From contig NZ_JACCBA010000001.1 of NCBI RefSeq assembly GCF_013409365.1, forward strand, positions 2,976,001 through 3,040,000: a DNA stretch of 64,000 nt, given 5' to 3'. Below, piece after piece: positions 1 through 64,000 of this stretch. Positions within the stretch are counted from its first letter, which is position 1. Every line of letters begins with the position of its first letter. The translations under genes and the position numbers were made by a program. The notes under the pieces are model-generated. The model made no database searches and was not told where the DNA came from. It saw only the letters and a program-made list of their open reading frames with translations. This DNA comes from Actinomadura luteofluorescens. Lineage in GTDB: Bacteria; Actinomycetota; Actinomycetes; Streptosporangiales; Streptosporangiaceae.

Positions 1-818
1 GCGACCCGCGCGGCAAGCGGAGCGCGGGCGGCTGGACGACCACGCGCTGGGACGTCCGCAACCCGATGGCCAGCGAACTCGCCATGATCGCGATCGGCCG
101 GTACGACGTGCTCACCGGACGGACGAAGGCGGGCATCCCCAACCTGACCGCCACCGATCGGGCGATGGCCATCAAGCCGGAGGACGCGAAGAAGTTCCAC
201 GACCAGACCGCCGAGGTCACCGACTTCCAGAACGGGCTCTACGGCCGCTACCCGTTCACCTCGACCGGCGGGATCGTCGTCAAGGCCGGCGTCGGCTACG
301 CGCTGGAGACGCAGGGCCGTCCCGTGTACGACCTCGGGCGCCGTCCGGGCAGCATCCCGAGCACCGGCCTGCTCGCGCACGAGCTGGGCCACCAGTGGTT
401 CGGCGACTCGGTCTCCCCGGCGAAGTGGGCCGACATCTGGCTGAACGAGGGCTTCGCGACGTACTCCGAGTGGCTGTACGCGGCGGCGCACGGCGGCCCG
501 ACCGTCCAGAAGCAGTTCGACGAGACCTACGCCACGCCCGCGAGCGACGGCCTGTGGAAGGGCAAGGTCGCCGACCCGGGCCGCGACCACATCTTCGACG
601 GTCTCGTCTACGACCGCGGCGCGATGGCCGTCCACGTGCTGCGCACGAAGATCGGCGAGCGGGCGTTCTCGCAGTTGCTGAAGGCGTGGCCGGCGGCCTA
701 CCGGTACGGCAACGCCTCCACGAAGGACTTCGTCCGCTTCGCCGAGCGCCTGTCCCGCAAGGACCTGGACGCCTGGGCCAAGGCCTGGCTCTACTCCGAG
801 GGCAAGCCGTCCCTGTAG
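1..818 (+). CDS. M1 family zinc metallopeptidase (C-terminal part, 5' end outside window)
   Basis: Only the C-terminal part is present. The frame is open from nucleotide 3, before the first ATG at 66, so the gene starts outside the window. The zinc site of M1 aminopeptidases is intact: HELGHQWFGD (from nt 378) gives HExxH, and the third zinc ligand is the Glu of WLNEGFATY, 18 residues after the motif. A Gly-rich stretch before it and the VYDRGAMAVHVLR segment (with the conserved catalytic Tyr region) also fit. Such enzymes remove N-terminal residues from peptides. Whether this one is secreted cannot be judged without the N-terminus. It runs convergently toward the gene ending at 1084, with a structured repeat between them. 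Confidence 0.9.
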   Translation, partial: DPRGKRSAGGWTTTRWDVRNPMASELAMIAIGRYDVLTGRTKAGIPNLTATDRAMAIKPEDAKKFHDQTAEVTDFQNGLYGRYPFTSTGGIVVKAGVGYALETQGRPVYDLGRRPGSIPSTGLLAHELGHQWFGDSVSPAKWADIWLNEGFATYSEWLYAAAHGGPTVQKQFDETYATPASDGLWKGKVADPGRDHIFDGLVYDRGAMAVHVLRTKIGERAFSQLLKAWPAAYRYGNASTKDFVRFAERLSRKDLDAWAKAWLYSEGKPSL

Positions 819-879
819 GACCCCGCTCGACGGAGACACCGCACCCTCACGCCGAGCCGACCGCGTGGCCGGGGCCTCG

Positions 880-1082
880 AACTGGCCTCGGCCACGCACG
901 CGAACGCGTGACCTGCCCGGTGAAGCGAAGCCGAAGGCGAGCGAAACCGGGCAGATCGCGAAGCGATGCCGCGTTCGCCCAGGCCAGGTCACGTAGCGAG
1001 CCGCCAGGCGAGCGAAGTGGGCCGGGACTGAGAAAACACAGCCGCCAGGCGAGCGAAGTGGGCCGGACTGCTAAAACACCCC
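880..1082 (+). repeat. Structured intergenic repeat, copy 1 (plus orientation)
   Basis: This element of about 200 bp is rich in short inverted repeats: GTGACCTG pairs with CAGGTCAC, CTGCCCGGT with ACCGGGCAG, and ATCGC-GAA-GCGAT forms a small hairpin. It ends with a 27-28 bp module (core AGGCGAGCGAAGTGGGCCGG) present twice. Close copies lie at 24021-24172 and, inverted, at 49500-49705. All three sit between convergent genes. The whole 265-bp gap 819-1083 holds nothing else I can recognise. Confidence 0.8.
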
Positions 1083-1083
1083 C

Positions 1084-2373
1084 CTAGCTCAGCGTGAGGG
1101 TGTAGCCCTTCTCGCGGAGGCGGCCGATGACGTCCTCGGAGTGGTCGGCCCCGCGGGTCTCCAGGTGCATGAGCACCTCGGCCTCCTCGACGTGCAGGCG
1201 GGCCGCCATGCGCTCGTGCATGACGTCCAGGACGTTGACGCCCATCTCGGCCAGCTCGCTCAGCAGGGTCACCAGGGCGCCCGGACGGTCCTTCAGGCGG
1301 CAGCGCACCACCAGGTACCGTCCCGCGCCCGCGAGACCGTGCCGCAGCACCTTCGACAGCAGCAGCGGGTCGATGTTGCCGCCCGACAGCAGCACCACGA
1401 CGGGCGGCTCGACGGCGTAGGCGTGCTCCAGCAGCGCCGCGACGCCCGCCGCACCCGCCGGCTCGACGACCTGCTTGGCGCGTTCGAGGCACAGCAGCAG
1501 GGCCTGGGAGATCGACTCCTCGGTCACGGTGACCACGGCGTCCACCAGTTCGGTGAACATGGCGTAGGTCAGTTCGCCCGGACGGCCGACCGCGATGCCG
1601 TCCGCCATCGTGCGCTCGATCCCGATCTGGGTCGGCTTGCCCGCCGCGAGCGAGGGCGGGAACGCCGCGGCCCGCTTGGCCTGCGCGCCGACGAGCTTGA
1701 CGTCCCCGCCGCCGGTCTCCTTCGCCAGGCCCTTCACCGCCGCCGCGACCCCGGCCAGCAGCCCGCCGCCGCCCACCGGCGACACGAGCGTCCGCACCTG
1801 CGGGTACTGCTCCATGACCTCCAGGCCGATCGTGGCCTGCCCCGTGACGACGTCGGGATGGTCGAAGGGGTGGATGAACACCGCGCCGCACTCGTCCGCG
1901 TACTCCTGCGCGGCGATGAGGCAGTCGTCCACGGTCGGCCCCGGGAAGACGACTTCGGCGCCGTAGCCGCGGGTCGCGGCGATCTTCGGCAGCGGGGCGC
2001 CGACCGGCATGAACACGGTGGCCTTGCAGCCGAGCATCGAGGCGGCGAGCGCGACGCCCTGCGCGTGGTTGCCCGCGCTCGCCGCGACCACGCCGCCCGC
2101 CCGCTCGCGCTCGCTCAGCCGCGCGATCCGCACGTACGCGCCCCGGATCTTGAAGGAGCCGGTGCGCTGCAGGTTCTCGCACTTCAGCAGGACGGGCCCG
2201 CCGATCTGCTCCGACAGCACCCGGGAGGGGATCAGCGGCGTCGGGACGGCCACCCCGCCCAGCAGCTCCCGGGCGGCGCGGACGTCGTCGACACCGACCG
2301 AGGCCAGACCGACGTCACTCTCGCTCGCTCGCGGGGGGACGACCCCCCACACCCCCCGGGTCGCTTCGCTCAT
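1084..2373 (-). CDS. ilvA: Threonine ammonia-lyase with C-terminal ACT domain
   Basis: This is a 429-residue PLP enzyme that deaminates threonine to 2-oxobutyrate, the entry step to isoleucine. The PLP lysine is K75 in RTGSFKIRGA; SAGNHAQG (about 99-106) and the glycine loop PVGGGGL (about 199-205) bind substrate and PLP phosphate; SGGNIDP lies near 330. Residues about 352-429 (RYLVVRCRLKDRPGALVTLL onward) form one ACT regulatory domain. Length and the single ACT domain fit the short actinobacterial ilvA/tdcB type rather than the long two-domain form. The ATG at 2373 follows GAGGATGAACAC, a good ribosome-binding site. An upstream in-frame extension is open but lies in the ROK gene. Transcribed alone, 23 bp after the ROK gene. 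Confidence 0.92.
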   Translation of the reverse strand: MSEATRGVWGVVPPRASESDVGLASVGVDDVRAARELLGGVAVPTPLIPSRVLSEQIGGPVLLKCENLQRTGSFKIRGAYVRIARLSERERAGGVVAASAGNHAQGVALAASMLGCKATVFMPVGAPLPKIAATRGYGAEVVFPGPTVDDCLIAAQEYADECGAVFIHPFDHPDVVTGQATIGLEVMEQYPQVRTLVSPVGGGGLLAGVAAAVKGLAKETGGGDVKLVGAQAKRAAAFPPSLAAGKPTQIGIERTMADGIAVGRPGELTYAMFTELVDAVVTVTEESISQALLLCLERAKQVVEPAGAAGVAALLEHAYAVEPPVVVLLSGGNIDPLLLSKVLRHGLAGAGRYLVVRCRLKDRPGALVTLLSELAEMGVNVLDVMHERMAARLHVEEAEVLMHLETRGADHSEDVIGRLREKGYTLTLS

Positions 2374-2396
2374 GTGTTCATCCTCGCACGCCGGAC

Positions 2397-3341
2397 TTAT
2401 CCGGCACTCCAATAACGATCTTGGGCGTACACCAGGGCGGCGGCGCCGACCAGGCCCGCGGTCTGCCCGAGCTCGGCCGGGACGATCCGCAGCCGCCGCG
2501 CGAACTCCATCCGCGCGTGCTCGCCGAACGCCTCCTCCAGCGGGTCGAACAGCAGCCGCCCCGCCTGCGACAGCCCGCCGCCGATCGCGGCGACCTCCAG
2601 ATCGCACAGGTGCGTCGCGGACGCGATCGCGATGCCGAGGGCGCGGCCCGCGCGGCGCATCGCCGCGCCCGCGACCGGGTCGCCGCGGCGGGCGTCCTCG
2701 GTCAGCTCCACGCCGGTGGCGTCCGCGCCCACGGGCCGCCAGCCCTGCTCCCGCGCCCACGCCACCAGCCCCGGGCCGCGCGCGACCGCCTCCAGGCAGC
2801 CCCGGCCCCCGCATCCGCAGGGCGGCCCGCCGGGCTCGACGATGACGTGCCCGATGTGCCCGGCGTTGCCGCTCGCGCCGTTCACCAGGCGCCCGCCGAG
2901 CATGAGCCCGCCGCCGACACCGGTGGACACCACCATGCCGAGGACGTTGTCGTGCCCGCGGCCCGCGCCGAGCCAGTGCTCGCCGATCGCGACGCAGACC
3001 GCGTCGTTGTGGATGCGGACGGGCAGGCCCGGGTACCGGGCGCGCAGCCGCTCGCGCAGCGGGAAGCCCCGCCACGCCGGGATGTTCAGCGGGGACACCT
3101 CGGCCGCCGGCCAGGTCATCGGCCCTCCGCAGCCCACCCCGACGCCCGCGAGGGGCGGCTCCCCGGCCCCGGCGGCGACCTTGGCGAGCAGCGCCTCCAG
3201 CGCCCGCCACAGCTCCTCGCCGTCCACCCCCGGCGCGTTCGGGGTGGGGGCCCGGTCCTGGGCGGTGACGCGCCCGTCGGGCTCGACCAGCGCGGCGGCG
3301 AGCTTCGTCCCGCCGATGTCCACCGCGAGCACGGCGCTCAA
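2397..3341 (-). CDS. ROK family sugar kinase (glucokinase-like)
   Basis: This 314-residue ROK protein carries the N-terminal phosphate loop DIGGTK (residues 8-13), the sugar-site segment GNAGHIGH and the ROK zinc signature CGCGGRGCLEA. All catalytic motifs look intact, so it should phosphorylate a hexose; the exact sugar cannot be read from sequence. The TTG start at 3341 overlaps the TGA of the FIST gene as TTGA, and GGAGG lies five bases upstream inside that gene, which points to translational coupling. No DNA-binding domain precedes the kinase, so it is an enzyme and not a ROK repressor. A FIST-ROK two-gene operon is unusual and its shared purpose is unclear. Confidence 0.88.
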   Translation of the reverse strand: MSAVLAVDIGGTKLAAALVEPDGRVTAQDRAPTPNAPGVDGEELWRALEALLAKVAAGAGEPPLAGVGVGCGGPMTWPAAEVSPLNIPAWRGFPLRERLRARYPGLPVRIHNDAVCVAIGEHWLGAGRGHDNVLGMVVSTGVGGGLMLGGRLVNGASGNAGHIGHVIVEPGGPPCGCGGRGCLEAVARGPGLVAWAREQGWRPVGADATGVELTEDARRGDPVAGAAMRRAGRALGIAIASATHLCDLEVAAIGGGLSQAGRLLFDPLEEAFGEHARMEFARRLRIVPAELGQTAGLVGAAALVYAQDRYWSAG

Positions 3342-4516
3342 ACGCCCTCCTCGGCCCGGCCGAACGCGAGGATCGAGGCGGTGAAGCCGTGCACGTGGTT
3401 GCGCCCCGCGACCGGGCCGATCTCCCCCGCCGCGAAGAAGCCGCCCACCCCGGCGGGGCCGAAGGCGCGGTCCAGCACCTTGGCGTCGTGGTCGGAGTCG
3501 GGGAACATCGCCTGCCCGCGGCCGTTGCAGGAGATCAGCAGCGCGCCCTCGACCGGCGCGAGGTCGAACCGCTCCAGCAGCGCGGCGAGGTCCTCCTCGG
3601 CGGCGCCCGCGTCCCGCACCTGGAACCGGACGGTGCGCCCCACGTCCACCACGTCGCCGATCGCGATGGCGCCGGTGTCGGTGTCGGCGCCCACGACGCC
3701 GCGGACGAGGAAGTCGCCGTGCTCGTGCACGTCGGCGTACTCGTTCATCGCGACGCCGATCAGCAGCCCGCGCCCGGCGAGCTCCTGCTCCTCCTCCGGC
3801 AGCCCGAGGACGATCTGCTCCAGCTTCTCCAGCGCCGGCACGCCCGCCAGCTCGTACAGGACGTTCTCCTCGGCCCTGGTCACCACCATGTCCGGGCCGA
3901 TCGGACGTGCACCCTGGCTGACGACCGTGGCGGCGGCGACCGCCCCGCCGATCACCACGCCGACCGCGCCCTCCCGGTACACCTCGCCGCCGACGAACAG
4001 CCGCGCCTCGCCGTGCCCCGTCTCGCCGAGCCCGCTGCCCTCGGCCAGCCCGCCGACCAGCGGCAGGCCGGGCAGGGCCTCGTCCGAGCGCTCCACGAAC
4101 GCGTCCACCGGGAAGCTGTACGGATCGGCCAGCAGCACGCCCACCACGTCGTCGTCCTGCGCCTCCGGCATGCCGACCACGATGAGCCGGTCGTCGCCCT
4201 TCAGCGTCTCCAGCCGGAACGCGTCGAGCCGCGCGCCGGGCAGCACCGCCGCCCACGCGCTCACCGCGCCGCGCTCCTCCACCCCGCGCCCGGCCCCGAT
4301 CACACCGGACGCGCTGCACCCCAGCACCAGCGCGGGACCGGCCGCCTGCTGCGCGGCCTGCGCGGCCTCCTCGATCTGCTCCGGGTCGTCGCCGGTGACG
4401 AACACGCACACCAGGTCGGGCGCCGCGCTGAGCGGTGCGAGCGCCTGCTCGACCGCCGTCGTGGCGGCGCTGGACAGATCGGGTCCGAGGGCCAGGCCAT
4501 CACCGAATCGCGCCAT
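3338..4516 (-). CDS. FIST domain sensory protein (FIST N + FIST C)
   Basis: This 392-residue protein matches the FIST architecture: an N-terminal FIST domain (about 30-220, with the VLGCSASGVIG segment) and a C-terminal FIST_C domain (about 225-375, with ALLISCNGRG and the conserved end GFFAAGEIGPVAGRNHVHGFTAS). FIST proteins are thought to sense small ligands such as amino acids. No attached output domain is present here, so it probably works through a partner. The ATG at 4516 follows GGGAGG at eight bases; a GTG at 4534 is an alternative. It is the first gene of a pair with the ROK kinase, which it overlaps by 4 nt, and it is divergent from the MoxR-like gene at 4672. Confidence 0.88.
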   Translation of the reverse strand: MARFGDGLALGPDLSSAATTAVEQALAPLSAAPDLVCVFVTGDDPEQIEEAAQAAQQAAGPALVLGCSASGVIGAGRGVEERGAVSAWAAVLPGARLDAFRLETLKGDDRLIVVGMPEAQDDDVVGVLLADPYSFPVDAFVERSDEALPGLPLVGGLAEGSGLGETGHGEARLFVGGEVYREGAVGVVIGGAVAAATVVSQGARPIGPDMVVTRAEENVLYELAGVPALEKLEQIVLGLPEEEQELAGRGLLIGVAMNEYADVHEHGDFLVRGVVGADTDTGAIAIGDVVDVGRTVRFQVRDAGAAEEDLAALLERFDLAPVEGALLISCNGRGQAMFPDSDHDAKVLDRAFGPAGVGGFFAAGEIGPVAGRNHVHGFTASILAFGRAEEGV

Positions 4517-4658
4517 CGGCGCCGCCTCCCTCACTCCGTTCGCCGGGTCGCTTCACACCACCAGTCTCCCCCTCCGCGCCCGTTCCACCCAAACCCCGGC
4601 GGGACGGGACGGGGCGGGCGAATCCCCGGCGGGGGTGCGATCGCGCGGACCGGCGACG

Positions 4659-4664
4659 TAGTGT
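4659..4664 (+). promoter_or_regulatory. Candidate -10 box of a leaderless promoter
   Basis: TAGTGT (TANNNT type) ends seven bases before the GTG at 4672, the spacing expected when transcription starts on the start codon itself. No clear Shine-Dalgarno precedes that GTG. No convincing -35 is visible. Confidence 0.4.
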
Positions 4665-4671
4665 CGGTCGC

Positions 4672-6123
4672 GTGCGTTCATCCACACCACGCGAGTCCTC
4701 CTCCGGCGAATCCGCACCCCGCGAATCAACGCTGGGCGCGCTGCGCTCCACCGGCCACGTGCGGCTTCCCGTCAAGGCCGAGATCCGGCGCAACCTGCTC
4801 GACCGGCTGAGATCCGGCGAACCGCGCTTCCCCGGCATCCTCGGGTTCGACGACACCGTCCTGCCCCACCTGGAACGCGCCCTGCTCGCCGGGCACGACC
4901 TGGTGCTGCTGGGCGAGCGCGGGCAGGGCAAGACGCGGCTGATCCGCACCCTGGTCGGGCTGCTGGACGAGTGGACGCCCGTGGTGGCCGGCTGCGAGAT
5001 CAACGACCACCCGTACGCCCCGGTCTGCGTGCGGTGCCGCCGGCTCGCCGGCGAGCTGGGCGACGAGCTCCCCGTCGAGTGGAAGCACCGCGACGACCGC
5101 TACGGGGAGAAGCTCGCCACGCCCGACACCAGCGTCGGCGACCTGATCGGCGACGTCGACCCGATCAAGGTGGCGGAGGGCCGCACGCTCGGCGACCCGG
5201 AGACCGTGCACTTCGGGCTCGTCCCGCGCACCAACCGCGGGGTCTTCTCCATCAACGAGCTGCCCGACCTCGCCGAGCGGATCCAGGTGGCCCTGCTGAA
5301 CGTCCTGGAGGAGCGCGACGTCCAGGTCCGCGGCTACGCGCTGCGGCTGCCGCTGGACGTGCTGCTCGTCGCGTCGGCCAACCCCGAGGACTACACCAAC
5401 CGGGGGCGGATCATCACCCCGCTGAAGGACCGCTTCGGCGCCGAGATCCGCACCCACTACCCGCTCGAACTGGACGCCGAGCTCGCGCTGATCCGCCAGG
5501 AGGCCGACTTCGCCGACCTCGCGGGCCTGCCCGCCGAGGTGCCCGACCACCTGGTCGAGATCATCGGGCGGTTCACCCGGCTCGTCCGCGAGTCGACGGC
5601 GGTGGACGCGCGGTCGGGCGTGTCGGCGCGGTTCGCGCTCGCGGGCGCCGAGACCGTCGCGGCCGGCGCGGTGCGCCGCGCGGCGCTCACCGGGGAGGAG
5701 CACGCCGTCGCGCGGGTCTGCGACCTGCCGGCCGTCGTGCCGTCGCTGATGGGCAAGGTGGAGTTCGAGGTCAGCGAGGAGGGCCGCGAGCAGGAGGTGC
5801 TGGAGCACCTGCTGCGCCGCGCGGTCGCCGAGACCTACCGCCGGACGCTGGGCGCCGCCGACCTCACCGGCCTGCTCGACAAGTTCGACTCCGGGGACAG
5901 CGTCGAGTCGGGCGAGCTGGTGCCGGCGCGCGAGCTGCTGCGCCGCACCGGCCAGGTGCCCGGCCTCGCCAAGATCATGGAAAGGCTCGGCATGAGCGGG
6001 GAGTCCCCCGGGCAGGCCGCGGCGGCGATCGAGTTCGCCCTGGAGGGCCTGTTCCTCAGCCGGCGGCTCTCCAAGGACGTCGCCGAGGGACGGTCCGACG
6101 GGACGGCGACGTACCGGACGTGA
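4672..6123 (+). CDS. MoxR/magnesium-chelatase-like AAA+ ATPase
   Basis: This AAA+ protein of about 483 residues has a P-loop GERGQGKT (81-88), a sensor-type segment VLLVASANPEDYTNRG and the arginine-finger region KDRFGAEIRTHYPLE typical of the ChlI/BchI-MoxR group. Between P-loop and Walker B it carries an insertion with Cys residues (GCEINDHPYAPVCVRCRR) that may bind metal. Such ATPases remodel or load partners carrying a VWA domain, and a VWA protein follows 37 bp downstream. There is no cobalamin or chlorophyll gene nearby, so a true chelatase role is unlikely. The start is inferred: the GTG at 4672 looks leaderless, and the open frame extends further upstream without coding character. Confidence 0.85.
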   Translation: MRSSTPRESSSGESAPRESTLGALRSTGHVRLPVKAEIRRNLLDRLRSGEPRFPGILGFDDTVLPHLERALLAGHDLVLLGERGQGKTRLIRTLVGLLDEWTPVVAGCEINDHPYAPVCVRCRRLAGELGDELPVEWKHRDDRYGEKLATPDTSVGDLIGDVDPIKVAEGRTLGDPETVHFGLVPRTNRGVFSINELPDLAERIQVALLNVLEERDVQVRGYALRLPLDVLLVASANPEDYTNRGRIITPLKDRFGAEIRTHYPLELDAELALIRQEADFADLAGLPAEVPDHLVEIIGRFTRLVRESTAVDARSGVSARFALAGAETVAAGAVRRAALTGEEHAVARVCDLPAVVPSLMGKVEFEVSEEGREQEVLEHLLRRAVAETYRRTLGAADLTGLLDKFDSGDSVESGELVPARELLRRTGQVPGLAKIMERLGMSGESPGQAAAAIEFALEGLFLSRRLSKDVAEGRSDGTATYRT

Positions 6124-6160
6124 CACCACGTCCCGAGGCCTCCACGCGCGAGGGGATCCG

Positions 6161-8224
6161 ATGAGCCGATACCGCTACGGCGCCTACGAGGACGGGCCCG
6201 ACCCGCTCGCGCCGCCCTACGACGTCCGCGACGCGCTGGACGCCGTGGGCGACTCGGTGCTGGACGGCACCCGGCCGGACGACGCGCTCCGCGAGCTGCT
6301 GCGGCGCGGCCTGCCCGGCGCCGAGGGTCGCCGGGGGCTCGACGACATGCTCCGCCAGGTCCGGGAGCGGCGCCGCGCCCTGCGCGACCGGGGCCGCCTC
6401 GACGGGACGCTGGAGCAGGCCCGCGCCCTGCTCGACACCGCGATCGGGCAGGAGCGGGCCGAGCTGTTCCCCGACCCCAGCGACGACGCGCGGCTGCGCG
6501 AGGCGGAGCTGGACACGCTGCCGTCCGACACCCCGCAGGCGATCCGGCGGCTGTCGGACTACGACTGGCGCTCCGCCGCCGCCCGCCGCACCTTCGAGCA
6601 GCTCAAGGACCTGCTGCGCCGCGAGGTCCTCGACGCGCAGTTCCAGGGCATGAAGCAGGCCCTGGAGAACCAGGACCCGGCCGCCATGCAGCGGGTCAAG
6701 GACATGATGGCCGACCTCAACGCGATGCTGGAGCGGGACGCGCGCGGCGAGCACACCCAGGAGGACTTCGACCGGTTCATGGGCGAGTACGGGGACATGT
6801 TCCCCGACGATCCGCAGAACCTCGAAGATCTGGTCGACTCGCTGGCCCGCCGCGCCGCCGCGATGGACCGGCTGCTCGCCTCGCTCAGCCCAGAGCAGCG
6901 CGCCGAGCTGGCCGGGCTCATGGAGCAGGCCATGCAGGACGCGGGCCTCGCCATGGAGATGACCCGGCTCGGCGACGCGCTGCGGGCCCGCCGCCCCGAC
7001 CTCGGCTGGGGGCAGCCCGAGCAGATGAGCGGCGACGACCCGCTCGGCGTGGGCGACGCCACGACCGCGCTGGCGGAGCTCGCCGACCTCAGCGAACTGG
7101 AGGCGGCCCTCGGGCAGGACTACCCCGGCGCGCGGCTCGACGACATCGACGAGGACGCCGTCCGGCGCGCCCTCGGCCGCCAGGCCGTCGACGACCTCGC
7201 CGCGCTGCGCCGCATCGAGGCCGAACTGGAGCGGCAGGGCTACCTGCGGCGACGTCGCGGGAAGCTGGAGCTGACGGCGAAGGCGGTGCGGCGGCTCGGC
7301 GAGACCGCGCTGCGCCGGGTGTTCTCCCAGCTGGCGTCCGGGCGGCAGGGCGACCACGACCAGCGGGACGCGGGCCAGGCCGGCGAGCTGACCGGCTCCA
7401 GCCGCGAATGGCGGTTCGGCGACGAGCAGCCCCTCGACGTGGTCCGGACGGTGAGCAACGCGATCCGGCGCAGCGCCATGGAGCGCGGCGTCCCGGAGGG
7501 CGGCACCGGCCTCGTGCCCCCGCCGGCGGGCGCGAAGGTCACCGAGCCCGCGCCCGCCTCCGACGCCGTGGCGGTCGGCGGGAACGGCGGCCGGCGCCCG
7601 GACGGCGTGCGGCTGAGCGTGGACGACTTCGAGGTGCACGAGACCGAGCGCCGCACCGGCGCCGCGGTCTGCCTGCTCGTCGACCTGTCCTACTCGATGG
7701 TGCTGCGCGGGACGTGGGCCGCCGCCAAGCAGACCACGCTGGCCCTGCACACCCTCGTGACCAGCAAGTTCCCGCAGGACGCGATCCAGATCATCGGGTT
7801 CTCCAACTACGCGCGGGTGCTGCACCCGACGGAGATGGCGGGCCTCGACTGGGACATGGTGCAGGGCACCAACCTGCACCACGCCCTGATGATCGCCGGA
7901 CGGCACCTGGACCGGCACCCCGACTTCGAGCCGATCGTCCTCGTCGTCACCGACGGCGAGCCCACCGCGCACCTGCGCCCGGACGGCCGCTCGCTGTTCG
8001 ACTACCCGCCGTCCACCGACACGCTCGTGCTCACCCTCGCCGAAGTCGACAAGATGACCCGGCGCGGCGCCTGCATGAACTTCTTCATGCTCGCCGAGGA
8101 CCGGCGGCTCGTGTCCTTCGTGGAGGAGGTCGCACGCCGCAACGGCGGCCGCGTCTTCGCCCCCGACGCCGACCGCCTAGGCGAATACGTCGTCAGCGAC
8201 TACCTAAGACTGAGGCGTACTTAA
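6161..8224 (+). CDS. VWA domain protein, partner of the MoxR-like ATPase
   Basis: The protein has 687 residues. Its C-terminal third is a von Willebrand factor A domain with a MIDAS metal site DLSYS at D508, followed by VVTDGEPTAH for the third MIDAS loop. The N-terminal 480 residues are helical and highly charged, with alternating Arg/Glu/Asp, and match no domain I can name. The ATG at 6161 follows AGGGGATCCG. Together with the preceding ATPase it forms the common MoxR-VWA pair, thought to work as a chaperone or metal-dependent remodelling complex. No substrate is evident from the neighbours. Its stop is 9 bp from the left arm of an 82-bp inverted repeat. Confidence 0.87.
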   Translation: MSRYRYGAYEDGPDPLAPPYDVRDALDAVGDSVLDGTRPDDALRELLRRGLPGAEGRRGLDDMLRQVRERRRALRDRGRLDGTLEQARALLDTAIGQERAELFPDPSDDARLREAELDTLPSDTPQAIRRLSDYDWRSAAARRTFEQLKDLLRREVLDAQFQGMKQALENQDPAAMQRVKDMMADLNAMLERDARGEHTQEDFDRFMGEYGDMFPDDPQNLEDLVDSLARRAAAMDRLLASLSPEQRAELAGLMEQAMQDAGLAMEMTRLGDALRARRPDLGWGQPEQMSGDDPLGVGDATTALAELADLSELEAALGQDYPGARLDDIDEDAVRRALGRQAVDDLAALRRIEAELERQGYLRRRRGKLELTAKAVRRLGETALRRVFSQLASGRQGDHDQRDAGQAGELTGSSREWRFGDEQPLDVVRTVSNAIRRSAMERGVPEGGTGLVPPPAGAKVTEPAPASDAVAVGGNGGRRPDGVRLSVDDFEVHETERRTGAAVCLLVDLSYSMVLRGTWAAAKQTTLALHTLVTSKFPQDAIQIIGFSNYARVLHPTEMAGLDWDMVQGTNLHHALMIAGRHLDRHPDFEPIVLVVTDGEPTAHLRPDGRSLFDYPPSTDTLVLTLAEVDKMTRRGACMNFFMLAEDRRLVSFVEEVARRNGGRVFAPDADRLGEYVVSDYLRLRRT

Positions 8225-8233
8225 TTGCTTTCT

Positions 8234-8315
8234 GGCCGGCTCAGCCGTTCCAGACCATCAGGGCGAGGATCACCAGCCAGATCAGCGCGACGACGCCTGA
8301 CATGGCCGCCAGCCG
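8234..8315. repeat. 82-bp inverted repeat, left arm
   Basis: This segment, read on the minus strand, matches 9072-9153 read on the plus strand at 79 of 82 positions. It holds the last 24 codons plus the stop of the membrane protein gene 8241-8819. The right arm therefore carries a detached copy of that 3' end. Confidence 0.9.
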
Positions 8316-8819
8316 CCCCCGCTCCACCTGGGCGATCTCGCCTGTGTCGGCCGCCGGTCCCGCGGCGGGGGCCTCGGCCTCCGTAGCGCCGCCCACGGCC
8401 TCTCCGGTCTCCCCGGGCTCCTCGGGCTCCTCGGGCTCCTTGGCCTCCTTGGCCGCGGCGGGACGGACCGGGACCGCCGCGGGGGCCGCCTCGGCCGCCG
8501 CGACCTCCAGCAGATGCACCGCCTTGCGCTGGTCGCGCTCGACGATCAGCAGCAGCACCAGCGCGACGACGAACAGCGTCATCGACACCGTCAGCCACAC
8601 CTCGGCGAGATCGCCCTTGGCCAGCCCGAGCCCGATCAGGAAGATCCCCAGCGTGCCGATCCCGTAGATCTGGGTGGTCCGGTGGAGGTAACGCACCACC
8701 ACGACATTGCGCTTGCGGATGTAGCGGGGGGTGGACATCGTGGCCGCGGTCAGCGGCCCCAGCGTGAAGATCGCGAACCCGATGTGGAGAAGGAGCAGGA
8801 TGCGGTCCGAAGTCGACAT
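8241..8819 (-). CDS. Four-helix integral membrane protein of unknown function (DUF2269-like)
   Basis: This protein has 192 residues and about four membrane segments: residues about 7-27, 50-67 and 72-93, and a last helix near the C-terminus (MSGVVALIWLVILALMVWNG). The N-terminal part (LLLLHIGFAIFTLGPL...YIRKRN) resembles small DUF2269-type membrane proteins. A cytoplasmic linker of about 70 residues separates helices three and four; it is rich in Ala, Pro and Glu with repeated EPEEPEEPGE units. I cannot assign a function. The ATG at 8819 is the only good start. The gene lies almost wholly inside an 82-bp inverted repeat whose left arm is its own 3' end. Confidence 0.75.
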   Translation of the reverse strand: MSTSDRILLLLHIGFAIFTLGPLTAATMSTPRYIRKRNVVVVRYLHRTTQIYGIGTLGIFLIGLGLAKGDLAEVWLTVSMTLFVVALVLLLIVERDQRKAVHLLEVAAAEAAPAAVPVRPAAAKEAKEPEEPEEPGETGEAVGGATEAEAPAAGPAADTGEIAQVERGRLAAMSGVVALIWLVILALMVWNG

Positions 8820-8920
8820 GAGCCGACCATAGCCCGCACCGCCCCGACCCTCACCGCAACCACGCGACGACCCCGCCGAGCGACCTCAGCCGACGCCGCA
8901 ACCACGCGACGACCTCAATG

Positions 8921-9064
8921 GCCGCGATCGCGTCCGAAGGCAGGTTCGAGCGTGCGAGAACCTGATCGCGCAGCGAGCCGCCAGGCGAGCCGGAGCGATG
9001 CCAGCGATCGCCCGCGGTGCCCGACGATGGAGGGCCGCCAGGCCCGAAGGAGGAGAGCGCCGCC
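8921..9064. repeat. Palindrome-rich intergenic segment related to the dispersed repeat
   Basis: The 252-bp gap between the membrane protein start and the right arm at 9072 has no gene. It holds a hairpin with arms CAGGTTC and GAACCTG and the words CAGCGAGCCGCCAGGCGAG, shared with the repeats near 1000 and 24130. Two copies of CGCAACCACGCGACGAC lie just left at about 8857 and 8896. It looks like a diverged relative of the dispersed repeat. Confidence 0.5.
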
Positions 9065-9071
9065 ATAGGCA

Positions 9072-9153
9072 CGGCTGGCGGCCATGTCCGGGGTCGTCGC
9101 GCTGATCTGGCTGGTGATCCTCGTCCTGATGGTCTGGAACGGCTGAGCCGGCC
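9072..9153. repeat. 82-bp inverted repeat, right arm (copy of a gene 3' end)
   Basis: On the plus strand this encodes RLAAMSGVVALIWLVILVLM and then VWNG plus a stop, the C-terminus of the protein at 8241-8819 with one residue changed. No start codon or body precedes it, so it is a fragment and not a gene. It abuts the stop codon (9154-9156) of the esterase gene exactly. Confidence 0.9.
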
Positions 9154-10266
9154 CTACTCCCCGGGGTTCAAGCGCTTTTTGAGCCAAGCCAGGATCGTCG
9201 GGTAGACGCCCTCGTCGCCGAGCATGTCGGAGGCGTGCATGTCGCCCTCGATGGTCTTGACGGTCGCCGGGACCCCGGCGGCGCGCAGCGCGGTCGCCAG
9301 GCCGGTGCTCTGGGTGACCGGGACGAAGTCGCCGGTGGCGTGCATCAGCAGCATCGGGGCGTCGTCGGCGGAGACGTGCGTGACGGTGCTGGCGTCGTCC
9401 AGCTTCGTCCAGCAGTCCGGGGCGGCGGCCGCACCGGGCACGCAGTGGACGAGGTCGACCACGGCCCGCCGCAGCTTGCGCTCGGTGAACGAGGCGCCCG
9501 GCTTCGCGCCGTCCTGGAAGGCCAGGAAGGGGTTGTTCGGCGGCGACAGCGCGATCACGCCGCGGACCTGGCGGGTGCCCGCCCCGAGCGTGCCGAGCTG
9601 CGTCGCGAGGTGCCCGCCGGCCGACGAGCCCATGACCGCGATGCGGTTCGGGTCGACGTTCCAGACCTGGGCGTGCTTCTTGACGAAGTCGAGGGCCGCC
9701 ATGGCGTCGTCGCGCTGGGCGGGCCACTGCGCCTTGGGCGCGAGCCGGTAGTTGGCCGACAGGACGACGAAGCCCTGGTCGGTCAGCCGGCGCGCGAAGT
9801 ACTTCCAGCCGCCGCCCTTGTCGCCCTCCAGCCAGTAGCCGCCGTGCAGGAGCAGGACGGCCGGGCGCGGCGTGGCGCGCGGCCCCGGCTTGCGCCAGTA
9901 GGCGTCGATCTTCTGGGCGGGGAGCTTGCCGTAGGCGTAGGTGCGGAACCGCGGGAGCTGCGGCGTCACCATCACCGCCTGCGCGGTGACGGTGCCCTCC
10001 GGCTCCCCGTCCGTGCCGGCCGGGCCGCCCTCCGTCGGCGTCGCGGACGGCGCCGCCGGCGACCCGGTGCCGGGGGCCCCGGTCTCCGGCGCGCCGGACG
10101 GGGTCCCCTCCGTCGGCTCGGACGGGACGGACGGAACGGACACGCTCGGCGTCGGCGCCGGCTCGTTCGCGTGGGCTCCCACGGGAACGGTCACGGCGGA
10201 GACACACGTAGCGGCGAACGCCGCCCCACAGACCAGTACTTTGCGCACCCCGGGCCCTTTCTTCAC
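9154..10266 (-). CDS. Secreted alpha/beta hydrolase (esterase/lipase, HSL-like)
   Basis: This 370-residue protein starts with a signal peptide (MKKGPGVRKVLVCGAAFAAT, cleavage near AHA-NE) and a Pro/Ser/Thr/Gly-rich linker of about 60 residues. The hydrolase domain follows, with the oxyanion motif HGGYW, the nucleophile elbow GSSAGGH, an Asp in ATGDFVPV and the catalytic His in GDMHASDM. This arrangement fits carboxylesterases of the hormone-sensitive-lipase type acting on small esters outside the cell. The ATG at 10266 lies in front of a typical K/R-rich signal start. It is a single gene, and its 3' end touches the right arm of the inverted repeat. Confidence 0.88.
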   Translation of the reverse strand: MKKGPGVRKVLVCGAAFAATCVSAVTVPVGAHANEPAPTPSVSVPSVPSEPTEGTPSGAPETGAPGTGSPAAPSATPTEGGPAGTDGEPEGTVTAQAVMVTPQLPRFRTYAYGKLPAQKIDAYWRKPGPRATPRPAVLLLHGGYWLEGDKGGGWKYFARRLTDQGFVVLSANYRLAPKAQWPAQRDDAMAALDFVKKHAQVWNVDPNRIAVMGSSAGGHLATQLGTLGAGTRQVRGVIALSPPNNPFLAFQDGAKPGASFTERKLRRAVVDLVHCVPGAAAAPDCWTKLDDASTVTHVSADDAPMLLMHATGDFVPVTQSTGLATALRAAGVPATVKTIEGDMHASDMLGDEGVYPTILAWLKKRLNPGE

Positions 10267-10328
10267 GAACCTGGCGCGCTGAGTATAGATGTTTTGATCA
10301 AGTCCGGTGGGGAACGGTCAGGTGATTC

Positions 10329-11495
10329 TCAGGTGAGCGCCTGCTCCAGGTCGCGGATCAGGTCGGCGGCGTCCTCGATGCCGACCGACAGTCGCACCAG
10401 GTCGGAGGGCACTTCCAGCGGCGATCCGGCCGCCGAGGCGTGCGTCATCCGGCCCGGGTGCTCGATCAGCGACTCGACGCCGCCGAGGGACTCGCCGAGC
10501 GTGAACAGCTTCGTGCGCTCGCAGACCCGGACGGCGGCCTCCTCCGACTCCATCCGGAACGAGACCATGCCGCCGAACGCCTTCATCTGCTTGGCCGCGA
10601 CCTCGTGGCCCGGGTGGTCCGGCAGCCCCGGGTAGAGCACCTGCCGGACGGACGGGTGCCGCGTCAGCAGGTCCACGACCCGCTCCGCGTTGGCGCAGTG
10701 CCGGTCCATCCGCACGCCGAGCGTCTTGATCCCGCGCAGGGTGAGCCAGGCGTCGAACGGGCCCGCGACGGCGCCCATGGCGTTCTGGTGGAAAGCCAGC
10801 CGCTCCCCGAGGTCGGCGTCCGCGGCGACGAGCGCGCCCCCGACGACGTCGGAGTGCCCGCCGATGTACTTGGTGGTGGAGTGGACGACGACGTCCGCGC
10901 CGAGCTCCAGCGGCCGCTGGAGGTAGGGGGAGGCGAAGGTGTTGTCGACGGCCAGCAGCGCCCCCGCGTCCCGGGCGACGGCGGCGAGGGCCGCGATGTC
11001 GGCGATGCCGAGCAGCGGGTTGGTGGGCGTCTCCACCCAGATGATCTTCGTGTCGGGGCGCACGGCCGCCCGCACCGCGGCGATGTCGCCGAGCGGCACC
11101 GGGTCGAACTCGACGCCCCACGGCTGGGCGACCTTCGCGAACAGCCGGTACGTGCCGCCGTAGGCGTCGTTCGGGACGATCACATGGGAGCCGGGCCTGC
11201 AGACCGTGCGCAGCAGCGCGTCCTCGGCGGCGAGCCCGGAGGCGAACGCCAGCCCGCGCGCACCGCCCTCCGTCTCGGCCAGGCATACCTCCAGCGCGGT
11301 ACGCGTCGGGTTGGCCGATCGGGAGTACTCGTAGCCGCCGCGCAGCCCCCCGATGCCGTCCTGCTTGTACGTCGAGACCTGGTAGATCGGCGGGACGACC
11401 GCGCCGGTGGCCGGGTCGGGCTCCTGCCCGGCGTGGATGGCCAGGGTCTCGAACCCCCGTTGAACCTCGTTGTCCATGGGTACGAGGCTATCCAC
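10329..11495 (-). CDS. metB: Cystathionine gamma-synthase (trans-sulfuration PLP enzyme)
   Basis: This 388-residue Cys/Met-metabolism PLP enzyme has YEYSRSANPTRTALE near the N-terminus, the PLP-contact segment VDNTFASPYLQ and the lysine signature STTKYIGGHSD. It would join an activated homoserine with cysteine to give cystathionine. Gamma-synthase and gamma-lyase are hard to tell apart by motif, so the exact reaction is uncertain. The GTG at 11495 is chosen over the ATG at 11477, because AGGAGG lies eight bases before the GTG while the ATG has no ribosome-binding site. It is divergent from the MMPL gene. Cystathionine beta-synthase lies 2.4 kb away, so two transsulfuration enzymes are neighbours. 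Confidence 0.88.
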   Translation of the reverse strand: MDSLVPMDNEVQRGFETLAIHAGQEPDPATGAVVPPIYQVSTYKQDGIGGLRGGYEYSRSANPTRTALEVCLAETEGGARGLAFASGLAAEDALLRTVCRPGSHVIVPNDAYGGTYRLFAKVAQPWGVEFDPVPLGDIAAVRAAVRPDTKIIWVETPTNPLLGIADIAALAAVARDAGALLAVDNTFASPYLQRPLELGADVVVHSTTKYIGGHSDVVGGALVAADADLGERLAFHQNAMGAVAGPFDAWLTLRGIKTLGVRMDRHCANAERVVDLLTRHPSVRQVLYPGLPDHPGHEVAAKQMKAFGGMVSFRMESEEAAVRVCERTKLFTLGESLGGVESLIEHPGRMTHASAAGSPLEVPSDLVRLSVGIEDAADLIRDLEQALT

Positions 11496-11632
11496 TCCCC
11501 GCCCCTCCTAGAGGAGGAGAGGCTCCCCCGGAGGTATCACCCCGCATTTCGGCGCTGCGGGTGACCCCCGCACGGTGTCCGGTCTCTACTGTTTTACAGG
11601 TATCCCTACGACCGTGAATTTAAGGAAGCCCC

Positions 11633-13792
11633 ATGTTCGCTCGGCTCGCGCGCTTCGTCGTGAGACACCCGTGGTGGACGATCGTGGCCTGGCTCGTGGC
11701 CGCGGTTCTCATCATCGCCCTCTCCCCCAAGCTCACCACCGAGTCCGACCAGGGCGACTTCCTGCCCTCGAAGTACGAGTCGGTGCAGGCGCTCAAGATC
11801 GCCGAAAAGGCGTTCCCGCAGCAGGAGGACACCTCCTCGCTGATCGTGGTGAAGCGGACCAACGGCCAGGCGCTGACGGCGCAGGACACCGCCAAGGTGA
11901 ACGAGGCCGCCAAGTCCCTCAACGCCAAGAAGCCGCCGACCGTCCTCGGCTTCGCCACCGGCCCGCAGGCCGTGGCCCCCAACAAGGCCGTCCAGGTGAT
12001 CATGGTGCCGATGAAGGGCACCTCGATGGACGACAGCAAGAAGCAGGGAGAGGCGGTCAAGCAGATCCGCAAGGACCTGCCCACCCTGCTGAAGGGCAGC
12101 GGGATGGAGGCCAAGGTCGGCGGTGACGTCGCCGGCTTCGTCGACAACGAGGACTCCTTCAACAAGTCCTTCGAGATCGTCGGCATCGCCACCTTCGTGC
12201 TGATCATCGGCCTGATCCTGCTGATCTTCCGGGCCCCGCTGGCGGCGATCCTGCCGATCGTCGTCATCACCGTGACCATGCAGGTCGCGATGGGCCTGAT
12301 CGGCGCGGCCTCGAAGATCTTCGGGTTCTCCGGCGACGACAGCCTCAGCACCATCATCCTGATCGTGCTCTTCGGCATCGGCGCCGACTACTACCTGTTC
12401 CTGATGTTCCGGTTCCGCGAGCGGCTGCGGGCCGGCGACGACAAGAAGACCGCGATGATCACCGCGGTGGAGCGGGTCGGCGAGGTCATCTCGTCCGCCG
12501 CCGCCGCCATCGCCGTGACGTTCCTGGTCCTGCTGCTCGCGACGTTCGGCGTCTTCAGCGCCTGGGGCCCGTCCCTGGCCATCGCCGTCGTCGTGATGGG
12601 CATCACCTCGCTGACGCTGTTCCCCGCGCTCGTCTCGCTGCTCGGCACCGCCGTCTTCTGGCCGTCCAAGGCGTGGAAGAAGCAGCCGAAGGGCCGGTTC
12701 TCCACGGCCATCGGCCGGGGCGTCGGCAAGCGCCCCGCCCTCGCCGCGGCGGCGTCCGGGCTCGTCCTGGTCGTGCTGGCGCTCGGCACCCTCGGGTTCA
12801 AGGCCGACTACGACTTCGCGGCCGGCTTCCCGCAGGACACCGAGTCCGCCCAGGCGACCAAGGACATGGAGAAGGGCTTCCCGCCCGGTCTGACCACCCC
12901 GGTCCAGGTGTTCATCAAGAGCCAGAACGGGCAGCCGGTCAGCCAGCAGCAGCTCCAGACGTTCAGCAAGGACGTCGAGAACGCGCCGGGCGTCGGCAAG
13001 GTGCAGCCTCCCGTCCCCGGCCAGGACAAGACCGTGGCCCGGGTCGACCTGGTGCTGAAGCTCAACCCGGCGTCCAACAAGGCGATCAGCCTGGTCAAGG
13101 ACGACCTGACGCCCGCCGTGCACAAGGCGGCGCCGGAGGGCACCCGCGCCTACGTCGGCGGGCCGACGGCGATCTTCTCCGACATCAACACGGTCAACAA
13201 CCGCGACCTGTCGGTGATCCTGCCGGTGGCGGCGGTGCTGATCGCGCTGATCCTGGCGCTGCTGCTGAGGTCGGTGGTCGCGCCGCTCTACCTGGTGGTG
13301 GCCGTCCTGCTCGGCTTCGCGGCCACGCTCGGCTCCGCCGTGTACGTCTTCCAGGGCGCGATGGGCGAGGCCGGCGTCACCTTCCAGCTGCCGATCGTCC
13401 TCTACCTGTTCGTGCTGGCCATCGGGACGGACTACAACATCCTGATGACGGCGCGGCTGCGCGAGGAGGCCAAGGAGGGCCACGAGCCGCGCAAGGCCGC
13501 GGCCCTGGCCGTCCAGCACGGCGGCCCGACGGTCGCCGCGGCGGGCCTCATCCTGGCCGGCACGTTCTCGGTGATGATGCTCGCGCCGGTCTCGATGCTC
13601 CAGCAGATGGGCTTCTCGGTGGCGATCGGCATCGCGCTGTCGGCCTTCGTGATGTCCACCTTCCTGGTGCCGGGCCTCACCGCGATGCTGGGCCACCGGG
13701 CCTGGTGGCCGGGCCACGGCGACGAGCCGAAGAAGCAGCCGCGGCCGAACGACACGCGGGAGGACTTCGCCCCGTCCGGGTACCGCGGCTAG
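11633..13792 (+). CDS. MMPL family RND-type transporter
   Basis: This 719-residue inner-membrane protein has the duplicated MMPL layout: helix 1 (about 16-34), an extracellular domain, five helices, a cytoplasmic linker, then the same order again. Both halves carry the proton-relay GxDY motif of MmpL proteins: GIGADYYLFLMFRFRE in the first half and AIGTDYNILMTARLRE in the second. Members export lipids, siderophores or drugs using proton motive force; the substrate here is unknown. The ATG at 11633 follows AAGGAAG. It is a single gene with no adjacent TetR regulator. Two strong hairpins follow its stop. Confidence 0.9.
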   Translation: MFARLARFVVRHPWWTIVAWLVAAVLIIALSPKLTTESDQGDFLPSKYESVQALKIAEKAFPQQEDTSSLIVVKRTNGQALTAQDTAKVNEAAKSLNAKKPPTVLGFATGPQAVAPNKAVQVIMVPMKGTSMDDSKKQGEAVKQIRKDLPTLLKGSGMEAKVGGDVAGFVDNEDSFNKSFEIVGIATFVLIIGLILLIFRAPLAAILPIVVITVTMQVAMGLIGAASKIFGFSGDDSLSTIILIVLFGIGADYYLFLMFRFRERLRAGDDKKTAMITAVERVGEVISSAAAAIAVTFLVLLLATFGVFSAWGPSLAIAVVVMGITSLTLFPALVSLLGTAVFWPSKAWKKQPKGRFSTAIGRGVGKRPALAAAASGLVLVVLALGTLGFKADYDFAAGFPQDTESAQATKDMEKGFPPGLTTPVQVFIKSQNGQPVSQQQLQTFSKDVENAPGVGKVQPPVPGQDKTVARVDLVLKLNPASNKAISLVKDDLTPAVHKAAPEGTRAYVGGPTAIFSDINTVNNRDLSVILPVAAVLIALILALLLRSVVAPLYLVVAVLLGFAATLGSAVYVFQGAMGEAGVTFQLPIVLYLFVLAIGTDYNILMTARLREEAKEGHEPRKAAALAVQHGGPTVAAAGLILAGTFSVMMLAPVSMLQQMGFSVAIGIALSAFVMSTFLVPGLTAMLGHRAWWPGHGDEPKKQPRPNDTREDFAPSGYRG

Positions 13793-13810
13793 CCGCGGCG
13801 CCCCCGAGAC

Positions 13811-13868
13811 GTCGGGTTGCGGGGGCCGGCCCATAACGCCGCCCACCGGCCGGGCCCCGCAACCCGAC
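13811..13868. terminator. Long inverted repeat between convergent genes
   Basis: The arms GTCGGGTTGCGGGG (13811-13824) and CCCCGCAACCCGAC (13855-13868) are perfect 14-base complements around a GC-rich 30-base loop with further self-complementarity. It lies 18 bp after the MMPL stop and has no T-run. Confidence 0.75.
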
Positions 13869-13872
13869 ATTT

Positions 13873-13921
13873 GAACGGACGAGCGCCTGGAGATCACCGA
13901 TCTCCAGGCGCTCGTCCGTTC
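13873..13921. terminator. Perfect 23-bp stem hairpin, likely bidirectional terminator
   Basis: A perfect 23-base inverted repeat (13873-13895 against 13899-13921) with only ACC between the arms. It sits between the convergent MMPL gene and cystathionine beta-synthase gene and should stop transcription from both sides. Confidence 0.85.
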
Positions 13922-13935
13922 GCGCTCGCCGCGGG

Positions 13936-15324
13936 TCAGCCCGTGGCGTCGGACAGGAAGGCCAGCAGGTCCTGGCGGGTGATGAGGCCCTTGGGCTTGC
14001 CGTCCACGAGGACGACGGCGGCGCCGGACTTCTCCAGGACGCCGACGGCCTTGCTGACCGGCTCGCCGGAGCCGAGCGTCGGCAGCGGCGCCGCCATGTG
14101 CGCCTCGACCGGCTCGGTCATCTTGGCCTGGCCCTTCACCATGATGTCGAGCAGGTCGGTCTCCCCGACCGAGCCGACCACCTCGGCCGCCATGACCGGC
14201 GGCTCCTCCTTCATCACCGGCAGCTGCGACACCTCGTACTCGCGCATGATGGCGATCGCGGTCTGCACGGTCTCGTGCGGGTGGACGTGCACGAACTCGG
14301 GCAGCGTGCCGCCCTTGCGGGTGAGCACCTCGCCGACCCGCGCCTCCTCGGTGGAGGGGGTGAGGAAGCCGTAGTCCGCCATCCAGCTGTCGTTGAAGAT
14401 CTTGCCGAGGTAGCCGCGGCCGCCGTCGGGCAGCAGCACCACGATCACCGCGTCCGGATCGGTGCGCTCGGCCACGCGCAGCGCGGCGACGACGGCCATC
14501 CCGCAGGACCCGCCGACGAGCAGCGCCTCCTCGCGGGCGAGGCGGCGGGTCATGGTGAAGGAGTCCTTGTCGGACACCGCGATGACCTCGTCGCAGATGT
14601 CGCGGTCGTAGGTCTCGGGCCAGATGTCCTCGCCGACGCCCTCGGTGAGGTAGGGGCGGCCGCTGCCGCCGGAGTAGACCGAGCCCTCCGGGTCGGCGCC
14701 GACGATCCGGACCCGCCCGCCGGAGACCTCCTTGAGGTACCGGCCGACGCCGCTGATCGTGCCGCCGGTGCCGATGCCCGTGACGAAGTGCGTGATGCGG
14801 CCGTCGGTCTGCTCCCACAGCTCCGGCCCGGTCGTCTCGTAGTGCGACCGCGGGTTCTGCGGGTTGGTGTACTGGTTCGGCTTCCACGCGTCGGGGATCT
14901 CGGTCACGAGGCGGTCCGAGACCGAGTAGTAGGAGTCGGGGTGCTCGGGGTTCACCGCCGTCGGGCAGACGACCACCTCGGCGCCGTACGCGCGCAGCAC
15001 GTCGATCTTGTCCTTGCCGACCTTGTCGGGGCAGACGAAGACGCAGCGGTAGCCGCGCTCCTGCGCGACGATGGCGAGCCCGACCCCGGTGTTGCCGGAC
15101 GTCGGCTCGACGATCGTCCCGCCCGGGCGCAGCGCGCCGGACTTCTCGGCGGCGTCGATCATGCGGACCGCGATGCGGTCCTTCACCGACCCACCGGGAT
15201 TGAAGTACTCCACCTTGGCGAGCACCTGCGGTGCCCGGCCGCCGCCCACGCCGGCGGTCACCTTGCGCAGCCGAACGAGCGGGGTGTTGCCCATCAGTTC
15301 GACGAGCGAGTCGTGTACGTGCAC
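13936..15324 (-). CDS. cbs: Cystathionine beta-synthase with CBS domains
   Basis: This 462-residue protein begins with a PLP domain of the cysteine-synthase fold: the PLP lysine is K48 in NPGGSVKDR, followed by EPTSGNTG and GTGGTISG. The insertion PEHPDSYYSVSDRL and the segment NPRSHYETTGPE are typical of cystathionine beta-synthase rather than CysK. Residues about 335-460 form a pair of CBS domains, which often bind adenosyl ligands. It would condense serine and homocysteine to cystathionine, in reverse transsulfuration. The GTG at 15324 follows AAGGATGTCGCG; a nearby ATG is out of frame. It is convergent with MMPL and divergent from the SGNH gene. Confidence 0.92.
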   Translation of the reverse strand: MHVHDSLVELMGNTPLVRLRKVTAGVGGGRAPQVLAKVEYFNPGGSVKDRIAVRMIDAAEKSGALRPGGTIVEPTSGNTGVGLAIVAQERGYRCVFVCPDKVGKDKIDVLRAYGAEVVVCPTAVNPEHPDSYYSVSDRLVTEIPDAWKPNQYTNPQNPRSHYETTGPELWEQTDGRITHFVTGIGTGGTISGVGRYLKEVSGGRVRIVGADPEGSVYSGGSGRPYLTEGVGEDIWPETYDRDICDEVIAVSDKDSFTMTRRLAREEALLVGGSCGMAVVAALRVAERTDPDAVIVVLLPDGGRGYLGKIFNDSWMADYGFLTPSTEEARVGEVLTRKGGTLPEFVHVHPHETVQTAIAIMREYEVSQLPVMKEEPPVMAAEVVGSVGETDLLDIMVKGQAKMTEPVEAHMAAPLPTLGSGEPVSKAVGVLEKSGAAVVLVDGKPKGLITRQDLLAFLSDATG

Positions 15325-15510
15325 CGCGACATCCTTGTCGTTCAGTGTGTTGATCCTGAGGTTGCGTCCCTGTTCCGCCGCCGGTCACGCGCGCGAACCG
15401 GCGCAGGGACCGGAAGGTTTCCCGTTCCCGACGGTAGCCGAGATCGGCCACCGCAGGTATCGCGACCCTTGCGCGCGGGTAGGAACTTATTCACGGAGGG
15501 TCAGCGCAGC

Positions 15511-16671
15511 ATGTGGAGAGCATTCACCGCCCGCCGCATCGCGGCCGCCGCCGCCTACGGCGGAGGAGGCATCACCGCGCTCGGCGGCATCACGTTCGGC
15601 CTGCTGCTGATGCAGGCCAGGCTCGCCCGCAGGACCATCCTCGCACGCCCGAACGGCGACCCGCCGATCGCCGACGGGCTGTACGGCGGGACGCGCGACG
15701 GCGAACCGCTCTCGCTCGTCATGCTGGGCGACTCCACCGCCGCCGGGCTCGGCGTGCACACCCCGGACGAGACGCCCGCGGCGCTGCTGGCGACCGGGCT
15801 GTCGGCGATCGCGGGACGTCCCGTCCGGCTGACGAACGTGGCCCGCTCCGGTTCCCGCTCCCAGGCGCTCGGCGGGCAGGTCGACCGGGCCCTGCAGACC
15901 CGTCCCGACGTCGCCGTCATCATGATCGGCGCCAACGACGTGACGGGGCGGGTCCCGGCCGCCGAGTCCGTCCGCCACCTCGCCCGCGCGGTGGAGCGGC
16001 TGCGCGGCGCCGGCGGCGAGGTCGTCGTCGGCACCTGCCCCGACCTCGGCTCCGTCAAGTCGCTGATGCCGCCGCTGCGCTGGTTCGCGCGGCGGGCGAG
16101 CCGGCAGCTCGCCGCCGCCCAGACGATCGCCGTCGTCGAGCGCGGCGGCCGCTCGGTGTCGCTCGGCGACCTGCTCGGCCACGAGTTCGCCGCCGACCCC
16201 CTGGCGATGTTCAGCGAGGACCGCTACCACCCCTCCGCCCGCGGCTACGCCGCCGCGGCGGCCGCCGTGCTGCCGTCGATGGCGTCCGCGCTCGACCTGG
16301 GCCACGACCTGTCCGCGCACCTGACGGCGGACGTCCTCCCCGTCTACCTCGCGGCCGCCGAGGCCGCCGAGCGGGCCGGCACGGAGGTCAGCGGCGCGTC
16401 GGTCGCCGGGCACGACCGCGGCCCCCGGGGCCGCTGGGCCACGCTGCGGCGTCCCCCGCTGCGCCGTCCTCCGCTGCGCCTGCCCTGGCGCCACTCGGAG
16501 CCGGGGCCCGCCCGGTCACCGGTGGCGGGCCCCGGCCGTCCGGGGCTCCGGCCGGCCCTGCGCCCGCACTGGCGGTGGCCTGACCGGTGGCGTCGGTCCC
16601 ACCCTCGGGTGCCGGACGTCCCGGGCACATGGGGCGGCGGTCACCAGGCCACCGGGACCCCGCCCAGGTGA
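15511..16671 (+). CDS. Membrane-anchored SGNH/GDSL hydrolase
   Basis: The protein has 386 residues. A helix at about 15-36 anchors it or serves as an uncleaved signal. The SGNH blocks follow: GDSTAAG with nucleophile S75, the Gly block (ARSGSRSQ), GAND near 138, and the Asp-His pair in EDRYHPSARGY. It should be an esterase or lipase acting at the cell surface. The last 110 residues are Pro/Arg-rich with PPLRRPPLR repeats and look unstructured. The ATG at 15511 has GGAGGG ten bases upstream; a much longer frame is open upstream but covers the opposite-strand synthase gene. It sits between cystathionine beta-synthase and the thiolase. Confidence 0.86.
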   Translation: MWRAFTARRIAAAAAYGGGGITALGGITFGLLLMQARLARRTILARPNGDPPIADGLYGGTRDGEPLSLVMLGDSTAAGLGVHTPDETPAALLATGLSAIAGRPVRLTNVARSGSRSQALGGQVDRALQTRPDVAVIMIGANDVTGRVPAAESVRHLARAVERLRGAGGEVVVGTCPDLGSVKSLMPPLRWFARRASRQLAAAQTIAVVERGGRSVSLGDLLGHEFAADPLAMFSEDRYHPSARGYAAAAAAVLPSMASALDLGHDLSAHLTADVLPVYLAAAEAAERAGTEVSGASVAGHDRGPRGRWATLRRPPLRRPPLRLPWRHSEPGPARSPVAGPGRPGLRPALRPHWRWPDRWRRSHPRVPDVPGTWGGGHQATGTPPR

Positions 16672-16720
16672 GCGCGGTAAGCCCGCACTTATTGGACGCG
16701 CCGTCCATCAGCTCCGGGGG

Positions 16721-16756
16721 GCGGCGTGTACGCCGCGGGGGCCCAGCGGCTAGATT
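16721..16756 (+). promoter_or_regulatory. Candidate operator and -10 box upstream of the thiolase
   Basis: An inverted repeat GCGGCGT-GT-ACGCCGC (16721-16736) lies 14 bp before TAGATT (16751-16756), a TANNNT-type -10. The placement fits a repressor site over the -35 region of the thiolase promoter. No regulator gene is adjacent. Confidence 0.35.
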
Positions 16757-16806
16757 GCTGGTGACCGGTGAGTAACACCGTTGGCCGCTGAGAAGGAGAC
16801 CCGCAC

Positions 16807-18027
16807 ATGCCCGAGGCAGTCATCGTCGCAACCGCGCGCTCGCCGATCGGGCGCGCCTTCAAGGGGTCGCTCAAGGACATCCGGCCCGACGACCTCACCG
16901 CCCAGATGATCACGGCCGCGATGGCGAAGGTCCCGCAGCTGGACCCGGGCCAGATCGACGACCTGCTGCTCGGCTGCGGCCTGCCCGGCGGCGAGCAGGG
17001 CTACAACATGGCGCGCGTGGTGTCGGTCCTGCTGGGCTGGGACAACGTGCCCGGCGCCACCATCACCCGGTACTGCTCGTCCTCGCTCCAGACGACGCGG
17101 ATGGCGCTGCACGCGATCCGCGCCGGTGAGGCCGACGTCATCGTCTCGGCGGGCGTCGAGACCGTCAGCCGGTTCTCCAAGGGCAGCAGCGACGGCCTGC
17201 CCGACACGCAGAACCCGCTGTTCGCCGACGCGCAGGGCCGCACCGCCAAGGCCGGCGAGGGCGGCGCCGCCGCGTGGCACGACCCGCGCGAGGACGGCGC
17301 GCTGCCCGACATCTACATCGCGATGGGGCAGACCGCCGAGAACGTGGCGGCCCTGCGCGGCGTGTCCCGGCAGGCGCAGGACGAGTTCGGCGTCCGGTCG
17401 CAGAACCTCGCCGAGAAGGCCCTCGCCAACGGGTTCTGGGAGAAGGACATCACCCCGGTGACGCTGCCGGACGGCTCCGTCGTGGCCAGGGACGACGGCC
17501 CCCGTCCCGGCACCACCTACGAGAAGGTGTCGCAGCTCCAGCCGGTGTTCCGCCCGGACGGGACGGTCACCGCCGGCAACTGCTGCCCGCTGAACGACGG
17601 CGCCGCCGCGGTCGTGGTCATGAGCGACACCAAGGCCGCCGAGCTCGGCATCACCCCGCTGGCCCGCGTCGTGTCGACCGGCGTCACCGGCCTGTCCCCC
17701 GAGATCATGGGCCTCGGCCCGGTGGAGGCGTCCCGCAGGGCCCTCGCCAAGGCCGGGATGACGATCGACGACATCGACCTGGTCGAGATCAACGAGGCGT
17801 TCGCGGCGCAGGTGCTGCCGTCCGCCGAGGAGCTCGGCATCGACCACGACAAGCTGAACGTCAACGGCGGCGCCATCGCGGTCGGTCACCCCTTCGGCAT
17901 GACGGGCGCGCGGATCACCTCCACGCTCCTCAACGGCCTCCGGTTCCACGACAAGCAGTTCGGTCTGGAGACCATGTGCGTGGGCGGCGGCCAGGGCATG
18001 GCCATGGTCCTGGAGCGCCTCTCCTAG
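16807..18027 (+). CDS. Acetyl-CoA C-acyltransferase (thiolase)
   Basis: This 406-residue thiolase has all the catalytic parts: the nucleophile C90 in TRYCSSSLQT, NEAFAAQVLPSA, the histidine in GGAIAVGHPFGMTGAR and the second cysteine in MCVGGGQGMAM. Thiolases either split 3-ketoacyl-CoA in beta-oxidation or condense two acetyl-CoA. Motifs do not decide which, and no other beta-oxidation gene is adjacent. The ATG at 16807 follows GAGAAGGAGACCCGCAC. It is monocistronic: an operator-like repeat and -10 precede it, and a long hairpin follows. Cytoplasmic. Confidence 0.92.
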   Translation: MPEAVIVATARSPIGRAFKGSLKDIRPDDLTAQMITAAMAKVPQLDPGQIDDLLLGCGLPGGEQGYNMARVVSVLLGWDNVPGATITRYCSSSLQTTRMALHAIRAGEADVIVSAGVETVSRFSKGSSDGLPDTQNPLFADAQGRTAKAGEGGAAAWHDPREDGALPDIYIAMGQTAENVAALRGVSRQAQDEFGVRSQNLAEKALANGFWEKDITPVTLPDGSVVARDDGPRPGTTYEKVSQLQPVFRPDGTVTAGNCCPLNDGAAAVVVMSDTKAAELGITPLARVVSTGVTGLSPEIMGLGPVEASRRALAKAGMTIDDIDLVEINEAFAAQVLPSAEELGIDHDKLNVNGGAIAVGHPFGMTGARITSTLLNGLRFHDKQFGLETMCVGGGQGMAMVLERLS

Positions 18028-18068
18028 AGGTAAGCCCGGTCTTACCTGGGGAAACGGAACCCAGACCT

Positions 18069-18125
18069 GCGCACGGTGGCCCGCGCGGAACCGCCCTCGG
18101 GCGGCTCCACGCGGGCCACCTGCGC
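18069..18125 (+). terminator. Long GC-rich hairpin after the thiolase
   Basis: The arms GTGGCCCGCG and CGCGGGCCAC close a stem that continues inward (CCGCC-CTCG-GGCGG) and outward (GCGCA with TGCGC, one bulged base). A smaller repeat AGGTAAG-CCCGGT-CTTACCT (18028-18047) directly follows the thiolase stop and may add to termination or be an operator. Confidence 0.7.
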
Positions 18126-18254
18126 GTTTCCGGGGATCATCTCCGTTACGGACGATCTACGTAACGCAATAGATAGGTCCCCGTTAGGGGGTTGTCACAT
18201 GCGGAGAGGTGTTGCAGAGTCGGCAGGAAGAGCCCCGCGACCTGGAGGTGCCAA

Positions 18255-18482
18255 TTGTCACTGAACCACTCGCCGGAAACGCACAGCAAGCTGATAGCCC
18301 GCATTCCGCAAGTCACCGGACGTGACATCCCCGAGTGGTTCACCACGATCGAGAACGGGCCCTCGTTCACGCGCTGCGAGGAACGCAGCACCTGGCTGGC
18401 CGAGGAGCACAACCTCTCCCACGGCTACGCCGCGGCCCTGGTCCGCGAGCACGAGCGCACGCGCCGCGCCCGCCACTACTGA
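18255..18482 (+). CDS. Small DUF4287 protein
   Basis: This protein of about 75 residues matches the DUF4287 pattern of actinobacteria: HSKLIARIPQVTGRDIPEW, then WLAEEHNLSHGYAAALVREH. DUF4287 proteins are small cytoplasmic proteins, sometimes found next to DUF5655 domains; their function is unknown. The start is the TTG at 18255, because a perfect GGAGGTG lies five bases before it. A longer frame starting at 18192 is open but has no ribosome-binding site. It is a single gene between two hairpins. The strong ribosome-binding site with a TTG start suggests efficient translation. Confidence 0.78.
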   Translation: MSLNHSPETHSKLIARIPQVTGRDIPEWFTTIENGPSFTRCEERSTWLAEEHNLSHGYAAALVREHERTRRARHY

Positions 18483-18607
18483 GCACGCGCCTCCTCCGGG
18501 AGGGCGCGCCCGTCGAACTTCATAACGAACGTTGCGGGATCCCGCCAGAGGATGCCCCCGCCGTCGTGCCGCTGCGCGCCACGACCTTGGCGCAGAGATC
18601 CCGCACA

Positions 18608-18642
18608 GATCAGCCCCACGCCGTCCCGGCGCGGGGCTGATC
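18608..18642. terminator. Bidirectional terminator hairpin
   Basis: The arms GATCAGCCCC and GGGGCTGATC enclose a second stem CGCCG-TCC-CGGCG. It lies between the convergent DUF4287 gene and Bax-inhibitor-1 gene. Confidence 0.8.
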
Positions 18643-18654
18643 ATCGCGTGGGCG

Positions 18655-19446
18655 CTAGTCGCGCCCGGAGAAGTAGCTGAGCAGCCGCAGGATCTCCAGG
18701 TAGATCCACACCAGGCTCAGGACCAGCCCGAACGCGCAGTACCAGGCGAACTTCTCGGGCGCGCCGGTCCGGACCCCGGTCTCGACGGCGTCGAAGTCGA
18801 GCAGCAGGAAGAAGCAGCCGACGAGGATCGCGGCGACGCTGAAGACGTAGGCGAGCGGGCTGCCGGGGTCGCGGATCCCGATCCCGTGGTCGCCGCCGAA
18901 CAGGTGCACCACCAGGTTGACGATCATCAACCCGATCAGCGCGAGCCCGGCGGCCATGACGAACCGGGCGAACTTGGGCGTGACCCGCACGATGCGGAGC
19001 GCGTAGACGGCGAGGGTGGCGCCGAAGGCCAGCGCCGTCCCGACCACCGCCTGGAAGACCACGCCGTGGTAGATGTCGTTGTAGGAGTGGCTGATGAGGC
19101 CGACGACGACGCCGTAGACCGCGGCGAACGCCAGCACGGTCGCCGCGTTCGCCTTGCGGCCGAACGCGATGAACGCCCAGATGCCGATCTCGGCGATGAG
19201 CGCCACGACCAGCACGGGCGCGGCGAGCGAGGTGGGCACGAGCGCCCACGCCAGCGCCGCCGTGATCATCAAGGTCACGAGCGTGAGGAACCCGCGGACG
19301 ACGACGTCGTCCATGGTCATCGGCCGGGTGGCGGCCGGCGCGTATCCGGGCGCGGCGTACGCGGCCCCTCCGTAGGGCTGCGCGCCGTACCCTCCGGCCC
19401 GCTGGTCGAAGGCGTTCCCCCGGAACGCGGGGTTTCTGCTCTCCAT
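18655..19446 (-). CDS. Bax inhibitor-1/YccA family membrane protein
   Basis: This 263-residue protein has a Gly/Tyr/Ala-rich N-terminal tail of about 45 residues (GGYGAQPYGGAAYAAPGYAP) and then seven membrane helices. The end of helix 6 and helix 7 (FLLLDFDAVE, then YCAFGLVLSLVWIYLEILRLLSYF) is the hallmark of the YccA/BI-1 superfamily. Members form pH-sensitive channels or modulate membrane proteases. The ATG at 19446 follows GTGGAGACCTG; the frame is open further upstream through the low-complexity repeats, which I regard as non-coding. It is a single gene, downstream of the tRNA on the same strand. Confidence 0.88.
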   Translation of the reverse strand: MESRNPAFRGNAFDQRAGGYGAQPYGGAAYAAPGYAPAATRPMTMDDVVVRGFLTLVTLMITAALAWALVPTSLAAPVLVVALIAEIGIWAFIAFGRKANAATVLAFAAVYGVVVGLISHSYNDIYHGVVFQAVVGTALAFGATLAVYALRIVRVTPKFARFVMAAGLALIGLMIVNLVVHLFGGDHGIGIRDPGSPLAYVFSVAAILVGCFFLLLDFDAVETGVRTGAPEKFAWYCAFGLVLSLVWIYLEILRLLSYFSGRD

Positions 19447-19550
19447 CAGGTCTCCACTTCGGCCGACGTGACCCCCCACTCTAAACCGCGTTCCCCCCAC
19501 TTGATCAGCCCGAAACCCGCCACACCAGCCACGCACCCACCTAACCCCAG

Positions 19551-19727
19551 CAGCAAAGGCGAAGCCGAGCCCCAGCGGACACGCACAGACCCCCCGCCAG
19601 CAAAGGCGAAGCCGAGCCCCAGCGGGGAAACGCACCCACATCAGCCCCCGCGACCGCGAAGGCGAAGCCGAGCCCGCGACCGCGAAGGCGAAGCCGAGCC
19701 CGCGACCGCGAAGGCGAAGCCGAGCCC
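19551..19727. repeat. Tandem and dispersed GGCGAAGCCGAGCC repeats
   Basis: A 26-bp unit built on GCGACCGCGAAGGCGAAGCC occurs three times in perfect tandem (19650-19727). A related 28-bp unit (19551-19578) recurs identically at 19598-19625. The shared core is GGCGAAGCCGAGCC. They occupy the 394-bp gap between the membrane protein start (19446) and the tRNA, where I see no gene. Confidence 0.85.
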
Positions 19728-19840
19728 GCGCGAGGGCGAAGCCCGAGCATCGGGGGTTCCAGGGGGTCGCCCCCCTGGGCAGACACTGCGAGCCCCCGCG
19801 AAGCCGATCCAAAGATCGGCGAGCAGGGTTGGCTGCACGT

Positions 19841-19912
19841 GCCCCTGGTCGGACTCGAACCGACACACTGGCTCTTTTAGGGAGCCCGCCTCTGCCGTTG
19901 GGCTACAGGGGC
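19841..19912 (-). tRNA. Class I tRNA with atypical anticodon loop (nominal UAA, C33)
   Basis: A complete 72-nt cloverleaf: acceptor GCCCCTG/CAGGGGC, D arm with GCC/GGC and the GG of the loop, anticodon stem GGCTC/GAGCC, a five-base variable loop AGTGT, and T arm GTCGG-TTCGAGT-CCGAC. The discriminator is A and no CCA is encoded. The anticodon loop reads CCTAAAA, so position 33 is C instead of the near-universal U and positions 34-36 read UAA. UAA would decode UUA leucine codons, yet the body lacks the long variable arm of leucine tRNAs. The isotype is therefore uncertain; it may be a specialised or decayed tRNA. Confidence 0.8.
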
Positions 19913-20025
19913 GGCGTCATCATATCGAGTCAGTGGTTGTCATCGCCGTCCTCAGGGGCCGTGAGAGTGGAGCTCCTGCGGCCGGGTTCGGCCAGTGGAA
20001 CGGTCCGGCCGGTCAAGGACGGTTG

Positions 20026-21375
20026 TCAGATGTCGTGCTTGCGGCCGGCGGCGAGCTCGAACTCCTGGCGGGGCCATTCGAGTTCTCCCAGCGAGACGAT
20101 CTCGCGGCGGAAGAACGCGGCGAGGGTCCAGTCCATGGTGATGCGGAACTTGCGGTTGACGGTCGGCATCCGCGACAGGTGGTAGGTGCGGTGCATGAAC
20201 CAGGCGGGGAGGCCGCGGAGCTTGAGCCCGTAGACGTTGGCGACGCCCTTGTGCAGGCCGAGGCCGGCGACCGAGCCGACGTAGGCGTGCACGTACGGTT
20301 TGCGGGGTTTGCCGCGCAGGTCCGCCACGATGTTGTCGGCGAGGCGCTTGGCCTGGCGGACGGCGTGCTGGGCGTTGGGGGCGGTGAAGTCTCCGGTGTC
20401 GGTGAGGTCGGGGACGGCGGCGTTGTCGCCGGCGGCGTAGACGCCGTCGAGTCCTTCGACGGTGAGTTCGGCGGTGGTCCTGATGCGGCTCTTGTCGTCG
20501 AGGGGGAGGTCGCTGTCCTTGACGACGGGGTGGGGTTTCACGCCGGCCGTCCAGACGAGGGTGCCGGCTTCGAACTCCTCGCCGTCGCTCAGCACGATGC
20601 GGCGTTTCTCGGCGGACTTCAGCAGCGTCCTCATCTTGATCTCGATGCCGCGGCGGCGCAGGGCCTCGGCGGTCCAGCGGCCCATCTCGGGGCCGACCTC
20701 GGGGAGGATGCGGTCGGTGGCCTCGACCATCATCCAGCGCATCTCCTTCTCGTCGATGGTCGGGTACCAGCGGCAGGCGTCGCGGGCCATGTCCTCCAGT
20801 TCGGCCATGGCTTCGACGCCCGCGAATCCGGCGCCGACGAAGACGAAGGTGAGGGCGCGTCTGCGGACGGTCTCGTTGTCCGGGTTGGACGCGGCGATGT
20901 CGAGCTGGTGCAGGACGTGGTTGCGCAGGAAGATCGCCTCTTCGACGGTCTTGAAGCCGATCCCGCATTCGGCGAGGCCCGGGATGGGCAGGGTCCGCGA
21001 GATGGAGCCGAGGCTGACCACGAGCAGGTCGTATTCCACGTCCCGTTCCGGGACGCCGGCGGTGTGGGCGCCGGCAGGCCGGATGGTGACCCGTCTGGAG
21101 GCGTTGTCGATCCGCGTCACGAACCCGTTGACGACGCGGCAGCGGTTCAGGACCTTGCGCAGCGGCGCGACGACGTGGCGGGGCTCCAGGTTCCCCGCGG
21201 CCGCCTCGGGCAGGAACGGCTGGTAGGTCATGTAGGACTGCGGGTCGATGACGGTGACGGCGACCTCGCCGCGGCGGAGTTCGCCGCGCAGCCTCTTCTG
21301 CAGGCGCAGGGCCGTGTACATCCCGACGTATCCGCCGCCGACGATCACGATCTGTTTCGTGCACTGGATTGGCAT
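20026..21375 (-). CDS. ndh: Type II NADH:quinone oxidoreductase (NDH-2)
   Basis: This 449-residue flavoprotein has the FAD Rossmann motif IVGGGYVGMYTA (11-22), the NAD(P) Rossmann motif FVFVGAGFAGVEAMAEL and the FAD-ribityl motif GVYAAGDNAAVPDL. The segment YDLLVVSLGS and the PQSYMTYQPFLPEAAAG region are typical of NDH-2. It passes electrons from NADH to menaquinone at the membrane without pumping protons. The ATG at 21375 sits where the conserved fold begins; its ribosome-binding site is weak (CCGGAT). The frame is open about 86 codons further upstream, but that stretch shows no conserved sequence. Single gene, divergent from the lipoprotein gene. Confidence 0.88.
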   Translation of the reverse strand: MPIQCTKQIVIVGGGYVGMYTALRLQKRLRGELRRGEVAVTVIDPQSYMTYQPFLPEAAAGNLEPRHVVAPLRKVLNRCRVVNGFVTRIDNASRRVTIRPAGAHTAGVPERDVEYDLLVVSLGSISRTLPIPGLAECGIGFKTVEEAIFLRNHVLHQLDIAASNPDNETVRRRALTFVFVGAGFAGVEAMAELEDMARDACRWYPTIDEKEMRWMMVEATDRILPEVGPEMGRWTAEALRRRGIEIKMRTLLKSAEKRRIVLSDGEEFEAGTLVWTAGVKPHPVVKDSDLPLDDKSRIRTTAELTVEGLDGVYAAGDNAAVPDLTDTGDFTAPNAQHAVRQAKRLADNIVADLRGKPRKPYVHAYVGSVAGLGLHKGVANVYGLKLRGLPAWFMHRTYHLSRMPTVNRKFRITMDWTLAAFFRREIVSLGELEWPRQEFELAAGRKHDI

Positions 21376-21626
21376 ATCCGGAGCGATACCCGCTTCTGTC
21401 GCGGGCTCACGTCTTGGGGGGAGGTGCGAACTTCCTCGCCGCGCCCGACATCTCATCCGATGTTCCACCAGAAAGGGAGACTGCGAGGTCAGGGCCCGAC
21501 GGGGGCGCCAAGCGGTCGCGGGCGGCGGATCGGTGCAGGGGCCGGTCCGCCGCGCCACGGCCGCTTGGCCAAGGCCCTGCCTCGCGGTCAGACTCCTGGT
21601 GGGGACAGCTCTCATTGGGGGATGCG

Positions 21627-22253
21627 ATGCCACGAGTCATCTGGGGGACATTCGCCGTCGCGGCCGTCACCGCTCTCGCGGGGTGCGGCGGGGGCAGCTC
21701 CAACGCCGGGCGCACGTCGTCCGGAGGGGACGGTCCGACGGCGCAGTCCGGTGGAACGAGCTCCAGCCCGTCCGGTCCGGCGACGGGTGGTGGGAGGACC
21801 CCTGCCGTCAGTCCCGGAAGCGGGGGAAGCGCGCAGGAGCCGCGCTGCACCACGGGAATGCTCGCCGCGTCACTCAGCGGTCTCGACGCGGGCGCGGGCA
21901 ACCGCTACGTGACGCTCACGCTGACCAACAAGTCCGGGAAGCACTGCCGGACCGGCGGCTGGGCGGGACTCCAGCTCTCCGGCGCGGCCGGGCGGATCCC
22001 CACCAAGGTCTTCCGCGAGGGGACGGCGCGCACGATCGTGATCCCCAACGGCGGCCGCGCCTACGCGCGGCTGCACTGGGCGGTCGTCCCCGCCGACGAC
22101 GAGACGGGGACGACCTGCGAGCCCGTGGCGGACACCCTGAAGGTGATCCCGCCGAACCAGACCGAGGCCGTGAGCGCGATGTGGAAGTACGGGCCGGTCT
22201 GCCAGCACGGCGAGATCCGGCTGACGCCTCTCGCGACGACTCCTCCGGCCTAG
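21627..22253 (+). CDS. DUF4232 lipoprotein
   Basis: This 208-residue protein starts with a lipoprotein signal (VTALAGC, acylated Cys at 20). A Gly/Ser/Thr-rich linker follows to about 70, then a beta-rich domain that matches DUF4232: [30 protein letters not shown] and the closing [13 protein letters not shown]. It carries about four cysteines that may form disulfides outside the cell. The role of DUF4232 is unknown. The ATG at 21627 follows GGGGATGCG. Its stop overlaps the stop of the convergent uracil-DNA glycosylase gene in the shared sequence CTAG. Confidence 0.85.
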
Positions 22254-23071
22254 TGGTGGTCGCGGGCGCGGACGAAGACCGCGTCCAGCATGTCCTCGGT
22301 GACCCGGCCGGTGAAGGTGTTCTGCTGGCTCGGGTGGTAGCAGCCCAGCAGCAGGACGGGGTCGCGCCGGGCCGCCGACGGCGGTGGCACCAGCTCGGCC
22401 TCGGCGCCGTGGCCGAACTTGGGCCGGGGGCGCGGCACCGCGTACCCGGCCTGCTTCAGCGCGGGCCACACCCCCTGCCAGGCGAACCCGCCGAGGCACA
22501 CCACGCACCGGACGCTCGGGGCGACCTGCTCGACCTCGCGCGCGAGCCACGGCAGGCAGGTCGTCCGCTCCAGGGGCGTCGGCTTGTTGTCGGGCGGGGC
22601 GCAGCGGACGGTCGCCGCCATCCGCGCGCCGATCAGCCGCTGCCCGTCGCCCGCGTGGACGCTGGTCGGCCGGGCCGCCAGCCCGACCCGGTGCAGGGAC
22701 GCGAACAGCCAGTCGCCCGAGCGGTCGCCGGTGAAGATCCGGCCGGTGCGGTTGCCTCCGTGCGCGGCCGGGGCCAGCCCGACGATCAGGATGCGCGGCC
22801 GCTCGTCGCCCCATCCGGCGACGGGGCGGCCCCAGTACCGCTCGTCGGCGAACGCCCGGCGGCGCTGGACGGCGACCTTCTCCCGCCACTCCACGAGCCG
22901 GTCGCAGGCGCGGCACACCGACTGGCGGGCGCACAGCTCGTGCAGATCCGGCGCCCCGGCGGCCAGCTCGGCGACGTCGCCGGCGTCGCGGGCGACGGGG
23001 GTCGCGGGGCCGGCGGGGTCTTCAGGCCACCCTGACCCGGGCGGCACGAACGGAGGGTTGGCGGGCGGCAT
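22250..23071 (-). CDS. Family 5 uracil-DNA glycosylase (UDGb type, iron-sulfur)
   Basis: This 273-residue protein shows both active-site motifs of family-5 enzymes: [14 protein letters not shown] for uracil binding and [19 protein letters not shown] for the DNA-wedge region. The cysteines [13 protein letters not shown] and the later [10 protein letters not shown] and TTCLPW fit the 4Fe-4S cluster of this family. It removes uracil and related deaminated bases from DNA, which matters in a high-GC genome prone to cytosine deamination. The ATG at 23071 is the first start. The gene stops tail-to-tail with the DUF4232 gene, with a 4-nt overlap and no room for a terminator. Confidence 0.9.
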
Positions 23072-23211
23072 ACCACCGATCGTCCCACGCCACGGCCGGT
23101 GGCCGGGTTCCGCCCATGGCCGGTGGGAGGCGGGTCCGGTCGGTACGATGCGTTCGCCGGTCGGGGAGGCGGGTGTCCCGGCACGCGCGTTGGGCGAAGC
23201 GGGAGGCAGGA

Positions 23212-23991
23212 GTGTCGCAACCGGGCTGGTACCCCGACCCGTACGGCACGGGCAGCCTGCGCTGGTGGGACGGGGCGAACTGGACCGAGCGGCTGAACCC
23301 CGAGCCCGACCGCCCGCCCCGGCTCCCGCGCCGGGAGCAGCGGCAGGACACCGGGCCCGGCGGGACGCGCCACGCGGCCCCGCACGTGCCGACCTGGGAC
23401 CGCGCTCCGTCCGTCCCCTCCCTCGACGTGAACGTGCGCGGCCTGCACCTGCACGCCGACGACCAGGGCGTCGCCTACGGGAACGCCTCGCTCACCTGGC
23501 CGCGCGTGGAGTGGGTGGCGTACTGGGCGGCGGAGCGGCCGGCCGGCCACGGCCACGCCGCCGGGGCCCAGTGGATCTTCCAGGCGGGGCGGTACCCGTT
23601 CCGCGGCGGTCCCCGGGTGGAGGTGGTGATCGAGGCGGGCGCGCTGCCGGGCCGCCCGCCGGGGCCGGACGGCGAGCCGGAGCGCGTCTGGGGCGGGCTG
23701 ATCCAGCTCTGCCAGGAGTACGCGGAGCCGCGGCTCGTCGAGGAGCTGGCCGGCCGCGTCCGCGCGGGCGAGTCGGTCGACGTGGCGCAGGGACTGACCG
23801 TCCATCCGGGCGGTGTGCGCGGCAACCGGGTGTCGCTGAGCTGGTCGTCGATCTCCGCGGCGACCGTCGACCGGGGCCGGGTCTGGATCCAGCAGGCCGG
23901 CAGCACCGCGCCGATCCTCTACGTCCCGCAGCAGAACCCGAACGCCGTGCTGATCCCCGCACTACTGGCGCGACTCAAGCACCAGGGCTAG
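23212..23991 (+). CDS. DUF2510 domain protein
   Basis: The protein has 259 residues. The first 27 ([20 protein letters not shown] onward) are a textbook DUF2510 domain, an actinobacterial module often found at the N-terminus of membrane or secreted proteins. The rest (about 60-259) has no membrane helix and no domain I recognise; it alternates beta-like segments such as [20 protein letters not shown] and ends [20 protein letters not shown]. The central part resembles a PH-like small beta domain, which is only a guess. The GTG at 23212 has GGGAGG close upstream and matches where DUF2510 begins. It ends just before the structured repeat at 24021. Confidence 0.8.
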
Positions 23992-24020
23992 AGCCGGGCC
24001 CGACCGTCCCGAAGCGGCCT

Positions 24021-24172
24021 AGGCCACGCGCGCGAACGCGTGACCTGGCCGGTGGAGCAAAGCCGAAGGCGAGCGAAACCGGGCAGATCGCGAAGCGATG
24101 CCGCGTTCGCCCAGGCCAGGTCACGCAGCGAGCCGCTAGGCGAGCGAAGTGGGCCTGGACTGAATTAGCACA
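24021..24172 (+). repeat. Structured intergenic repeat, copy 2 (plus orientation)
   Basis: This segment of about 150 bp is nearly identical to part of 880-1082, including CGCGAACGCGTGACCTG, GCGAGCGAAACCGGGCAGAT and the end module GGCGAGCGAAGTGGGCC. It again sits between convergent genes (DUF2510 and Ppx/GppA), and its right end carries the last codons and stop of the Ppx/GppA gene. Confidence 0.8.
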
Positions 24173-25118
24173 ACGACCAGGCGATGCCGTCGAGGATGTC
24201 GTGCTCACTGACGACGACGGCCCCGAACCCGTACTCGCGCATGATCCGGTCGAGGATGAGCGCGCCCGCGCCGATCACGTCGACGCGGCCGGGGTGCATG
24301 ACGCCGAACTCGGCGCGCTCGGCGCGGGTGGCGTGCAGCAGCCGCCGGGTCACCTCGTGCACCTGGCCGGCGGTGATCCGCGCCAGGTGGATGCGGTCGG
24401 GCTCGTAGCGCGGCAGGTCGAGCGCGATGCCGGCGACCGTGGTGACGGATCCGGCGAGCCCCACGAGGGTGCGGGCCTCGTCCACCGGGACGGCCTCCCG
24501 GACGGTGGCGAGCGCGGTGTCGATGTCGGCGGCGGCGTTGGAGATCTGCTCGGGCGAGGGCGGGTCGTCCCTCAGGTGCCGCTCGGTCATCCGCACGCAG
24601 CCGATGTCGATGGAGCGGGCCGCGTCCGCCGAGGAGCTGCCGAGCACGATCTCGGTGGACCCGCCGCCGATGTCGACGACGAGGTAGGGGCGGGCGGGGC
24701 GCAGTTTCGCCAGCTCGCGGGTGGCGCCGGTGAACGACAGCCCGGCCTCCTCGTCCCCGCTGATCACCTCGGGGACGACGCCGAAGATGTCGACGACGCC
24801 GCTGACGAAGTCGGCCCGGTTGGCGGCGTCGCGGGTCGCGCTGGTCGCGACCACGCGGGTCTTGACCGGCCCGTGCCCGTCGCCGTGCCGCTCGATCAGC
24901 TCGGCGTACCCGCGCATCGCGGTGAAGGTGCGCTCCAGCGCGGCGGGCGAGAGCCGCCCGGTCTGGTCGACGCCCTCCCCGAGCCGGACGATCTCCATCC
25001 GCCGTTCGACGTCGGTCAGGGTGCCGCCGCCCTCGCCGTCGCCGCCTCCGGCCGTGATGTCGGCGATCAGCAGGCGGACCGAGTTGGTCCCGCAGTCGAT
25101 GGCCGCGACGCGCGTCAC
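24165..25118 (-). CDS. ppx: Ppx/GppA phosphatase family protein (exopolyphosphatase-like)
   Basis: This 317-residue ASKHA-fold protein has AAIDCGTNSVRLLIAD as phosphate-1 motif, VVDIGGGSTEIVLGS as phosphate-2 motif and GLAGSVTTVAGIAL as adenosine motif. It lacks the C-terminal HD-like domain of long Ppx proteins, as is usual for the short actinobacterial type. Likely reactions are hydrolysis of polyphosphate or pppGpp. The GTG at 25118 overlaps the TGA of the DUF501 gene as GTGA, so the two are translationally coupled. It is the last gene of the eno-ftsB-DUF501-ppx block. The last residues (WSLC) and stop come from the edge of repeat copy 2. Confidence 0.88.
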   Translation of the reverse strand: MTRVAAIDCGTNSVRLLIADITAGGGDGEGGGTLTDVERRMEIVRLGEGVDQTGRLSPAALERTFTAMRGYAELIERHGDGHGPVKTRVVATSATRDAANRADFVSGVVDIFGVVPEVISGDEEAGLSFTGATRELAKLRPARPYLVVDIGGGSTEIVLGSSSADAARSIDIGCVRMTERHLRDDPPSPEQISNAAADIDTALATVREAVPVDEARTLVGLAGSVTTVAGIALDLPRYEPDRIHLARITAGQVHEVTRRLLHATRAERAEFGVMHPGRVDVIGAGALILDRIMREYGFGAVVVSEHDILDGIAWSLC

Positions 25119-25660
25119 CGCGCCTCCCCGGGTTCAGGTTCCGATTCGACAGGTTCCACGGATTCGCTCTGGACGCAGGGCCCCGAGCGCCACCAGTCGG
25201 GCAGCGCGTCCAGGGCCTCGCGGCCGAACGGGTTGACGCCCGGCACGGCCATCTCGTGCGCGACGAGGGCGTGCAGGCACTTGACGCGCTCCGGCATACC
25301 GCCGGCGCTCTGCATGCCCTCGGGAAGCGGTTCGACGCCGTCCTCGCGGGCGGCCTCGTCGCGGCGGCGCAGGTAGTCGTCGTGGGCGGCGGCGTACTTC
25401 GCCGCCAGGGACGGGTCGTCGGCGAGCCTGGCCTGCATGTCGCGCATGACGCCGCTCCCCTCCAGGGTCCCGATGGCCGAGGCCGCCTTCGGGCACGTCA
25501 GGTAGAACAGCGTGGGGAAGGGCGTCCCGTCCGGGAGCCGCGGCGCCGTCTCGATCACGGCGGGCAGCCCGCAGGGGCAGCGCCCCGCCACACGGCGGAC
25601 GCCGCGCGGCTCGCGCCCGAGCTGGGCCGCGACCGCGGCCGTGTCACCTGCATCGATCAT
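25115..25660 (-). CDS. DUF501 domain protein
   Basis: The protein has about 181 residues. It matches DUF501: VAAQLGREPRGVRRVAGRCPCGLPAVIETAPRL, then PFPTLFYLTCP, then RVKCLHALVAHEMAVPGVNPFGREAL. Conserved Cys (CPCG, CP, KC) and His residues suggest a metal site. The function is unknown, but its place between ftsB and ppx is conserved in actinobacteria. The ATG at 25660 is chosen at the start of the conserved region; the ribosome-binding site (GGTGG) is weak, and a start at 25705 cannot be excluded. The C-terminal 25 residues are acidic and Pro-rich. It is coupled to the downstream ppx gene. Confidence 0.85.
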   Translation of the reverse strand: MIDAGDTAAVAAQLGREPRGVRRVAGRCPCGLPAVIETAPRLPDGTPFPTLFYLTCPKAASAIGTLEGSGVMRDMQARLADDPSLAAKYAAAHDDYLRRRDEAAREDGVEPLPEGMQSAGGMPERVKCLHALVAHEMAVPGVNPFGREALDALPDWWRSGPCVQSESVEPVESEPEPGEAR

Positions 25661-25711
25661 GTATCCACCCGCGGATCCGGGGATCCGTTCTCCTCGGCGC
25701 CTCAAGGAACG

Positions 25712-26155
25712 TCAGCGGGGCCTGTCGGCGGCCTCCACCGACCGCCACAGCGTCTCGTACCAGGGCGGCCTGCTCTCCGTTCCGCCCCTGCGAGACTGCT
25801 GCCCGTCCCCTTCACCGCCGTCCAGGACGATGTAACACTTCACGTCAGGACGACAGTAATGGAGCCGCCGCGTCGCCTCACGCTCAATGTACGACTTGTC
25901 GCCCAGCTGTTGCTTGCGTTGGGCGAGGATCTCGACGTGGCGGCGGGACACCGCCTCCTGCCGGCGCAGGTCGGCGATCTCCTTGCGCTGGGCGATGTAC
26001 TCCCGGACAGGGTAGGCGAGGCTCAGCGCGATCGCGCACATCACGACCGCGAGGATGGCGGCGCGGCTCGTCAGCGCCGGGTTCGAGCGGCGGCTCCGGC
26101 CGCCCCGCGCCCCGTGCTCGCCGCGGTCGGTCTCGTGGTCGTCGCCCTGCGCCAT
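25712..26155 (-). CDS. FtsB/DivIC-like septum formation initiator
   Basis: This bitopic membrane protein has 147 residues. A charged cytoplasmic tail (1-30, many Arg/Gly/Asp) precedes one membrane helix (about 32-51) and a coiled coil (about 52-85, EIADLRRQEAVSRRHVEILAQ). The signature DKSYIEREATRRLHYCRPDVKCYIVL follows. FtsB-type proteins bridge FtsL and FtsQ in the divisome. The ATG at 26155 follows AGGGGACACG. The C-terminal 35 residues (GGEGDGQQSRRGGTESRP...) are polar and probably disordered. It lies between eno and DUF501 as in other actinobacteria. Confidence 0.9.
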   Translation of the reverse strand: MAQGDDHETDRGEHGARGGRSRRSNPALTSRAAILAVVMCAIALSLAYPVREYIAQRKEIADLRRQEAVSRRHVEILAQRKQQLGDKSYIEREATRRLHYCRPDVKCYIVLDGGEGDGQQSRRGGTESRPPWYETLWRSVEAADRPR

Positions 26156-26234
26156 CGTGTCCCCTGCCTGTGGCTCGGCTGCCGGAACCCGGTCGCCCGG
26201 CGGGACGGGACGCCGCCCCGCCGGGTCACGCGGC

Positions 26235-27711
<1,477 letters not shown>

Positions 27712-27747
27712 CTATGCAGGTCAAACAGACTTGATTGATAGGGAAAG

Positions 27748-28800
27748 ATGACAATGCATCGTGGACTCCGCGGGCGCATCGCCGCCGTGGCACTGACCGC
27801 ATCGGTCGCAGCGGGCACGCTCGGCGCCTGCGGCGGCGACGATGGGGGCTCCGGCGGGGACGCGGCCCCGCTGCGGCTCGGCTACTTCCCGAACATCACC
27901 CACGCGACCGCCCTCGTCGGCGTCGAGAAGGGCATCTTCGCCAAGCACCTCGGCACCGCGCCGAAGACCGCGACGTTCAACGCCGGCCCGGCCGCCGTCG
28001 AGGCGCTGTTCTCCGGGGCGATCGACGCGACGTTCGTCGGGCCCAACCCGTCCATCAACGCCTGGTCCAAGTCGCACGGCAAGGCGGTCCACATCATCTC
28101 CGGCGCGGCCTCGGGCGGCGTCTCGCTGGTCGTCAAGCCCGGGATCAAGGGCGTCCAGGACCTGCGCGGCAAGAAGATCGCGACCCCGCAGCTCGGCAAC
28201 ACGCAGGACGTGGCGCTGCGGTACTGGCTGAAGAAGAACGGTCTCGCCGCGAACAAGGACGGCAGCGGGGACGTCAAGGTCGTCCCGCAGGAGAACGCCC
28301 AGACGCTGCAGACGTTCGCGCAGGGCGACATCGACGGCGCCTGGGTGCCCGAGCCGTACGCCTCGCGGCTGATCCTGGAGAACAAGGGCGAGCGGCTGCT
28401 GGACGAGAAGTCGCTTTGGCCCGGCGGCAAGTTCGTCATCACCAACCTGCTCGTCAGCCAGGAGTACGAGAAGAAGCACCCCGAGCAGGTCAAGAAGCTC
28501 CTCCAGGGCGTCGTGGAGGCGACCGACTACATCACTCAGAACAAGGCGGACGCCGAGAAGGTCACCAACGACGCCCTCGCCAAGCTCAGCGGCAAGCCGC
28601 TCAAGCAGGACGTGCTCGCCGCGGCCTTCAAGGAGATCGACTTCACCACCGACCCGGTCGCGTCCTCGCTGGTCGCCGGCGCGGCGCACGCCGAGGAGAT
28701 CGGCCTGCTGGACAAGACCGACCTGGCCGGGATCTACAACCTGGCCCCGCTCAACGACGTGCTCAAGGCGGGCGGGAAGGCACAGGTCAGCGACCGATGA
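27748..28800 (+). CDS. ABC transporter substrate-binding lipoprotein (SsuA/NrtA-like)
   Basis: This 350-residue lipoprotein has a signal ending in GTLGAC (acylated Cys at 28). The mature domain is a type-2 periplasmic binding fold of the SsuA/TauA/ThiY group: LRLGYFPNITHATALVG, FNAGPAAVEALFSGAIDATFVG and GKKIATPQLGNTQDVALRYW. Such proteins bind aliphatic sulfonates, taurine, nitrate or thiamine precursors. The sulfonate reading is inference, encouraged by the many sulfur genes in the window. The ATG at 27748 follows AGGGAAAG. It is the first gene of a three-gene operon; its TGA overlaps the next ATG as ATGA. Confidence 0.87.
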   Translation: MTMHRGLRGRIAAVALTASVAAGTLGACGGDDGGSGGDAAPLRLGYFPNITHATALVGVEKGIFAKHLGTAPKTATFNAGPAAVEALFSGAIDATFVGPNPSINAWSKSHGKAVHIISGAASGGVSLVVKPGIKGVQDLRGKKIATPQLGNTQDVALRYWLKKNGLAANKDGSGDVKVVPQENAQTLQTFAQGDIDGAWVPEPYASRLILENKGERLLDEKSLWPGGKFVITNLLVSQEYEKKHPEQVKKLLQGVVEATDYITQNKADAEKVTNDALAKLSGKPLKQDVLAAAFKEIDFTTDPVASSLVAGAAHAEEIGLLDKTDLAGIYNLAPLNDVLKAGGKAQVSDR

Positions 28801-29573
28801 CCGCGGACACGGCGGTCCGGCTCAGCGAGGTCTCCAAGGCGTTCGGGACGGGCGGATCGGCGCTCCTCGCGCTCGACAGGGTCTCCCTGGACGTGGCGCC
28901 GGGCGAGTTCACGTGCCTGGTCGGCGCGTCCGGCTGCGGCAAGAGCACGCTGCTCAACCTGGTCGCCGACCTCGACCGCCCGAGCGCCGGGACGATCACC
29001 AAGGACGGCGCGCGGGTCGCGCTGATGTTCCAGGAGCCCGCGCTGTTCCCGTGGCTGACCGCGACCGGCAACCTCGAACTCGCCCTGAAGGCGCGGGGCG
29101 TCCCCCGGGGCGAGCGGCGGAGCCGGGCGGCCCGGCTGCTCGACTCGGTGCACCTCGGCGGGTTCGCGGGCCGGCGCCCGCACCAGCTGTCGGGCGGCAT
29201 GCGGCAGCGGGTCGCGCTCGCCCGCGCCCTGGCCCTCACCGAGGACGACGCGGGCGACGGGCAGGGGACCGTCCTGCTGATGGACGAGCCGTTCGGCGCG
29301 CTCGACGCGATGACCCGCGACCTGCTGCACGACGAGATCGAGCGGATCTGGCGGGAGCGCGCCCTGACGGTGCTGTTCGTCACCCACAACGTCAGGGAGG
29401 CGGTGCGGCTCGGCGACCGGGTGGTGCTGCTCAGCAGCCGCCCGGGCCGGGTCGTGCAGGAGTTCCCCGTCCCGATGGAGCGGCCGCGGCGGATCGACTC
29501 GCCCGAGGTCGCCTCCCTGGCCGGGACCATCACCGACCGGCTGCGCGAGGAGGTCGTCCGGCATGGCGCATGA
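28797..29573 (+). CDS. ABC transporter ATP-binding protein (SsuB/TauB-like)
   Basis: This 258-residue ATPase has Walker A GASGCGKST (43-51), a Q-loop in LMFQEPALFPWLT, the signature LSGGMRQR, Walker B VLLMDEPFGALD and the H-loop histidine in LFVTHNVREA. The sequence around the Q-loop (EPALFPWLTATGNLEL) is typical of nitrate/sulfonate/taurine importers. It overlaps the binding-protein gene by 4 nt and the permease gene by 11 nt, so all three are coupled. It acts as a homodimer on the cytoplasmic face of the permease. A short insertion TEDDAGDGQG precedes Walker B. Confidence 0.92.
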   Translation: MTADTAVRLSEVSKAFGTGGSALLALDRVSLDVAPGEFTCLVGASGCGKSTLLNLVADLDRPSAGTITKDGARVALMFQEPALFPWLTATGNLELALKARGVPRGERRSRAARLLDSVHLGGFAGRRPHQLSGGMRQRVALARALALTEDDAGDGQGTVLLMDEPFGALDAMTRDLLHDEIERIWRERALTVLFVTHNVREAVRLGDRVVLLSSRPGRVVQEFPVPMERPRRIDSPEVASLAGTITDRLREEVVRHGA

Positions 29574-30441
29574 CACGGTGCAGGGGGAGGCGCGCCTCGA
29601 ACGCGAGATCGCCGGGCTGGACGCGCTGGAGCTCGGCGGCACGACGCGCGCCCGGCTCCTCCAGCGGGCGTGGTCGGCGGTGTGGCCGATGCTGGCGGCC
29701 GTCCTCATCGCGCTCGCGGCGTGGCAGCTGGTCGTGTGGAGCGGCTGGAAGGAGCCGTGGGTGCTCCCCGGCCCCGGCGACACGCTCCCGGTGTTCTGGG
29801 ACCAGCTCACCTCGGCGCGGTTCTGGGACGCCGTCGCGCTGACGATGCGGCGGGCCGTCGTCGGGTTCGCCTTCGCGGTGGCCGTCGGCGTGGTGGTCGG
29901 CGCGCTGGTGGCGCGGTTCCGGGTGCTGCGCCGGGCGTTCGGATCGCTGATCACCGGGCTGCAGACGATGCCGTCGATCGCCTGGTTCCCGCTCGCCATC
30001 CTGCTGTTCCGGCTCAGCGAGAGCGCGATCCTGTTCGTGGTGATCCTCGGCGCGGCCCCGTCGATCGCCAACGGGCTGATCGCGGGCGTCGACTACACGC
30101 CGCCGATCCTGCTGCGCGCGGGGAAGGTGATGGGGCTGCGCGGCCTCGCGCTGTACCGGCACCTGATCATGCCGGCGTCGCTCCCGTCGTTCGTCGCGGG
30201 GCTGAAGCAGGGCTGGGCGTTCGCGTGGCGCAGCCTGATGGCGGGCGAACTGCTGGTCATCATCGGCGACACGACCTCGCTCGGCGTGCTGCTGTCGCAG
30301 GCCAGGGAGCTGAACAACACCGCCGACATGATCTCCTACATGCTGATGATCCTGATCCTGGGCATCGTGATCGACCGGCTGTTCGGTCTGGTCGACGGAG
30401 CCATCCGGCGCCGCTGGGGCCTGGACGAAGGGTCGGCCTAG
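29563..30441 (+). CDS. ABC transporter permease (SsuC/TauC-like)
   Basis: This 292-residue inner-membrane protein has about six helices. The EAA loop that contacts the ATPase is ILLRAGKVMGLRGLALYRHLIMPASLPSF. QTMPSIAWFPLAILLF and WAFAWRSLMAGELL are characteristic of the NrtB/SsuC/TauC permeases. The cytoplasmic N-terminus of about 45 residues (LEREIAGLDALELG) is longer than usual. The ATG at 29563 lies inside the end of the ATPase gene. With the two preceding genes it completes an importer, probably for an organosulfur or nitrogen anion. No monooxygenase gene (ssuD or tauD) is present nearby. Confidence 0.9.
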   Translation: MAHDTVQGEARLEREIAGLDALELGGTTRARLLQRAWSAVWPMLAAVLIALAAWQLVVWSGWKEPWVLPGPGDTLPVFWDQLTSARFWDAVALTMRRAVVGFAFAVAVGVVVGALVARFRVLRRAFGSLITGLQTMPSIAWFPLAILLFRLSESAILFVVILGAAPSIANGLIAGVDYTPPILLRAGKVMGLRGLALYRHLIMPASLPSFVAGLKQGWAFAWRSLMAGELLVIIGDTTSLGVLLSQARELNNTADMISYMLMILILGIVIDRLFGLVDGAIRRRWGLDEGSA

Positions 30442-30587
30442 AAACTTTTACCCGCCGGCCCGGGTGGAGTCCGCCCTGGTCAGGTATGTAATCCCGGTAC
30501 TGGCATGCCGCGCAGCGCACCGGGGAGGTCGTCATACGCGTCCGGCTCCGCCGGCCGAGGAGCCCGAGCGGCTGGATCTGGCGAGCC

Positions 30588-31946
30588 GTGCTGCGTCACC
30601 CGGAGATCCGGTTCCGGGTGACGGTGGCGGCCTCGCTGATCGCCTTCGTGCTGTCGTCGGCGCTGAGCGCGGTGCTGCTCATCCAGATCAGGCAGACCGC
30701 CTACGTCGACCTCCTCCGGGTGATGGCGCGCGACAACCGGCGGACGGCGACCGCGATCGAGACCGGGCAGTTGACCCTGGACATCTCCCCCACCACCGAA
30801 AGCCTCCAGCAGGTGGTGAACCAGCGGGGGGAGGTCGTCGCGGCCACGCCGCGGATGCAGGGCCGCGCCAGGGTCAGGTTCCCGCCGCCCGACCCCTTCG
30901 ATGAGCGCCGGATCGGCCAGGTCTGCGACATCGACGCACCGGGGGCCCGCTGCTTCGTGATCTTCGAGCGCCGGGTGGGGGTGGGACCGGACGCGCTCTA
31001 CATCATCTCGCTGGCCCCGGCCCAAGGGCCGCTGCCGCGTCCGGTGCTCGGCTCGCTGGTCCTGCTCGGCGTCCCGTTCCTCACCTTTCTCGCCGGCTAC
31101 GGAACGTGGCTGTCGGTGACCCGCGCGCTGCGTCCGGTCGACCGGATCCGCCGGGACCTGGACGAGATCACCGCCACGGACCTGGAGCGCCGCGTCCCGG
31201 AGCCGCACCGGCGCGACGAGGTGGGGCGGCTCGCCGAGAGCGTGAACGCCACCCTGGACCGCCTGGAGGAGGCGGTCGCGCGGCAGCGCGCGTTCGTCTC
31301 CGACGTCTCGCACGAGCTCCGCAGCCCGCTCACCGCGCTGCGCATGGAGCTGGAGCTGGCGCTGTCGGCGCCGGAGGACACCGACGTCCCGGCCGCGCTG
31401 CGCGCCCTCCTCGTCAACACCGAGCGGCTGTCGGCGGTGGTGGACGATCTGCTGGCGCTCGCACGGCTCGACGCCGACAGCACCTTCGCCCGCGAACGGG
31501 TGGACCTGACCGAGATCGTCGACCAGGAGGTGCTGCGCCGCCCGCGCCGCGCGCAGGTGACGGTGCTGGCGGAGGGGCCGGTGACGGTGCGGGGCGGGCG
31601 CAGCGAGCTGTCGCGGCTGCTGACCAACCTCATCGACAACGCCGACCGGCACGCCTCCTCAGAGGTGACGGTGATCCTGCGCCCGGAGCCGCCCTCCACC
31701 GCGGTGGTGGAGGTGATCGACGACGGCACGGGCGTCGCGCCCGAGGACCGCGAGCGGGTGTTCGAGCGGTTCGCGCGGCTGGCGGAGGGCCGGCACCGCG
31801 ACGCCGGCGGCACCGGCCTCGGTCTGGCGATCTCCCGCGACATCGCCGAGGCGCACCGCGGCTCGCTGATCCTCACCGACCGCATCGACGGCGTCCCCGG
31901 CGCCCGCTTCGTCCTGCGCCTCCCCCGCGACGACTCCCCGGGGTAG
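30588..31946 (+). CDS. Orphan sensor histidine kinase
   Basis: This protein of at least 452 residues has a helix at about 10-32, an extracytoplasmic region of about 110 residues with a Cys pair (QVCDIDAPGARCF), a second helix (about 147-168), and HAMP (about 170-225). HisKA follows with phospho-acceptor H242 in SDVSHELRSPLTAL, then HATPase with NLIDNADRH, DDGTGVAPEDRERVFERF and GGTGLGLAIS. All motifs are intact. No response regulator is adjacent on either side. The GTG at 30588 has no good ribosome-binding site. The frame reads back to about 30534, where GGAGG precedes an ATA codon, so the true start may be non-standard. Confidence 0.87.
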   Translation: MLRHPEIRFRVTVAASLIAFVLSSALSAVLLIQIRQTAYVDLLRVMARDNRRTATAIETGQLTLDISPTTESLQQVVNQRGEVVAATPRMQGRARVRFPPPDPFDERRIGQVCDIDAPGARCFVIFERRVGVGPDALYIISLAPAQGPLPRPVLGSLVLLGVPFLTFLAGYGTWLSVTRALRPVDRIRRDLDEITATDLERRVPEPHRRDEVGRLAESVNATLDRLEEAVARQRAFVSDVSHELRSPLTALRMELELALSAPEDTDVPAALRALLVNTERLSAVVDDLLALARLDADSTFARERVDLTEIVDQEVLRRPRRAQVTVLAEGPVTVRGGRSELSRLLTNLIDNADRHASSEVTVILRPEPPSTAVVEVIDDGTGVAPEDRERVFERFARLAEGRHRDAGGTGLGLAISRDIAEAHRGSLILTDRIDGVPGARFVLRLPRDDSPG

Positions 31947-31985
31947 CCGCCCCCGCGGGGACGGCCACCTCCGGTGAACCGGTCG

Positions 31986-32342
31986 TCAGGCCAGGTCGGC
32001 GGCGGTCACCGAGACCTCGATCTCCTCGGTGGGCGCGACGCCCATGGCGCCGGCCAGCCTGCGGAAGGCGCGGGCCTCGTCCGGACGGCTCCGCCGCTCC
32101 AGGGTGCGGGCCAGCGCCTCGTAGGCCCAGCCGTTGCCCGGGTCCAGCTCGACCAGCCGGCGGAACGTCTCCTCGGCGCGGCCGAGCTGGGCGCTGTGGA
32201 AGTAGGCGCGGCCGAGCAGCTCGACCGCGGCGCGGTTGCCCGGCTCGCCGGCGGCGATCGGGGCCAGCATGCGCGCCGCGCCCGCGTAGTCCCGGGCGTC
32301 GAAGAACGACGTCGCGCGCTCGAACTCCTCGTAGGTGGTCAT
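31986..32342 (-). CDS. Small tetratricopeptide-repeat protein
   Basis: This 118-residue protein consists of about two and a half TPR-like helix pairs: FERATSFFDARDYAGAARML, then AVELLGRAYFHSAQLGRAEETFRRL, then WAYEALARTLERRSRPDEARAFRRL. The conserved small and aromatic positions of TPRs are present. Such short TPR proteins act as adaptors, and no partner is evident. The ATG at 32342 has no strong Shine-Dalgarno. It lies downstream of a small coiled-coil gene on the same strand, with a hairpin between them. Confidence 0.8.
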   Translation of the reverse strand: MTTYEEFERATSFFDARDYAGAARMLAPIAAGEPGNRAAVELLGRAYFHSAQLGRAEETFRRLVELDPGNGWAYEALARTLERRSRPDEARAFRRLAGAMGVAPTEEIEVSVTAADLA

Positions 32343-32352
32343 GCCTGCGGAA

Positions 32353-32389
32353 CCGGGGGCGGACGGGGTTTGTTCCCGGCCGCCCCCGG
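32353..32389 (-). terminator. GC-rich hairpin after the small coiled-coil gene
   Basis: The arms CCGGGGGCGG (32353-32362) and CCGCCCCCGG (32380-32389) are perfectly complementary, with a loop that can pair further. It lies 5 bp past the stop of the gene 32394-32612 and just before the TPR gene. Confidence 0.65.
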
Positions 32390-32393
32390 GCGC

Positions 32394-32612
32394 TCAGGTC
32401 ATCCCGAGATCGCCGCGCAGCCGCTCGCGTTCGGCCTCCAGCAGGTCGATCTGCCCCTGCAGCTCCTCGCGCTGGGCGAGGTACTGGCCGGAGTCCACCA
32501 TGTCCGTGGGGTCGCCGGACGGCGACGGAAGGTCCGCGCGCAGCCTCCGCAACGAGTCCTCGATGTCGCGGAGCCGGGCGCGCCGGTCGTCTTCGGTCTC
32601 ACTCTGGTTCAT
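32394..32612 (-). CDS. Small coiled-coil protein of unknown function
   Basis: This 72-residue, highly charged protein has two predicted helices (RRARLRDIEDSLRRLRADLP and YLAQREELQGQIDLLEAERE) joined by a short SPSGDPTDMVDSG loop, so it should form a helical hairpin or coiled coil. It has no cysteines and no membrane segment. The ATG at 32612 is chosen because GGAGGAGGCAC directly precedes it; an upstream in-frame start at 32636 lies inside that ribosome-binding region. I do not recognise a family. It may form an operon with the TPR gene, though a hairpin separates them. Confidence 0.68.
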   Translation of the reverse strand: MNQSETEDDRRARLRDIEDSLRRLRADLPSPSGDPTDMVDSGQYLAQREELQGQIDLLEAERERLRGDLGMT

Positions 32613-32672
32613 GTGCCTCCTCCTCCGGCTCTGCATGCCCGCGCGGCCGCCGTCCTCACCTCGGCGGCGGTG

Positions 32673-33617
32673 TCAGACCCGCAGGACGGTCTTCCCGCGC
32701 GCGCCGCCCATCCGGTTGTCGGCCAGGGCGTCGGCCGCCTGCTCCAGCGGGACCTCCCGCTCGACCCGGACGCGCAGCGCGCCCGAGTCGATCAGGTCGC
32801 TGAGGCGTTCCAGCAGCTCGGCGGACGGCTGTCCCTGCAGGTTGACGCCGCGCAGCCCCTTGGCCTCCATCGAGTCGGGGTTCACCGACCAGGTGGTGGA
32901 GATGTAGGTACCGCCGGGCCGCAGCAGCTGCACGAGGTGCTCGGCCGACCGGTTGTCGCCGGCCATGTCGAGGATCGCGTCGATCCCGTCGGAGTGGACG
33001 GCGAGCACCTGCTGGTTGAGGTCGCCCGCGGAGTGGTCGACGGTCTCGTCCGCGCCGAGGCGCCGCATCGTTCCCGCCATGTCGTCGCGGGCGGTCGCGA
33101 TGACCTTGGCGCCCGCGCGGGAGGCGAGCTGCACCGCGCCCTGCCCGACGCCGCCGGTCGCGCCCACCACGAGGACGGTCTGGCCGGTGTCGATCCGCGC
33201 CTGGTCCACCATGGCGAGCGCGGTCGCGCTCGCGGTCGGCACCGCCGCCGCCTGCGTGTAGATCATCCCTTGCGGCATCCGCGCGACCGGGCCGTCCTCG
33301 CGGACGAGGACGTACTCGGCGTAGCTGCCGAGCCCGCGCTCCACCATGCCGAAGGCCCCGTAGACCTGCTCGCCGTGCCGCAGCCGGGTGACGCCCTCGC
33401 CGGCCTCCTCCACGACGCCCGCGCCGTCCCGGCCGAGGATCAGCGGGAACGGCACGTCGACGGAGTCCTTGAGCATGCCCTCGGCGATCTTCCAGTCCAG
33501 CGGGTTCAGCCCCGCGGCGATCACCCGGACCAGGATCTCGCCGGGCCCCGGCTCCGGGCGCGGCAGGTTCATGAGCGCCGGCGTGGCGCCGTACTCGGAC
33601 ACGGCGATGGCTCGCAT
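32673..33617 (-). CDS. NADP-dependent MDR oxidoreductase (quinone reductase-like)
   Basis: This medium-chain dehydrogenase/reductase has 314 residues. The N-terminal GroES-like domain shows GEILVRVIAAGLNPLDWKIAEG and FPLILGRDGAGVVEEAGEGV. The Rossmann motif VLVVGATGGVGQGAVQLA lies about 150-167. The catalytic zinc ligands of alcohol dehydrogenases are absent, so it is a zinc-free quinone or enone reductase. It would use NADPH on an electrophilic small molecule that cannot be read from sequence. The ATG at 33617 is the natural start. It is a single gene between the small coiled-coil protein and the PBP. Confidence 0.87.
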   Translation of the reverse strand: MRAIAVSEYGATPALMNLPRPEPGPGEILVRVIAAGLNPLDWKIAEGMLKDSVDVPFPLILGRDGAGVVEEAGEGVTRLRHGEQVYGAFGMVERGLGSYAEYVLVREDGPVARMPQGMIYTQAAAVPTASATALAMVDQARIDTGQTVLVVGATGGVGQGAVQLASRAGAKVIATARDDMAGTMRRLGADETVDHSAGDLNQQVLAVHSDGIDAILDMAGDNRSAEHLVQLLRPGGTYISTTWSVNPDSMEAKGLRGVNLQGQPSAELLERLSDLIDSGALRVRVEREVPLEQAADALADNRMGGARGKTVLRV

Positions 33618-33721
33618 GACGATGGTCCCCCGAAACGGATCAGCGCGGGACGCCCGCGTCCCGCTGTCGATCTTCCCGTACCGATCTACCCGCCGGTCGG
33701 ACGATCACACGTCGGCGCAGG

Positions 33722-36154
33722 TCACGCGGGGGCCTGCTGCGGCGGTCCGCCGGGGTCGGGGGTCGGTGTGACGGGCGGGCCGCCTCCCCTGCGCTGCCCG
33801 CCGGGGCCGCGCCCGGCGCCTTTGCTGACGTACAGGGTGATGGTGTCGCCGGGCTCGGCCGACGCGGGCGACAGCCCGGCGACGGTCCCCTTCGGGAACC
33901 GGCGGGACTCCACCGGCGCGCCGATCCGGGCCTTGAAGCCGGCGGCGCGGAGCCTCGCGACGGCCTCGCCCGGCTTCATGCCGCGCACGTCGGGCACCCT
34001 GGCCCGGTCCTCACCGGAGCCCCTGCTGAAGTAGCGCGACGGGGGCCGGTGGAACGAGGACGGACCGGTGCGCGACAGCGCCCCGAGCATGCTCTGCCGC
34101 CAGATCGGCGCCGGGATCGTCGCGCCGAACACCGAGCCGTAGCACCGGCCGTCCATGCACAGGTTCTCCATGGGGTGCTTGTAGCCGCCCCGCGGGTCGC
34201 CGACCCACACGGCCGCCGCCAGGTCCGGGGTGTACCCGGCGAACCAGGCGGCGGAGAAGTTGTCGACGGTCCCCGTCTTGCCCGCGGCGTCGCGGCCGAG
34301 GCCCATGCCGCGCGCGGTGCCCTTGGTCAGGACGCCGCGCAGGACGTAGTTGACGGCGTCCGCGACGCCCTCGTCCATCGCCTTCTCGCAGTGGCGCCCC
34401 GGCACCTTGAGCTTCTTGCCGGACGCGCCGCGGATCTCCCGGATCGCGATCGGCTCGCAGTAGCGGCCGCGGGCGCCGAACGCCGCGTAGGCCGCCGCGA
34501 GCCGCAGCGGGGAGACGGGGTTGAAGCCGAGCGTGAACGAGGGGTACTGCTCCAGCGGCTTGCCGTTCGCCTGCTTCATCCCGAGCCGTTCGGCCATCCT
34601 CACGGTGTCGCAGAGGCCGACCTTCTTTTCCAGGGCGAGGAAGAACGTGTTGACCGAGTGGTGCGTCCCGGTGACGAGGCTGAACTGCTTGCCGCCCTCG
34701 CCGTCGGCGGAGTTGCGCAGGGAGGCGGACGGGTCGCCGACGCGATCGCCGTCGCAGTTGCGGTAGCCGACGGGCGTGTACGCGCGCGGCGCCATCATCC
34801 GGGTCCCGAACGGCATGCCCTCGTCCAGCGCCGCGGCCAGCGTGAACGCCTTGAACGTGGACCCGGCCTGCATGCCGATGCTGGAGCCGTGGCTGGCGTC
34901 GGCGGCGAAGTTGATCCACGTCTTGCCGCGGTCGCGGTCGGGGCCGAGCTCGCGGTCCACGGCCATCGCCTTGATCTCGCCGGTGCCCGGCTGCACCATC
35001 GCCTCGGCGGCGGCCTTGTGCGCGGAGTTCTTCGGCGGGACGTGCCGGTCGACGGCGCGCTGCGCGGCCCTCTGCGCCCGCCGGTCCAGGGTGGTGCGGA
35101 TCGTCAGCCCGCCGCGCTTGAGCAGCTTCTCCCGGTCCTCGGCCGTCTCGCCGAACACCCGGTCGGTGAGGATCTCGCGCTGGACGTAGTCGCAGAAGAA
35201 CGGGGCGTCGCTGGTGACGCAGCCGCTGTGCACGTTGGCGACGTCCAGCCTGACGGGCGCCCGCTTGGCCTCGGCCGCCCTGGCCGGATCGAGCCAGCCG
35301 AGCTCGGCCATCCGGGTCAGGACGGTGTCGCGCCGCTGCCGGGCCGCGCCGGGGTGGCGGATCGGGTCGTAGGCGTAGGGGTAGCGGACGACGCCCGCGA
35401 GCAGCGCCGCCTCCGGCAGCGTCAGCTCGGAGGCGTGCTTGGAGAAGTAGTGCCGGGACGCCGCCTCGACGCCGTAGGCGCCGTCGCCGTAGTAGGCGAT
35501 GTTGAGGTAGCGGCGCAGGATCTCGTCCTTGCTGAACCTCTTCTCCAGCGCGACCGCGTACTTCAGCTCACGGATCTTGCGGGCGGCCGAGACCTCCCGG
35601 GCCTCCTGGCGCTCGGCGTCGGTGTCGGCCTGGGTGAGCAGCAGGTTCTTCACGTACTGCTGGGTGATGCCGGAGCCGCCCTGCGTCACCTGGCCGCTGC
35701 TGAGGTTGCTGGCGAGCGCCCGCAGGGTGCCCTGCGCGTCGATGGCGCCGTGCTCGTAGAAGCGGCTGTCCTCGATCGCCAGCACCGCCTGGCGCAGCAC
35801 CGGGGCGATCTTCTTGAACGGGACGTCGACCCGGTTCTGGTAGAAGAACGTGGCGAGGGTGGAGCCGTCCGCGGCGAGGATCTTCGAGCGCTGCGGGACG
35901 CCCGAGGTGCTCAGCCCGTCCGGCTCGGCCTCGAACCACCCGGCGGCGTCGCGTGCGCCGACGCCCGCCGTGCACGCGGTCGGCAGCAGCATGAGCGCGA
36001 CGAGCAGGCCGGCCAAGCCGCCGAAGGCGCCGAGGCCGCGCAGCGCGCGCGCCTTCTCGGCGCGGGTCGTCGACGGGGTGAGCAGGCGGCGGCGCCGCGC
36101 GGCGGGGGCTCCCCGCCCGGGATCCCCAGCGTCACTTCCGGCCTCGGTCGGCAC
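33722..36154 (-). CDS. Class A penicillin-binding protein with PASTA domain
   Basis: This protein of about 810 residues has an Arg-rich cytoplasmic tail and one membrane helix (about 38-60). The GT51 glycosyltransferase domain has catalytic E128 in IEDSRFYEHGAID plus GGSGITQQYVKNLL. The transpeptidase domain has S432 and K435 in GSTFK, SVN in HHSVNTF, and KTGT near 615. One PASTA domain (about 722-785, VPDVRGMKPGEAVARLRAAGF) precedes a Pro-rich tail. It polymerises and crosslinks peptidoglycan; PASTA domains bind cell-wall fragments. The GTG at 36154 is inferred: TACTCT lies six bases upstream and suggests a leaderless message. The frame is open about 54 codons further. Confidence 0.9.
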   Translation of the reverse strand: MPTEAGSDAGDPGRGAPAARRRRLLTPSTTRAEKARALRGLGAFGGLAGLLVALMLLPTACTAGVGARDAAGWFEAEPDGLSTSGVPQRSKILAADGSTLATFFYQNRVDVPFKKIAPVLRQAVLAIEDSRFYEHGAIDAQGTLRALASNLSSGQVTQGGSGITQQYVKNLLLTQADTDAERQEAREVSAARKIRELKYAVALEKRFSKDEILRRYLNIAYYGDGAYGVEAASRHYFSKHASELTLPEAALLAGVVRYPYAYDPIRHPGAARQRRDTVLTRMAELGWLDPARAAEAKRAPVRLDVANVHSGCVTSDAPFFCDYVQREILTDRVFGETAEDREKLLKRGGLTIRTTLDRRAQRAAQRAVDRHVPPKNSAHKAAAEAMVQPGTGEIKAMAVDRELGPDRDRGKTWINFAADASHGSSIGMQAGSTFKAFTLAAALDEGMPFGTRMMAPRAYTPVGYRNCDGDRVGDPSASLRNSADGEGGKQFSLVTGTHHSVNTFFLALEKKVGLCDTVRMAERLGMKQANGKPLEQYPSFTLGFNPVSPLRLAAAYAAFGARGRYCEPIAIREIRGASGKKLKVPGRHCEKAMDEGVADAVNYVLRGVLTKGTARGMGLGRDAAGKTGTVDNFSAAWFAGYTPDLAAAVWVGDPRGGYKHPMENLCMDGRCYGSVFGATIPAPIWRQSMLGALSRTGPSSFHRPPSRYFSRGSGEDRARVPDVRGMKPGEAVARLRAAGFKARIGAPVESRRFPKGTVAGLSPASAEPGDTITLYVSKGAGRGPGGQRRGGGPPVTPTPDPGGPPQQAPA

Positions 36155-36160
36155 GCGCTC

Positions 36161-36166
36161 AGAGTA
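36161..36166 (-). promoter_or_regulatory. Candidate -10 of a leaderless promoter for the PBP gene
   Basis: On the minus strand TACTCT ends six bases before the GTG at 36154. No Shine-Dalgarno is visible before that GTG. The -35 is not clear. Confidence 0.35.
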
Positions 36167-36224
36167 GACGCGCCTCCCCGAGCGGACCACCCCATCGGCG
36201 AGGTTCCGCCCGTTATCCCCCGAT

Positions 36225-37196
36225 TCAGGGCTCGCGCCGCTCCCACGCTCGGACACGCTCGCGGAATACCCGGGAAACGGCCCGCAACTCCGACTCCGCG
36301 TCCACTCCCTGCTCACCCGCCTCGCGGACCAGCGCGAACAGCCGTCCGCCCAGCCCTGCCCCGGCCTCCTCCGCCAGCCCCTCGGCGAGGCCGGACGGGG
36401 CGCCCATGCGCGCGGCGCGGCGCTGCAACTGCGCGGCCAGCGACAGCGCGGGCTGGCCCATCGGCACCCCGTCGAGCGCCGAGGCGTCCGCGCCGCTCTT
36501 CTCCGCCCGCTCGGCCGCCTTGATCTGCTCCCAGTTGGCGTTGACCTCGTCGGCGCCGGAGACGGTGACGTCCCCGAACACGTGCGGGTGCCGCCGGACG
36601 AGCTTGTCGACGATCGCGCCCGCCACGTCGTCGATCGTGAACCCGGTCCCGTCGTCGCGCTCGGCGGCCACCACCGAGTGGAACGCCACCTGCATCAGCA
36701 CGTCGCCCAGTTCCTCGCGAAGCGCGCCGTAGTCGCCCTCCTGGACGGTGTCGAGGACCTCGTACGCCTCCTCCAGCAGGTACGGGACGAGGGTGGTGTG
36801 CGTCTGCTTGCGGTCCCACGGGCACTCGCGGCGCAGCGTGTCCATCACCGACACCAGGTCGAGCAGCCGCGCGCCGGGCAGGTCGTAGGAGCCGTGCAGC
36901 ACCTCGACGTCCAGCGGGTCGTCGACGACCAGGGCCCCGATCCCGCGCATCAGCGCCTCGTCGCCCTCGGGAGCGGCCGCCCACAGGACGTCCGCGCGCC
37001 GGGCGTCGGCCACCAGGACGGCCGGGTCGGGCTCCTCCACGAGATCCGGGACGACGCCGGCGTCGAGGAGCGCGGGCAGCAGCGGATGCCCGTCGCGGAG
37101 GCGGACGGCGTCCGCCGACCGGAGCGCGTCCCAGGCCCGCCAGGTCAGCAGGCCCGGCGCGACCCGGTGCGTGGTCGCCAGCACGGTCAGGCTCAT
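36225..37196 (-). CDS. mazG: Nucleoside triphosphate pyrophosphohydrolase (MazG family)
   Basis: The protein has 323 residues. The N-terminal 110 are a variable extension seen in actinobacterial MazG. The MazG domain follows with VMDTLRRECPWDRKQTHTTL, the metal site EEAYEVLD and REELGDVLMQVAFHS, and RRHPHVFGD. The enzyme hydrolyses (d)NTPs to NMP and pyrophosphate, cleaning non-standard nucleotides and moderating ppGpp signalling. The ATG at 37196 lies 5 bp after the stop of the SurA-like lipoprotein gene, so they share an operon; its ribosome-binding site (GGTATCTGAG) is weak. The order mfd-lipoprotein-mazG is conserved in actinobacteria. Confidence 0.9.
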   Translation of the reverse strand: MSLTVLATTHRVAPGLLTWRAWDALRSADAVRLRDGHPLLPALLDAGVVPDLVEEPDPAVLVADARRADVLWAAAPEGDEALMRGIGALVVDDPLDVEVLHGSYDLPGARLLDLVSVMDTLRRECPWDRKQTHTTLVPYLLEEAYEVLDTVQEGDYGALREELGDVLMQVAFHSVVAAERDDGTGFTIDDVAGAIVDKLVRRHPHVFGDVTVSGADEVNANWEQIKAAERAEKSGADASALDGVPMGQPALSLAAQLQRRAARMGAPSGLAEGLAEEAGAGLGGRLFALVREAGEQGVDAESELRAVSRVFRERVRAWERREP

Positions 37197-37201
37197 GGGA
37201 C

Positions 37202-37858
37202 TCAGATACCCGAATCGGGGCTGGACAGCCGGTAGACGATCGGGGCGACCTCGAACTTGGCGGGGTCGTAGTGCCCGTAGCGAGGGTTGACCTGGATGTG
37301 CATGCCGGCGGCGGTGCGCTGGAACAGCTCGTTCCACTGCCGTCCGGCCTGCTCGGTCGCCGGGTTCAGCCGGTTGTTCAGGTCGGCGCCGTAGCGCTGC
37401 ATGACCGCCAGCTGCGTCGCCACCAGCCGCGCCAGGTCGCGGGCGTGCGCGCGGGGCAGCCCGCTCGCCAGCGTGATCGACTGGGCCCCGCCCTGGCGGT
37501 CCAGGGCCTGGAGCGCCCCGTCGACCTGCCCACCGGTGACCTCGACCCCCGCCCGCCGCGCCACCCGGTCGGCGACCCTGAAGTTGATCAGCAGGGTGAG
37601 CGCGCCCTGCAGGTCGGACTCGGAGTCGCCGGCGACCTGCGGCGCCGGATTCGCGGGGTTGGCGCGCAGCTCGTTGGCCGCCGGGTCCGAGCGGAACTGC
37701 GAGCGCCAGTCGCGGACGGTCTGGGTGAGGGTGGTGACGGTGATGCGGTCGTCGCCGACGAGTGCGGCGGTGCCGACCTTCGGGGAGCCGCCGCAGCCGG
37801 CCAGCGCGACGGCCGCCAGCACGACCGCCACCGCCGCCTTCACGGACTTACCAGGCAC
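37202..37858 (-). CDS. SurA N-terminal-like lipoprotein
   Basis: This 218-residue protein has a lipoprotein signal AAVALAGC (acylated Cys at 22). The mature part resembles the SurA N-terminal chaperone domain of actinobacteria: VGDDRITVTTLTQTVRDWRSQF, then ALTLLINFRVADRVARRAGVEVTGGQVDGAL. No peptidyl-prolyl isomerase domain follows. It ends with a segment common to this family: NPRYGHYDPAKFEVAPIVYRLSSP. It may help exported proteins fold at the membrane. The GTG at 37858 follows GAGGAATCC. It lies between mfd (39 bp upstream) and mazG (5 bp downstream), which suggests one transcript. Confidence 0.87.
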   Translation of the reverse strand: MPGKSVKAAVAVVLAAVALAGCGGSPKVGTAALVGDDRITVTTLTQTVRDWRSQFRSDPAANELRANPANPAPQVAGDSESDLQGALTLLINFRVADRVARRAGVEVTGGQVDGALQALDRQGGAQSITLASGLPRAHARDLARLVATQLAVMQRYGADLNNRLNPATEQAGRQWNELFQRTAAGMHIQVNPRYGHYDPAKFEVAPIVYRLSSPDSGI

Positions 37859-37897
37859 GGATTCCTCGTCTCGTCGCTAGATCGGGGCGGCGCCAGC

Positions 37898-41476
<3,579 letters not shown>

Positions 41477-41526
41477 TCGCGATATCCGCCCGCATGATCG
41501 CCCCGAGGCAGGGCAGCCCGAAAAGC

Positions 41527-41569
41527 CGGAATCCTTCCGGACCCCGGTACCGCGTACCAGCGTACGCGG
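41527..41569. promoter_or_regulatory. Two adjacent inverted repeats in the mfd/methyltransferase divergent region
   Basis: CCGGAA-TCC-TTCCGG (41527-41541) and CCGCGTAC-CAGC-GTACGCGG (41550-41569) are perfect short palindromes 50 to 95 bp upstream of mfd. They could be operators. The 248-bp gap shows no gene. Confidence 0.4.
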
Positions 41570-41724
41570 CCCGGGCGGCGCTCGGTCAGGTGCCGCCGAA
41601 GGCGCCCGTCCACCAGGGCGCGGCTCGCCGTCCGTGCCCTGACCGGCACGGACGGCGACACGGCCGGCGCCAAGAAAAGGCAAATAGCGGACGGAGCGCA
41701 GCCAGGCGATTACGCTGCGAGATT

Positions 41725-42615
41725 GTGACCGATCTGCGTACGTCGCCGGTCAACGGCGGCGATCTCTTCTCAGAACGCGCCCGCCAGTACGCCCTAGAGA
41801 AGCCCCTGCAGCGGATCCACGTCCTCGAAGCGGGCTGCGGCTGGGGAACGGGCCTCGACCTCGGCGACCGCGACCGCGACGTCACGGGGGTCGACCTGGA
41901 GTCCCCGGAGCTGCGCGCCTACACCTGCGAGCGGCCCGACCTCGACGCCTGGCACCTCGGCGACCTGCGCACCGTCCCGCTGCCGCCGCGCGCCTTCGAC
42001 ATCGTCCACGCCTCGTACCTGATCGAGCGCGTCCCGCACGCCGAGCTGGTGCTCGACCGGTTCGTCGCCGCGCTGAAACCCGGTGGGCTGCTGCTGGTGC
42101 ACCTGCGCGACCGCGACACCGCGTTCGGGTTCCTGGACCGCACGCTCCCCGGCTGGCTGCGCGCGTCCGGCCGGCGCCGCCTCCGCCCGGGGCGAGCCCC
42201 GGCCGCCGACCGCCCGCGGCGCGCCCGCGGCGCCCACGCCCGCGTCCCGCACCCGGCGGGCGAGGGCGGGGCGGCCGGTATCGCGCCCCTGGGCACCGGG
42301 CAGGCCCCGGCGGGCGAGGCCCCGCCCGCCGCGCCCCGGCCGGTGCCGGTCGTCCGGACGAGCCCGCCCCCGGCGATCTACGACCGGGTCGCGTCCCGGT
42401 CGGGCCTGCGCTGGTACTGCGTCATGCGCGGGCTGGTCGTCGCCGAGGAGTACACCTCGCGGCAGGCGCTGGAAGCCCTCGGGGCCGGAACCGGCCTCGC
42501 CGACCTGCTCTGCCGGCTGGTGTCGGCGGTCACCCGGGGGCGCCTCACCGCGGACCACAGCGAGGTCACCTTCGTCATCCGCAAGCCCGAGAACCGCTTC
42601 GCGCGGGTCATCTGA
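41725..42615 (+). CDS. Class I SAM-dependent methyltransferase
   Basis: This 296-residue protein has SAM motif I VLEAGCGWGTGLDLG, an acidic ribose-binding residue in VTGVDLESPEL, and motifs III/IV in FDIVHASYLIERVPHAELVL and LKPGGLLLVHLRDRD. The fold resembles small-molecule or lipid methyltransferases. An Ala/Pro/Arg-rich low-complexity insertion (about 150-215) interrupts the C-terminal half; the end (ADHSEVTFVIRKPENRFARVI) looks conserved. The GTG at 41725 may be leaderless: TACGCT (41711-41716) ends eight bases upstream and no Shine-Dalgarno is present. It is the first plus-strand gene before the sulfate and glycan genes, so it may belong to that locus, but this is unproven. Confidence 0.8.
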   Translation: MTDLRTSPVNGGDLFSERARQYALEKPLQRIHVLEAGCGWGTGLDLGDRDRDVTGVDLESPELRAYTCERPDLDAWHLGDLRTVPLPPRAFDIVHASYLIERVPHAELVLDRFVAALKPGGLLLVHLRDRDTAFGFLDRTLPGWLRASGRRRLRPGRAPAADRPRRARGAHARVPHPAGEGGAAGIAPLGTGQAPAGEAPPAAPRPVPVVRTSPPPAIYDRVASRSGLRWYCVMRGLVVAEEYTSRQALEALGAGTGLADLLCRLVSAVTRGRLTADHSEVTFVIRKPENRFARVI

Positions 42616-42676
42616 ACGGGGGCGGCGGGCCGTCCGCGCGGGGGCGGACGTGCGCGCGGCCAGGCCGGGGCAGTAT

Positions 42677-42690
42677 TTTTCCTGCGAAAA
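42677..42690 (+). promoter_or_regulatory. Short inverted repeat upstream of the sulfurylase/APS kinase gene
   Basis: TTTTC-CTGC-GAAAA in an AT-rich island, 56 bp before the GTG at 42746. The overlapping TATTTT (42674-42679) could be a -10. It is a possible operator for sulfate activation. Confidence 0.3.
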
Positions 42691-42745
42691 CCCTGCTCGC
42701 CACGGACGAGCCCGGCCGTCTCGCCGGGCGGGATCGGAGATCGCG

Positions 42746-44215
42746 GTGACCGCCGAAGCCGGCCTTCCCGACACGCTGCGCGACCTGCCCGCCTGGACCC
42801 CGGACCCGGTCGAGCTCGCCGACCTCGAACTCGTCCTCGCGGGGGTGTACCGCCCGCTGACGGGCTTCCTCGGCTCGTTCGACACCGCCATGGTGATCGC
42901 CGGAGGACGGCTCGCGGACGGCACCCCGTGGCCGGTCCCGGTCACGCTCTCGGTCCCCAAGGAGCTGACCGGCCACGAGCGGATCGTCCTGCAGGACCCC
43001 GAGGGCGTGCCGCTCGCGGTGCTGCGGGTCGGCGAGGCGTGGCAGGACCCGACGACCCAGGGGTTGCGGCTCGCCGGGCCGCTGGAGGCCCTCCGCGCCC
43101 CCGCGCACGGACCGTTCCACCGCCTGCGCCGCCGCCCGGACGAGCTCGACGCGTTCGAGGGCGCCGTGCTCGCGGTGGCCACCCGCGAGCCCCTGCACCG
43201 CAAGCAGCTCGGCCAGCTCCGCCAGGTCGCCGAGCGGCTCGCCGCGAAGGTCCTCGTCCTGCCGCTGCTGGGCGGCGAGCACGACGAGTCCCTCGTCCGG
43301 GCGCTGCTCGGCGTGCGCAAGGAGCTGCCGGACGGCGCCCAGATCATCCCCGTGCCCCTGCCGGCGCGCGGCGACCAGGAGCGCGACGTCCTGCTCCGCG
43401 CGCACGTCGCCGCCGCCTACGGGGCCACCCACCTGCTCGCCGAGCGGGAGATGGCCGGCACCGCCGTCCCGCTCGTCGTCCCGGAGCCGTGGGCCTACGA
43501 CGCCGACGTGGAGGTCTGGCGGCCCGTCGCGCGCATCGAGCCCGACCACGTCCAGGCGGAGCTGACCCCCGAGCGGCTGAACGAGCTGCTGGACGCGGGC
43601 GAGCCCGTCCCCGACTGGTTCACCCCGCCCGCCGTCGCCGCCGAGCTGGCGCTGGCGCGCCCCCCGAAGCGCTCGCGCGGCATCACGGTGTTCTTCACCG
43701 GCCTGTCCGGCTCCGGGAAGTCCACGGTCGCGCGCGGCCTGGCCGACGCGCTGGTGGAGCGCGGCGGCCGGACGGTCACGCTGCTGGACGGCGACGTCGT
43801 CCGGCGGATGCTGTCGGCGGGCCTGACGTTCTCCCGCGCCGACCGCGACCTCAACATCCGCCGCATCGGCTTCGTCGCCGCCGAGATCACCCGGCACGGC
43901 GGCACCGCGATCTGCGCGCCGATCGCCCCCTACGCGGCCACCCGCGCCGAGGTGCGGCGGATGGTGTCCGCCGTGGGCGACTTCATCCTCGTGCACGTGG
44001 CGACGCCGCTGGAGGAGTGCGAGCGGCGCGACCGCAAGGGCCTGTACGCCAAGGCCCGCGCCGGGCAGATCCCCGAGTTCACCGGCATCTCCGACCCCTA
44101 CGAGGAGCCGGACGACGCCGACCTGACGCTCGACACCGCGCGGCTGTCACCGGACGAGGCGGTCGCCCAGGTCCTCGATCTGCTGGTCGGCGGCGGCTGG
44201 GTGCGGGCGGAGTAG
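42746..44215 (+). CDS. Adenylylsulfate kinase fused to a degenerate ATP-sulfurylase domain
   Basis: The protein has 489 residues. The C-terminal domain (about 312-489) is a full APS kinase: P-loop GLSGSGKS (319-326), LLDGDVVRRMLSAGL, SRADRDLNIRRIGFVA and FILVHVATPLEECERRD; it makes PAPS from APS. The N-terminal 300 residues follow the ATP-sulfurylase fold (DLELVLAGVYRPLTGFLGS, YGATHLLAEREMAG), but the catalytic QxRNPPHxGH motif reads ATREPLHRKQ (145-154) and HPLVG reads LPLLG. The sulfurylase half is therefore probably inactive. CysD-CysN, 15 kb downstream, can supply the activity. The GTG at 42746 follows CGGAGATCGCG. Many databases would call it bifunctional Sat/CysC. Confidence 0.88.
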   Translation: MTAEAGLPDTLRDLPAWTPDPVELADLELVLAGVYRPLTGFLGSFDTAMVIAGGRLADGTPWPVPVTLSVPKELTGHERIVLQDPEGVPLAVLRVGEAWQDPTTQGLRLAGPLEALRAPAHGPFHRLRRRPDELDAFEGAVLAVATREPLHRKQLGQLRQVAERLAAKVLVLPLLGGEHDESLVRALLGVRKELPDGAQIIPVPLPARGDQERDVLLRAHVAAAYGATHLLAEREMAGTAVPLVVPEPWAYDADVEVWRPVARIEPDHVQAELTPERLNELLDAGEPVPDWFTPPAVAAELALARPPKRSRGITVFFTGLSGSGKSTVARGLADALVERGGRTVTLLDGDVVRRMLSAGLTFSRADRDLNIRRIGFVAAEITRHGGTAICAPIAPYAATRAEVRRMVSAVGDFILVHVATPLEECERRDRKGLYAKARAGQIPEFTGISDPYEEPDDADLTLDTARLSPDEAVAQVLDLLVGGGWVRAE

Positions 44216-44293
44216 CCTCCCCCGTCCCATTCGCCCCTCCCTACCCGGTATTTCCTGATCCGGAGGGCATCACCTATCGTGTTAACCATAATT

Positions 44294-44310
44294 CCTACAT
44301 GACAGGTAGG
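44294..44310 (+). promoter_or_regulatory. Inverted repeat overlapping the ribosome-binding site of the TauE/SafE gene
   Basis: CCTAC-ATGACAG-GTAGG; the right arm contains the AGGTAGG Shine-Dalgarno. CATAAT (44287-44292), a good -10, lies just upstream in an AT-rich patch. The arrangement fits repressor control of the permease. Confidence 0.4.
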
Positions 44311-44312
44311 TC

Positions 44313-45287
44313 ATGCCGATGGACTTCGATTGGACGATGGCGCTCGGCTCGTTCCTCGTCGCCATCATCGTGGGGCTGACCGGCATGGGCGGCGGCGCCC
44401 TGATGACGCCGATGCTCGTGACCTTCTTCGGAGTGAGCCCGCTCGCCGCCGTGTCCAGCGACCTGGTCGCCGCCGCCGTGATGAAACCGGTGGGCAGCGC
44501 CGTCCACTACCGGCAGGGCACGATCAACATGCGGCTGGTGGGCTGGCTGTGCGCCGGCTCGGTGCCCGCCGCGTTCTCCGGCGTCCTGCTGGCCCGCGCG
44601 CTCGGCCACGGCCACTCCGTCGAGAACGTCATCGGCAAGGCGATGGGCGCCGCCCTGATGATCGCGGCCGTGGGCCTGGTGCTGCGCGGCTACCTCGCCC
44701 ACCGGGGACGCGGCGGACCCGCCGCGGACGGCGACCGCACCCCCGAGATCATGGTCCGGCCCGTCCCGACCGTGCTGATCGGCGTCGTCGGCGGCCTCGT
44801 CGTCGGCATCACCTCGGTCGGCTCCGGCTCCCTCATCATCGTCGCGCTGCTCGCCCTCTACCCGGCGCTCAAGGCCAACCAGCTCGTCGGCACCGACCTG
44901 CTCCAGGCCGTCCCGCTGGTCTTCGCGGCCGCCATCGGCCACCTGCTGTTCGGCGACTTCCGCATGGAGGTCACCGCCGCGCTGCTCGCCGGGTCCGTCC
45001 CCGGCGTCTACCTCGGCTCCAAGATCTCCTCCCGGGCCCCGAGCGCCCTGATCCGGCGGGTGCTGGCCCTCGTGCTGGTCGCCTCCTCGCTGAAGATGTT
45101 CGGCGTCGCGCCCGCCCCGCTCGCCTGGATCATGGTCGTCCTCACCGCCGCCACGGTCGCCGCCTGGCTCGTCCTTCGCCAACGGACCGCGCCGCGCCGG
45201 GATACGCTGCCCTCTCCGGTCGTTTCCCCCGGCGTCGCCGGTGCCTCAGGAGAGCAGAGCGAACGTGGACCCACGATGGCCGCATGA
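44313..45287 (+). CDS. TauE/SafE family anion permease (sulfite exporter-like)
   Basis: This 324-residue membrane protein has about eight helices in two inverted halves, each opening with the family signature: GLTGMGGGALMTPMLVTFFG in the first and GITSVGSGSLIIVALL in the second. TauE/SafE proteins move sulfite, sulfonates, sulfoacetate or other small anions. Here it directly follows the APS kinase gene, so sulfate or sulfite traffic is a reasonable inference. The ATG at 44313 is listed, but the ATG at 44319 has the better spacing (eight bases) from AGGTAGG. The C-terminal 45 residues are polar. A palindrome overlaps the ribosome-binding site. Confidence 0.88.
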   Translation: MPMDFDWTMALGSFLVAIIVGLTGMGGGALMTPMLVTFFGVSPLAAVSSDLVAAAVMKPVGSAVHYRQGTINMRLVGWLCAGSVPAAFSGVLLARALGHGHSVENVIGKAMGAALMIAAVGLVLRGYLAHRGRGGPAADGDRTPEIMVRPVPTVLIGVVGGLVVGITSVGSGSLIIVALLALYPALKANQLVGTDLLQAVPLVFAAAIGHLLFGDFRMEVTAALLAGSVPGVYLGSKISSRAPSALIRRVLALVLVASSLKMFGVAPAPLAWIMVVLTAATVAAWLVLRQRTAPRRDTLPSPVVSPGVAGASGEQSERGPTMAA

Positions 45288-45473
45288 CACCGTCGGCGTC
45301 CTCGGCGTGCGGCCCGCCCGCGCCGACGCTCCGCACGGCTCTTTGAAGCGCACCGCGACGGACTGAACGACCGGGCACCGCCCGTCCCCCTCCCGGCTCC
45401 GCCCCGCCCCGGCGGCGCCGGCCCCGGGCGACCGCCCCGCGCGCAGTTCCGCTCGCACCTTCGAAGGAGTCCA

Positions 45474-45938
45474 GTGCCCCCAACCGGAAAACACGTCCTG
45501 CTGATCGGGTCGGCGGGCGGCCATCTGACCCAGCTCCTCGCGCTCGAACCCTGGTGGCGGTCGCACGAGCGCTCCTGGGTGACGTTCGAGTCGCGCCACG
45601 CGGAGTCCCTGCTGACCGGTGAGCAGGTGTCGTGGGCGCACCAGCCCACCACCCGCAACATCCCGAACCTGCTCCGCAACACCCGGCTCGCCTGGCGGCT
45701 GCTGCGGCGGACGCGGCCCGACGTCGTCGTCTCCACGGGCGCGGGCGTCGCGTTGCCCTTCTTCGTCCTCGCCAAGCTGATGCGGATCCCGGCCGTCTAC
45801 ATCGAGGTGTACGACCGCATCGACTCGCCTACGCTGACCGGACGGCTCTGCCGTCCGTTCGCGTCGCTGTTCCTGGTCCAGTGGGAGGAGCAGCGCCGCT
45901 TCTACTCGAACTCCGTCGTTGTGGGGAACCTGCTGTGA
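45474..45938 (+). CDS. PssD/Alg14-like glycosyltransferase membrane subunit
   Basis: This 154-residue protein matches the Alg14/PssD/Cps14F family: VLLIGSAGGHLTQLLAL near the start, DVVVSTGAGVALPFFVLAKL, VYIEVYDRIDSPTLTGRL and FLVQWEEQRRFY. In this family the Alg14-like subunit holds the acceptor lipid and recruits an Alg13-like catalytic subunit. The GTG at 45474 follows GAAGGAG. Its TGA overlaps the GTG of the next gene as GTGA, and that gene begins with the matching PssE/Alg13-like domain. Together they probably add the second sugar to the lipid-linked repeat unit. Confidence 0.88.
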   Translation: MPPTGKHVLLIGSAGGHLTQLLALEPWWRSHERSWVTFESRHAESLLTGEQVSWAHQPTTRNIPNLLRNTRLAWRLLRRTRPDVVVSTGAGVALPFFVLAKLMRIPAVYIEVYDRIDSPTLTGRLCRPFASLFLVQWEEQRRFYSNSVVVGNLL

Positions 45939-47425
45939 GCGACCTTCCGCTGGTGCTCGTGACCGTCGGCACCGACTACCACCGCTTCGACCGGCTGATC
46001 GAATGGGTGGACCGCTGGTACGCCGAGACGGGGCGGGGCCGCGTCCGCTGCGTCGTCCAGCACGGCGCCTCCCGCGCCCCCGAGCACGCCGAGCCGCGCG
46101 ACTTCCTCGACCACGTCGAGCTGCTGGAACTGATGGAACGGGCGACCGCCGTCGTGACCCACGCGGGCGCCTCGACGATCGGCGAGGCGCGCCGCCTCGG
46201 CCGGTTGCCGGTCATCGTGCCGCGCGACCCGGCCTTCGACGAGATCGTCGACGGCCACCAGATCGACTTCCTGCGGCGGATCGAGGAGAAGGGCCTCGTC
46301 GCCTCCTGCGCGGACGAGAAGGACCTGCGCGCGCGGCTCGACCGGCTGCTCGACGAGCCTGACGCCTTCCGCCTCGCGGAGGGAGACTCGGGGGCGGCGC
46401 AGGCCGCCGCGGTCCGGCGGACCGGTTCGCTGATCGACACGCTCATGACCGTGCGCGGCGGGACGTCCGCGCTCCCGGCGCGGGCTCCGGCCCCCGCGGC
46501 CGGGGAGCCGGAGGAGTACCCGAGCGTCACCGTCGTCATCGCCACCCGCAACCGCCCCGAGCTGCTGCGCGTCGCGCTCGAATCGATCCTCGCCCAGGAC
46601 TACCCGGGCGACGTCGACTGCCTCGTCGTACACGACCAGAGCGAGCCCGACGACACCGTCGCCGTCGACAAGCCCGGCCGCCGGGTCTCGGTCATGGTCA
46701 ACACCCGGTCGCAGGGCCTCGCCGGCGCCCGCAACTCCGGCATCCTCGCCGCCGGCGGCGACCTCGTCGCGTTCTGTGACGACGACGACCGGTGGCTGCC
46801 CGGCAAGCTGACCGCGCAGGTCGCGGCCCTGCGGACGGCGCCGGACGCCGGCCTCGCCTGCTGCGGCATCCGCGTCCTGTACGACGACACGAAGGTCGAC
46901 CGGGCCCTCGACCGCCGCGAAGTCACCTTCACCGACCTGCTGTACTCCCGCCTCACCGAGTTGCACCCCTCGACGTTCCTGCTCCGCAGGGACGCGCTGG
47001 TCGATCGGATCGGCCTGGTGAGCGAGGAGGTGCCGGGAAGCCACGGCGAGGACTACGAGTTCCTGCTGCGCGCGGCCCGCGACCACGCGATCGTCAACGT
47101 GCCCGAGGTGCACGTCGAGGTCCTGTGGCACAAGCAGTCCTACTTCGCGCAGCGCTGGCGCGTCATCGCCGACGCCCTGGCGTGGCTGCTGGAGCGGTTC
47201 CCCGAGTTCCGCCTGGCACCGGCCGGTTACGGCCGCATCGCGGGGCAGGTCGCGTTCGCGGAGGCCGCGTCGGGACGCCGCCGGTCGGCGCTGCGGTGGG
47301 CCCGCCGCACCGTCCGGGCGAACTGGCGGGAGCCGCGCGCCTACCTGACCGTCGCCGTGGCCTGCCGACTGATCAAGGCCGACCGGATCGTCCGGTTCCT
47401 GCACCGCCGGGGGCGCGGCATCTGA
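45935..47425 (+). CDS. Fused PssE/Alg13-like and GT2 glycosyltransferase
   Basis: The protein has 496 residues. Residues 1-165 are a GT28 C-terminal (PssE/Alg13) domain: LVLVTVGTDYHRFDRLIEWVD, AVVTHAGASTIGEARRLGR, PVIVPRDPAFDEIVDGHQ. A linker rich in Ala/Pro (about 170-194) leads to a GT2 domain (about 195-420) with VTVVIATRNRPELLRVALES, the metal-binding FCDDDDRWLPGK and GEDYEFLLRAA. The last 70 residues form a helical tail. Two sugar-transfer steps therefore lie on one chain: the first should pair with PssD, the second is independent. GTG start with 4-nt overlap. A perfect hairpin follows the stop. Cytoplasmic side of the membrane. Confidence 0.88.
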   Translation: MSDLPLVLVTVGTDYHRFDRLIEWVDRWYAETGRGRVRCVVQHGASRAPEHAEPRDFLDHVELLELMERATAVVTHAGASTIGEARRLGRLPVIVPRDPAFDEIVDGHQIDFLRRIEEKGLVASCADEKDLRARLDRLLDEPDAFRLAEGDSGAAQAAAVRRTGSLIDTLMTVRGGTSALPARAPAPAAGEPEEYPSVTVVIATRNRPELLRVALESILAQDYPGDVDCLVVHDQSEPDDTVAVDKPGRRVSVMVNTRSQGLAGARNSGILAAGGDLVAFCDDDDRWLPGKLTAQVAALRTAPDAGLACCGIRVLYDDTKVDRALDRREVTFTDLLYSRLTELHPSTFLLRRDALVDRIGLVSEEVPGSHGEDYEFLLRAARDHAIVNVPEVHVEVLWHKQSYFAQRWRVIADALAWLLERFPEFRLAPAGYGRIAGQVAFAEAASGRRRSALRWARRTVRANWREPRAYLTVAVACRLIKADRIVRFLHRRGRGI

Positions 47426-47432
47426 CGCCGCC

Positions 47433-47462
47433 GGGGGCCCGGCCGTCACCGGCCGGGCCCCC
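47433..47462. terminator. Perfect 13-bp stem, bidirectional terminator
   Basis: GGGGGCCCGGCCG-TCAC-CGGCCGGGCCCCC lies 7 bp after the glycosyltransferase stop and before the convergent lipoprotein gene. It has no T-run. Confidence 0.85.
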
Positions 47463-47477
47463 GGGCCGTGCGTTGCC

Positions 47478-48017
47478 TCAGCTGGGCAGCAGGGAGGCGT
47501 TCACGAGCGCGCCGCCCTTCGCGCAGTCGATCGACCGCAGCGTCACGTCGCCCTTGACGTGCGGCCGGCAGGTCCAGCCGGCCGAGGTGAGCGGCTTGCC
47601 GTCGTAGCCGTAACCGCGGACCTCGACCTCGGCGATGTAGCCGAAGTAGGTGGTGAAGACGGTGCGCACCTGCGAGCAGGACGCCTTGCCGCGCATGACC
47701 TTCAGGCCGTACTGCGCCGCCTGGTTGTTCTGGGCGGTGCCGCACACGGCCCCGGAGCCCCCCACCTTGGGCGGGTAGAGGTAGGGACGCGTCTGCGAGA
47801 CCGGAGTCGGTTTCGCCGGCGGCTTGGCGCCGCCCTTCGACTTGTCGCTCTCGCCCCCGGCCGGCTGGTCGGAGGCGCCCGCGGAAGCGGGGGCGCTCGG
47901 GTCGCTGGGCTCGGGTCCGGCGGACTTGCCGTCGCCCCCGCCGCCGCACGCGGACGCGGCGGGCAGCAGAACGGCCGTCACAAGGCAGGCCGCCATGGTG
48001 CGCCGTGAAAACAGCAT
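47478..48017 (-). CDS. Cysteine-rich lipoprotein of unknown function
   Basis: The protein has 179 residues. Its signal ends in LLPAASAC (acylated Cys at 24), then comes a Gly/Ser/Pro/Lys-rich linker to about 80. The small C-terminal domain of about 100 residues has four cysteines (AVCGT, ASCSQV, WTCRP, IDCAKG) and may form two disulfides. YGLKVMRGKASCSQVRTVFTTYF and YGYDGKPLTSAGWTC resemble small secreted actinobacterial proteins without an assigned role. The ATG at 48017 is eight bases after GGGGGA; an in-frame GTG at 48032 is an alternative. It is convergent with the GT gene, inside the glycan locus. Confidence 0.72.
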   Translation of the reverse strand: MLFSRRTMAACLVTAVLLPAASACGGGGDGKSAGPEPSDPSAPASAGASDQPAGGESDKSKGGAKPPAKPTPVSQTRPYLYPPKVGGSGAVCGTAQNNQAAQYGLKVMRGKASCSQVRTVFTTYFGYIAEVEVRGYGYDGKPLTSAGWTCRPHVKGDVTLRSIDCAKGGALVNASLLPS

Positions 48018-48248
48018 CTGGGAATCCCCCACTTCTCACGATCAGCTGACCCGGTAGAAGCGGTACCAGGGGTCAAGGAACCTTATGCCATCCGGCTCGG
48101 GCCCTTGGCCACTTCCCGGCATCTCGGTCGGGGCGGCCACATCCGGCAACGGCGCCGTGACCGCGCTTCGCGGGCGAGCGGCGGATGCCGCCACCGGCGG
48201 GCCGGTAGACTCGCGCGGAACCCCCGACCGGATCGCACAGGAGTCGTC

Positions 48249-49511
48249 GTGCCCACGTCCGAGCCACTGCGCGAGCTCATCGTCCGGCTGTGGGGCGAGT
48301 CCGGCCCGAACACGCCGGTCCTGGCGACCCTCGGCGACCTTCCCGCCGGCTACCGCCCCATGGAGAGCTACGCGGTCGTACCGAGCCCCGCCAACGCGCG
48401 GTTCCTCGTTCCGATCGCCGGCCACGCCGCCGCGGCGGCAACCCTGACCTGCTACAACCGGCTGCGCTCCGGGCAGGTGCGGGCGACCCGGCGGGTGCTC
48501 GGCGCCGGGTTCCGCACGGGACTCGCCCAGCGCCTGCTGCGGCACCGGCTGACCGTCGGCCTGCGCTCGGACATCCCCGCCGGACAGGCCGCCGACCACC
48601 TGCTCGGCGAGCACCTGCGCCGGGTGCTGGACGTCCCGCGGATCGTCTTCGGGCTGGGCGTGCGCCCCCTCGACCCCAACGGCAAGCCGACCCTCCAGGT
48701 CTTCTCGGGCGACGGCGCACCCCTCGGCTACGCGAAGATCGGCTGGAGTCCCGCCACCAAGGAGATGGCCGCGACCGAGGCGGCGGCCGTGGAGGCCGTC
48801 GGTGCCGCGCTGGCCGCGTCCGGTCCCGGGACGGGCGGGCCGCGCCCCCACGTCCCCGCGCTCCTGCACCACGGCCCGTGGCGCGACCTGCTCATCACGG
48901 TGACGGCGCCGCTACCGGCCCGCGTGAGCGGCCATGCCGACCCCGACAGCCCACCCGAGCCGGGGTTCACCCTCGCCGTCGCCGACAGCGCGTCCTCGGG
49001 CTGGGAGAGCCTCACCGACACGGCGTTCTGGCGGCGGCTGCGCGACGGCGTCGCCGCCATGGGCGACGAGCCCCGCCTCGCCGAGGCCATGAGCGCCGTC
49101 ATGGACGGTCTCGCCGACCGGCACGGGGAGTCGAAGCTGCGCATCGGCCGCTGGCACGGCGACTGGGTCCCGTGGAACGTCGGCCACCACGCCGGCGACC
49201 TGCACGTGTGGGACTGGGAGCACAGCGCCACGGGCGCGCCGGTCGGCCTCGACCTGCTGCACTGGCGCTTCCAGGTCGCCCTCGTGCTGCGCGGCGCCCC
49301 GCTGGACGCGGCCGTCGCCGCCGTCGAGAGCGCCGCCCGGGACGAGCTGGAGGCGTTCGGCGTGGCGGCGGAGGCCCGCGAGCTGATGGCGCGCCTCTAC
49401 CTGCTGGAGATGTTCGCGCGCACGCACCGGCTCAAGCTCGGCGGCGGAGGCTGGAACCCCGCCCTGTTCCCCGCGATGCTCGACGTCCTCGCACGCTGGC
49501 GGCTGTGTTGA
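48249..49511 (+). CDS. APH-fold phosphotransferase-like protein
   Basis: The protein has 420 residues. The C-terminal half carries the catalytic loop of aminoglycoside/choline kinase-like proteins, GRWHGDWVPWNVG (HxDxxxxN), and a DFG-like metal motif VWDWEHSATGAPVGLDLLHW. The ATP-binding lobe is recognisable around GYAKIGWSPATKEMAATEAAAV. Residues 1-120 are an N-terminal region I cannot name. The substrate may be a sugar or other small molecule; resistance is unlikely given the position in a glycan locus. The GTG at 48249 follows CAGGAGTCGTC. The 3' end runs into the inverted copy of the structured repeat, and the final residues (RWRLC) are encoded there. Confidence 0.75.
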   Translation: MPTSEPLRELIVRLWGESGPNTPVLATLGDLPAGYRPMESYAVVPSPANARFLVPIAGHAAAAATLTCYNRLRSGQVRATRRVLGAGFRTGLAQRLLRHRLTVGLRSDIPAGQAADHLLGEHLRRVLDVPRIVFGLGVRPLDPNGKPTLQVFSGDGAPLGYAKIGWSPATKEMAATEAAAVEAVGAALAASGPGTGGPRPHVPALLHHGPWRDLLITVTAPLPARVSGHADPDSPPEPGFTLAVADSASSGWESLTDTAFWRRLRDGVAAMGDEPRLAEAMSAVMDGLADRHGESKLRIGRWHGDWVPWNVGHHAGDLHVWDWEHSATGAPVGLDLLHWRFQVALVLRGAPLDAAVAAVESAARDELEAFGVAAEARELMARLYLLEMFARTHRLKLGGGGWNPALFPAMLDVLARWRLC

Positions 49512-49705
49512 TTCAGTCCCGGCCCACTTCGCTCGCCTTGCGGCTGTGTTTCAAAGTCCCGGCCCACTTCGCTCGCCTTGCGGCTCGCTACGTGACCGAG
49601 CCTGGGCGAACGCGGCATCGCTTCGCGATCTGCCCGGTTTCGCTCGCCTCCGGCTTCGCTGCACCGGGCAGCTCACGCGTTCGCGTGCGTCGCTGAGGCC
49701 ACTTC
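49500..49705 (-). repeat. Structured intergenic repeat, copy 3 (inverted)
   Basis: Read on the minus strand, this matches 880-1082 closely, including CGCACGCGAACGCGTGA, GCGAGCGAAACCGGGCAGAT and the doubled end module AGGCGAGCGAAGTGGGCCGG. It starts within the last codons of the phosphotransferase-like gene. The 320-bp gap 49512-49831 holds this repeat and a terminator, and no gene. Confidence 0.8.
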
Positions 49706-49775
49706 GAGACAGCCCCCTAGCGCCCTCTGTCCCCTGCCTGGGCCGCGCCCTTCGGACAGTAACCCGGAAACGGAG

Positions 49776-49811
49776 CGGGCCCGGGCTCGGCTTGCGCCGA
49801 ACCCGGGCCCG
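49776..49811 (-). terminator. Strong hairpin after the fibrinogen-domain gene
   Basis: The arms CGGGCCCGGG and CCCGGGCCCG extend inward through CTCGGC-TTGC-GCCGA. It lies 20 bp past the stop at 49832. Confidence 0.8.
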
Positions 49812-49831
49812 ATCACGGTCCGGTCTGCCGG

Positions 49832-52210
49832 TCAGGGTGACGCGACCGCCGTCGAAGCGGAGCGGTTGCCCCCCGCGTCGATGGCCCGCACCCAGTAGTT
49901 GCCACCGGGCTCGGTGACGTCGAGGTGCCAGCCCGCCGTGACGCCGATGACCCGGTCGTCACGGATGACCTCGTACTTGACGCCCTCGTTCTCCGCGGGC
50001 GCCTTCCACGAGACCTTCACCCCGCCGCCGTCGGAGGCCACCTTGAGGTCCGTCGGTTTCGCGGGCGGCGTCGCGTCCTGCTGGCACACGCGCGTGAATC
50101 CGCCGGCCCATTGATAGCCGGTGCTCAGCCAGGATCCGCGGTTGATGTCGCCGCCGATCCACATGCAGCCCTGAGCGTCCTTGGTCATCTCCCACGGCCC
50201 GTTGCCGGCGCGGGTGGCGATGCTCGGCAGGAAGTCCGACACCGGCTCGGCGGTCTTGCCGTCGAACGCGCCGACCGCGTTGATGGACTGGATCTGCGAC
50301 CAGGTGGTCGGCGTCGGCCAGGCGTCGCCGTCGTGGTAGAGGAAGTTGTAGCAGTGGCAGCTCGCGTAGACGATGCCGTTGATCTCCACCGCGGCCTGGA
50401 AGTCGCCTCCGGTCTTGGCGATGACGGTGTGGAGCCGCTCGAACTTGCTCTTGGTGTAGGCGCTGAGGACGTGCTCGGAGCCGCCCACCCAGACCTTGTC
50501 GCCGAACTCGCGGATGATCTGCTGGTACTGCTTGTCGACCGTCGGCGTGCTCGGGTGCCAGTTCTGGTCGTCCAGCCCGGCGACCTGGACCGCCGGAGCG
50601 GCCGTGCCGATCACCGCGATCTTCCGCGCGGGCTTGGAGTTCACGCTGGTGAAGTAGCCCGAGTAGTAGACCCGGTCACCGGTGGGGTTCGCGTCCAGCT
50701 CCATCACCGAGCCGTTGAAGGCCGGCTTCCACGTCCCGTCGGGCTTGCCGTCGGAGACGCGGACGCGCGCCGCGCGTCCCACGGAGATCGGAGAGCCGAT
50801 CGGGTTGCCGCCCGCGATCCGGGTGAAGTTGCCGCCCACGTACAGCCAGTCGCCCTGCAGGTCCAGCGCGCGGGCCATGGCGGCGCCGCCCGTGGAGTTG
50901 GTGACGTTGGCCTGCCATCCGGCGGCGTTCTTGCCCGTCGCGAGGTCGAGCGCCACCAGGCCGGTGGTGTTGGCCGCGTCGTTGGCCTTGGTGAACTCAC
51001 CGGCGACGATCAGCTTGCCCCCGGCGACCTGCAGGTCCCAGACGCCGCCGTTCAGCTTCGGCCGGAACGAGGACTTCCACTCGCCCGTCGCGGTGTCGAA
51101 GGCGGCCAGGTACGACTGCTCGACCTTCTCACCGGAGGCGGGCGACGCGCCCTTCTGGACGTACTTGAACTCACCGCCGACGTACATGGTGTTGCCGGAC
51201 ACGGCCATGCCCTGCACCTCGAGGTGCGCCTCGCCGGTCCCGCCGCTCACGACACCCGTGACGCCCCAGGCGCCGCCGGAGGTCTTGTTGCTCATCAGCG
51301 GCTTCTCGCTGGCGGACGGCGTGCCCGAGTCGGGGACGGCCGGGTACTGCAGGTCGGTCAGCTTCGGCCGGATCCACACCTGGGCGAACGGGATGGTGTT
51401 GCCGCCCGAGACGCCGGACCGCCACAGGTAGCTGGTCGGGCTGTTGTCGCCGGCCGTGACGTACGACCGGTAGGAGAAGCCCCGCTGCCAGCTGTTCTGC
51501 TTGGTCTCGAAGGTGTAGAACCCGTGGGTCGGCCTGAGCAGGCTGTCCTTGGTGACCTGCCTGGTGTTGCCCCCGCTGTAGTCGGTGCCGTCGAAGGAGA
51601 CGGACGACAGCGGGTGCGACGGGTCGGCGTCGAACGTCCAGGACCACGGCGCGGCCTTCTGGAACTTCCACAGCATGTTCTGCCACTTGGTGCCGCCGGC
51701 GTCGGTCGCGCGCCGGATCCGCACCCCGTCGGGCAGGTCGTCGACCGTGTGGCCGTTCAGCAGCCCGTCGATGGTCTTCGCGGGCAGGGTGGCGGGGGTG
51801 AACGCGGCCGTGCCGGTCGGGCTGTTGCGCACCGACGCGGCGCCGTTCTGGCCGGGGAAGGCGAAGTTCCAGCCCTGCCGGCCGCGGCCGACGAGCACCC
51901 AGCCGCCGCCGTCGGTGGTCATGTCGCAGTAGAACTGGTCGGGCGCGATGAGCTTCGGCGTCTGCAGCCAGTAGATCCCGTCAGTGCTGGAGGGGAACTG
52001 CTGCTTGATGGCCCAGCAGGAGGCCGCGGCCCGGGCGGAGGTCTTTCCGTCCCGCTGCACGGCCGCCGCGCTGAGCGACGCCGACCGGTCGCCGCCCTGC
52101 GCGGACACGGTCGCGACGACCGTGCCGGTCAACAGCGCCGCGGTGGCCGCTATGGTCACGACGCTCCTGCGGTACCGGACACCGCGCAGGAAACGCAATC
52201 GATCTGGCAT
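49832..52210 (-). CDS. Secreted protein with fibrinogen-like, beta-propeller-like and FN3 domains
   Basis: The protein has 792 residues. A signal peptide covers about 1-37 (SVVTIAATAALLTGTVVATV). Residues 65-300 resemble a fibrinogen-C-like domain: SCWAIKQQFPSSTDGIYWLQ, then APDQFYCDMTTDGGGWVLVGRGR. Residues 330-690 hold repeats of the type MYVGGEFKYV, LIVAGEFTKAND, LYVGGNFTRIAGG and VYYSGYFTSVNS, like beta-propeller or DUF5122 blades. An FN3 domain (about 705-790, PAKPTDLKVASDGGGVKVSW) closes it. Fibrinogen-like domains commonly bind acetylated or other glycans, so surface glycan binding is an inference. The ATG at 52210 follows GGGGGAGTAC. It has its own promoter and terminator. Confidence 0.83.
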   Translation of the reverse strand: MPDRLRFLRGVRYRRSVVTIAATAALLTGTVVATVSAQGGDRSASLSAAAVQRDGKTSARAAASCWAIKQQFPSSTDGIYWLQTPKLIAPDQFYCDMTTDGGGWVLVGRGRQGWNFAFPGQNGAASVRNSPTGTAAFTPATLPAKTIDGLLNGHTVDDLPDGVRIRRATDAGGTKWQNMLWKFQKAAPWSWTFDADPSHPLSSVSFDGTDYSGGNTRQVTKDSLLRPTHGFYTFETKQNSWQRGFSYRSYVTAGDNSPTSYLWRSGVSGGNTIPFAQVWIRPKLTDLQYPAVPDSGTPSASEKPLMSNKTSGGAWGVTGVVSGGTGEAHLEVQGMAVSGNTMYVGGEFKYVQKGASPASGEKVEQSYLAAFDTATGEWKSSFRPKLNGGVWDLQVAGGKLIVAGEFTKANDAANTTGLVALDLATGKNAAGWQANVTNSTGGAAMARALDLQGDWLYVGGNFTRIAGGNPIGSPISVGRAARVRVSDGKPDGTWKPAFNGSVMELDANPTGDRVYYSGYFTSVNSKPARKIAVIGTAAPAVQVAGLDDQNWHPSTPTVDKQYQQIIREFGDKVWVGGSEHVLSAYTKSKFERLHTVIAKTGGDFQAAVEINGIVYASCHCYNFLYHDGDAWPTPTTWSQIQSINAVGAFDGKTAEPVSDFLPSIATRAGNGPWEMTKDAQGCMWIGGDINRGSWLSTGYQWAGGFTRVCQQDATPPAKPTDLKVASDGGGVKVSWKAPAENEGVKYEVIRDDRVIGVTAGWHLDVTEPGGNYWVRAIDAGGNRSASTAVASP

Positions 52211-52297
52211 GTACTCCCCCGGGGGATTCGACGGAGGGGATGGCGCTGAGCAGGTGTTTCCACTGCCGCTCCGGGCGCCACGCATGAGAATGACGCA

Positions 52298-52327
52298 ACG
52301 TTAGTGCAGGTGGAGACTACCGGTCAA
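52298..52327 (-). promoter_or_regulatory. Candidate promoter of the fibrinogen-domain gene
   Basis: On the minus strand, TTGACC (52322-52327) and TAACGT (52298-52303) are spaced 18 bp, giving a leader of about 80 nt before the ATG at 52210. The region 52298-52380 is the most AT-rich of this part. Confidence 0.5.
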
Positions 52328-52443
52328 CGAAATCCAGAATCCTGGAATAGTAATGTGAACAAGGTCCTAGCGCGTTCCAGAAGGCGGGAAAAAATCCGCG
52401 CCACAACTGTAAACCACGCCGCGGGTTCGAGCGTCGCGCCCGC

Positions 52444-53343
52444 TCAGCTCGGCCAGCCGAAATCGACGCCGAGCCACTCGAACAGCTCTCGATTGTGCGG
52501 CCGGTAGAACTCGGTGAGCTCCTGCTTGACCGCGGCGTCCATCGGCGGCGCGGGCAGATGGTTGTGCCGCTCGGCGCTCCGCAGCCGGTGCGGGGGCAGC
52601 CCGAGGAAGCCGCAGGCGCGGTCGAGCGCGGCCTGCTCGTCGGCGTACATCTCCTCCGCGGACATGATCAGGAAGTTCTCGCGCGGGTAGTACTCCCGCC
52701 ACTGCTCCAGCTGCGGCAGGTAGACGCCGCGGTCGCGGTAGCTGTGGAAGTCGTGCGCCTCGCTGTAGTACAGCGGCTCGGCGCGCATCCGCTCGACCTC
52801 GCCGCGCAGCCGCTCGGGCTCGGCGGCGAGCGCCTCCTCGAACCCGAGGTCCTCCACGCCCTTGCCGACGGCCTCCCAGTAGTGGGAGTAGGCGCGCTTC
52901 ACCGGATCGCGCAGCACGACGACGACCTTGAGGTCCGGCATCCGCTCGTGGATCCGCTCGGCGGCGAGCGGATAGTACATGTAGTAAGGGCACGCCTCGC
53001 CGGTCAGCGGGCGGCTACCCGCCTTCTGTTCGAGCCGGTCGAGTTCGCCCTCGGTGGCGAAATGGGATCGGTACCAGACATCGCCCTTGGCATAGTTCAC
53101 GTAGAAGTACCAGGGGCTTTTCAGCCCGCGCGACGCCGGGAACATCGGCATGACCAGCGGATGCTGGATCAAGTAGTTCCACAGCGACGTCGTTCCGCCC
53201 CGTTTAGTGCCGATCACCATGAAGTCGGGAAGATGGCGTTGATCCGCCGTCCGCATGCCGTACGTCCGGGTGACGGAATTGGCCATGTCCTTGAAGGCCC
53301 GCGGCGAACGATCCTTCAGACCGGAAACCAGACCCCTGGTCAT
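52444..53343 (-). CDS. PAPS-dependent sulfotransferase (heparan/carbohydrate type)
   Basis: This 299-residue protein has the sulfotransferase P-loop for the PAPS 5'-phosphosulfate, FMVIGTKRGGTTSLWNYL (41-58), and the 3'-phosphate site VVVLRDPVKRAYSHYWE (141-157). RGLKSPWYF near 72-80 and SAEEMYADEQAALDRACGFLG near 230-255 match bacterial members of the carbohydrate/heparan sulfotransferase group. It should transfer sulfate from PAPS to a hydroxyl, probably on a glycan. The ATG at 53343 overlaps the stop of the flippase gene as ATGA, so it is translationally coupled to glycan export. It is the last gene of the polymerase-flippase-sulfotransferase operon. No signal peptide: cytoplasmic. Confidence 0.92.
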   Translation of the reverse strand: MTRGLVSGLKDRSPRAFKDMANSVTRTYGMRTADQRHLPDFMVIGTKRGGTTSLWNYLIQHPLVMPMFPASRGLKSPWYFYVNYAKGDVWYRSHFATEGELDRLEQKAGSRPLTGEACPYYMYYPLAAERIHERMPDLKVVVVLRDPVKRAYSHYWEAVGKGVEDLGFEEALAAEPERLRGEVERMRAEPLYYSEAHDFHSYRDRGVYLPQLEQWREYYPRENFLIMSAEEMYADEQAALDRACGFLGLPPHRLRSAERHNHLPAPPMDAAVKQELTEFYRPHNRELFEWLGVDFGWPS

Positions 53344-54953
53344 GCACTCTCCCCCTGTCGGGCGCCGCGGTTGCGGACCGCGCCGAGGAACTCGGCACCC
53401 CCCAGCGAGTGCCGCAGACGCCACAGCGTAGCGGCGTATCCGGCGCAGGCGACGACGGCGTAGAGGACGAAGACCGGCGCCGAGGTCCCGAGCACGGTCC
53501 GCAGGGCGACCCCGGTCAGGCCGAACCACGCCAGCGCCCACAGCCCGGTCACGGCGACGCGCCGCACGTCCAGCCGCAGCCCGAGCAGGTAGCGGACCTG
53601 CAGCGCGGCCGCGACCGTGTCGATCAGCATCGCCACCGCCCAGGCCGCCGCCGCTCCCGCGATGCCGAACGGCGGGACGAGCAGCAGGGTCAGCACGATG
53701 TTCACCGCCAGGGCGACCGACTTGTTGGCCAGGCTCCAGGAGCTCTTGCCCCCCATGAGCAGCACCGTCTGCACGTTGCCGGCGCCGAGTGCGAGCAGCA
53801 TCGCGCCCGCGAGCACCGCCAGCGTGACGGCGCCGCCCGTGAACCCCTCGCCGAACAGCGCCAGCAGGAACGGGCCGAAACTGGCCAGCACCAGGTAGAT
53901 CGGCCAGGACGCGAGGACGACCCACCGGGTGGCCAGCGAGTTCAGGTGCCCGGCCCGGTCGCGCTCGTCCCGCGCGAGCATCGCGGCGACCTGCGGCGCG
54001 ATCGCGATGCGGGCGGCCTGGAGTACCAGCGTGCCGGTGCTGACGAACCGGTTGGCGGTGGCGTAGACGCCCGCCTCCTCGCTGGACACCAGCATCGCGA
54101 CCAGCGGGACGTTGGCCCACACGAGGGCGATCTCGACCGCGGCGGCGACGCCGCGGGGGCCGGAGAACGCCCAGAACTCCCGTCCCGTCGACCCGCGCCG
54201 CGTCCCGGCCTCGCCCGTCGCGGCCCCGGCCGTCGCGTCGCCCGGCCGGTGGCCGGCCTCGGCACGGGGCACCATCCGCCACAGCACCAGGACGGCCGCG
54301 ACGAACGACGCCGCGATCGGCGCCGTCCAGGCGACCATGACTCCGGCGGCCCCCAGGCCGAGCACGAACACCAGGCCGACCAGCAGCGGGCGGGCGCCGG
54401 GCAGGAGGACGTTGTTGATGAGCGAGTAGGCGGTGACGCTCCCGAGCCCGCGGGTGCCGCCGAGCGCCACCCGGGTCAGGGCCATGAGCCCGAGGAACGG
54501 CGCGGAGATCCGCAGCAGCGTCACGGCCGTGCCGGCGTCCGCCGGGTCGACGAAGCGGTCGGCGATCCAGGGTGCCGCCAGGTAGGCGCCCACCGAGCAC
54601 AGCACGCCGACGACCACCACGGGCACGTGCGAGACGATCATGAGCCGGCGCAGCTCGTCCACCCGGCCGAGGGCGCGCAGCCGCGCCGTCGTCCGCACCA
54701 GCCCGGTGTCGGCGCCCAGCTCGGCGATCTCGGCGACGATCGTGAACAGCGCCACGACCACGAAGAACACGCCCGCCTCGGCGACGCCCAGCGTCCGGGC
54801 GACGACGACGGTGAGCAGGAACCCCGAGGCCGCCGCGATCACTGAGCTGACCAGGCCGATCGCCCCGCCGCGGGCGAACTCACGCAGGTCGCGGCCGTGC
54901 CGCCGCCCGCCCCCGCCGGTCCCCTGGTCAGCCTGCGGCAACGCCGCGGTCAT
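53340..54953 (-). CDS. Wzx-like polysaccharide flippase
   Basis: This 537-residue protein has about 14 membrane helices of the MOP/polysaccharide-transporter type: REFARGGAIGLVSSVIAAASGFLLTVVVARTLG at the start, ELGADTGLVRTTARL, GTRGLGSVTAYSLINNVLLP and SSEEAGVYATANRFVSTGTLVL in the middle. It should flip lipid-linked repeat units across the membrane. A cytoplasmic loop of about 40 residues (GHRPGDATAGAATGEAG...) is Ala/Gly-rich. The start at 54953 overlaps the end of the polymerase gene by 26 nt, and its stop overlaps the sulfotransferase start by 4 nt, so the three genes form one coupled operon. Confidence 0.9.
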   Translation of the reverse strand: MTAALPQADQGTGGGGRRHGRDLREFARGGAIGLVSSVIAAASGFLLTVVVARTLGVAEAGVFFVVVALFTIVAEIAELGADTGLVRTTARLRALGRVDELRRLMIVSHVPVVVVGVLCSVGAYLAAPWIADRFVDPADAGTAVTLLRISAPFLGLMALTRVALGGTRGLGSVTAYSLINNVLLPGARPLLVGLVFVLGLGAAGVMVAWTAPIAASFVAAVLVLWRMVPRAEAGHRPGDATAGAATGEAGTRRGSTGREFWAFSGPRGVAAAVEIALVWANVPLVAMLVSSEEAGVYATANRFVSTGTLVLQAARIAIAPQVAAMLARDERDRAGHLNSLATRWVVLASWPIYLVLASFGPFLLALFGEGFTGGAVTLAVLAGAMLLALGAGNVQTVLLMGGKSSWSLANKSVALAVNIVLTLLLVPPFGIAGAAAAWAVAMLIDTVAAALQVRYLLGLRLDVRRVAVTGLWALAWFGLTGVALRTVLGTSAPVFVLYAVVACAGYAATLWRLRHSLGGAEFLGAVRNRGARQGESA

Positions 54954-56295
54954 CCGCGCCTCCCGCCTTTCCTTCGGCCGATCCGCGCAGGATCAGCGCA
55001 CCCGCCACGAAGACCAGGATCAGTTCGGTCTGGTCGAGGCTGTAGTAGAAGAGCATGAACGATGCCATCACCACCACCGCGTGGAGCCACAGCAGGGAGT
55101 CGGGCGTGACCCTCCGGGTGCGCATCGAGAGCAGCCACAGCCAGCCGCAGAAGAACACCAGCCCCGGAAAGCCGTAGGAGAACATGAGGTGCCAGAACTC
55201 GCCCTGGGTCCCCACTGACACCACGTAGGTCTCGGACGGTCGCGGGGCGCCGTACCCGAGCACCGGCGAGTCGAGCGTCCGCACGAACGCCTCGCCGTAG
55301 AGGCCGAGGCGGTCGTTGGTGGTCGAGCTGTACTCCGTGCGGCTGTCGATCCCCGAGCCGACGCCGGACAGGAGCGCCGCGATGCCGCCGACCACCATGA
55401 GCGCGATGACCATCGCCGGCCACCGGGCGTGCCCGCGTCCGAGGTAGCGGAGCGCCGTGTAGAGGACGCCGACCACGATCGCCAGGAACATCCCGCGGTT
55501 CAGCGTCGCGAAGGCCGGGACGAGCGAGGCCGCCATCAGGCCGATGAGCGCCAGCCGCAGGAGGAACCGTGCCTGTGTCACGTAAAGGATGACGAAGGGG
55601 AACAGCAGGGCGTAGTGCGCGCCCCAGGCGTTGGTGTACGGAAAGGGCGCGCGGGGCCGGTTGTAGGGGGCGGGCGCGCCCCAGGGCTGCTGGATCTCGG
55701 CGAACTGCGGGTGCACGAGGTCGTGGACGTACTCGTTGCCCCCGATGGCGCCGGGCAGGATCCGCTCGAACGGGGTGGTCAGCCCCGTCTTCGGCATCAG
55801 CACGCCGAGGAAGCCGCCGATCACCACCCACACCCAGAAGACGACCACCATCCCGAGCGCGCGGCGGATCGGCAGCCGCTTCACGGAGCAGTTGTAGGCG
55901 TAGACGAACACGACGGTCGCGGCCGCGTAGTTCATGAAGGTGAAGATGAAGCCGACACCGCGCCCGAAGCTGTCGATCTGGGTTCCGGACGCGATCACCC
56001 AGACCAGGAAGAGCGCCCAGAGCCCGAACCGCCGGGGTGCGCGCGTCCCGCCGCGCAGCATCAGGTGCAGCGCCATCACCGACGCCGCGATCGGCGCCGC
56101 GAACGCACCGAGGCCGAGCAGCCACCAGACCGGGAAGCCGACGAACAGCAGGCTCAGCGGCCAGGCCGGCAGATCCTTGCGGTCCGACTCCTCGGGGGTC
56201 TCCTCGCGCGGCCCGGACCCGGCGAACCGCCGCCGCGAACCCGACCTGCCCGGCCGGGGCGGCGCGGCCGGGCGCCGCGGCGCGGTCGTGACCAA
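54928..56295 (-). CDS. Wzy-like polymerase / O-antigen ligase family membrane protein
   Basis: This 455-residue protein has about ten membrane helices. A long outer loop carries PFPYTNAWGAHYALLFPFVIL, and the segment FATLNRGMFLAIVVGVLYTAL plus GYGAPRPSETYVVSVGTQGEFWHLMFSYGFPGL resembles the O-antigen polymerase/ligase fold. Arg in LNRGMF and the final His are typical contacts. It would polymerise flipped repeat units outside the membrane. The TTG start at 56295 follows GGGGAGGCGAGT, a very strong ribosome-binding site. The N-terminal 45 residues are Arg/Pro-rich and cytoplasmic. It is the first gene of the operon with flippase and sulfotransferase. Confidence 0.87.
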   Translation of the reverse strand: MVTTAPRRPAAPPRPGRSGSRRRFAGSGPREETPEESDRKDLPAWPLSLLFVGFPVWWLLGLGAFAAPIAASVMALHLMLRGGTRAPRRFGLWALFLVWVIASGTQIDSFGRGVGFIFTFMNYAAATVVFVYAYNCSVKRLPIRRALGMVVVFWVWVVIGGFLGVLMPKTGLTTPFERILPGAIGGNEYVHDLVHPQFAEIQQPWGAPAPYNRPRAPFPYTNAWGAHYALLFPFVILYVTQARFLLRLALIGLMAASLVPAFATLNRGMFLAIVVGVLYTALRYLGRGHARWPAMVIALMVVGGIAALLSGVGSGIDSRTEYSSTTNDRLGLYGEAFVRTLDSPVLGYGAPRPSETYVVSVGTQGEFWHLMFSYGFPGLVFFCGWLWLLSMRTRRVTPDSLLWLHAVVVMASFMLFYYSLDQTELILVFVAGALILRGSAEGKAGGADDRGVAAG

Positions 56296-56327
56296 ACTCG
56301 CCTCCCCTACCTTCCGGAACCCCGTCC

Positions 56328-56349
56328 GGTTGACCGGAGGTTGACCGGA
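56328..56349. promoter_or_regulatory. Perfect tandem 11-bp repeat in the divergent glycan promoter region
   Basis: GGTTGACCGGA occurs twice back to back, one helical turn apart, between the polymerase operon (minus) and the beta-helix gene (plus). Each copy holds TTGACC. It could be a binding site for a shared regulator. Confidence 0.45.
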
Positions 56350-56466
56350 GTCATCCGTTTCCGACCGGCAAGAGGATACGAACCTTACACTCGGAGGCCG
56401 AGCCTACGCCCCTGCGCCAGGGGATCGCGCCGGCTCGGGGCGGGCCGCGATCGGGGAGAGTGAGCA

Positions 56467-57564
56467 GTGGACGAGCGCTGGTATCAGAGGCGGTCGGTGC
56501 TGGGTGGAACGGCGTTCGCAGCGGCGGGCGTCACCGTGGGCGTCGCGGCGGAGACGCTGCTCGGCCCCGGGCCGACCCCCGCCGCCGCCGAGCAGACGGG
56601 ACCCTGGACGTACGTCCCGCCGGGCGGCTCCATCCAGAGGGCCATCGCCGGCGGCGCCACCGCCGTCATGCTGGGGCACGGCGAATACCCCCTGACCGAG
56701 CCGCTCGTCCCCACGCGGGGCTGCACGATCCGCGGCGCCGGGCAGCGGACCCGCCTGCGCGCGGCCCGGTCCATGGACGCGATGATCGCCATCGGGGACG
56801 GCCGGTCGGTCGACGGTGTCTCCATCTCCGACCTGGTGCTCGACTGCGCCGACCGGGCCGGGATCGGCATCGACCTCGACATCACCGGCACCAGCCGGTT
56901 CTACAAGGGCGAGCCCGACGCGGTGTGCCGCCTGGACAACCTCGCCGTCTACATGCCGGCGCTGGACGGCGTCGCCTACCGCGGCAGCGACACCCAGGCC
57001 TGCGTGACGAGCCGCGTCAGGGTCCGCCAGGCGGGCCGGTACGGGTTCCGCGTGGAGGCCCCCGACAGCTGGTGGATCGCCTGCGAGGCGACCACGCGGC
57101 GGCAGACCGGGTCGAGCGCCGGCTTCTACGTCGGCCCGCCCATCCCCGGCTCCGACGGGATCGGCGGCGCCAACAACTTCTTCCAGGCGTGCAAGGCCTG
57201 GTACTGCCGCGACTACGGCTGGCACGTCAAGGGCGAGCGCAACAAGTTCATCGGCTGCGAGTCCCAGGACACCCGCGCCCACGGCTGGTTCATCGAGGCC
57301 GACCGCAACGTCTTCACCGGCTGTGTGGCCGACACCTCGGGCTCCCGCGACCTCGGCGCGGGCGCGAACGAGGCCGACGGCTTCTTCGTCGGCCAGGGCG
57401 ACCAGACGTCCCTGGTGGGATGCCAGGCGTTCGACCGCAAGCCCGCCGGGCAGGCCCCGCAGCAGCGCTACGGCTTCAACGTCCCGGCCGCCATGGCGGA
57501 CCAGGGGCGGGTGGCGGGCCACACCGGATGGGACAACCTCACGGGCCTGCTCAACCGGCGCTGA
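56467..57564 (+). CDS. Tat-exported right-handed beta-helix protein
   Basis: The protein has 365 residues. It begins with a twin-arginine signal (QRRSVLGGTAFAAAGVTVG, cleavage near AAA-EQ). The mature part has parallel beta-helix rungs in the pectate-lyase style: GGSIQRAIAGGATAVMLGHG, GCTIRGAGQRTRL, NNFFQACKAWYCRDYGWHV and NKFIGCESQDTRAHGWFIEADRNVF. Such proteins are often polysaccharide lyases, epimerases or hydrolases. No catalytic residues can be assigned with confidence. It could trim or modify the exported glycan. The GTG at 56467 follows GGGGAGAGTGAGCA. Its stop lies in a duplicated 18-bp sequence. Confidence 0.85.
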   Translation: MDERWYQRRSVLGGTAFAAAGVTVGVAAETLLGPGPTPAAAEQTGPWTYVPPGGSIQRAIAGGATAVMLGHGEYPLTEPLVPTRGCTIRGAGQRTRLRAARSMDAMIAIGDGRSVDGVSISDLVLDCADRAGIGIDLDITGTSRFYKGEPDAVCRLDNLAVYMPALDGVAYRGSDTQACVTSRVRVRQAGRYGFRVEAPDSWWIACEATTRRQTGSSAGFYVGPPIPGSDGIGGANNFFQACKAWYCRDYGWHVKGERNKFIGCESQDTRAHGWFIEADRNVFTGCVADTSGSRDLGAGANEADGFFVGQGDQTSLVGCQAFDRKPAGQAPQQRYGFNVPAAMADQGRVAGHTGWDNLTGLLNRR

Positions 57565-57596
57565 CCGCACCTGCCGGACGGCGCTGACCGCACCTG
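57556..57596 (+). repeat. Duplicated 18-bp sequence at the stop codon
   Basis: CGGCGCTGACCGCACCTG occurs at 57556-57573 and again at 57579-57596, a 23-bp period. The first copy contains the stop of the beta-helix gene. It looks like a recent small tandem duplication. Confidence 0.75.
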
Positions 57597-57678
57597 GCCA
57601 GGCCGCCGGACGGGCCCCGTGGCCGCCGCGCGCGGGACGTCGCCGTCACCCGCCGTTCAAGGGTTCGCCATCAATGGG

Positions 57679-57692
57679 CCAAGGTATCTTGG
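57679..57692 (+). promoter_or_regulatory. Short palindrome upstream of the Wzz-like gene
   Basis: CCAAG-GTAT-CTTGG lies 80 bp before the ATG at 57772 in a less GC-rich stretch. It is a possible operator. The rest of the 207-bp gap shows only the small duplication. Confidence 0.3.
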
Positions 57693-57771
57693 ACCGGACT
57701 CCGACGGGGAGTGGACCGCGCGCGGGGCGCGCACGGCGAGAATCGACGGCTGCGAGAGGAACACCCGGCTA

Positions 57772-59643
57772 ATGGACTCCACGGCGAAGGCCGATTCCAC
57801 GGAGCTGGCGGAATACGCGGCCATGCTCCGGCGGCGGTGGTGGGTGGTCGTCGCCGGAGCGATGCTCGGACTGGCGATCGCCGGCGCCGGCCTGGTGCTG
57901 CTGCCCAAGTCGTACGTGTCCACGGCCATCGTGCAGGTCACCGCCACCGATCCCGAGGTGCCCAAGAGCAACGGCGGCAAGAACGACTTCAGCCTGGAGA
58001 CCGAGGCGCAGCGGCTGCGCTCCACCGAGGTGACGAGCCTCGTGCAGAAGCGGATCGGCGCGTCCGACTCGCCGCTGGCGCTCGGCCGCCGCGTGCAGGT
58101 CACCGTGCCGCCCAACTCGTCCGTCCTCGTCATCGAGTGGGCGGCGGCCAGCTCGGGGAAGGCGCGCGCCGGAGCGCAGGCATTCGCCGAGGCCTACCTC
58201 CAGAACCGCAACCAGAAGGCGGTGCAGCGGCTGCAGAGCCAGGCCGCGGTGCTGGAGAAGCAGATCAACGACGTCCGCACCAAGCTCGCGACCGCCGGGG
58301 CCACCCAGCGACGCGTGCTGAGCGCCCAGATCAACGCCTTCAGCAACAAGCTGACCGACCTGCAGGTGGCCGCCGCGAACGTGGACGGCGGCGAGATCAT
58401 CACCAGCGCGTCGCCACCCGCCGGGCCCTCCAGCCCCGACCCCGTCAAGTTCCTGCCGAGCGGCCTGGCCGGCGGGCTGCTGCTCGGCATCATCCTGGCG
58501 ATCATGTACGACCGGTTCGACCGGCGCGTGCGGGTCGCCGGGGACGTCGAGCGCGTCCTGGACCTGCCCGTCCTGCTGTCCATCCCGCAGCGGCGCGGCA
58601 AGGAGGAGCTCGGCCTGCTGCCCGCGCGCAGCCGCAGCGGGCAGAACTTCCACGAGCTCGCGCACGAGCTGACCGCGACCCTCGGCCACGGCAACCACGT
58701 CATCCTCGTCACCGGCGCCGCGCCCGGCCCCGGCTCCAGCATCGTGTCGGTGAACCTCGCCGCCGCGCTCGCCCGCACCGGGTCCAACGTCCTCCTGGTG
58801 TGCGCCAACCTCCAGTCGCCGCTGGCGGCCGACCTGCTCGGGCTGCACCGCGGGGCCGGGCTGTCGGAGCTCCTGCTCGCCCGGGTCGAGCTGCGCGACG
58901 TGGTGCGCCGCAACCACGCGCTGCCGTCCCTGGCCACCATCACCCCCGGCGCCGACGTCGACCTCGCGGCCGAGATGCTGCAGCGCGAGCAGATGGCCCG
59001 CCTCATCGGCTCGCTGCGCGAGAAGGCCCGCTTCACGGTCGTCGAGGCCCCCTCGACCGAGCTCGGCGCCGACGCCCAGGCCCTCGCCGACCTGTCCGAC
59101 GCCGCCCTGATCGTCGTGGAGACCCCGCGCACCAAGTACGCGCAGATCCGCGACGGCGTCCGCCGCATCCACCGGATGGGCGCGGCCGTGCTCGGCGCGG
59201 TCGTCCTGCCGAAGCAGGACGAGATCGCCGTGACGACGCCCGCGCCGTCGCTGCCCCGCGAGCCCCGCGACATGCCTCCGCGGCGGCGGGACGGCTCGGC
59301 GGGCTCGGGAGCCCAGCTGCCGGCCCCCATGCCGGCGCCGTCCGCGCCCAAGGAGCCGCGCCGCGCCGCGGCGCACGCCGCGCGGGAACCGGGCCCCCGG
59401 CGCGACCCGCTCACGGGCGAGGCCGACCAGCCGCGCCCCCGCAAGCACGCGCGGCCCGCCGCCCCGGACGCCGGCCCCCTCGACGACCAGGACAAGCCGA
59501 ACGACAAGACCATCACGCTCAGCAAGGTGAACCTGGACGCGTTCGTGCCGCCCGACGACGCCGTCTCCCCCGCGGCCGACACCCTGACCGACAAGGCGGC
59601 GCAGAAGGTCAACCGCCCCCGGCCTCCCGAGGGCGGGGCGTAA
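57772..59643 (+). CDS. Wzz/Wzc-like chain-length protein with degenerate BY-kinase domain
   Basis: The protein has 623 residues. The Wzz part has helix 1 (about 22-43), an extracytoplasmic coiled coil (about 45-230) and helix 2 (about 235-255, SGLAGGLLLGIILAIMYDR). A tyrosine-kinase-like domain follows (about 280-490). Its Walker A reads GAAPGPGSS (315-323), so the P-loop lysine is missing, and Walker A' reads VCANLQSP in place of the usual DxDxR. There is no C-terminal tyrosine cluster; the tail is Pro/Arg-rich. It probably controls chain length or export as a scaffold without kinase activity. The ATG at 57772 is preceded by AGAGGAA at longer spacing. Confidence 0.87.
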   Translation: MDSTAKADSTELAEYAAMLRRRWWVVVAGAMLGLAIAGAGLVLLPKSYVSTAIVQVTATDPEVPKSNGGKNDFSLETEAQRLRSTEVTSLVQKRIGASDSPLALGRRVQVTVPPNSSVLVIEWAAASSGKARAGAQAFAEAYLQNRNQKAVQRLQSQAAVLEKQINDVRTKLATAGATQRRVLSAQINAFSNKLTDLQVAAANVDGGEIITSASPPAGPSSPDPVKFLPSGLAGGLLLGIILAIMYDRFDRRVRVAGDVERVLDLPVLLSIPQRRGKEELGLLPARSRSGQNFHELAHELTATLGHGNHVILVTGAAPGPGSSIVSVNLAAALARTGSNVLLVCANLQSPLAADLLGLHRGAGLSELLLARVELRDVVRRNHALPSLATITPGADVDLAAEMLQREQMARLIGSLREKARFTVVEAPSTELGADAQALADLSDAALIVVETPRTKYAQIRDGVRRIHRMGAAVLGAVVLPKQDEIAVTTPAPSLPREPRDMPPRRRDGSAGSGAQLPAPMPAPSAPKEPRRAAAHAAREPGPRRDPLTGEADQPRPRKHARPAAPDAGPLDDQDKPNDKTITLSKVNLDAFVPPDDAVSPAADTLTDKAAQKVNRPRPPEGGA

Positions 59644-59695
59644 GGGAAGCGCGACCGGTACCGCTCGGCCGGTTCCGGAGAGAACGGACCCAGCC

Positions 59696-59721
59696 GCCGC
59701 GGGGCCAGCGGGCCCCGCGGC
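59696..59721. terminator. Perfect 11-bp stem, bidirectional terminator
   Basis: GCCGCGGGGCC-AGCG-GGCCCCGCGGC lies between the convergent Wzz-like gene and cysN. Confidence 0.8.
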
Positions 59722-59727
59722 GTCCGG

Positions 59728-61053
59728 TCAGCGCGCGCCGGTGATCATTCCGGCGGCGACGGTGTTGTTGGTGGCCTCGTCGATCAGGATGAAGCCGCCG
59801 GTGAGGCGGTTGCGGCCGTAGTCGTCGACGAACAGCGGCTGCGTCACCCGCAGCGAGATGCGGCCGATCTCGTTCAGGCCGAGGGAGTCGGCCTGGTCGT
59901 CGCGGTGCAGGGTGTTGACGTCCAGCCGGTAGTGCAGCTGCTTCACCATCGCCTTCGCGGTGCGGGTCGTGTGCTTGATGACCAGCTTCGTGCGCGGGGC
60001 GAGGGTGCGGTCCGGGGTCATCCAGCAGACCATCGCGTCGATGTCCTGCGCGACCTCGGGCCGGTTGTTCGGACGGGCGATCATGTCGCCGCGGGAGATG
60101 TCGATGTCGTCGGCGAGGCGCAGGGTCACCGACATCGGCGCGAACGCCTCCCCGACCGGCCCGCCCGGCCCGTCGATGTGGGTGATCGTCGTGGTCAGCC
60201 CGGACGGCAGGTGCACCACCTCGTCGCCCGGCTTCAGCACGCCGCCCGCCACCTGGCCCGCGTAGCCGCGGTAGTCGTGCAGGTCGGGATCCGTGGACGC
60301 GTGCGGCCGGACCACGTACTGCACCGGGAACCGCACGTCGATCAGGTTGCGGTCGGAGGCGATGTGCACGTGCTCCAGATGGTGCAGCAGCGACGAGCCC
60401 TCGTACCACGGCATGTTCACGCTGCGCTCGACGACGTTGTCGCCGTGCAGCGCCGAGATCGGGATGAACGTCAGGTCCGTGACCTCCAGCTTGGAGGCGA
60501 AGGACGTGAACTCGTCGACGATCCGCTCGTACACGCCGCGGTCGTAGTCGACCAGGTCCATCTTGTTGATCGCCACGACCAGGTGCGGGACCTGGAGGAG
60601 CGTGGTGAGGAACGCGTGCCGGCGCGACTGCTCCAGGATGCCCTTCCGGGCGTCCACGAGGATGATCGCCAGGTCGGCGGTGGAGGCGCCGGTCACCATG
60701 TTCCGGGTGTACTGGATGTGCCCCGGGGTGTCGGCGATGATGAACTTGCGGCGCGGCGTCGCGAAGTACCGGTACGCCACGTCGATGGTGATGCCCTGCT
60801 CCCGCTCGGCCCGCAGGCCGTCGGTCAGCAGCGCCAGGTTCGTGTACTCCTCGCCGCGGTCGGCGCTGGTCTTCTCGACCGACTCCAGCTGGTCCTCGAA
60901 GATCGACTTGGAGTCGAACAGCAGCCGGCCGATCAGCGTGGACTTGCCGTCGTCGACGCTGCCGGCGGTGGCGAACCGCAGGAGGTCCATCGCCTTGGCC
61001 GGCCGGTCCCCGGCCGGACGGCCCCCGGCGAGCCCGTCGTTCGCGCTGGCCAT
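59728..61053 (-). CDS. cysN: Sulfate adenylyltransferase subunit 1 (GTPase)
   Basis: This 441-residue translation-factor-type GTPase has G1 GSVDDGKSTLIGRLL, G3 DTPGHIQYTRNMVTGAS and G4 NKMDL. DKKYCSTKRR-like switch regions are replaced by EYTNLALLTDGLRAEREQGITIDVAYRYF, the CysN form. Domains 2 and 3 (beta barrels) follow. CysN couples GTP hydrolysis to formation of APS by CysD. There is no C-terminal APS-kinase extension, so APS phosphorylation must come from the enzyme at 42746. The ATG at 61053 overlaps the cysD stop by one base (TGATG), giving tight coupling. The usual order cysD-cysN is kept. Confidence 0.95.
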   Translation of the reverse strand: MASANDGLAGGRPAGDRPAKAMDLLRFATAGSVDDGKSTLIGRLLFDSKSIFEDQLESVEKTSADRGEEYTNLALLTDGLRAEREQGITIDVAYRYFATPRRKFIIADTPGHIQYTRNMVTGASTADLAIILVDARKGILEQSRRHAFLTTLLQVPHLVVAINKMDLVDYDRGVYERIVDEFTSFASKLEVTDLTFIPISALHGDNVVERSVNMPWYEGSSLLHHLEHVHIASDRNLIDVRFPVQYVVRPHASTDPDLHDYRGYAGQVAGGVLKPGDEVVHLPSGLTTTITHIDGPGGPVGEAFAPMSVTLRLADDIDISRGDMIARPNNRPEVAQDIDAMVCWMTPDRTLAPRTKLVIKHTTRTAKAMVKQLHYRLDVNTLHRDDQADSLGLNEIGRISLRVTQPLFVDDYGRNRLTGGFILIDEATNNTVAAGMITGAR

Positions 61054-61970
61054 CAGAAGTAGCCCTCCTTCTTGCGGTCCTCCATCGCGGCCTCGCTGGT
61101 GCGGTCGTCGGCGCGGGTCTGGCCGCGCTCGGTGATCCGCGTCGCCGCGATCTCCTCGATCACCTCGTCGAGCGTCACCGCGTTCGACTTCACCGCGCCC
61201 GTGCAGGACGCGTCGCCGACCGTCCGGTACCGGACGGTCGCCGCGAACTCGGGCTCGTCGTCGCCGCGGTTCGCGAAGCCCGTCTCGGCGTCCAGGAGCA
61301 GCCCGTCGCGCTCGAACACCTGCCGGCTGTGCGCGAAGTAGATCGGCGGGAGTTCGAGCTCCTCGCGCCGCACGTAGTCCCAGATGTCGAGCTCGGTCCA
61401 GTTCGACAGCGGGAACACCCGGACGTGCTCACCCTGCACGATCTTGGTGTTGAACAGGTTCCACAGCTCCGGGCGCTGGTTCTTGGGGTCCCACTGCCCG
61501 AACTCGTCCCGGAAGGAGACCACCCGCTCCTTCGCGCGGGCCTTCTCCTCGTCCCGGCGCGCGCCGCCGAACGCCGCGTCGAACTGGTGCTCCTCGATGG
61601 CGTCCAGAAGCGGGGTGATCTGGAGCCGGTTCCGGGACGCGCGGCGGCCCTTCTGCTCCACCACCCGGCCGCTGTCGATCGCGTCCTGCACCGACGAAAC
61701 GATCAGCCGGACGCCGAGCTCGCCGACCCGGCGGTCCCGGAACTCGATCACCTCCGGGAAGTTGTGGCCGGTGTCGACGTGCATGACCGGGAAGGGGATC
61801 GGGGCGGGCCAGAACGCCTTCTGCGCCAGGCGCAGCATGACGATGCTGTCCTTGCCGCCGGAGAACAGCAGCACCGGCCGCTCGAACTCGGCCGCCACCT
61901 CCCGGAAGATATGGATCGACTCGGCTTCGAGGACGTCTAGCTGGGACAGCAGATAATCGCAACGCTGCAT
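61053..61970 (-). CDS. cysD: Sulfate adenylyltransferase subunit 2
   Basis: This 305-residue PP-loop enzyme has SGGKDSIVMLRLAQKAF, then HVDTGHNFPEVIEFRD, AFGGARRDEEKARAKERV and FPLSNWTELDIWDYV, all typical of CysD. It adenylylates sulfate to APS, driven by CysN. The C-terminal tail (TSEAAMEDRKKEGYF) is the conserved CysD end. The ATG at 61970 is where conservation starts, although its ribosome-binding site (AGAGCCCC) is poor; the frame is open 64 codons upstream. It forms an operon with cysN and lies 125 bp after cysQ. No PAPS reductase or sulfite reductase gene is present in the window. Confidence 0.95.
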   Translation of the reverse strand: MQRCDYLLSQLDVLEAESIHIFREVAAEFERPVLLFSGGKDSIVMLRLAQKAFWPAPIPFPVMHVDTGHNFPEVIEFRDRRVGELGVRLIVSSVQDAIDSGRVVEQKGRRASRNRLQITPLLDAIEEHQFDAAFGGARRDEEKARAKERVVSFRDEFGQWDPKNQRPELWNLFNTKIVQGEHVRVFPLSNWTELDIWDYVRREELELPPIYFAHSRQVFERDGLLLDAETGFANRGDDEPEFAATVRYRTVGDASCTGAVKSNAVTLDEVIEEIAATRITERGQTRADDRTSEAAMEDRKKEGYF

Positions 61971-62095
61971 GGTCTGGGGCTCTTTCCACGCTGTTCTGGC
62001 AGATGCAACCGGTGGCACGGAGACGGGCACATGCCTTCCCACCGGGTCGAAACGCCGGCCCGCGCCGGTGCGGTCCCGCCCTGGGGGCGGACCGG

Positions 62096-63034
62096 TCACG
62101 GCAGCGCGCCGCTTACTTCCCGGATGCCGGTCAGCAGCGTTGACGCCGACATGGGATGGCACACCAGGATATCCGGGAGCCGGGGGTCCTCACGGTTGTA
62201 GCGCAGCGGCGCCCCGTCGACCCGGGACGCGTGCGCCCCGGCGCCGAGCGCGACGGCCGCCGGGGCCGCCGAGTCCCACTCGAACTGGCCGCCCGCGTGC
62301 ACGTAGGCGTCCACCTCGCCGAGCAGCACCGCGGAGATCTTCGCGCCCGCGGATCCGATCGGCACCAGCTCCACCTCCGGCTCGATCGCCTCCGCCAGCC
62401 GCCGGACGAACTCCGGCGGCCGCGTGCGGCTCACGGCGATGCGCAGCTTCTCCGCGTCCGGCGCCGGAACGTGCAGCGGCACCTCGCGGGGCGGCGGCGT
62501 CCCGGCGGGCCCGGCCGTGACGGGGTCGGGGTCGGCGAGGTCGGTGCGGACGAGCGAGGCGCCGCCCACCGCGTCCGTGCGGAGCGTCAGGCCCTGCGCC
62601 GGCAGCGCGACGGCGCCGGCCGCCAGGCGGCCGTCGCCGTACGCGTCCCGCTCCCACAGCGCCACGTGCACGGCCCAGTCGCGGCGGCCCTCCTCGGAGA
62701 ACTCGCGGGTGCCGTCCAGGGGGTCGACGATCCACACGCGGGAGGCCGTGAGCCGCTCCGCGTCGGCGGTGTTGCGGGTGGGGGCGCGGTCGTCGCCCCG
62801 GGACCGCTTCCCGGCGACCGAGGACCGCCCCTCCTCGGACAGGACGGCGTCACCGGGACAGCGCTCCGCCAGCGCCGCCATCAGGTACTCGTGCGCTCGC
62901 AGGTCGCCGGTGTCCTTCAGGGCCCTCGCGTCGGCGAAGCCCATCTCGTCCCGCACGCCCAGCAGCAGCCGGCCCGCCGTCCCGGCGAGCTCGGCCGCGA
63001 GCGAATGATCGTCCGCCGCCCCTGCCTCGGTCAT
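62096..63034 (-). CDS. cysQ: 3'(2'),5'-bisphosphate nucleotidase (PAP phosphatase)
   Basis: This 312-residue inositol-monophosphatase-fold protein has its metal sites in DAVLSEEG, in VDPLDGTREFSEEGRRDWAVHVAL and in GGQFEWDSAAPAAVAL. These are the CysQ/FIG signatures. It hydrolyses PAP, the by-product of sulfotransferases and PAPS reductases, and so relieves inhibition. A role with the sulfotransferase at 52444 is inferred. An insertion in the second quarter (SSVAGKRSRGDDRAPTRNTA) makes it a little longer than usual. The ATG at 63034 is the best start, with a weak ribosome-binding site. It is probably co-transcribed with cysDN. Confidence 0.9.
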   Translation of the reverse strand: MTEAGAADDHSLAAELAGTAGRLLLGVRDEMGFADARALKDTGDLRAHEYLMAALAERCPGDAVLSEEGRSSVAGKRSRGDDRAPTRNTADAERLTASRVWIVDPLDGTREFSEEGRRDWAVHVALWERDAYGDGRLAAGAVALPAQGLTLRTDAVGGASLVRTDLADPDPVTAGPAGTPPPREVPLHVPAPDAEKLRIAVSRTRPPEFVRRLAEAIEPEVELVPIGSAGAKISAVLLGEVDAYVHAGGQFEWDSAAPAAVALGAGAHASRVDGAPLRYNREDPRLPDILVCHPMSASTLLTGIREVSGALP

Positions 63035-63223
63035 CTGAGATCACATTCCCGACTCGACTGGTCTGCTCGGTCTACTTTCTCATGCCCGCCGCATCCGCCT
63101 CGGGACGAGGTCCCGCCCAGCGGCCCGCACGCCAGTGTTCCGGCCGCGCCGCGGCGCGGGCAGCGCCCTGTCGTGTTCTCGCCGGGGCTCGGCCGCCGCG
63201 CACCGCACGCCGCGGCGGCCCGC

Positions 63224-64000
63224 TCAGTACGCGCCGGAGCCGCGGAAGACGGCCGACCAGGTCTTCCACATGATCTGCAGGTCCAGGACGAGGGTCCAGT
63301 TGTCGACGTACCGCAGGTCGAGCCGGACCGACTCCTCCCACGACAGGTCCGAGCGGCCGCTCACCTGCCAGAGCCCGGTCAGGCCCGGCTTGACCACCAG
63401 GCGGCGGTAGACGTCGCCGCCGTACTGGGCGACCTCGTCGGGCAGCGGCGGGCGCGGGCCCACGAGCGACATCTCGCCGCGCAGCACGTTGAACAGCTGC
63501 GGCAGCTCGTCCAGCGAGTACCGGCGCAGCCGGCGGCCCACCCGCGTCACCCGCGGGTCCTGCCGGATCTTGAACAGCACCCCGTCGTTGTCGTTGGCGG
63601 CCAGCAGCTCCATCCGGCGCGCCTCGGCGTCGGCGACCATCGTGCGGAACTTCAGCACCGTGAACTCCCGGCCCCCGCGCCCGACGCGCGTCTGCCGGAA
63701 CAGCACCGGGCCGTCCCCGGACATCTTGATCAGGACGGCGATCAGCAGCAGCAGCGGGCTCAGCGCCACGATCCCGCCGAGCGCCACGACCCGGTCGACC
63801 AGGCCCTTGAGGACCTTGCGGCCGCCGTCCAGCTCCGGGTGCTCCACGTGCAGCAGCGGCAGGCCCGACACCGGGCGGATCGAGATCCGCGGGCCGGTCA
63901 CGTCCATCAGCGCGGGCGCCACGACCAGCTCGACGTCGTTGCGCTCGATCTGCCACGCCAGCCGTCGCAGCGCCACCCCGTCCATCTCCGGGCACGCCAG
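63224..64000 (-). CDS. Polyprenyl-phosphate sugar-1-phosphate transferase (C-terminal part, 5' end outside window)
   Basis: Only the C-terminal 258 codons are inside the window; the frame continues past the edge (CPEMDGVALRRLAW), so the ATG at 63985 is internal. The catalytic bacterial-transferase domain is complete: one helix (ALGGIVALSPLLLLIAVLI), GPVLFRQTRVGRGGREFTVLKFRTM, YSLDELPQLFNVLRGEMSLVGPRPPLP and KPGLTGLWQVSGRSDLSWEE. It starts glycan synthesis by moving a sugar phosphate to undecaprenyl phosphate. The missing N-terminus should hold membrane helices and a CoA-binding-like domain. It ends 189 bp downstream of the cysQ start region, on the same strand. Confidence 0.93.
   Translation of the reverse strand: MACPEMDGVALRRLAWQIERNDVELVVAPALMDVTGPRISIRPVSGLPLLHVEHPELDGGRKVLKGLVDRVVALGGIVALSPLLLLIAVLIKMSGDGPVLFRQTRVGRGGREFTVLKFRTMVADAEARRMELLAANDNDGVLFKIRQDPRVTRVGRRLRRYSLDELPQLFNVLRGEMSLVGPRPPLPDEVAQYGGDVYRRLVVKPGLTGLWQVSGRSDLSWEESVRLDLRYVDNWTLVLDLQIMWKTWSAVFRGSGAY

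Follow-up and report, generated by a model that had tools for sequence, protein, structure and literature searches.

The closest described system is the wps-1 cluster of Actinoplanes missouriensis, published in June 2026 (PMC13390465), which leaves out of date the statement, in a preliminary description of the locus considered here, that no such actinomycete system had been described. According to the accessible text of that report, normal sporangia require both wps-1 and its APS-kinase-family neighbour AMIS_7390, deletion of which severely damaged sporangium formation; its authors propose a sulfated exopolysaccharide and call the developmental phenotype unexpected. Bacterial sulfated polysaccharides were called exclusive to cyanobacteria in papers of 2021 and 2026, as far as their accessible parts go. 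Two marine cases already in print run against this view, namely Cobetia marina KMM 1449 (PMC11766843) and Vibrio sp. KMM 8419 (PMC11641403). In both, as here, glycan, sulfotransferase, and PAPS genes share one locus (cysN/cysC, cysD, cysQ, and a sulfate permease in Cobetia; cysC, cysN, and cysD in Vibrio), and the structure of a sulfated capsule polymer has been reported. Unlike the present locus, these are Gram-negative systems with ABC-transporter capsules and a CysC-type kinase, and the PAPS genes of Vibrio are second copies, whereas no second copy was found in our source genome. The synechan cluster xss of Synechocystis (PMC8205485) follows the Wzx/Wzy pathway, as here, and has two sulfotransferases; it is plasmid-borne and cyanobacterial. 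Sulfate was measured in its polymer, and PAPS is not mentioned in the accessible part of its report.

Gene content of the locus

We analyzed a stretch of 64,000 nucleotides from Actinomadura luteofluorescens (the window), in which sulfate genes, here called the frame, enclose a glycan cassette. Judged from its genes, this is quite likely a Wzx/Wzy-type locus that would make a sulfated extracellular polysaccharide. Its parts are as follows:

42746..44215, + strand: SatL-ApsK, APS kinase with N-terminal degenerate ATP-sulfurylase domain, frame gene (PF01583 191 bits, PUA_2, weak ATP-sulfurylase)
44313..45287, + strand: TauE/SafE-family permease, final frame gene ahead of the cassette (PF01925 137 bits)
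45341..59694, no strand: exchangeable cassette (blastn identity to relative G007 stops and resumes at these points)
45474..45938, + strand: Alg14-like glycosyltransferase subunit (PF08660)
45935..47425, + strand: fusion of an Alg13/PssE-like domain and a GT2 glycosyltransferase (PF04101, PF00535; PssE NCBIfam match below its cut-off)
47478..48032, - strand: putative small secreted lipoprotein-like protein (GC-frame ORF, read by eye)
48243..49511, + strand: kinase-like protein, candidate WpsI homologue (no Pfam match; invariant residues in alignment)
49832..52285, - strand: secreted fibrinogen-like GGGW and beta-propeller-like protein (NF040941 78 bits; weak propeller matches)
52444..53343, - strand: heparan-sulfate-sulfotransferase-like sulfotransferase (PF00685; profile match to HS 3-O-sulfotransferase 3A1, E 1.8e-31)
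53340..54953, - strand: Wzx-type flippase (PF01943 24.9 bits, under the cut-off of 28.2)
54928..56295, - strand: Wzy-type polymerase (PF04932, Wzy_C, 36.8 bits)
56467..57564, + strand: putative exported beta-helix-like protein (read by eye; family searches gave no match)
57769..59643, + strand: Wzz/Wzc-like co-polymerase with degenerate BY-kinase-like domain (PF02706 34.7 bits)
59728..61053, - strand: CysN, GTPase subunit of ATP sulfurylase, frame gene (PF00009, PF22594)
61053..61970, - strand: CysD, ATP sulfurylase subunit, frame gene (NF003587 461 bits; start chosen by homology)
62096..63034, - strand: CysQ-type phosphatase, frame gene (PF00459 96 bits)
63224..64699, - strand: priming sugar-phosphate transferase (PF02397 231 bits; start beyond the window end at 64000)

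Family searches recovered the parts named in the preliminary description where it had placed them. The permease at 44313, described as an anion permease, was borne out as a TauE/SafE-family member (PF01925), anions being a putative substrate; the product at 42746 is indeed an APS kinase, but fused to PUA_2 and ATP-sulfurylase-like domains rather than standing alone. As in Wzx/Wzy-dependent exopolysaccharide loci, a priming transferase, glycosyltransferases, Wzx, Wzy, and a co-polymerase occur together, the Wzx Pfam score lying below the curated cut-off. As in sulfated-polysaccharide loci, a sulfotransferase and PAPS genes lie alongside the glycan genes. GC-frame gene calling picked the wrong strand at times, and its unlabelled ORFs are not genes by themselves.

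The window and wps-1 have in common, according to the accessible text on the latter, Wzx, Wzy, Wzz, GT2, a heparan-sulfate-type sulfotransferase, a kinase-like protein, and an adjoining SAT/APS-kinase-family gene. This core was found in the window and in Actinoplanes-like relatives, A. missouriensis itself being compared by description only. Unlike wps-1 as there described, the window locus includes the priming transferase along with CysQ-CysD-CysN and TauE, and the surrounding sulfate genes stay in place while its cassette is exchanged. Three wps-1 features (GH26, methyltransferase, and second sulfotransferase) gave no Pfam match in the scanned ORFs of the window cassette; at 41494-42615, beyond the cassette, there is a methyltransferase ORF. 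The BY-kinase-like domain of the protein at 57769 is without the Walker A lysine, and GxxxxGK[ST] is absent from 31/33 members of the Wzz/Wzc-like cluster. In the kinase-like protein, K165, E179, HGD...WN, and DWE are invariant (alignment, n = 11); it was counted in-frame at 34/54, 53/80, and 5/9 loci in three locus sets.

The start of the sulfotransferase gene overlaps the stop of Wzx as ATGA, and this overlap, together with recurrence of the arrangement in relatives, argues that the grouping exceeds chance. In profile comparison, the closest named solved relatives of the enzyme are HS 3-O- and N-sulfotransferases. A Glu is invariant in 13 sequences aligned with those of HS sulfotransferases, and all 55 sequences carry, in loose form, the motifs that we take to be the 5′ and 3′ PAPS-site motifs. 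The family PF00685 is broad, and actinomycetes are known to make sulfolipids and sulfated antibiotics, so the enzyme might act on a lipid, a protein, or a small molecule and leave the polysaccharide unsulfated. We regard this as very improbable given the HS-type relatives, the overlap with Wzx, and the presence of Wzy-like genes in 52 and Wzx-like genes in 51 of the 57 named sulfotransferase loci of at least 20 kb.

Sulfate activation and PAPS supply

SatL-ApsK carries VATREPLHRKQ in place of the FQTRNPMHRAH of active sulfurylases, and none of the 35 SatL-ApsK sequences covering this motif has a QTRNP..HRAH-type version. The kinase domain is complete (PF01583 positions 1-152 of 152, 191 bits). 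Judged by its degenerate sulfurylase motif, SatL-ApsK would not be a bifunctional enzyme making APS itself; because the domain is degenerate in 35/35 sequences, the protein should instead convert APS to PAPS. The degenerate sulfurylase domain of this family is a new addition of the present analysis. In genome G080, SatL-ApsK aligns over 490 residues without an internal stop. The SAT/APS kinase of PDB 3cr8, presumably from Thiobacillus denitrificans, is likewise a fusion of sulfurylase-like and APS-kinase domains with an altered motif (QARQPMHRAQ), but its changes differ from those of SatL-ApsK.

The CysH of the source genome has CC...CxxC, a mark of APS reductase, and adjoins a putative sulfite reductase (read by eye); cysteine synthesis should therefore not need PAPS. 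The preliminary description had credited the locus with its own PAPS supply, which proved overstated. The source genome yielded a single CysD and a single APS kinase: no second CysD was found, nor a second APS kinase among the 24 of 42 first-look candidates that were scored. Other Sulfotransfer_3 genes occur elsewhere in 15/15 genomes tested, so PAPS has other users. Together with ten relatives whose loci yielded no sulfotransferase, these results led us to reject a private supply.

The sulfate-gene frame and its exchangeable cassette in Actinomadura

APS kinase and CysD are present in 65/65 Actinomadura genomes, and the frame sits between mfd and pth on the chromosome. Both genes lie on one contig in 44 genomes, bracketing 18-28 kb. 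The sulfotransferase lies inside 34 of these 44 frames and went undetected in 10, a cassette structure that suggests sulfation is a switchable trait. Where the frame is split over two contigs, the sulfotransferase shares a contig with one end of the frame in 16/21 genomes. Compared with the close relative G007 by blastn, the window is 95.7% identical up to 45341 and 94.8% from 59694; inside, only matches of 906 bases (67.8%) and 151 bases (73.5%) were found. Because the bracketing genes are about 95% identical while the DNA between them barely aligns, we regard the glycan genes as a cassette that can be exchanged: about 14 kb of glycan and sulfotransferase genes between TauE and CysN is swapped among species, as at capsule loci. 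Conservation of the priming transferase was judged from retrieved loci.

In ten Actinomadura species the frame holds the glycan core, and two HMMs run over all frames gave no significant sulfotransferase match there (best non-control E 0.28; controls recovered in 55/55 with the sulfotransferase model and 47/55 with the second model). All PF13469/PF00685 matches in these ten genomes fell outside the frames. A hidden copy was therefore rejected, although these searches could overlook a different sulfotransferase family. G080, which belongs to a different genus, carries the sulfate genes but no glycan genes. The synteny check proposed in the preliminary description thus came out mixed: frame and glycan core recur together, but parts of the pattern it had named as speaking against itself, relatives keeping the glycan genes without the sulfate genes and the reverse, do occur in the ten species and G080.

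These same loci speak for another explanation, in which the sulfate genes are housekeeping genes, the glycan cassette was inserted between them by chance, and PAPS use is incidental; CysD, found once in the source genome and present throughout the genus, also fits it. We consider this explanation unlikely in view of the linkage seen beyond Actinomadura.

Linkage beyond the genus and a proposed pathway

In a family sample of 200 genomes, the matches listed covered 127 of 144 genomes for the sulfotransferase and 149 of 193 for CysD. Among these matches, 112 genomes had both genes, and the nearest sulfotransferase copy lay within 30 kb of CysD in all 92 genomes with both on one contig, including 25/25 assemblies with no more than about 10 contigs; the other 20, in which the two genes sit on separate contigs, are not part of this count. 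Together with the frames of Actinomadura, this upholds the earlier claim that glycan and sulfate genes belong together. Among the matches listed, the nearest sulfotransferase copy was within 15 kb of SatL-ApsK in 35/36 genomes; in G232 the distance is 4.66 Mb.

Not every copy is linked. The 129 listed sulfotransferase rows in genomes with CysD comprise 92 near CysD, 34 on other contigs, and 3 on the CysD contig at 0.23-1.8 Mb. Both near and not-near copies were listed in 16 genomes, a further point for housekeeping sulfate genes, and in G068, G157, G107, G133, G125, and G193 the most window-like copy is not the CysD-near one. Only 10 of the 57 named loci mentioned above include a sulfate-activation gene; that such genes always adjoin the sulfotransferase is thus false.

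Against a chance insertion, the linkage persists with different partners. Among the listed sulfotransferase genomes without a SatL-ApsK match at the cut-off, CysD lies within 40 kb in 64/81. At four other sulfotransferase loci SatL-ApsK occurs without CysDN: it stands beside Wzc-Wzy-kinase-sulfotransferase-Wzx in Paractinoplanes, Nucisporomicrobium, and Couchioplanes, and by the same gene set, with TauE between, in Actinocatenispora, and the 18-20 kb pieces from these four genera contained no CysDN match. In Arthrobacter (L138) and Kineosporia (L139), the sulfotransferase, Wzx, and Wzy adjoin CysD, CysN, CysQ, and a priming transferase. The severe sporangium damage caused by loss of the APS-kinase-family neighbour in A. 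missouriensis, as given in the accessible text (PMC13390465), likewise speaks against incidental PAPS use.

For a locus making a sulfated polysaccharide, the following pathway may be envisaged. The priming transferase would put the first sugar onto a lipid carrier, and the glycosyltransferases of the cassette would lengthen the lipid-linked unit, to which the sulfotransferase would add sulfate in the cytosol. Wzx would then flip the unit, Wzy polymerise it, and the Wzc-like protein set the length. CysDN would produce APS, shared with cysteine synthesis, SatL-ApsK would turn it into PAPS, and CysQ would remove PAP. Gene content, synteny, the cassette breakpoints, and the degenerate sulfurylase motif are observed directly; we infer sulfation of the polymer, the order of these steps, and a developmental role in Actinomadura. 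By homology to wps-1, the polymer is probably part of a spore- or sporangium-associated matrix.

More tentatively, and with somewhat less than even confidence, we propose that in Actinomadura and its relatives the sulfate genes are the fixed frame of a capsule-like locus whose sulfated-glycan cassettes are exchanged through recombination, that sulfated polysaccharides of the spore or hypha matrix occur widely among actinomycetes, and that SatL-ApsK is their PAPS maker. Such a role of SatL-ApsK would account for the requirement for AMIS_7390 in sporangia. If many actinomycete species and families make such polymers, sulfated glycans and heparan-sulfate-type sulfotransferases could be obtained from a new source, and the developmental phenotype of A. 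missouriensis would have a testable reason.

Sulfate frame and exchangeable glycan core

The genes named in the preliminary description were confirmed, with refinements, by family searches. The genome consists of a single contig of 9.62 Mb, and the window has a GC content of 72.8%. The locus is bounded by mfd on one side and, on the other, by pth, rplY, prs and glmU from position 65135, beyond the window (read by eye). We distinguish a frame of sulfate genes from a core between TauE and CysN:

37898–41683, mfd
41494–42615, open reading frame with a methyltransferase domain, between mfd and SatL-ApsK
42746–44215, + strand, SatL-ApsK, a degenerate ATP-sulfurylase domain (SatL) fused to APS kinase (frame)
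44313–45287, + strand, TauE (frame)
45341–59694, exchangeable glycan genes and sulfotransferase (core)
48243–49511, kinase-like protein (core)
49832–52285, secreted fibrinogen-like GGGW plus propeller-like protein (core)
52444–53343, − strand, sulfotransferase (ST; core)
57769–59643, Wzc-like protein (core)
59728–63034, − strand, CysN, CysD and CysQ (frame)

CysD and SatL-ApsK were detected in all 65 genomes of the genus, with best matches 87–98% and 82–97% identical, respectively. Both lay on the same contig in 44 genomes, spaced by 18.3–28.2 kb (median 24.7 kb). A strong ST homologue (E 2.7e-52 or better) was found in 55 of the 65 genomes, and a homologue at E 0.001 in 59. Among the 44 one-contig frames, 34 contained a strong ST and 10 did not; none of these genomes had a strong ST solely outside the frame. 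Where the frame was split over contigs (21 genomes), the ST accompanied SatL-ApsK in seven, CysD in nine and neither in five. Strong STs were 35–51% identical to that of the window, except in genomes G009 (91%) and G040 (81%); the ST at 91% is borne on a contig of Actinomadura darangshiensis.

Comparison with genome G007, which shares 97% identity with the window in both SatL-ApsK and CysD, delimits the core. DNA identity is 95.7% as far as 45341, just beyond TauE, and 94.8% again from 59694, just beyond the CysN stop. Inside this interval only 906 bases (67.8%, within the GT2 gene) and 151 bases (73.5%) could be matched, and G007 has an ST, Wzx and Wzy of its own, diverged from those of the window. 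In G053, identity ends and resumes at nearly the same places (45180 and 59732). G009 and G040 have the window's core in common, with frames that are less similar. By analogy, this is the pattern of capsule loci, whose types switch between conserved flanks.

In ten species, two HMMs detected no ST within the frame:

G003, G018, G025, G028, G032, G053, G055, G061, G062, G063

SatL-ApsK and the priming transferase were present in all ten, as were CysQ, CysD and CysN; TauE was retained in nine. Their cores contain rhamnose-type, Wzy-like, GT4, Wzx-like and beta-propeller genes; in other species, this core type has an ST adjoining the Wzy-like gene (e.g. locus L043). Sulfotransfer_3 and Sulfotransfer_1 matches occurred elsewhere in the genome in all ten, as in five comparison genomes. 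In G080, from another genus, pth, CysQ, CysD, CysN, TauE, SatL-ApsK and mfd are consecutive, and neither glycan genes nor a priming transferase were found. This absence may represent a loss, since the congeners G138 and G165 have cores. Of the two elements of the locus, the sulfate genes are thus the less variable, and the proposal that the polysaccharide system has a PAPS supply of its own was not upheld, as ST-less species and the core-less G080 keep these genes.

Linkage of sulfotransferase and sulfate genes beyond the genus

In a family sample of 200 genomes from 68 genera, 144 genomes had ST homologues (E up to 1e-25), 109 had SatL-ApsK (E up to 1e-100) and 193 had CysD. Linkage was counted among the matches listed, comprising 127 genomes with ST, 149 with CysD and 112 with both; as the genomes are related, these counts are not independent events. 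ST and CysD shared a contig in 92 of the 112 genomes (20 otherwise), and in all 92 the nearest ST copy lay within 30 kb of CysD (median 9.7 kb). Short contigs do not explain this proximity, because 25 of the 92 assemblies have about 10 contigs or fewer. Counted by copy among these matches, 92 of 129 STs were near CysD, three at 0.23–1.8 Mb and 34 on other contigs. ST and SatL-ApsK shared a contig in 36 genomes, again among the matches listed, and lay within 15 kb of each other in 35, the exception being G232 (4.66 Mb). Six genomes (G068, G107, G125, G133, G157 and G193) carry an ST 66–69% identical to that of the window away from CysD, so that the window's ST type also occurs in other loci; they also have a less similar ST near CysD. 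Seven ST homologues were found in G075, of which the six among the matches listed, on contigs C118 and C136, form two tandem runs of three.

The named collection holds at least 557 confirmed ST relatives. Among the best 80, 57 loci reached 20 kb, many of them from Micromonospora; 52 contained a Wzy-like gene, 51 a Wzx-like gene and only 10 a sulfate-activation gene. SatL-ApsK or an APS kinase domain was present in all 24 genomes selected among these. We read nine SatL-ApsK places in Micromonospora, Actinoplanes and kin. SatL-ApsK adjoins a Wzc-Wzy-kinase-ST-Wzx set in four (Paractinoplanes L226, Nucisporomicrobium L228, Couchioplanes L229 and Actinocatenispora L231) and part of the set in two (L227, L233); no genes of the set lay beside it in three (L230, L232, L236).

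Predicted functions of the encoded proteins

Against solved structures, the ST profile matched best to 3rnl (3.4e-40), a chain named only 'Sulfotransferase', followed by HS 3-O-sulfotransferase 3A1 (E 1.8e-31) and NDST (1.2e-28). Motifs which we take to be those of the PAPS site were present in 55 of 55 STs. A second sulfotransferase type has nine members in genus loci (e.g. L087 13737–14750), five of which share a retrieved stretch of sequence with CysN (L080, L082, L087, L089, L090).

SatL carries VATREPLHRKQ in place of the FQTRNPMHRAH of the active sulfurylases 1g8f and 1m8p, a form seen in none of 35 homologues; judged by this motif, SatL-ApsK should depend on CysDN for APS. The SatL-ApsK homologues in G270, G271 and G272 are devoid of the stretch around residues 235–299, and the G272 match shows one TGA. 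CysH is encoded away from the locus, adjoining a gene that on visual reading encodes a sulfite reductase. Its two cysteine pairs are presumably the mark of APS reductases; PAPS should therefore be used by sulfotransferases and not for making cysteine.

In the Wzc-like protein the Walker A lysine is missing (GAAPGPGSS, by eye), and a pattern comparison shows the same for 31 of the 33 proteins in its cluster; the tyrosine-kinase-like domain is therefore probably inactive. No Pfam family matched the kinase-like protein, although Lys, Glu, HGD...WN and DWE are invariant in it; it is present in 34 of 54 fetched ST neighbourhoods of the genus and in 53 of the best 80 of at least 557 named relatives, and may phosphorylate the glycan or a glycan precursor. 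Relatives of the GGGW/propeller-like protein occur in 48 of the 54 neighbourhoods.

Relation to described systems

The preliminary description knew of no comparable actinomycete system, but wps-1 of Actinoplanes missouriensis precedes it. In the published account, WpsG, WpsJ and WpsK correspond to Wzx, Wzy and Wzz, WpsH is a heparan-sulfate-type sulfotransferase, WpsB a second sulfotransferase, WpsI kinase-like and WpsE a GH26 protein, and AMIS_7390 belongs to the sulfate adenylyltransferase/APS kinase family (PMC13390465). Sporangia were damaged when wpsG, wpsH, wpsI, wpsJ, wpsK or AMIS_7390 was deleted; loss of wpsB left a normal appearance but reduced spore release. For the authors the AMIS_7390 result was unexpected; they connected its product with sulfur amino acids and state that sulfation still awaits proof (PMC13390465). 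L226, L228 and L229 have the gene order wpsE to AMIS_7390 of wps-1. We infer that AMIS_7390 is a candidate PAPS maker for WpsH, a new reading of this APS-kinase gene.

For Cobetia (PMC11766843) and Vibrio (PMC11641403), sulfated capsules are reported whose loci include PAPS genes. Among the titles listed in literature searches, PMC13390465 alone links actinomycetes to sulfated-exopolysaccharide genes, and within these searches the genetic architecture of the present variant is unreported. The locus is real, and its polymer is likely to be sulfated.
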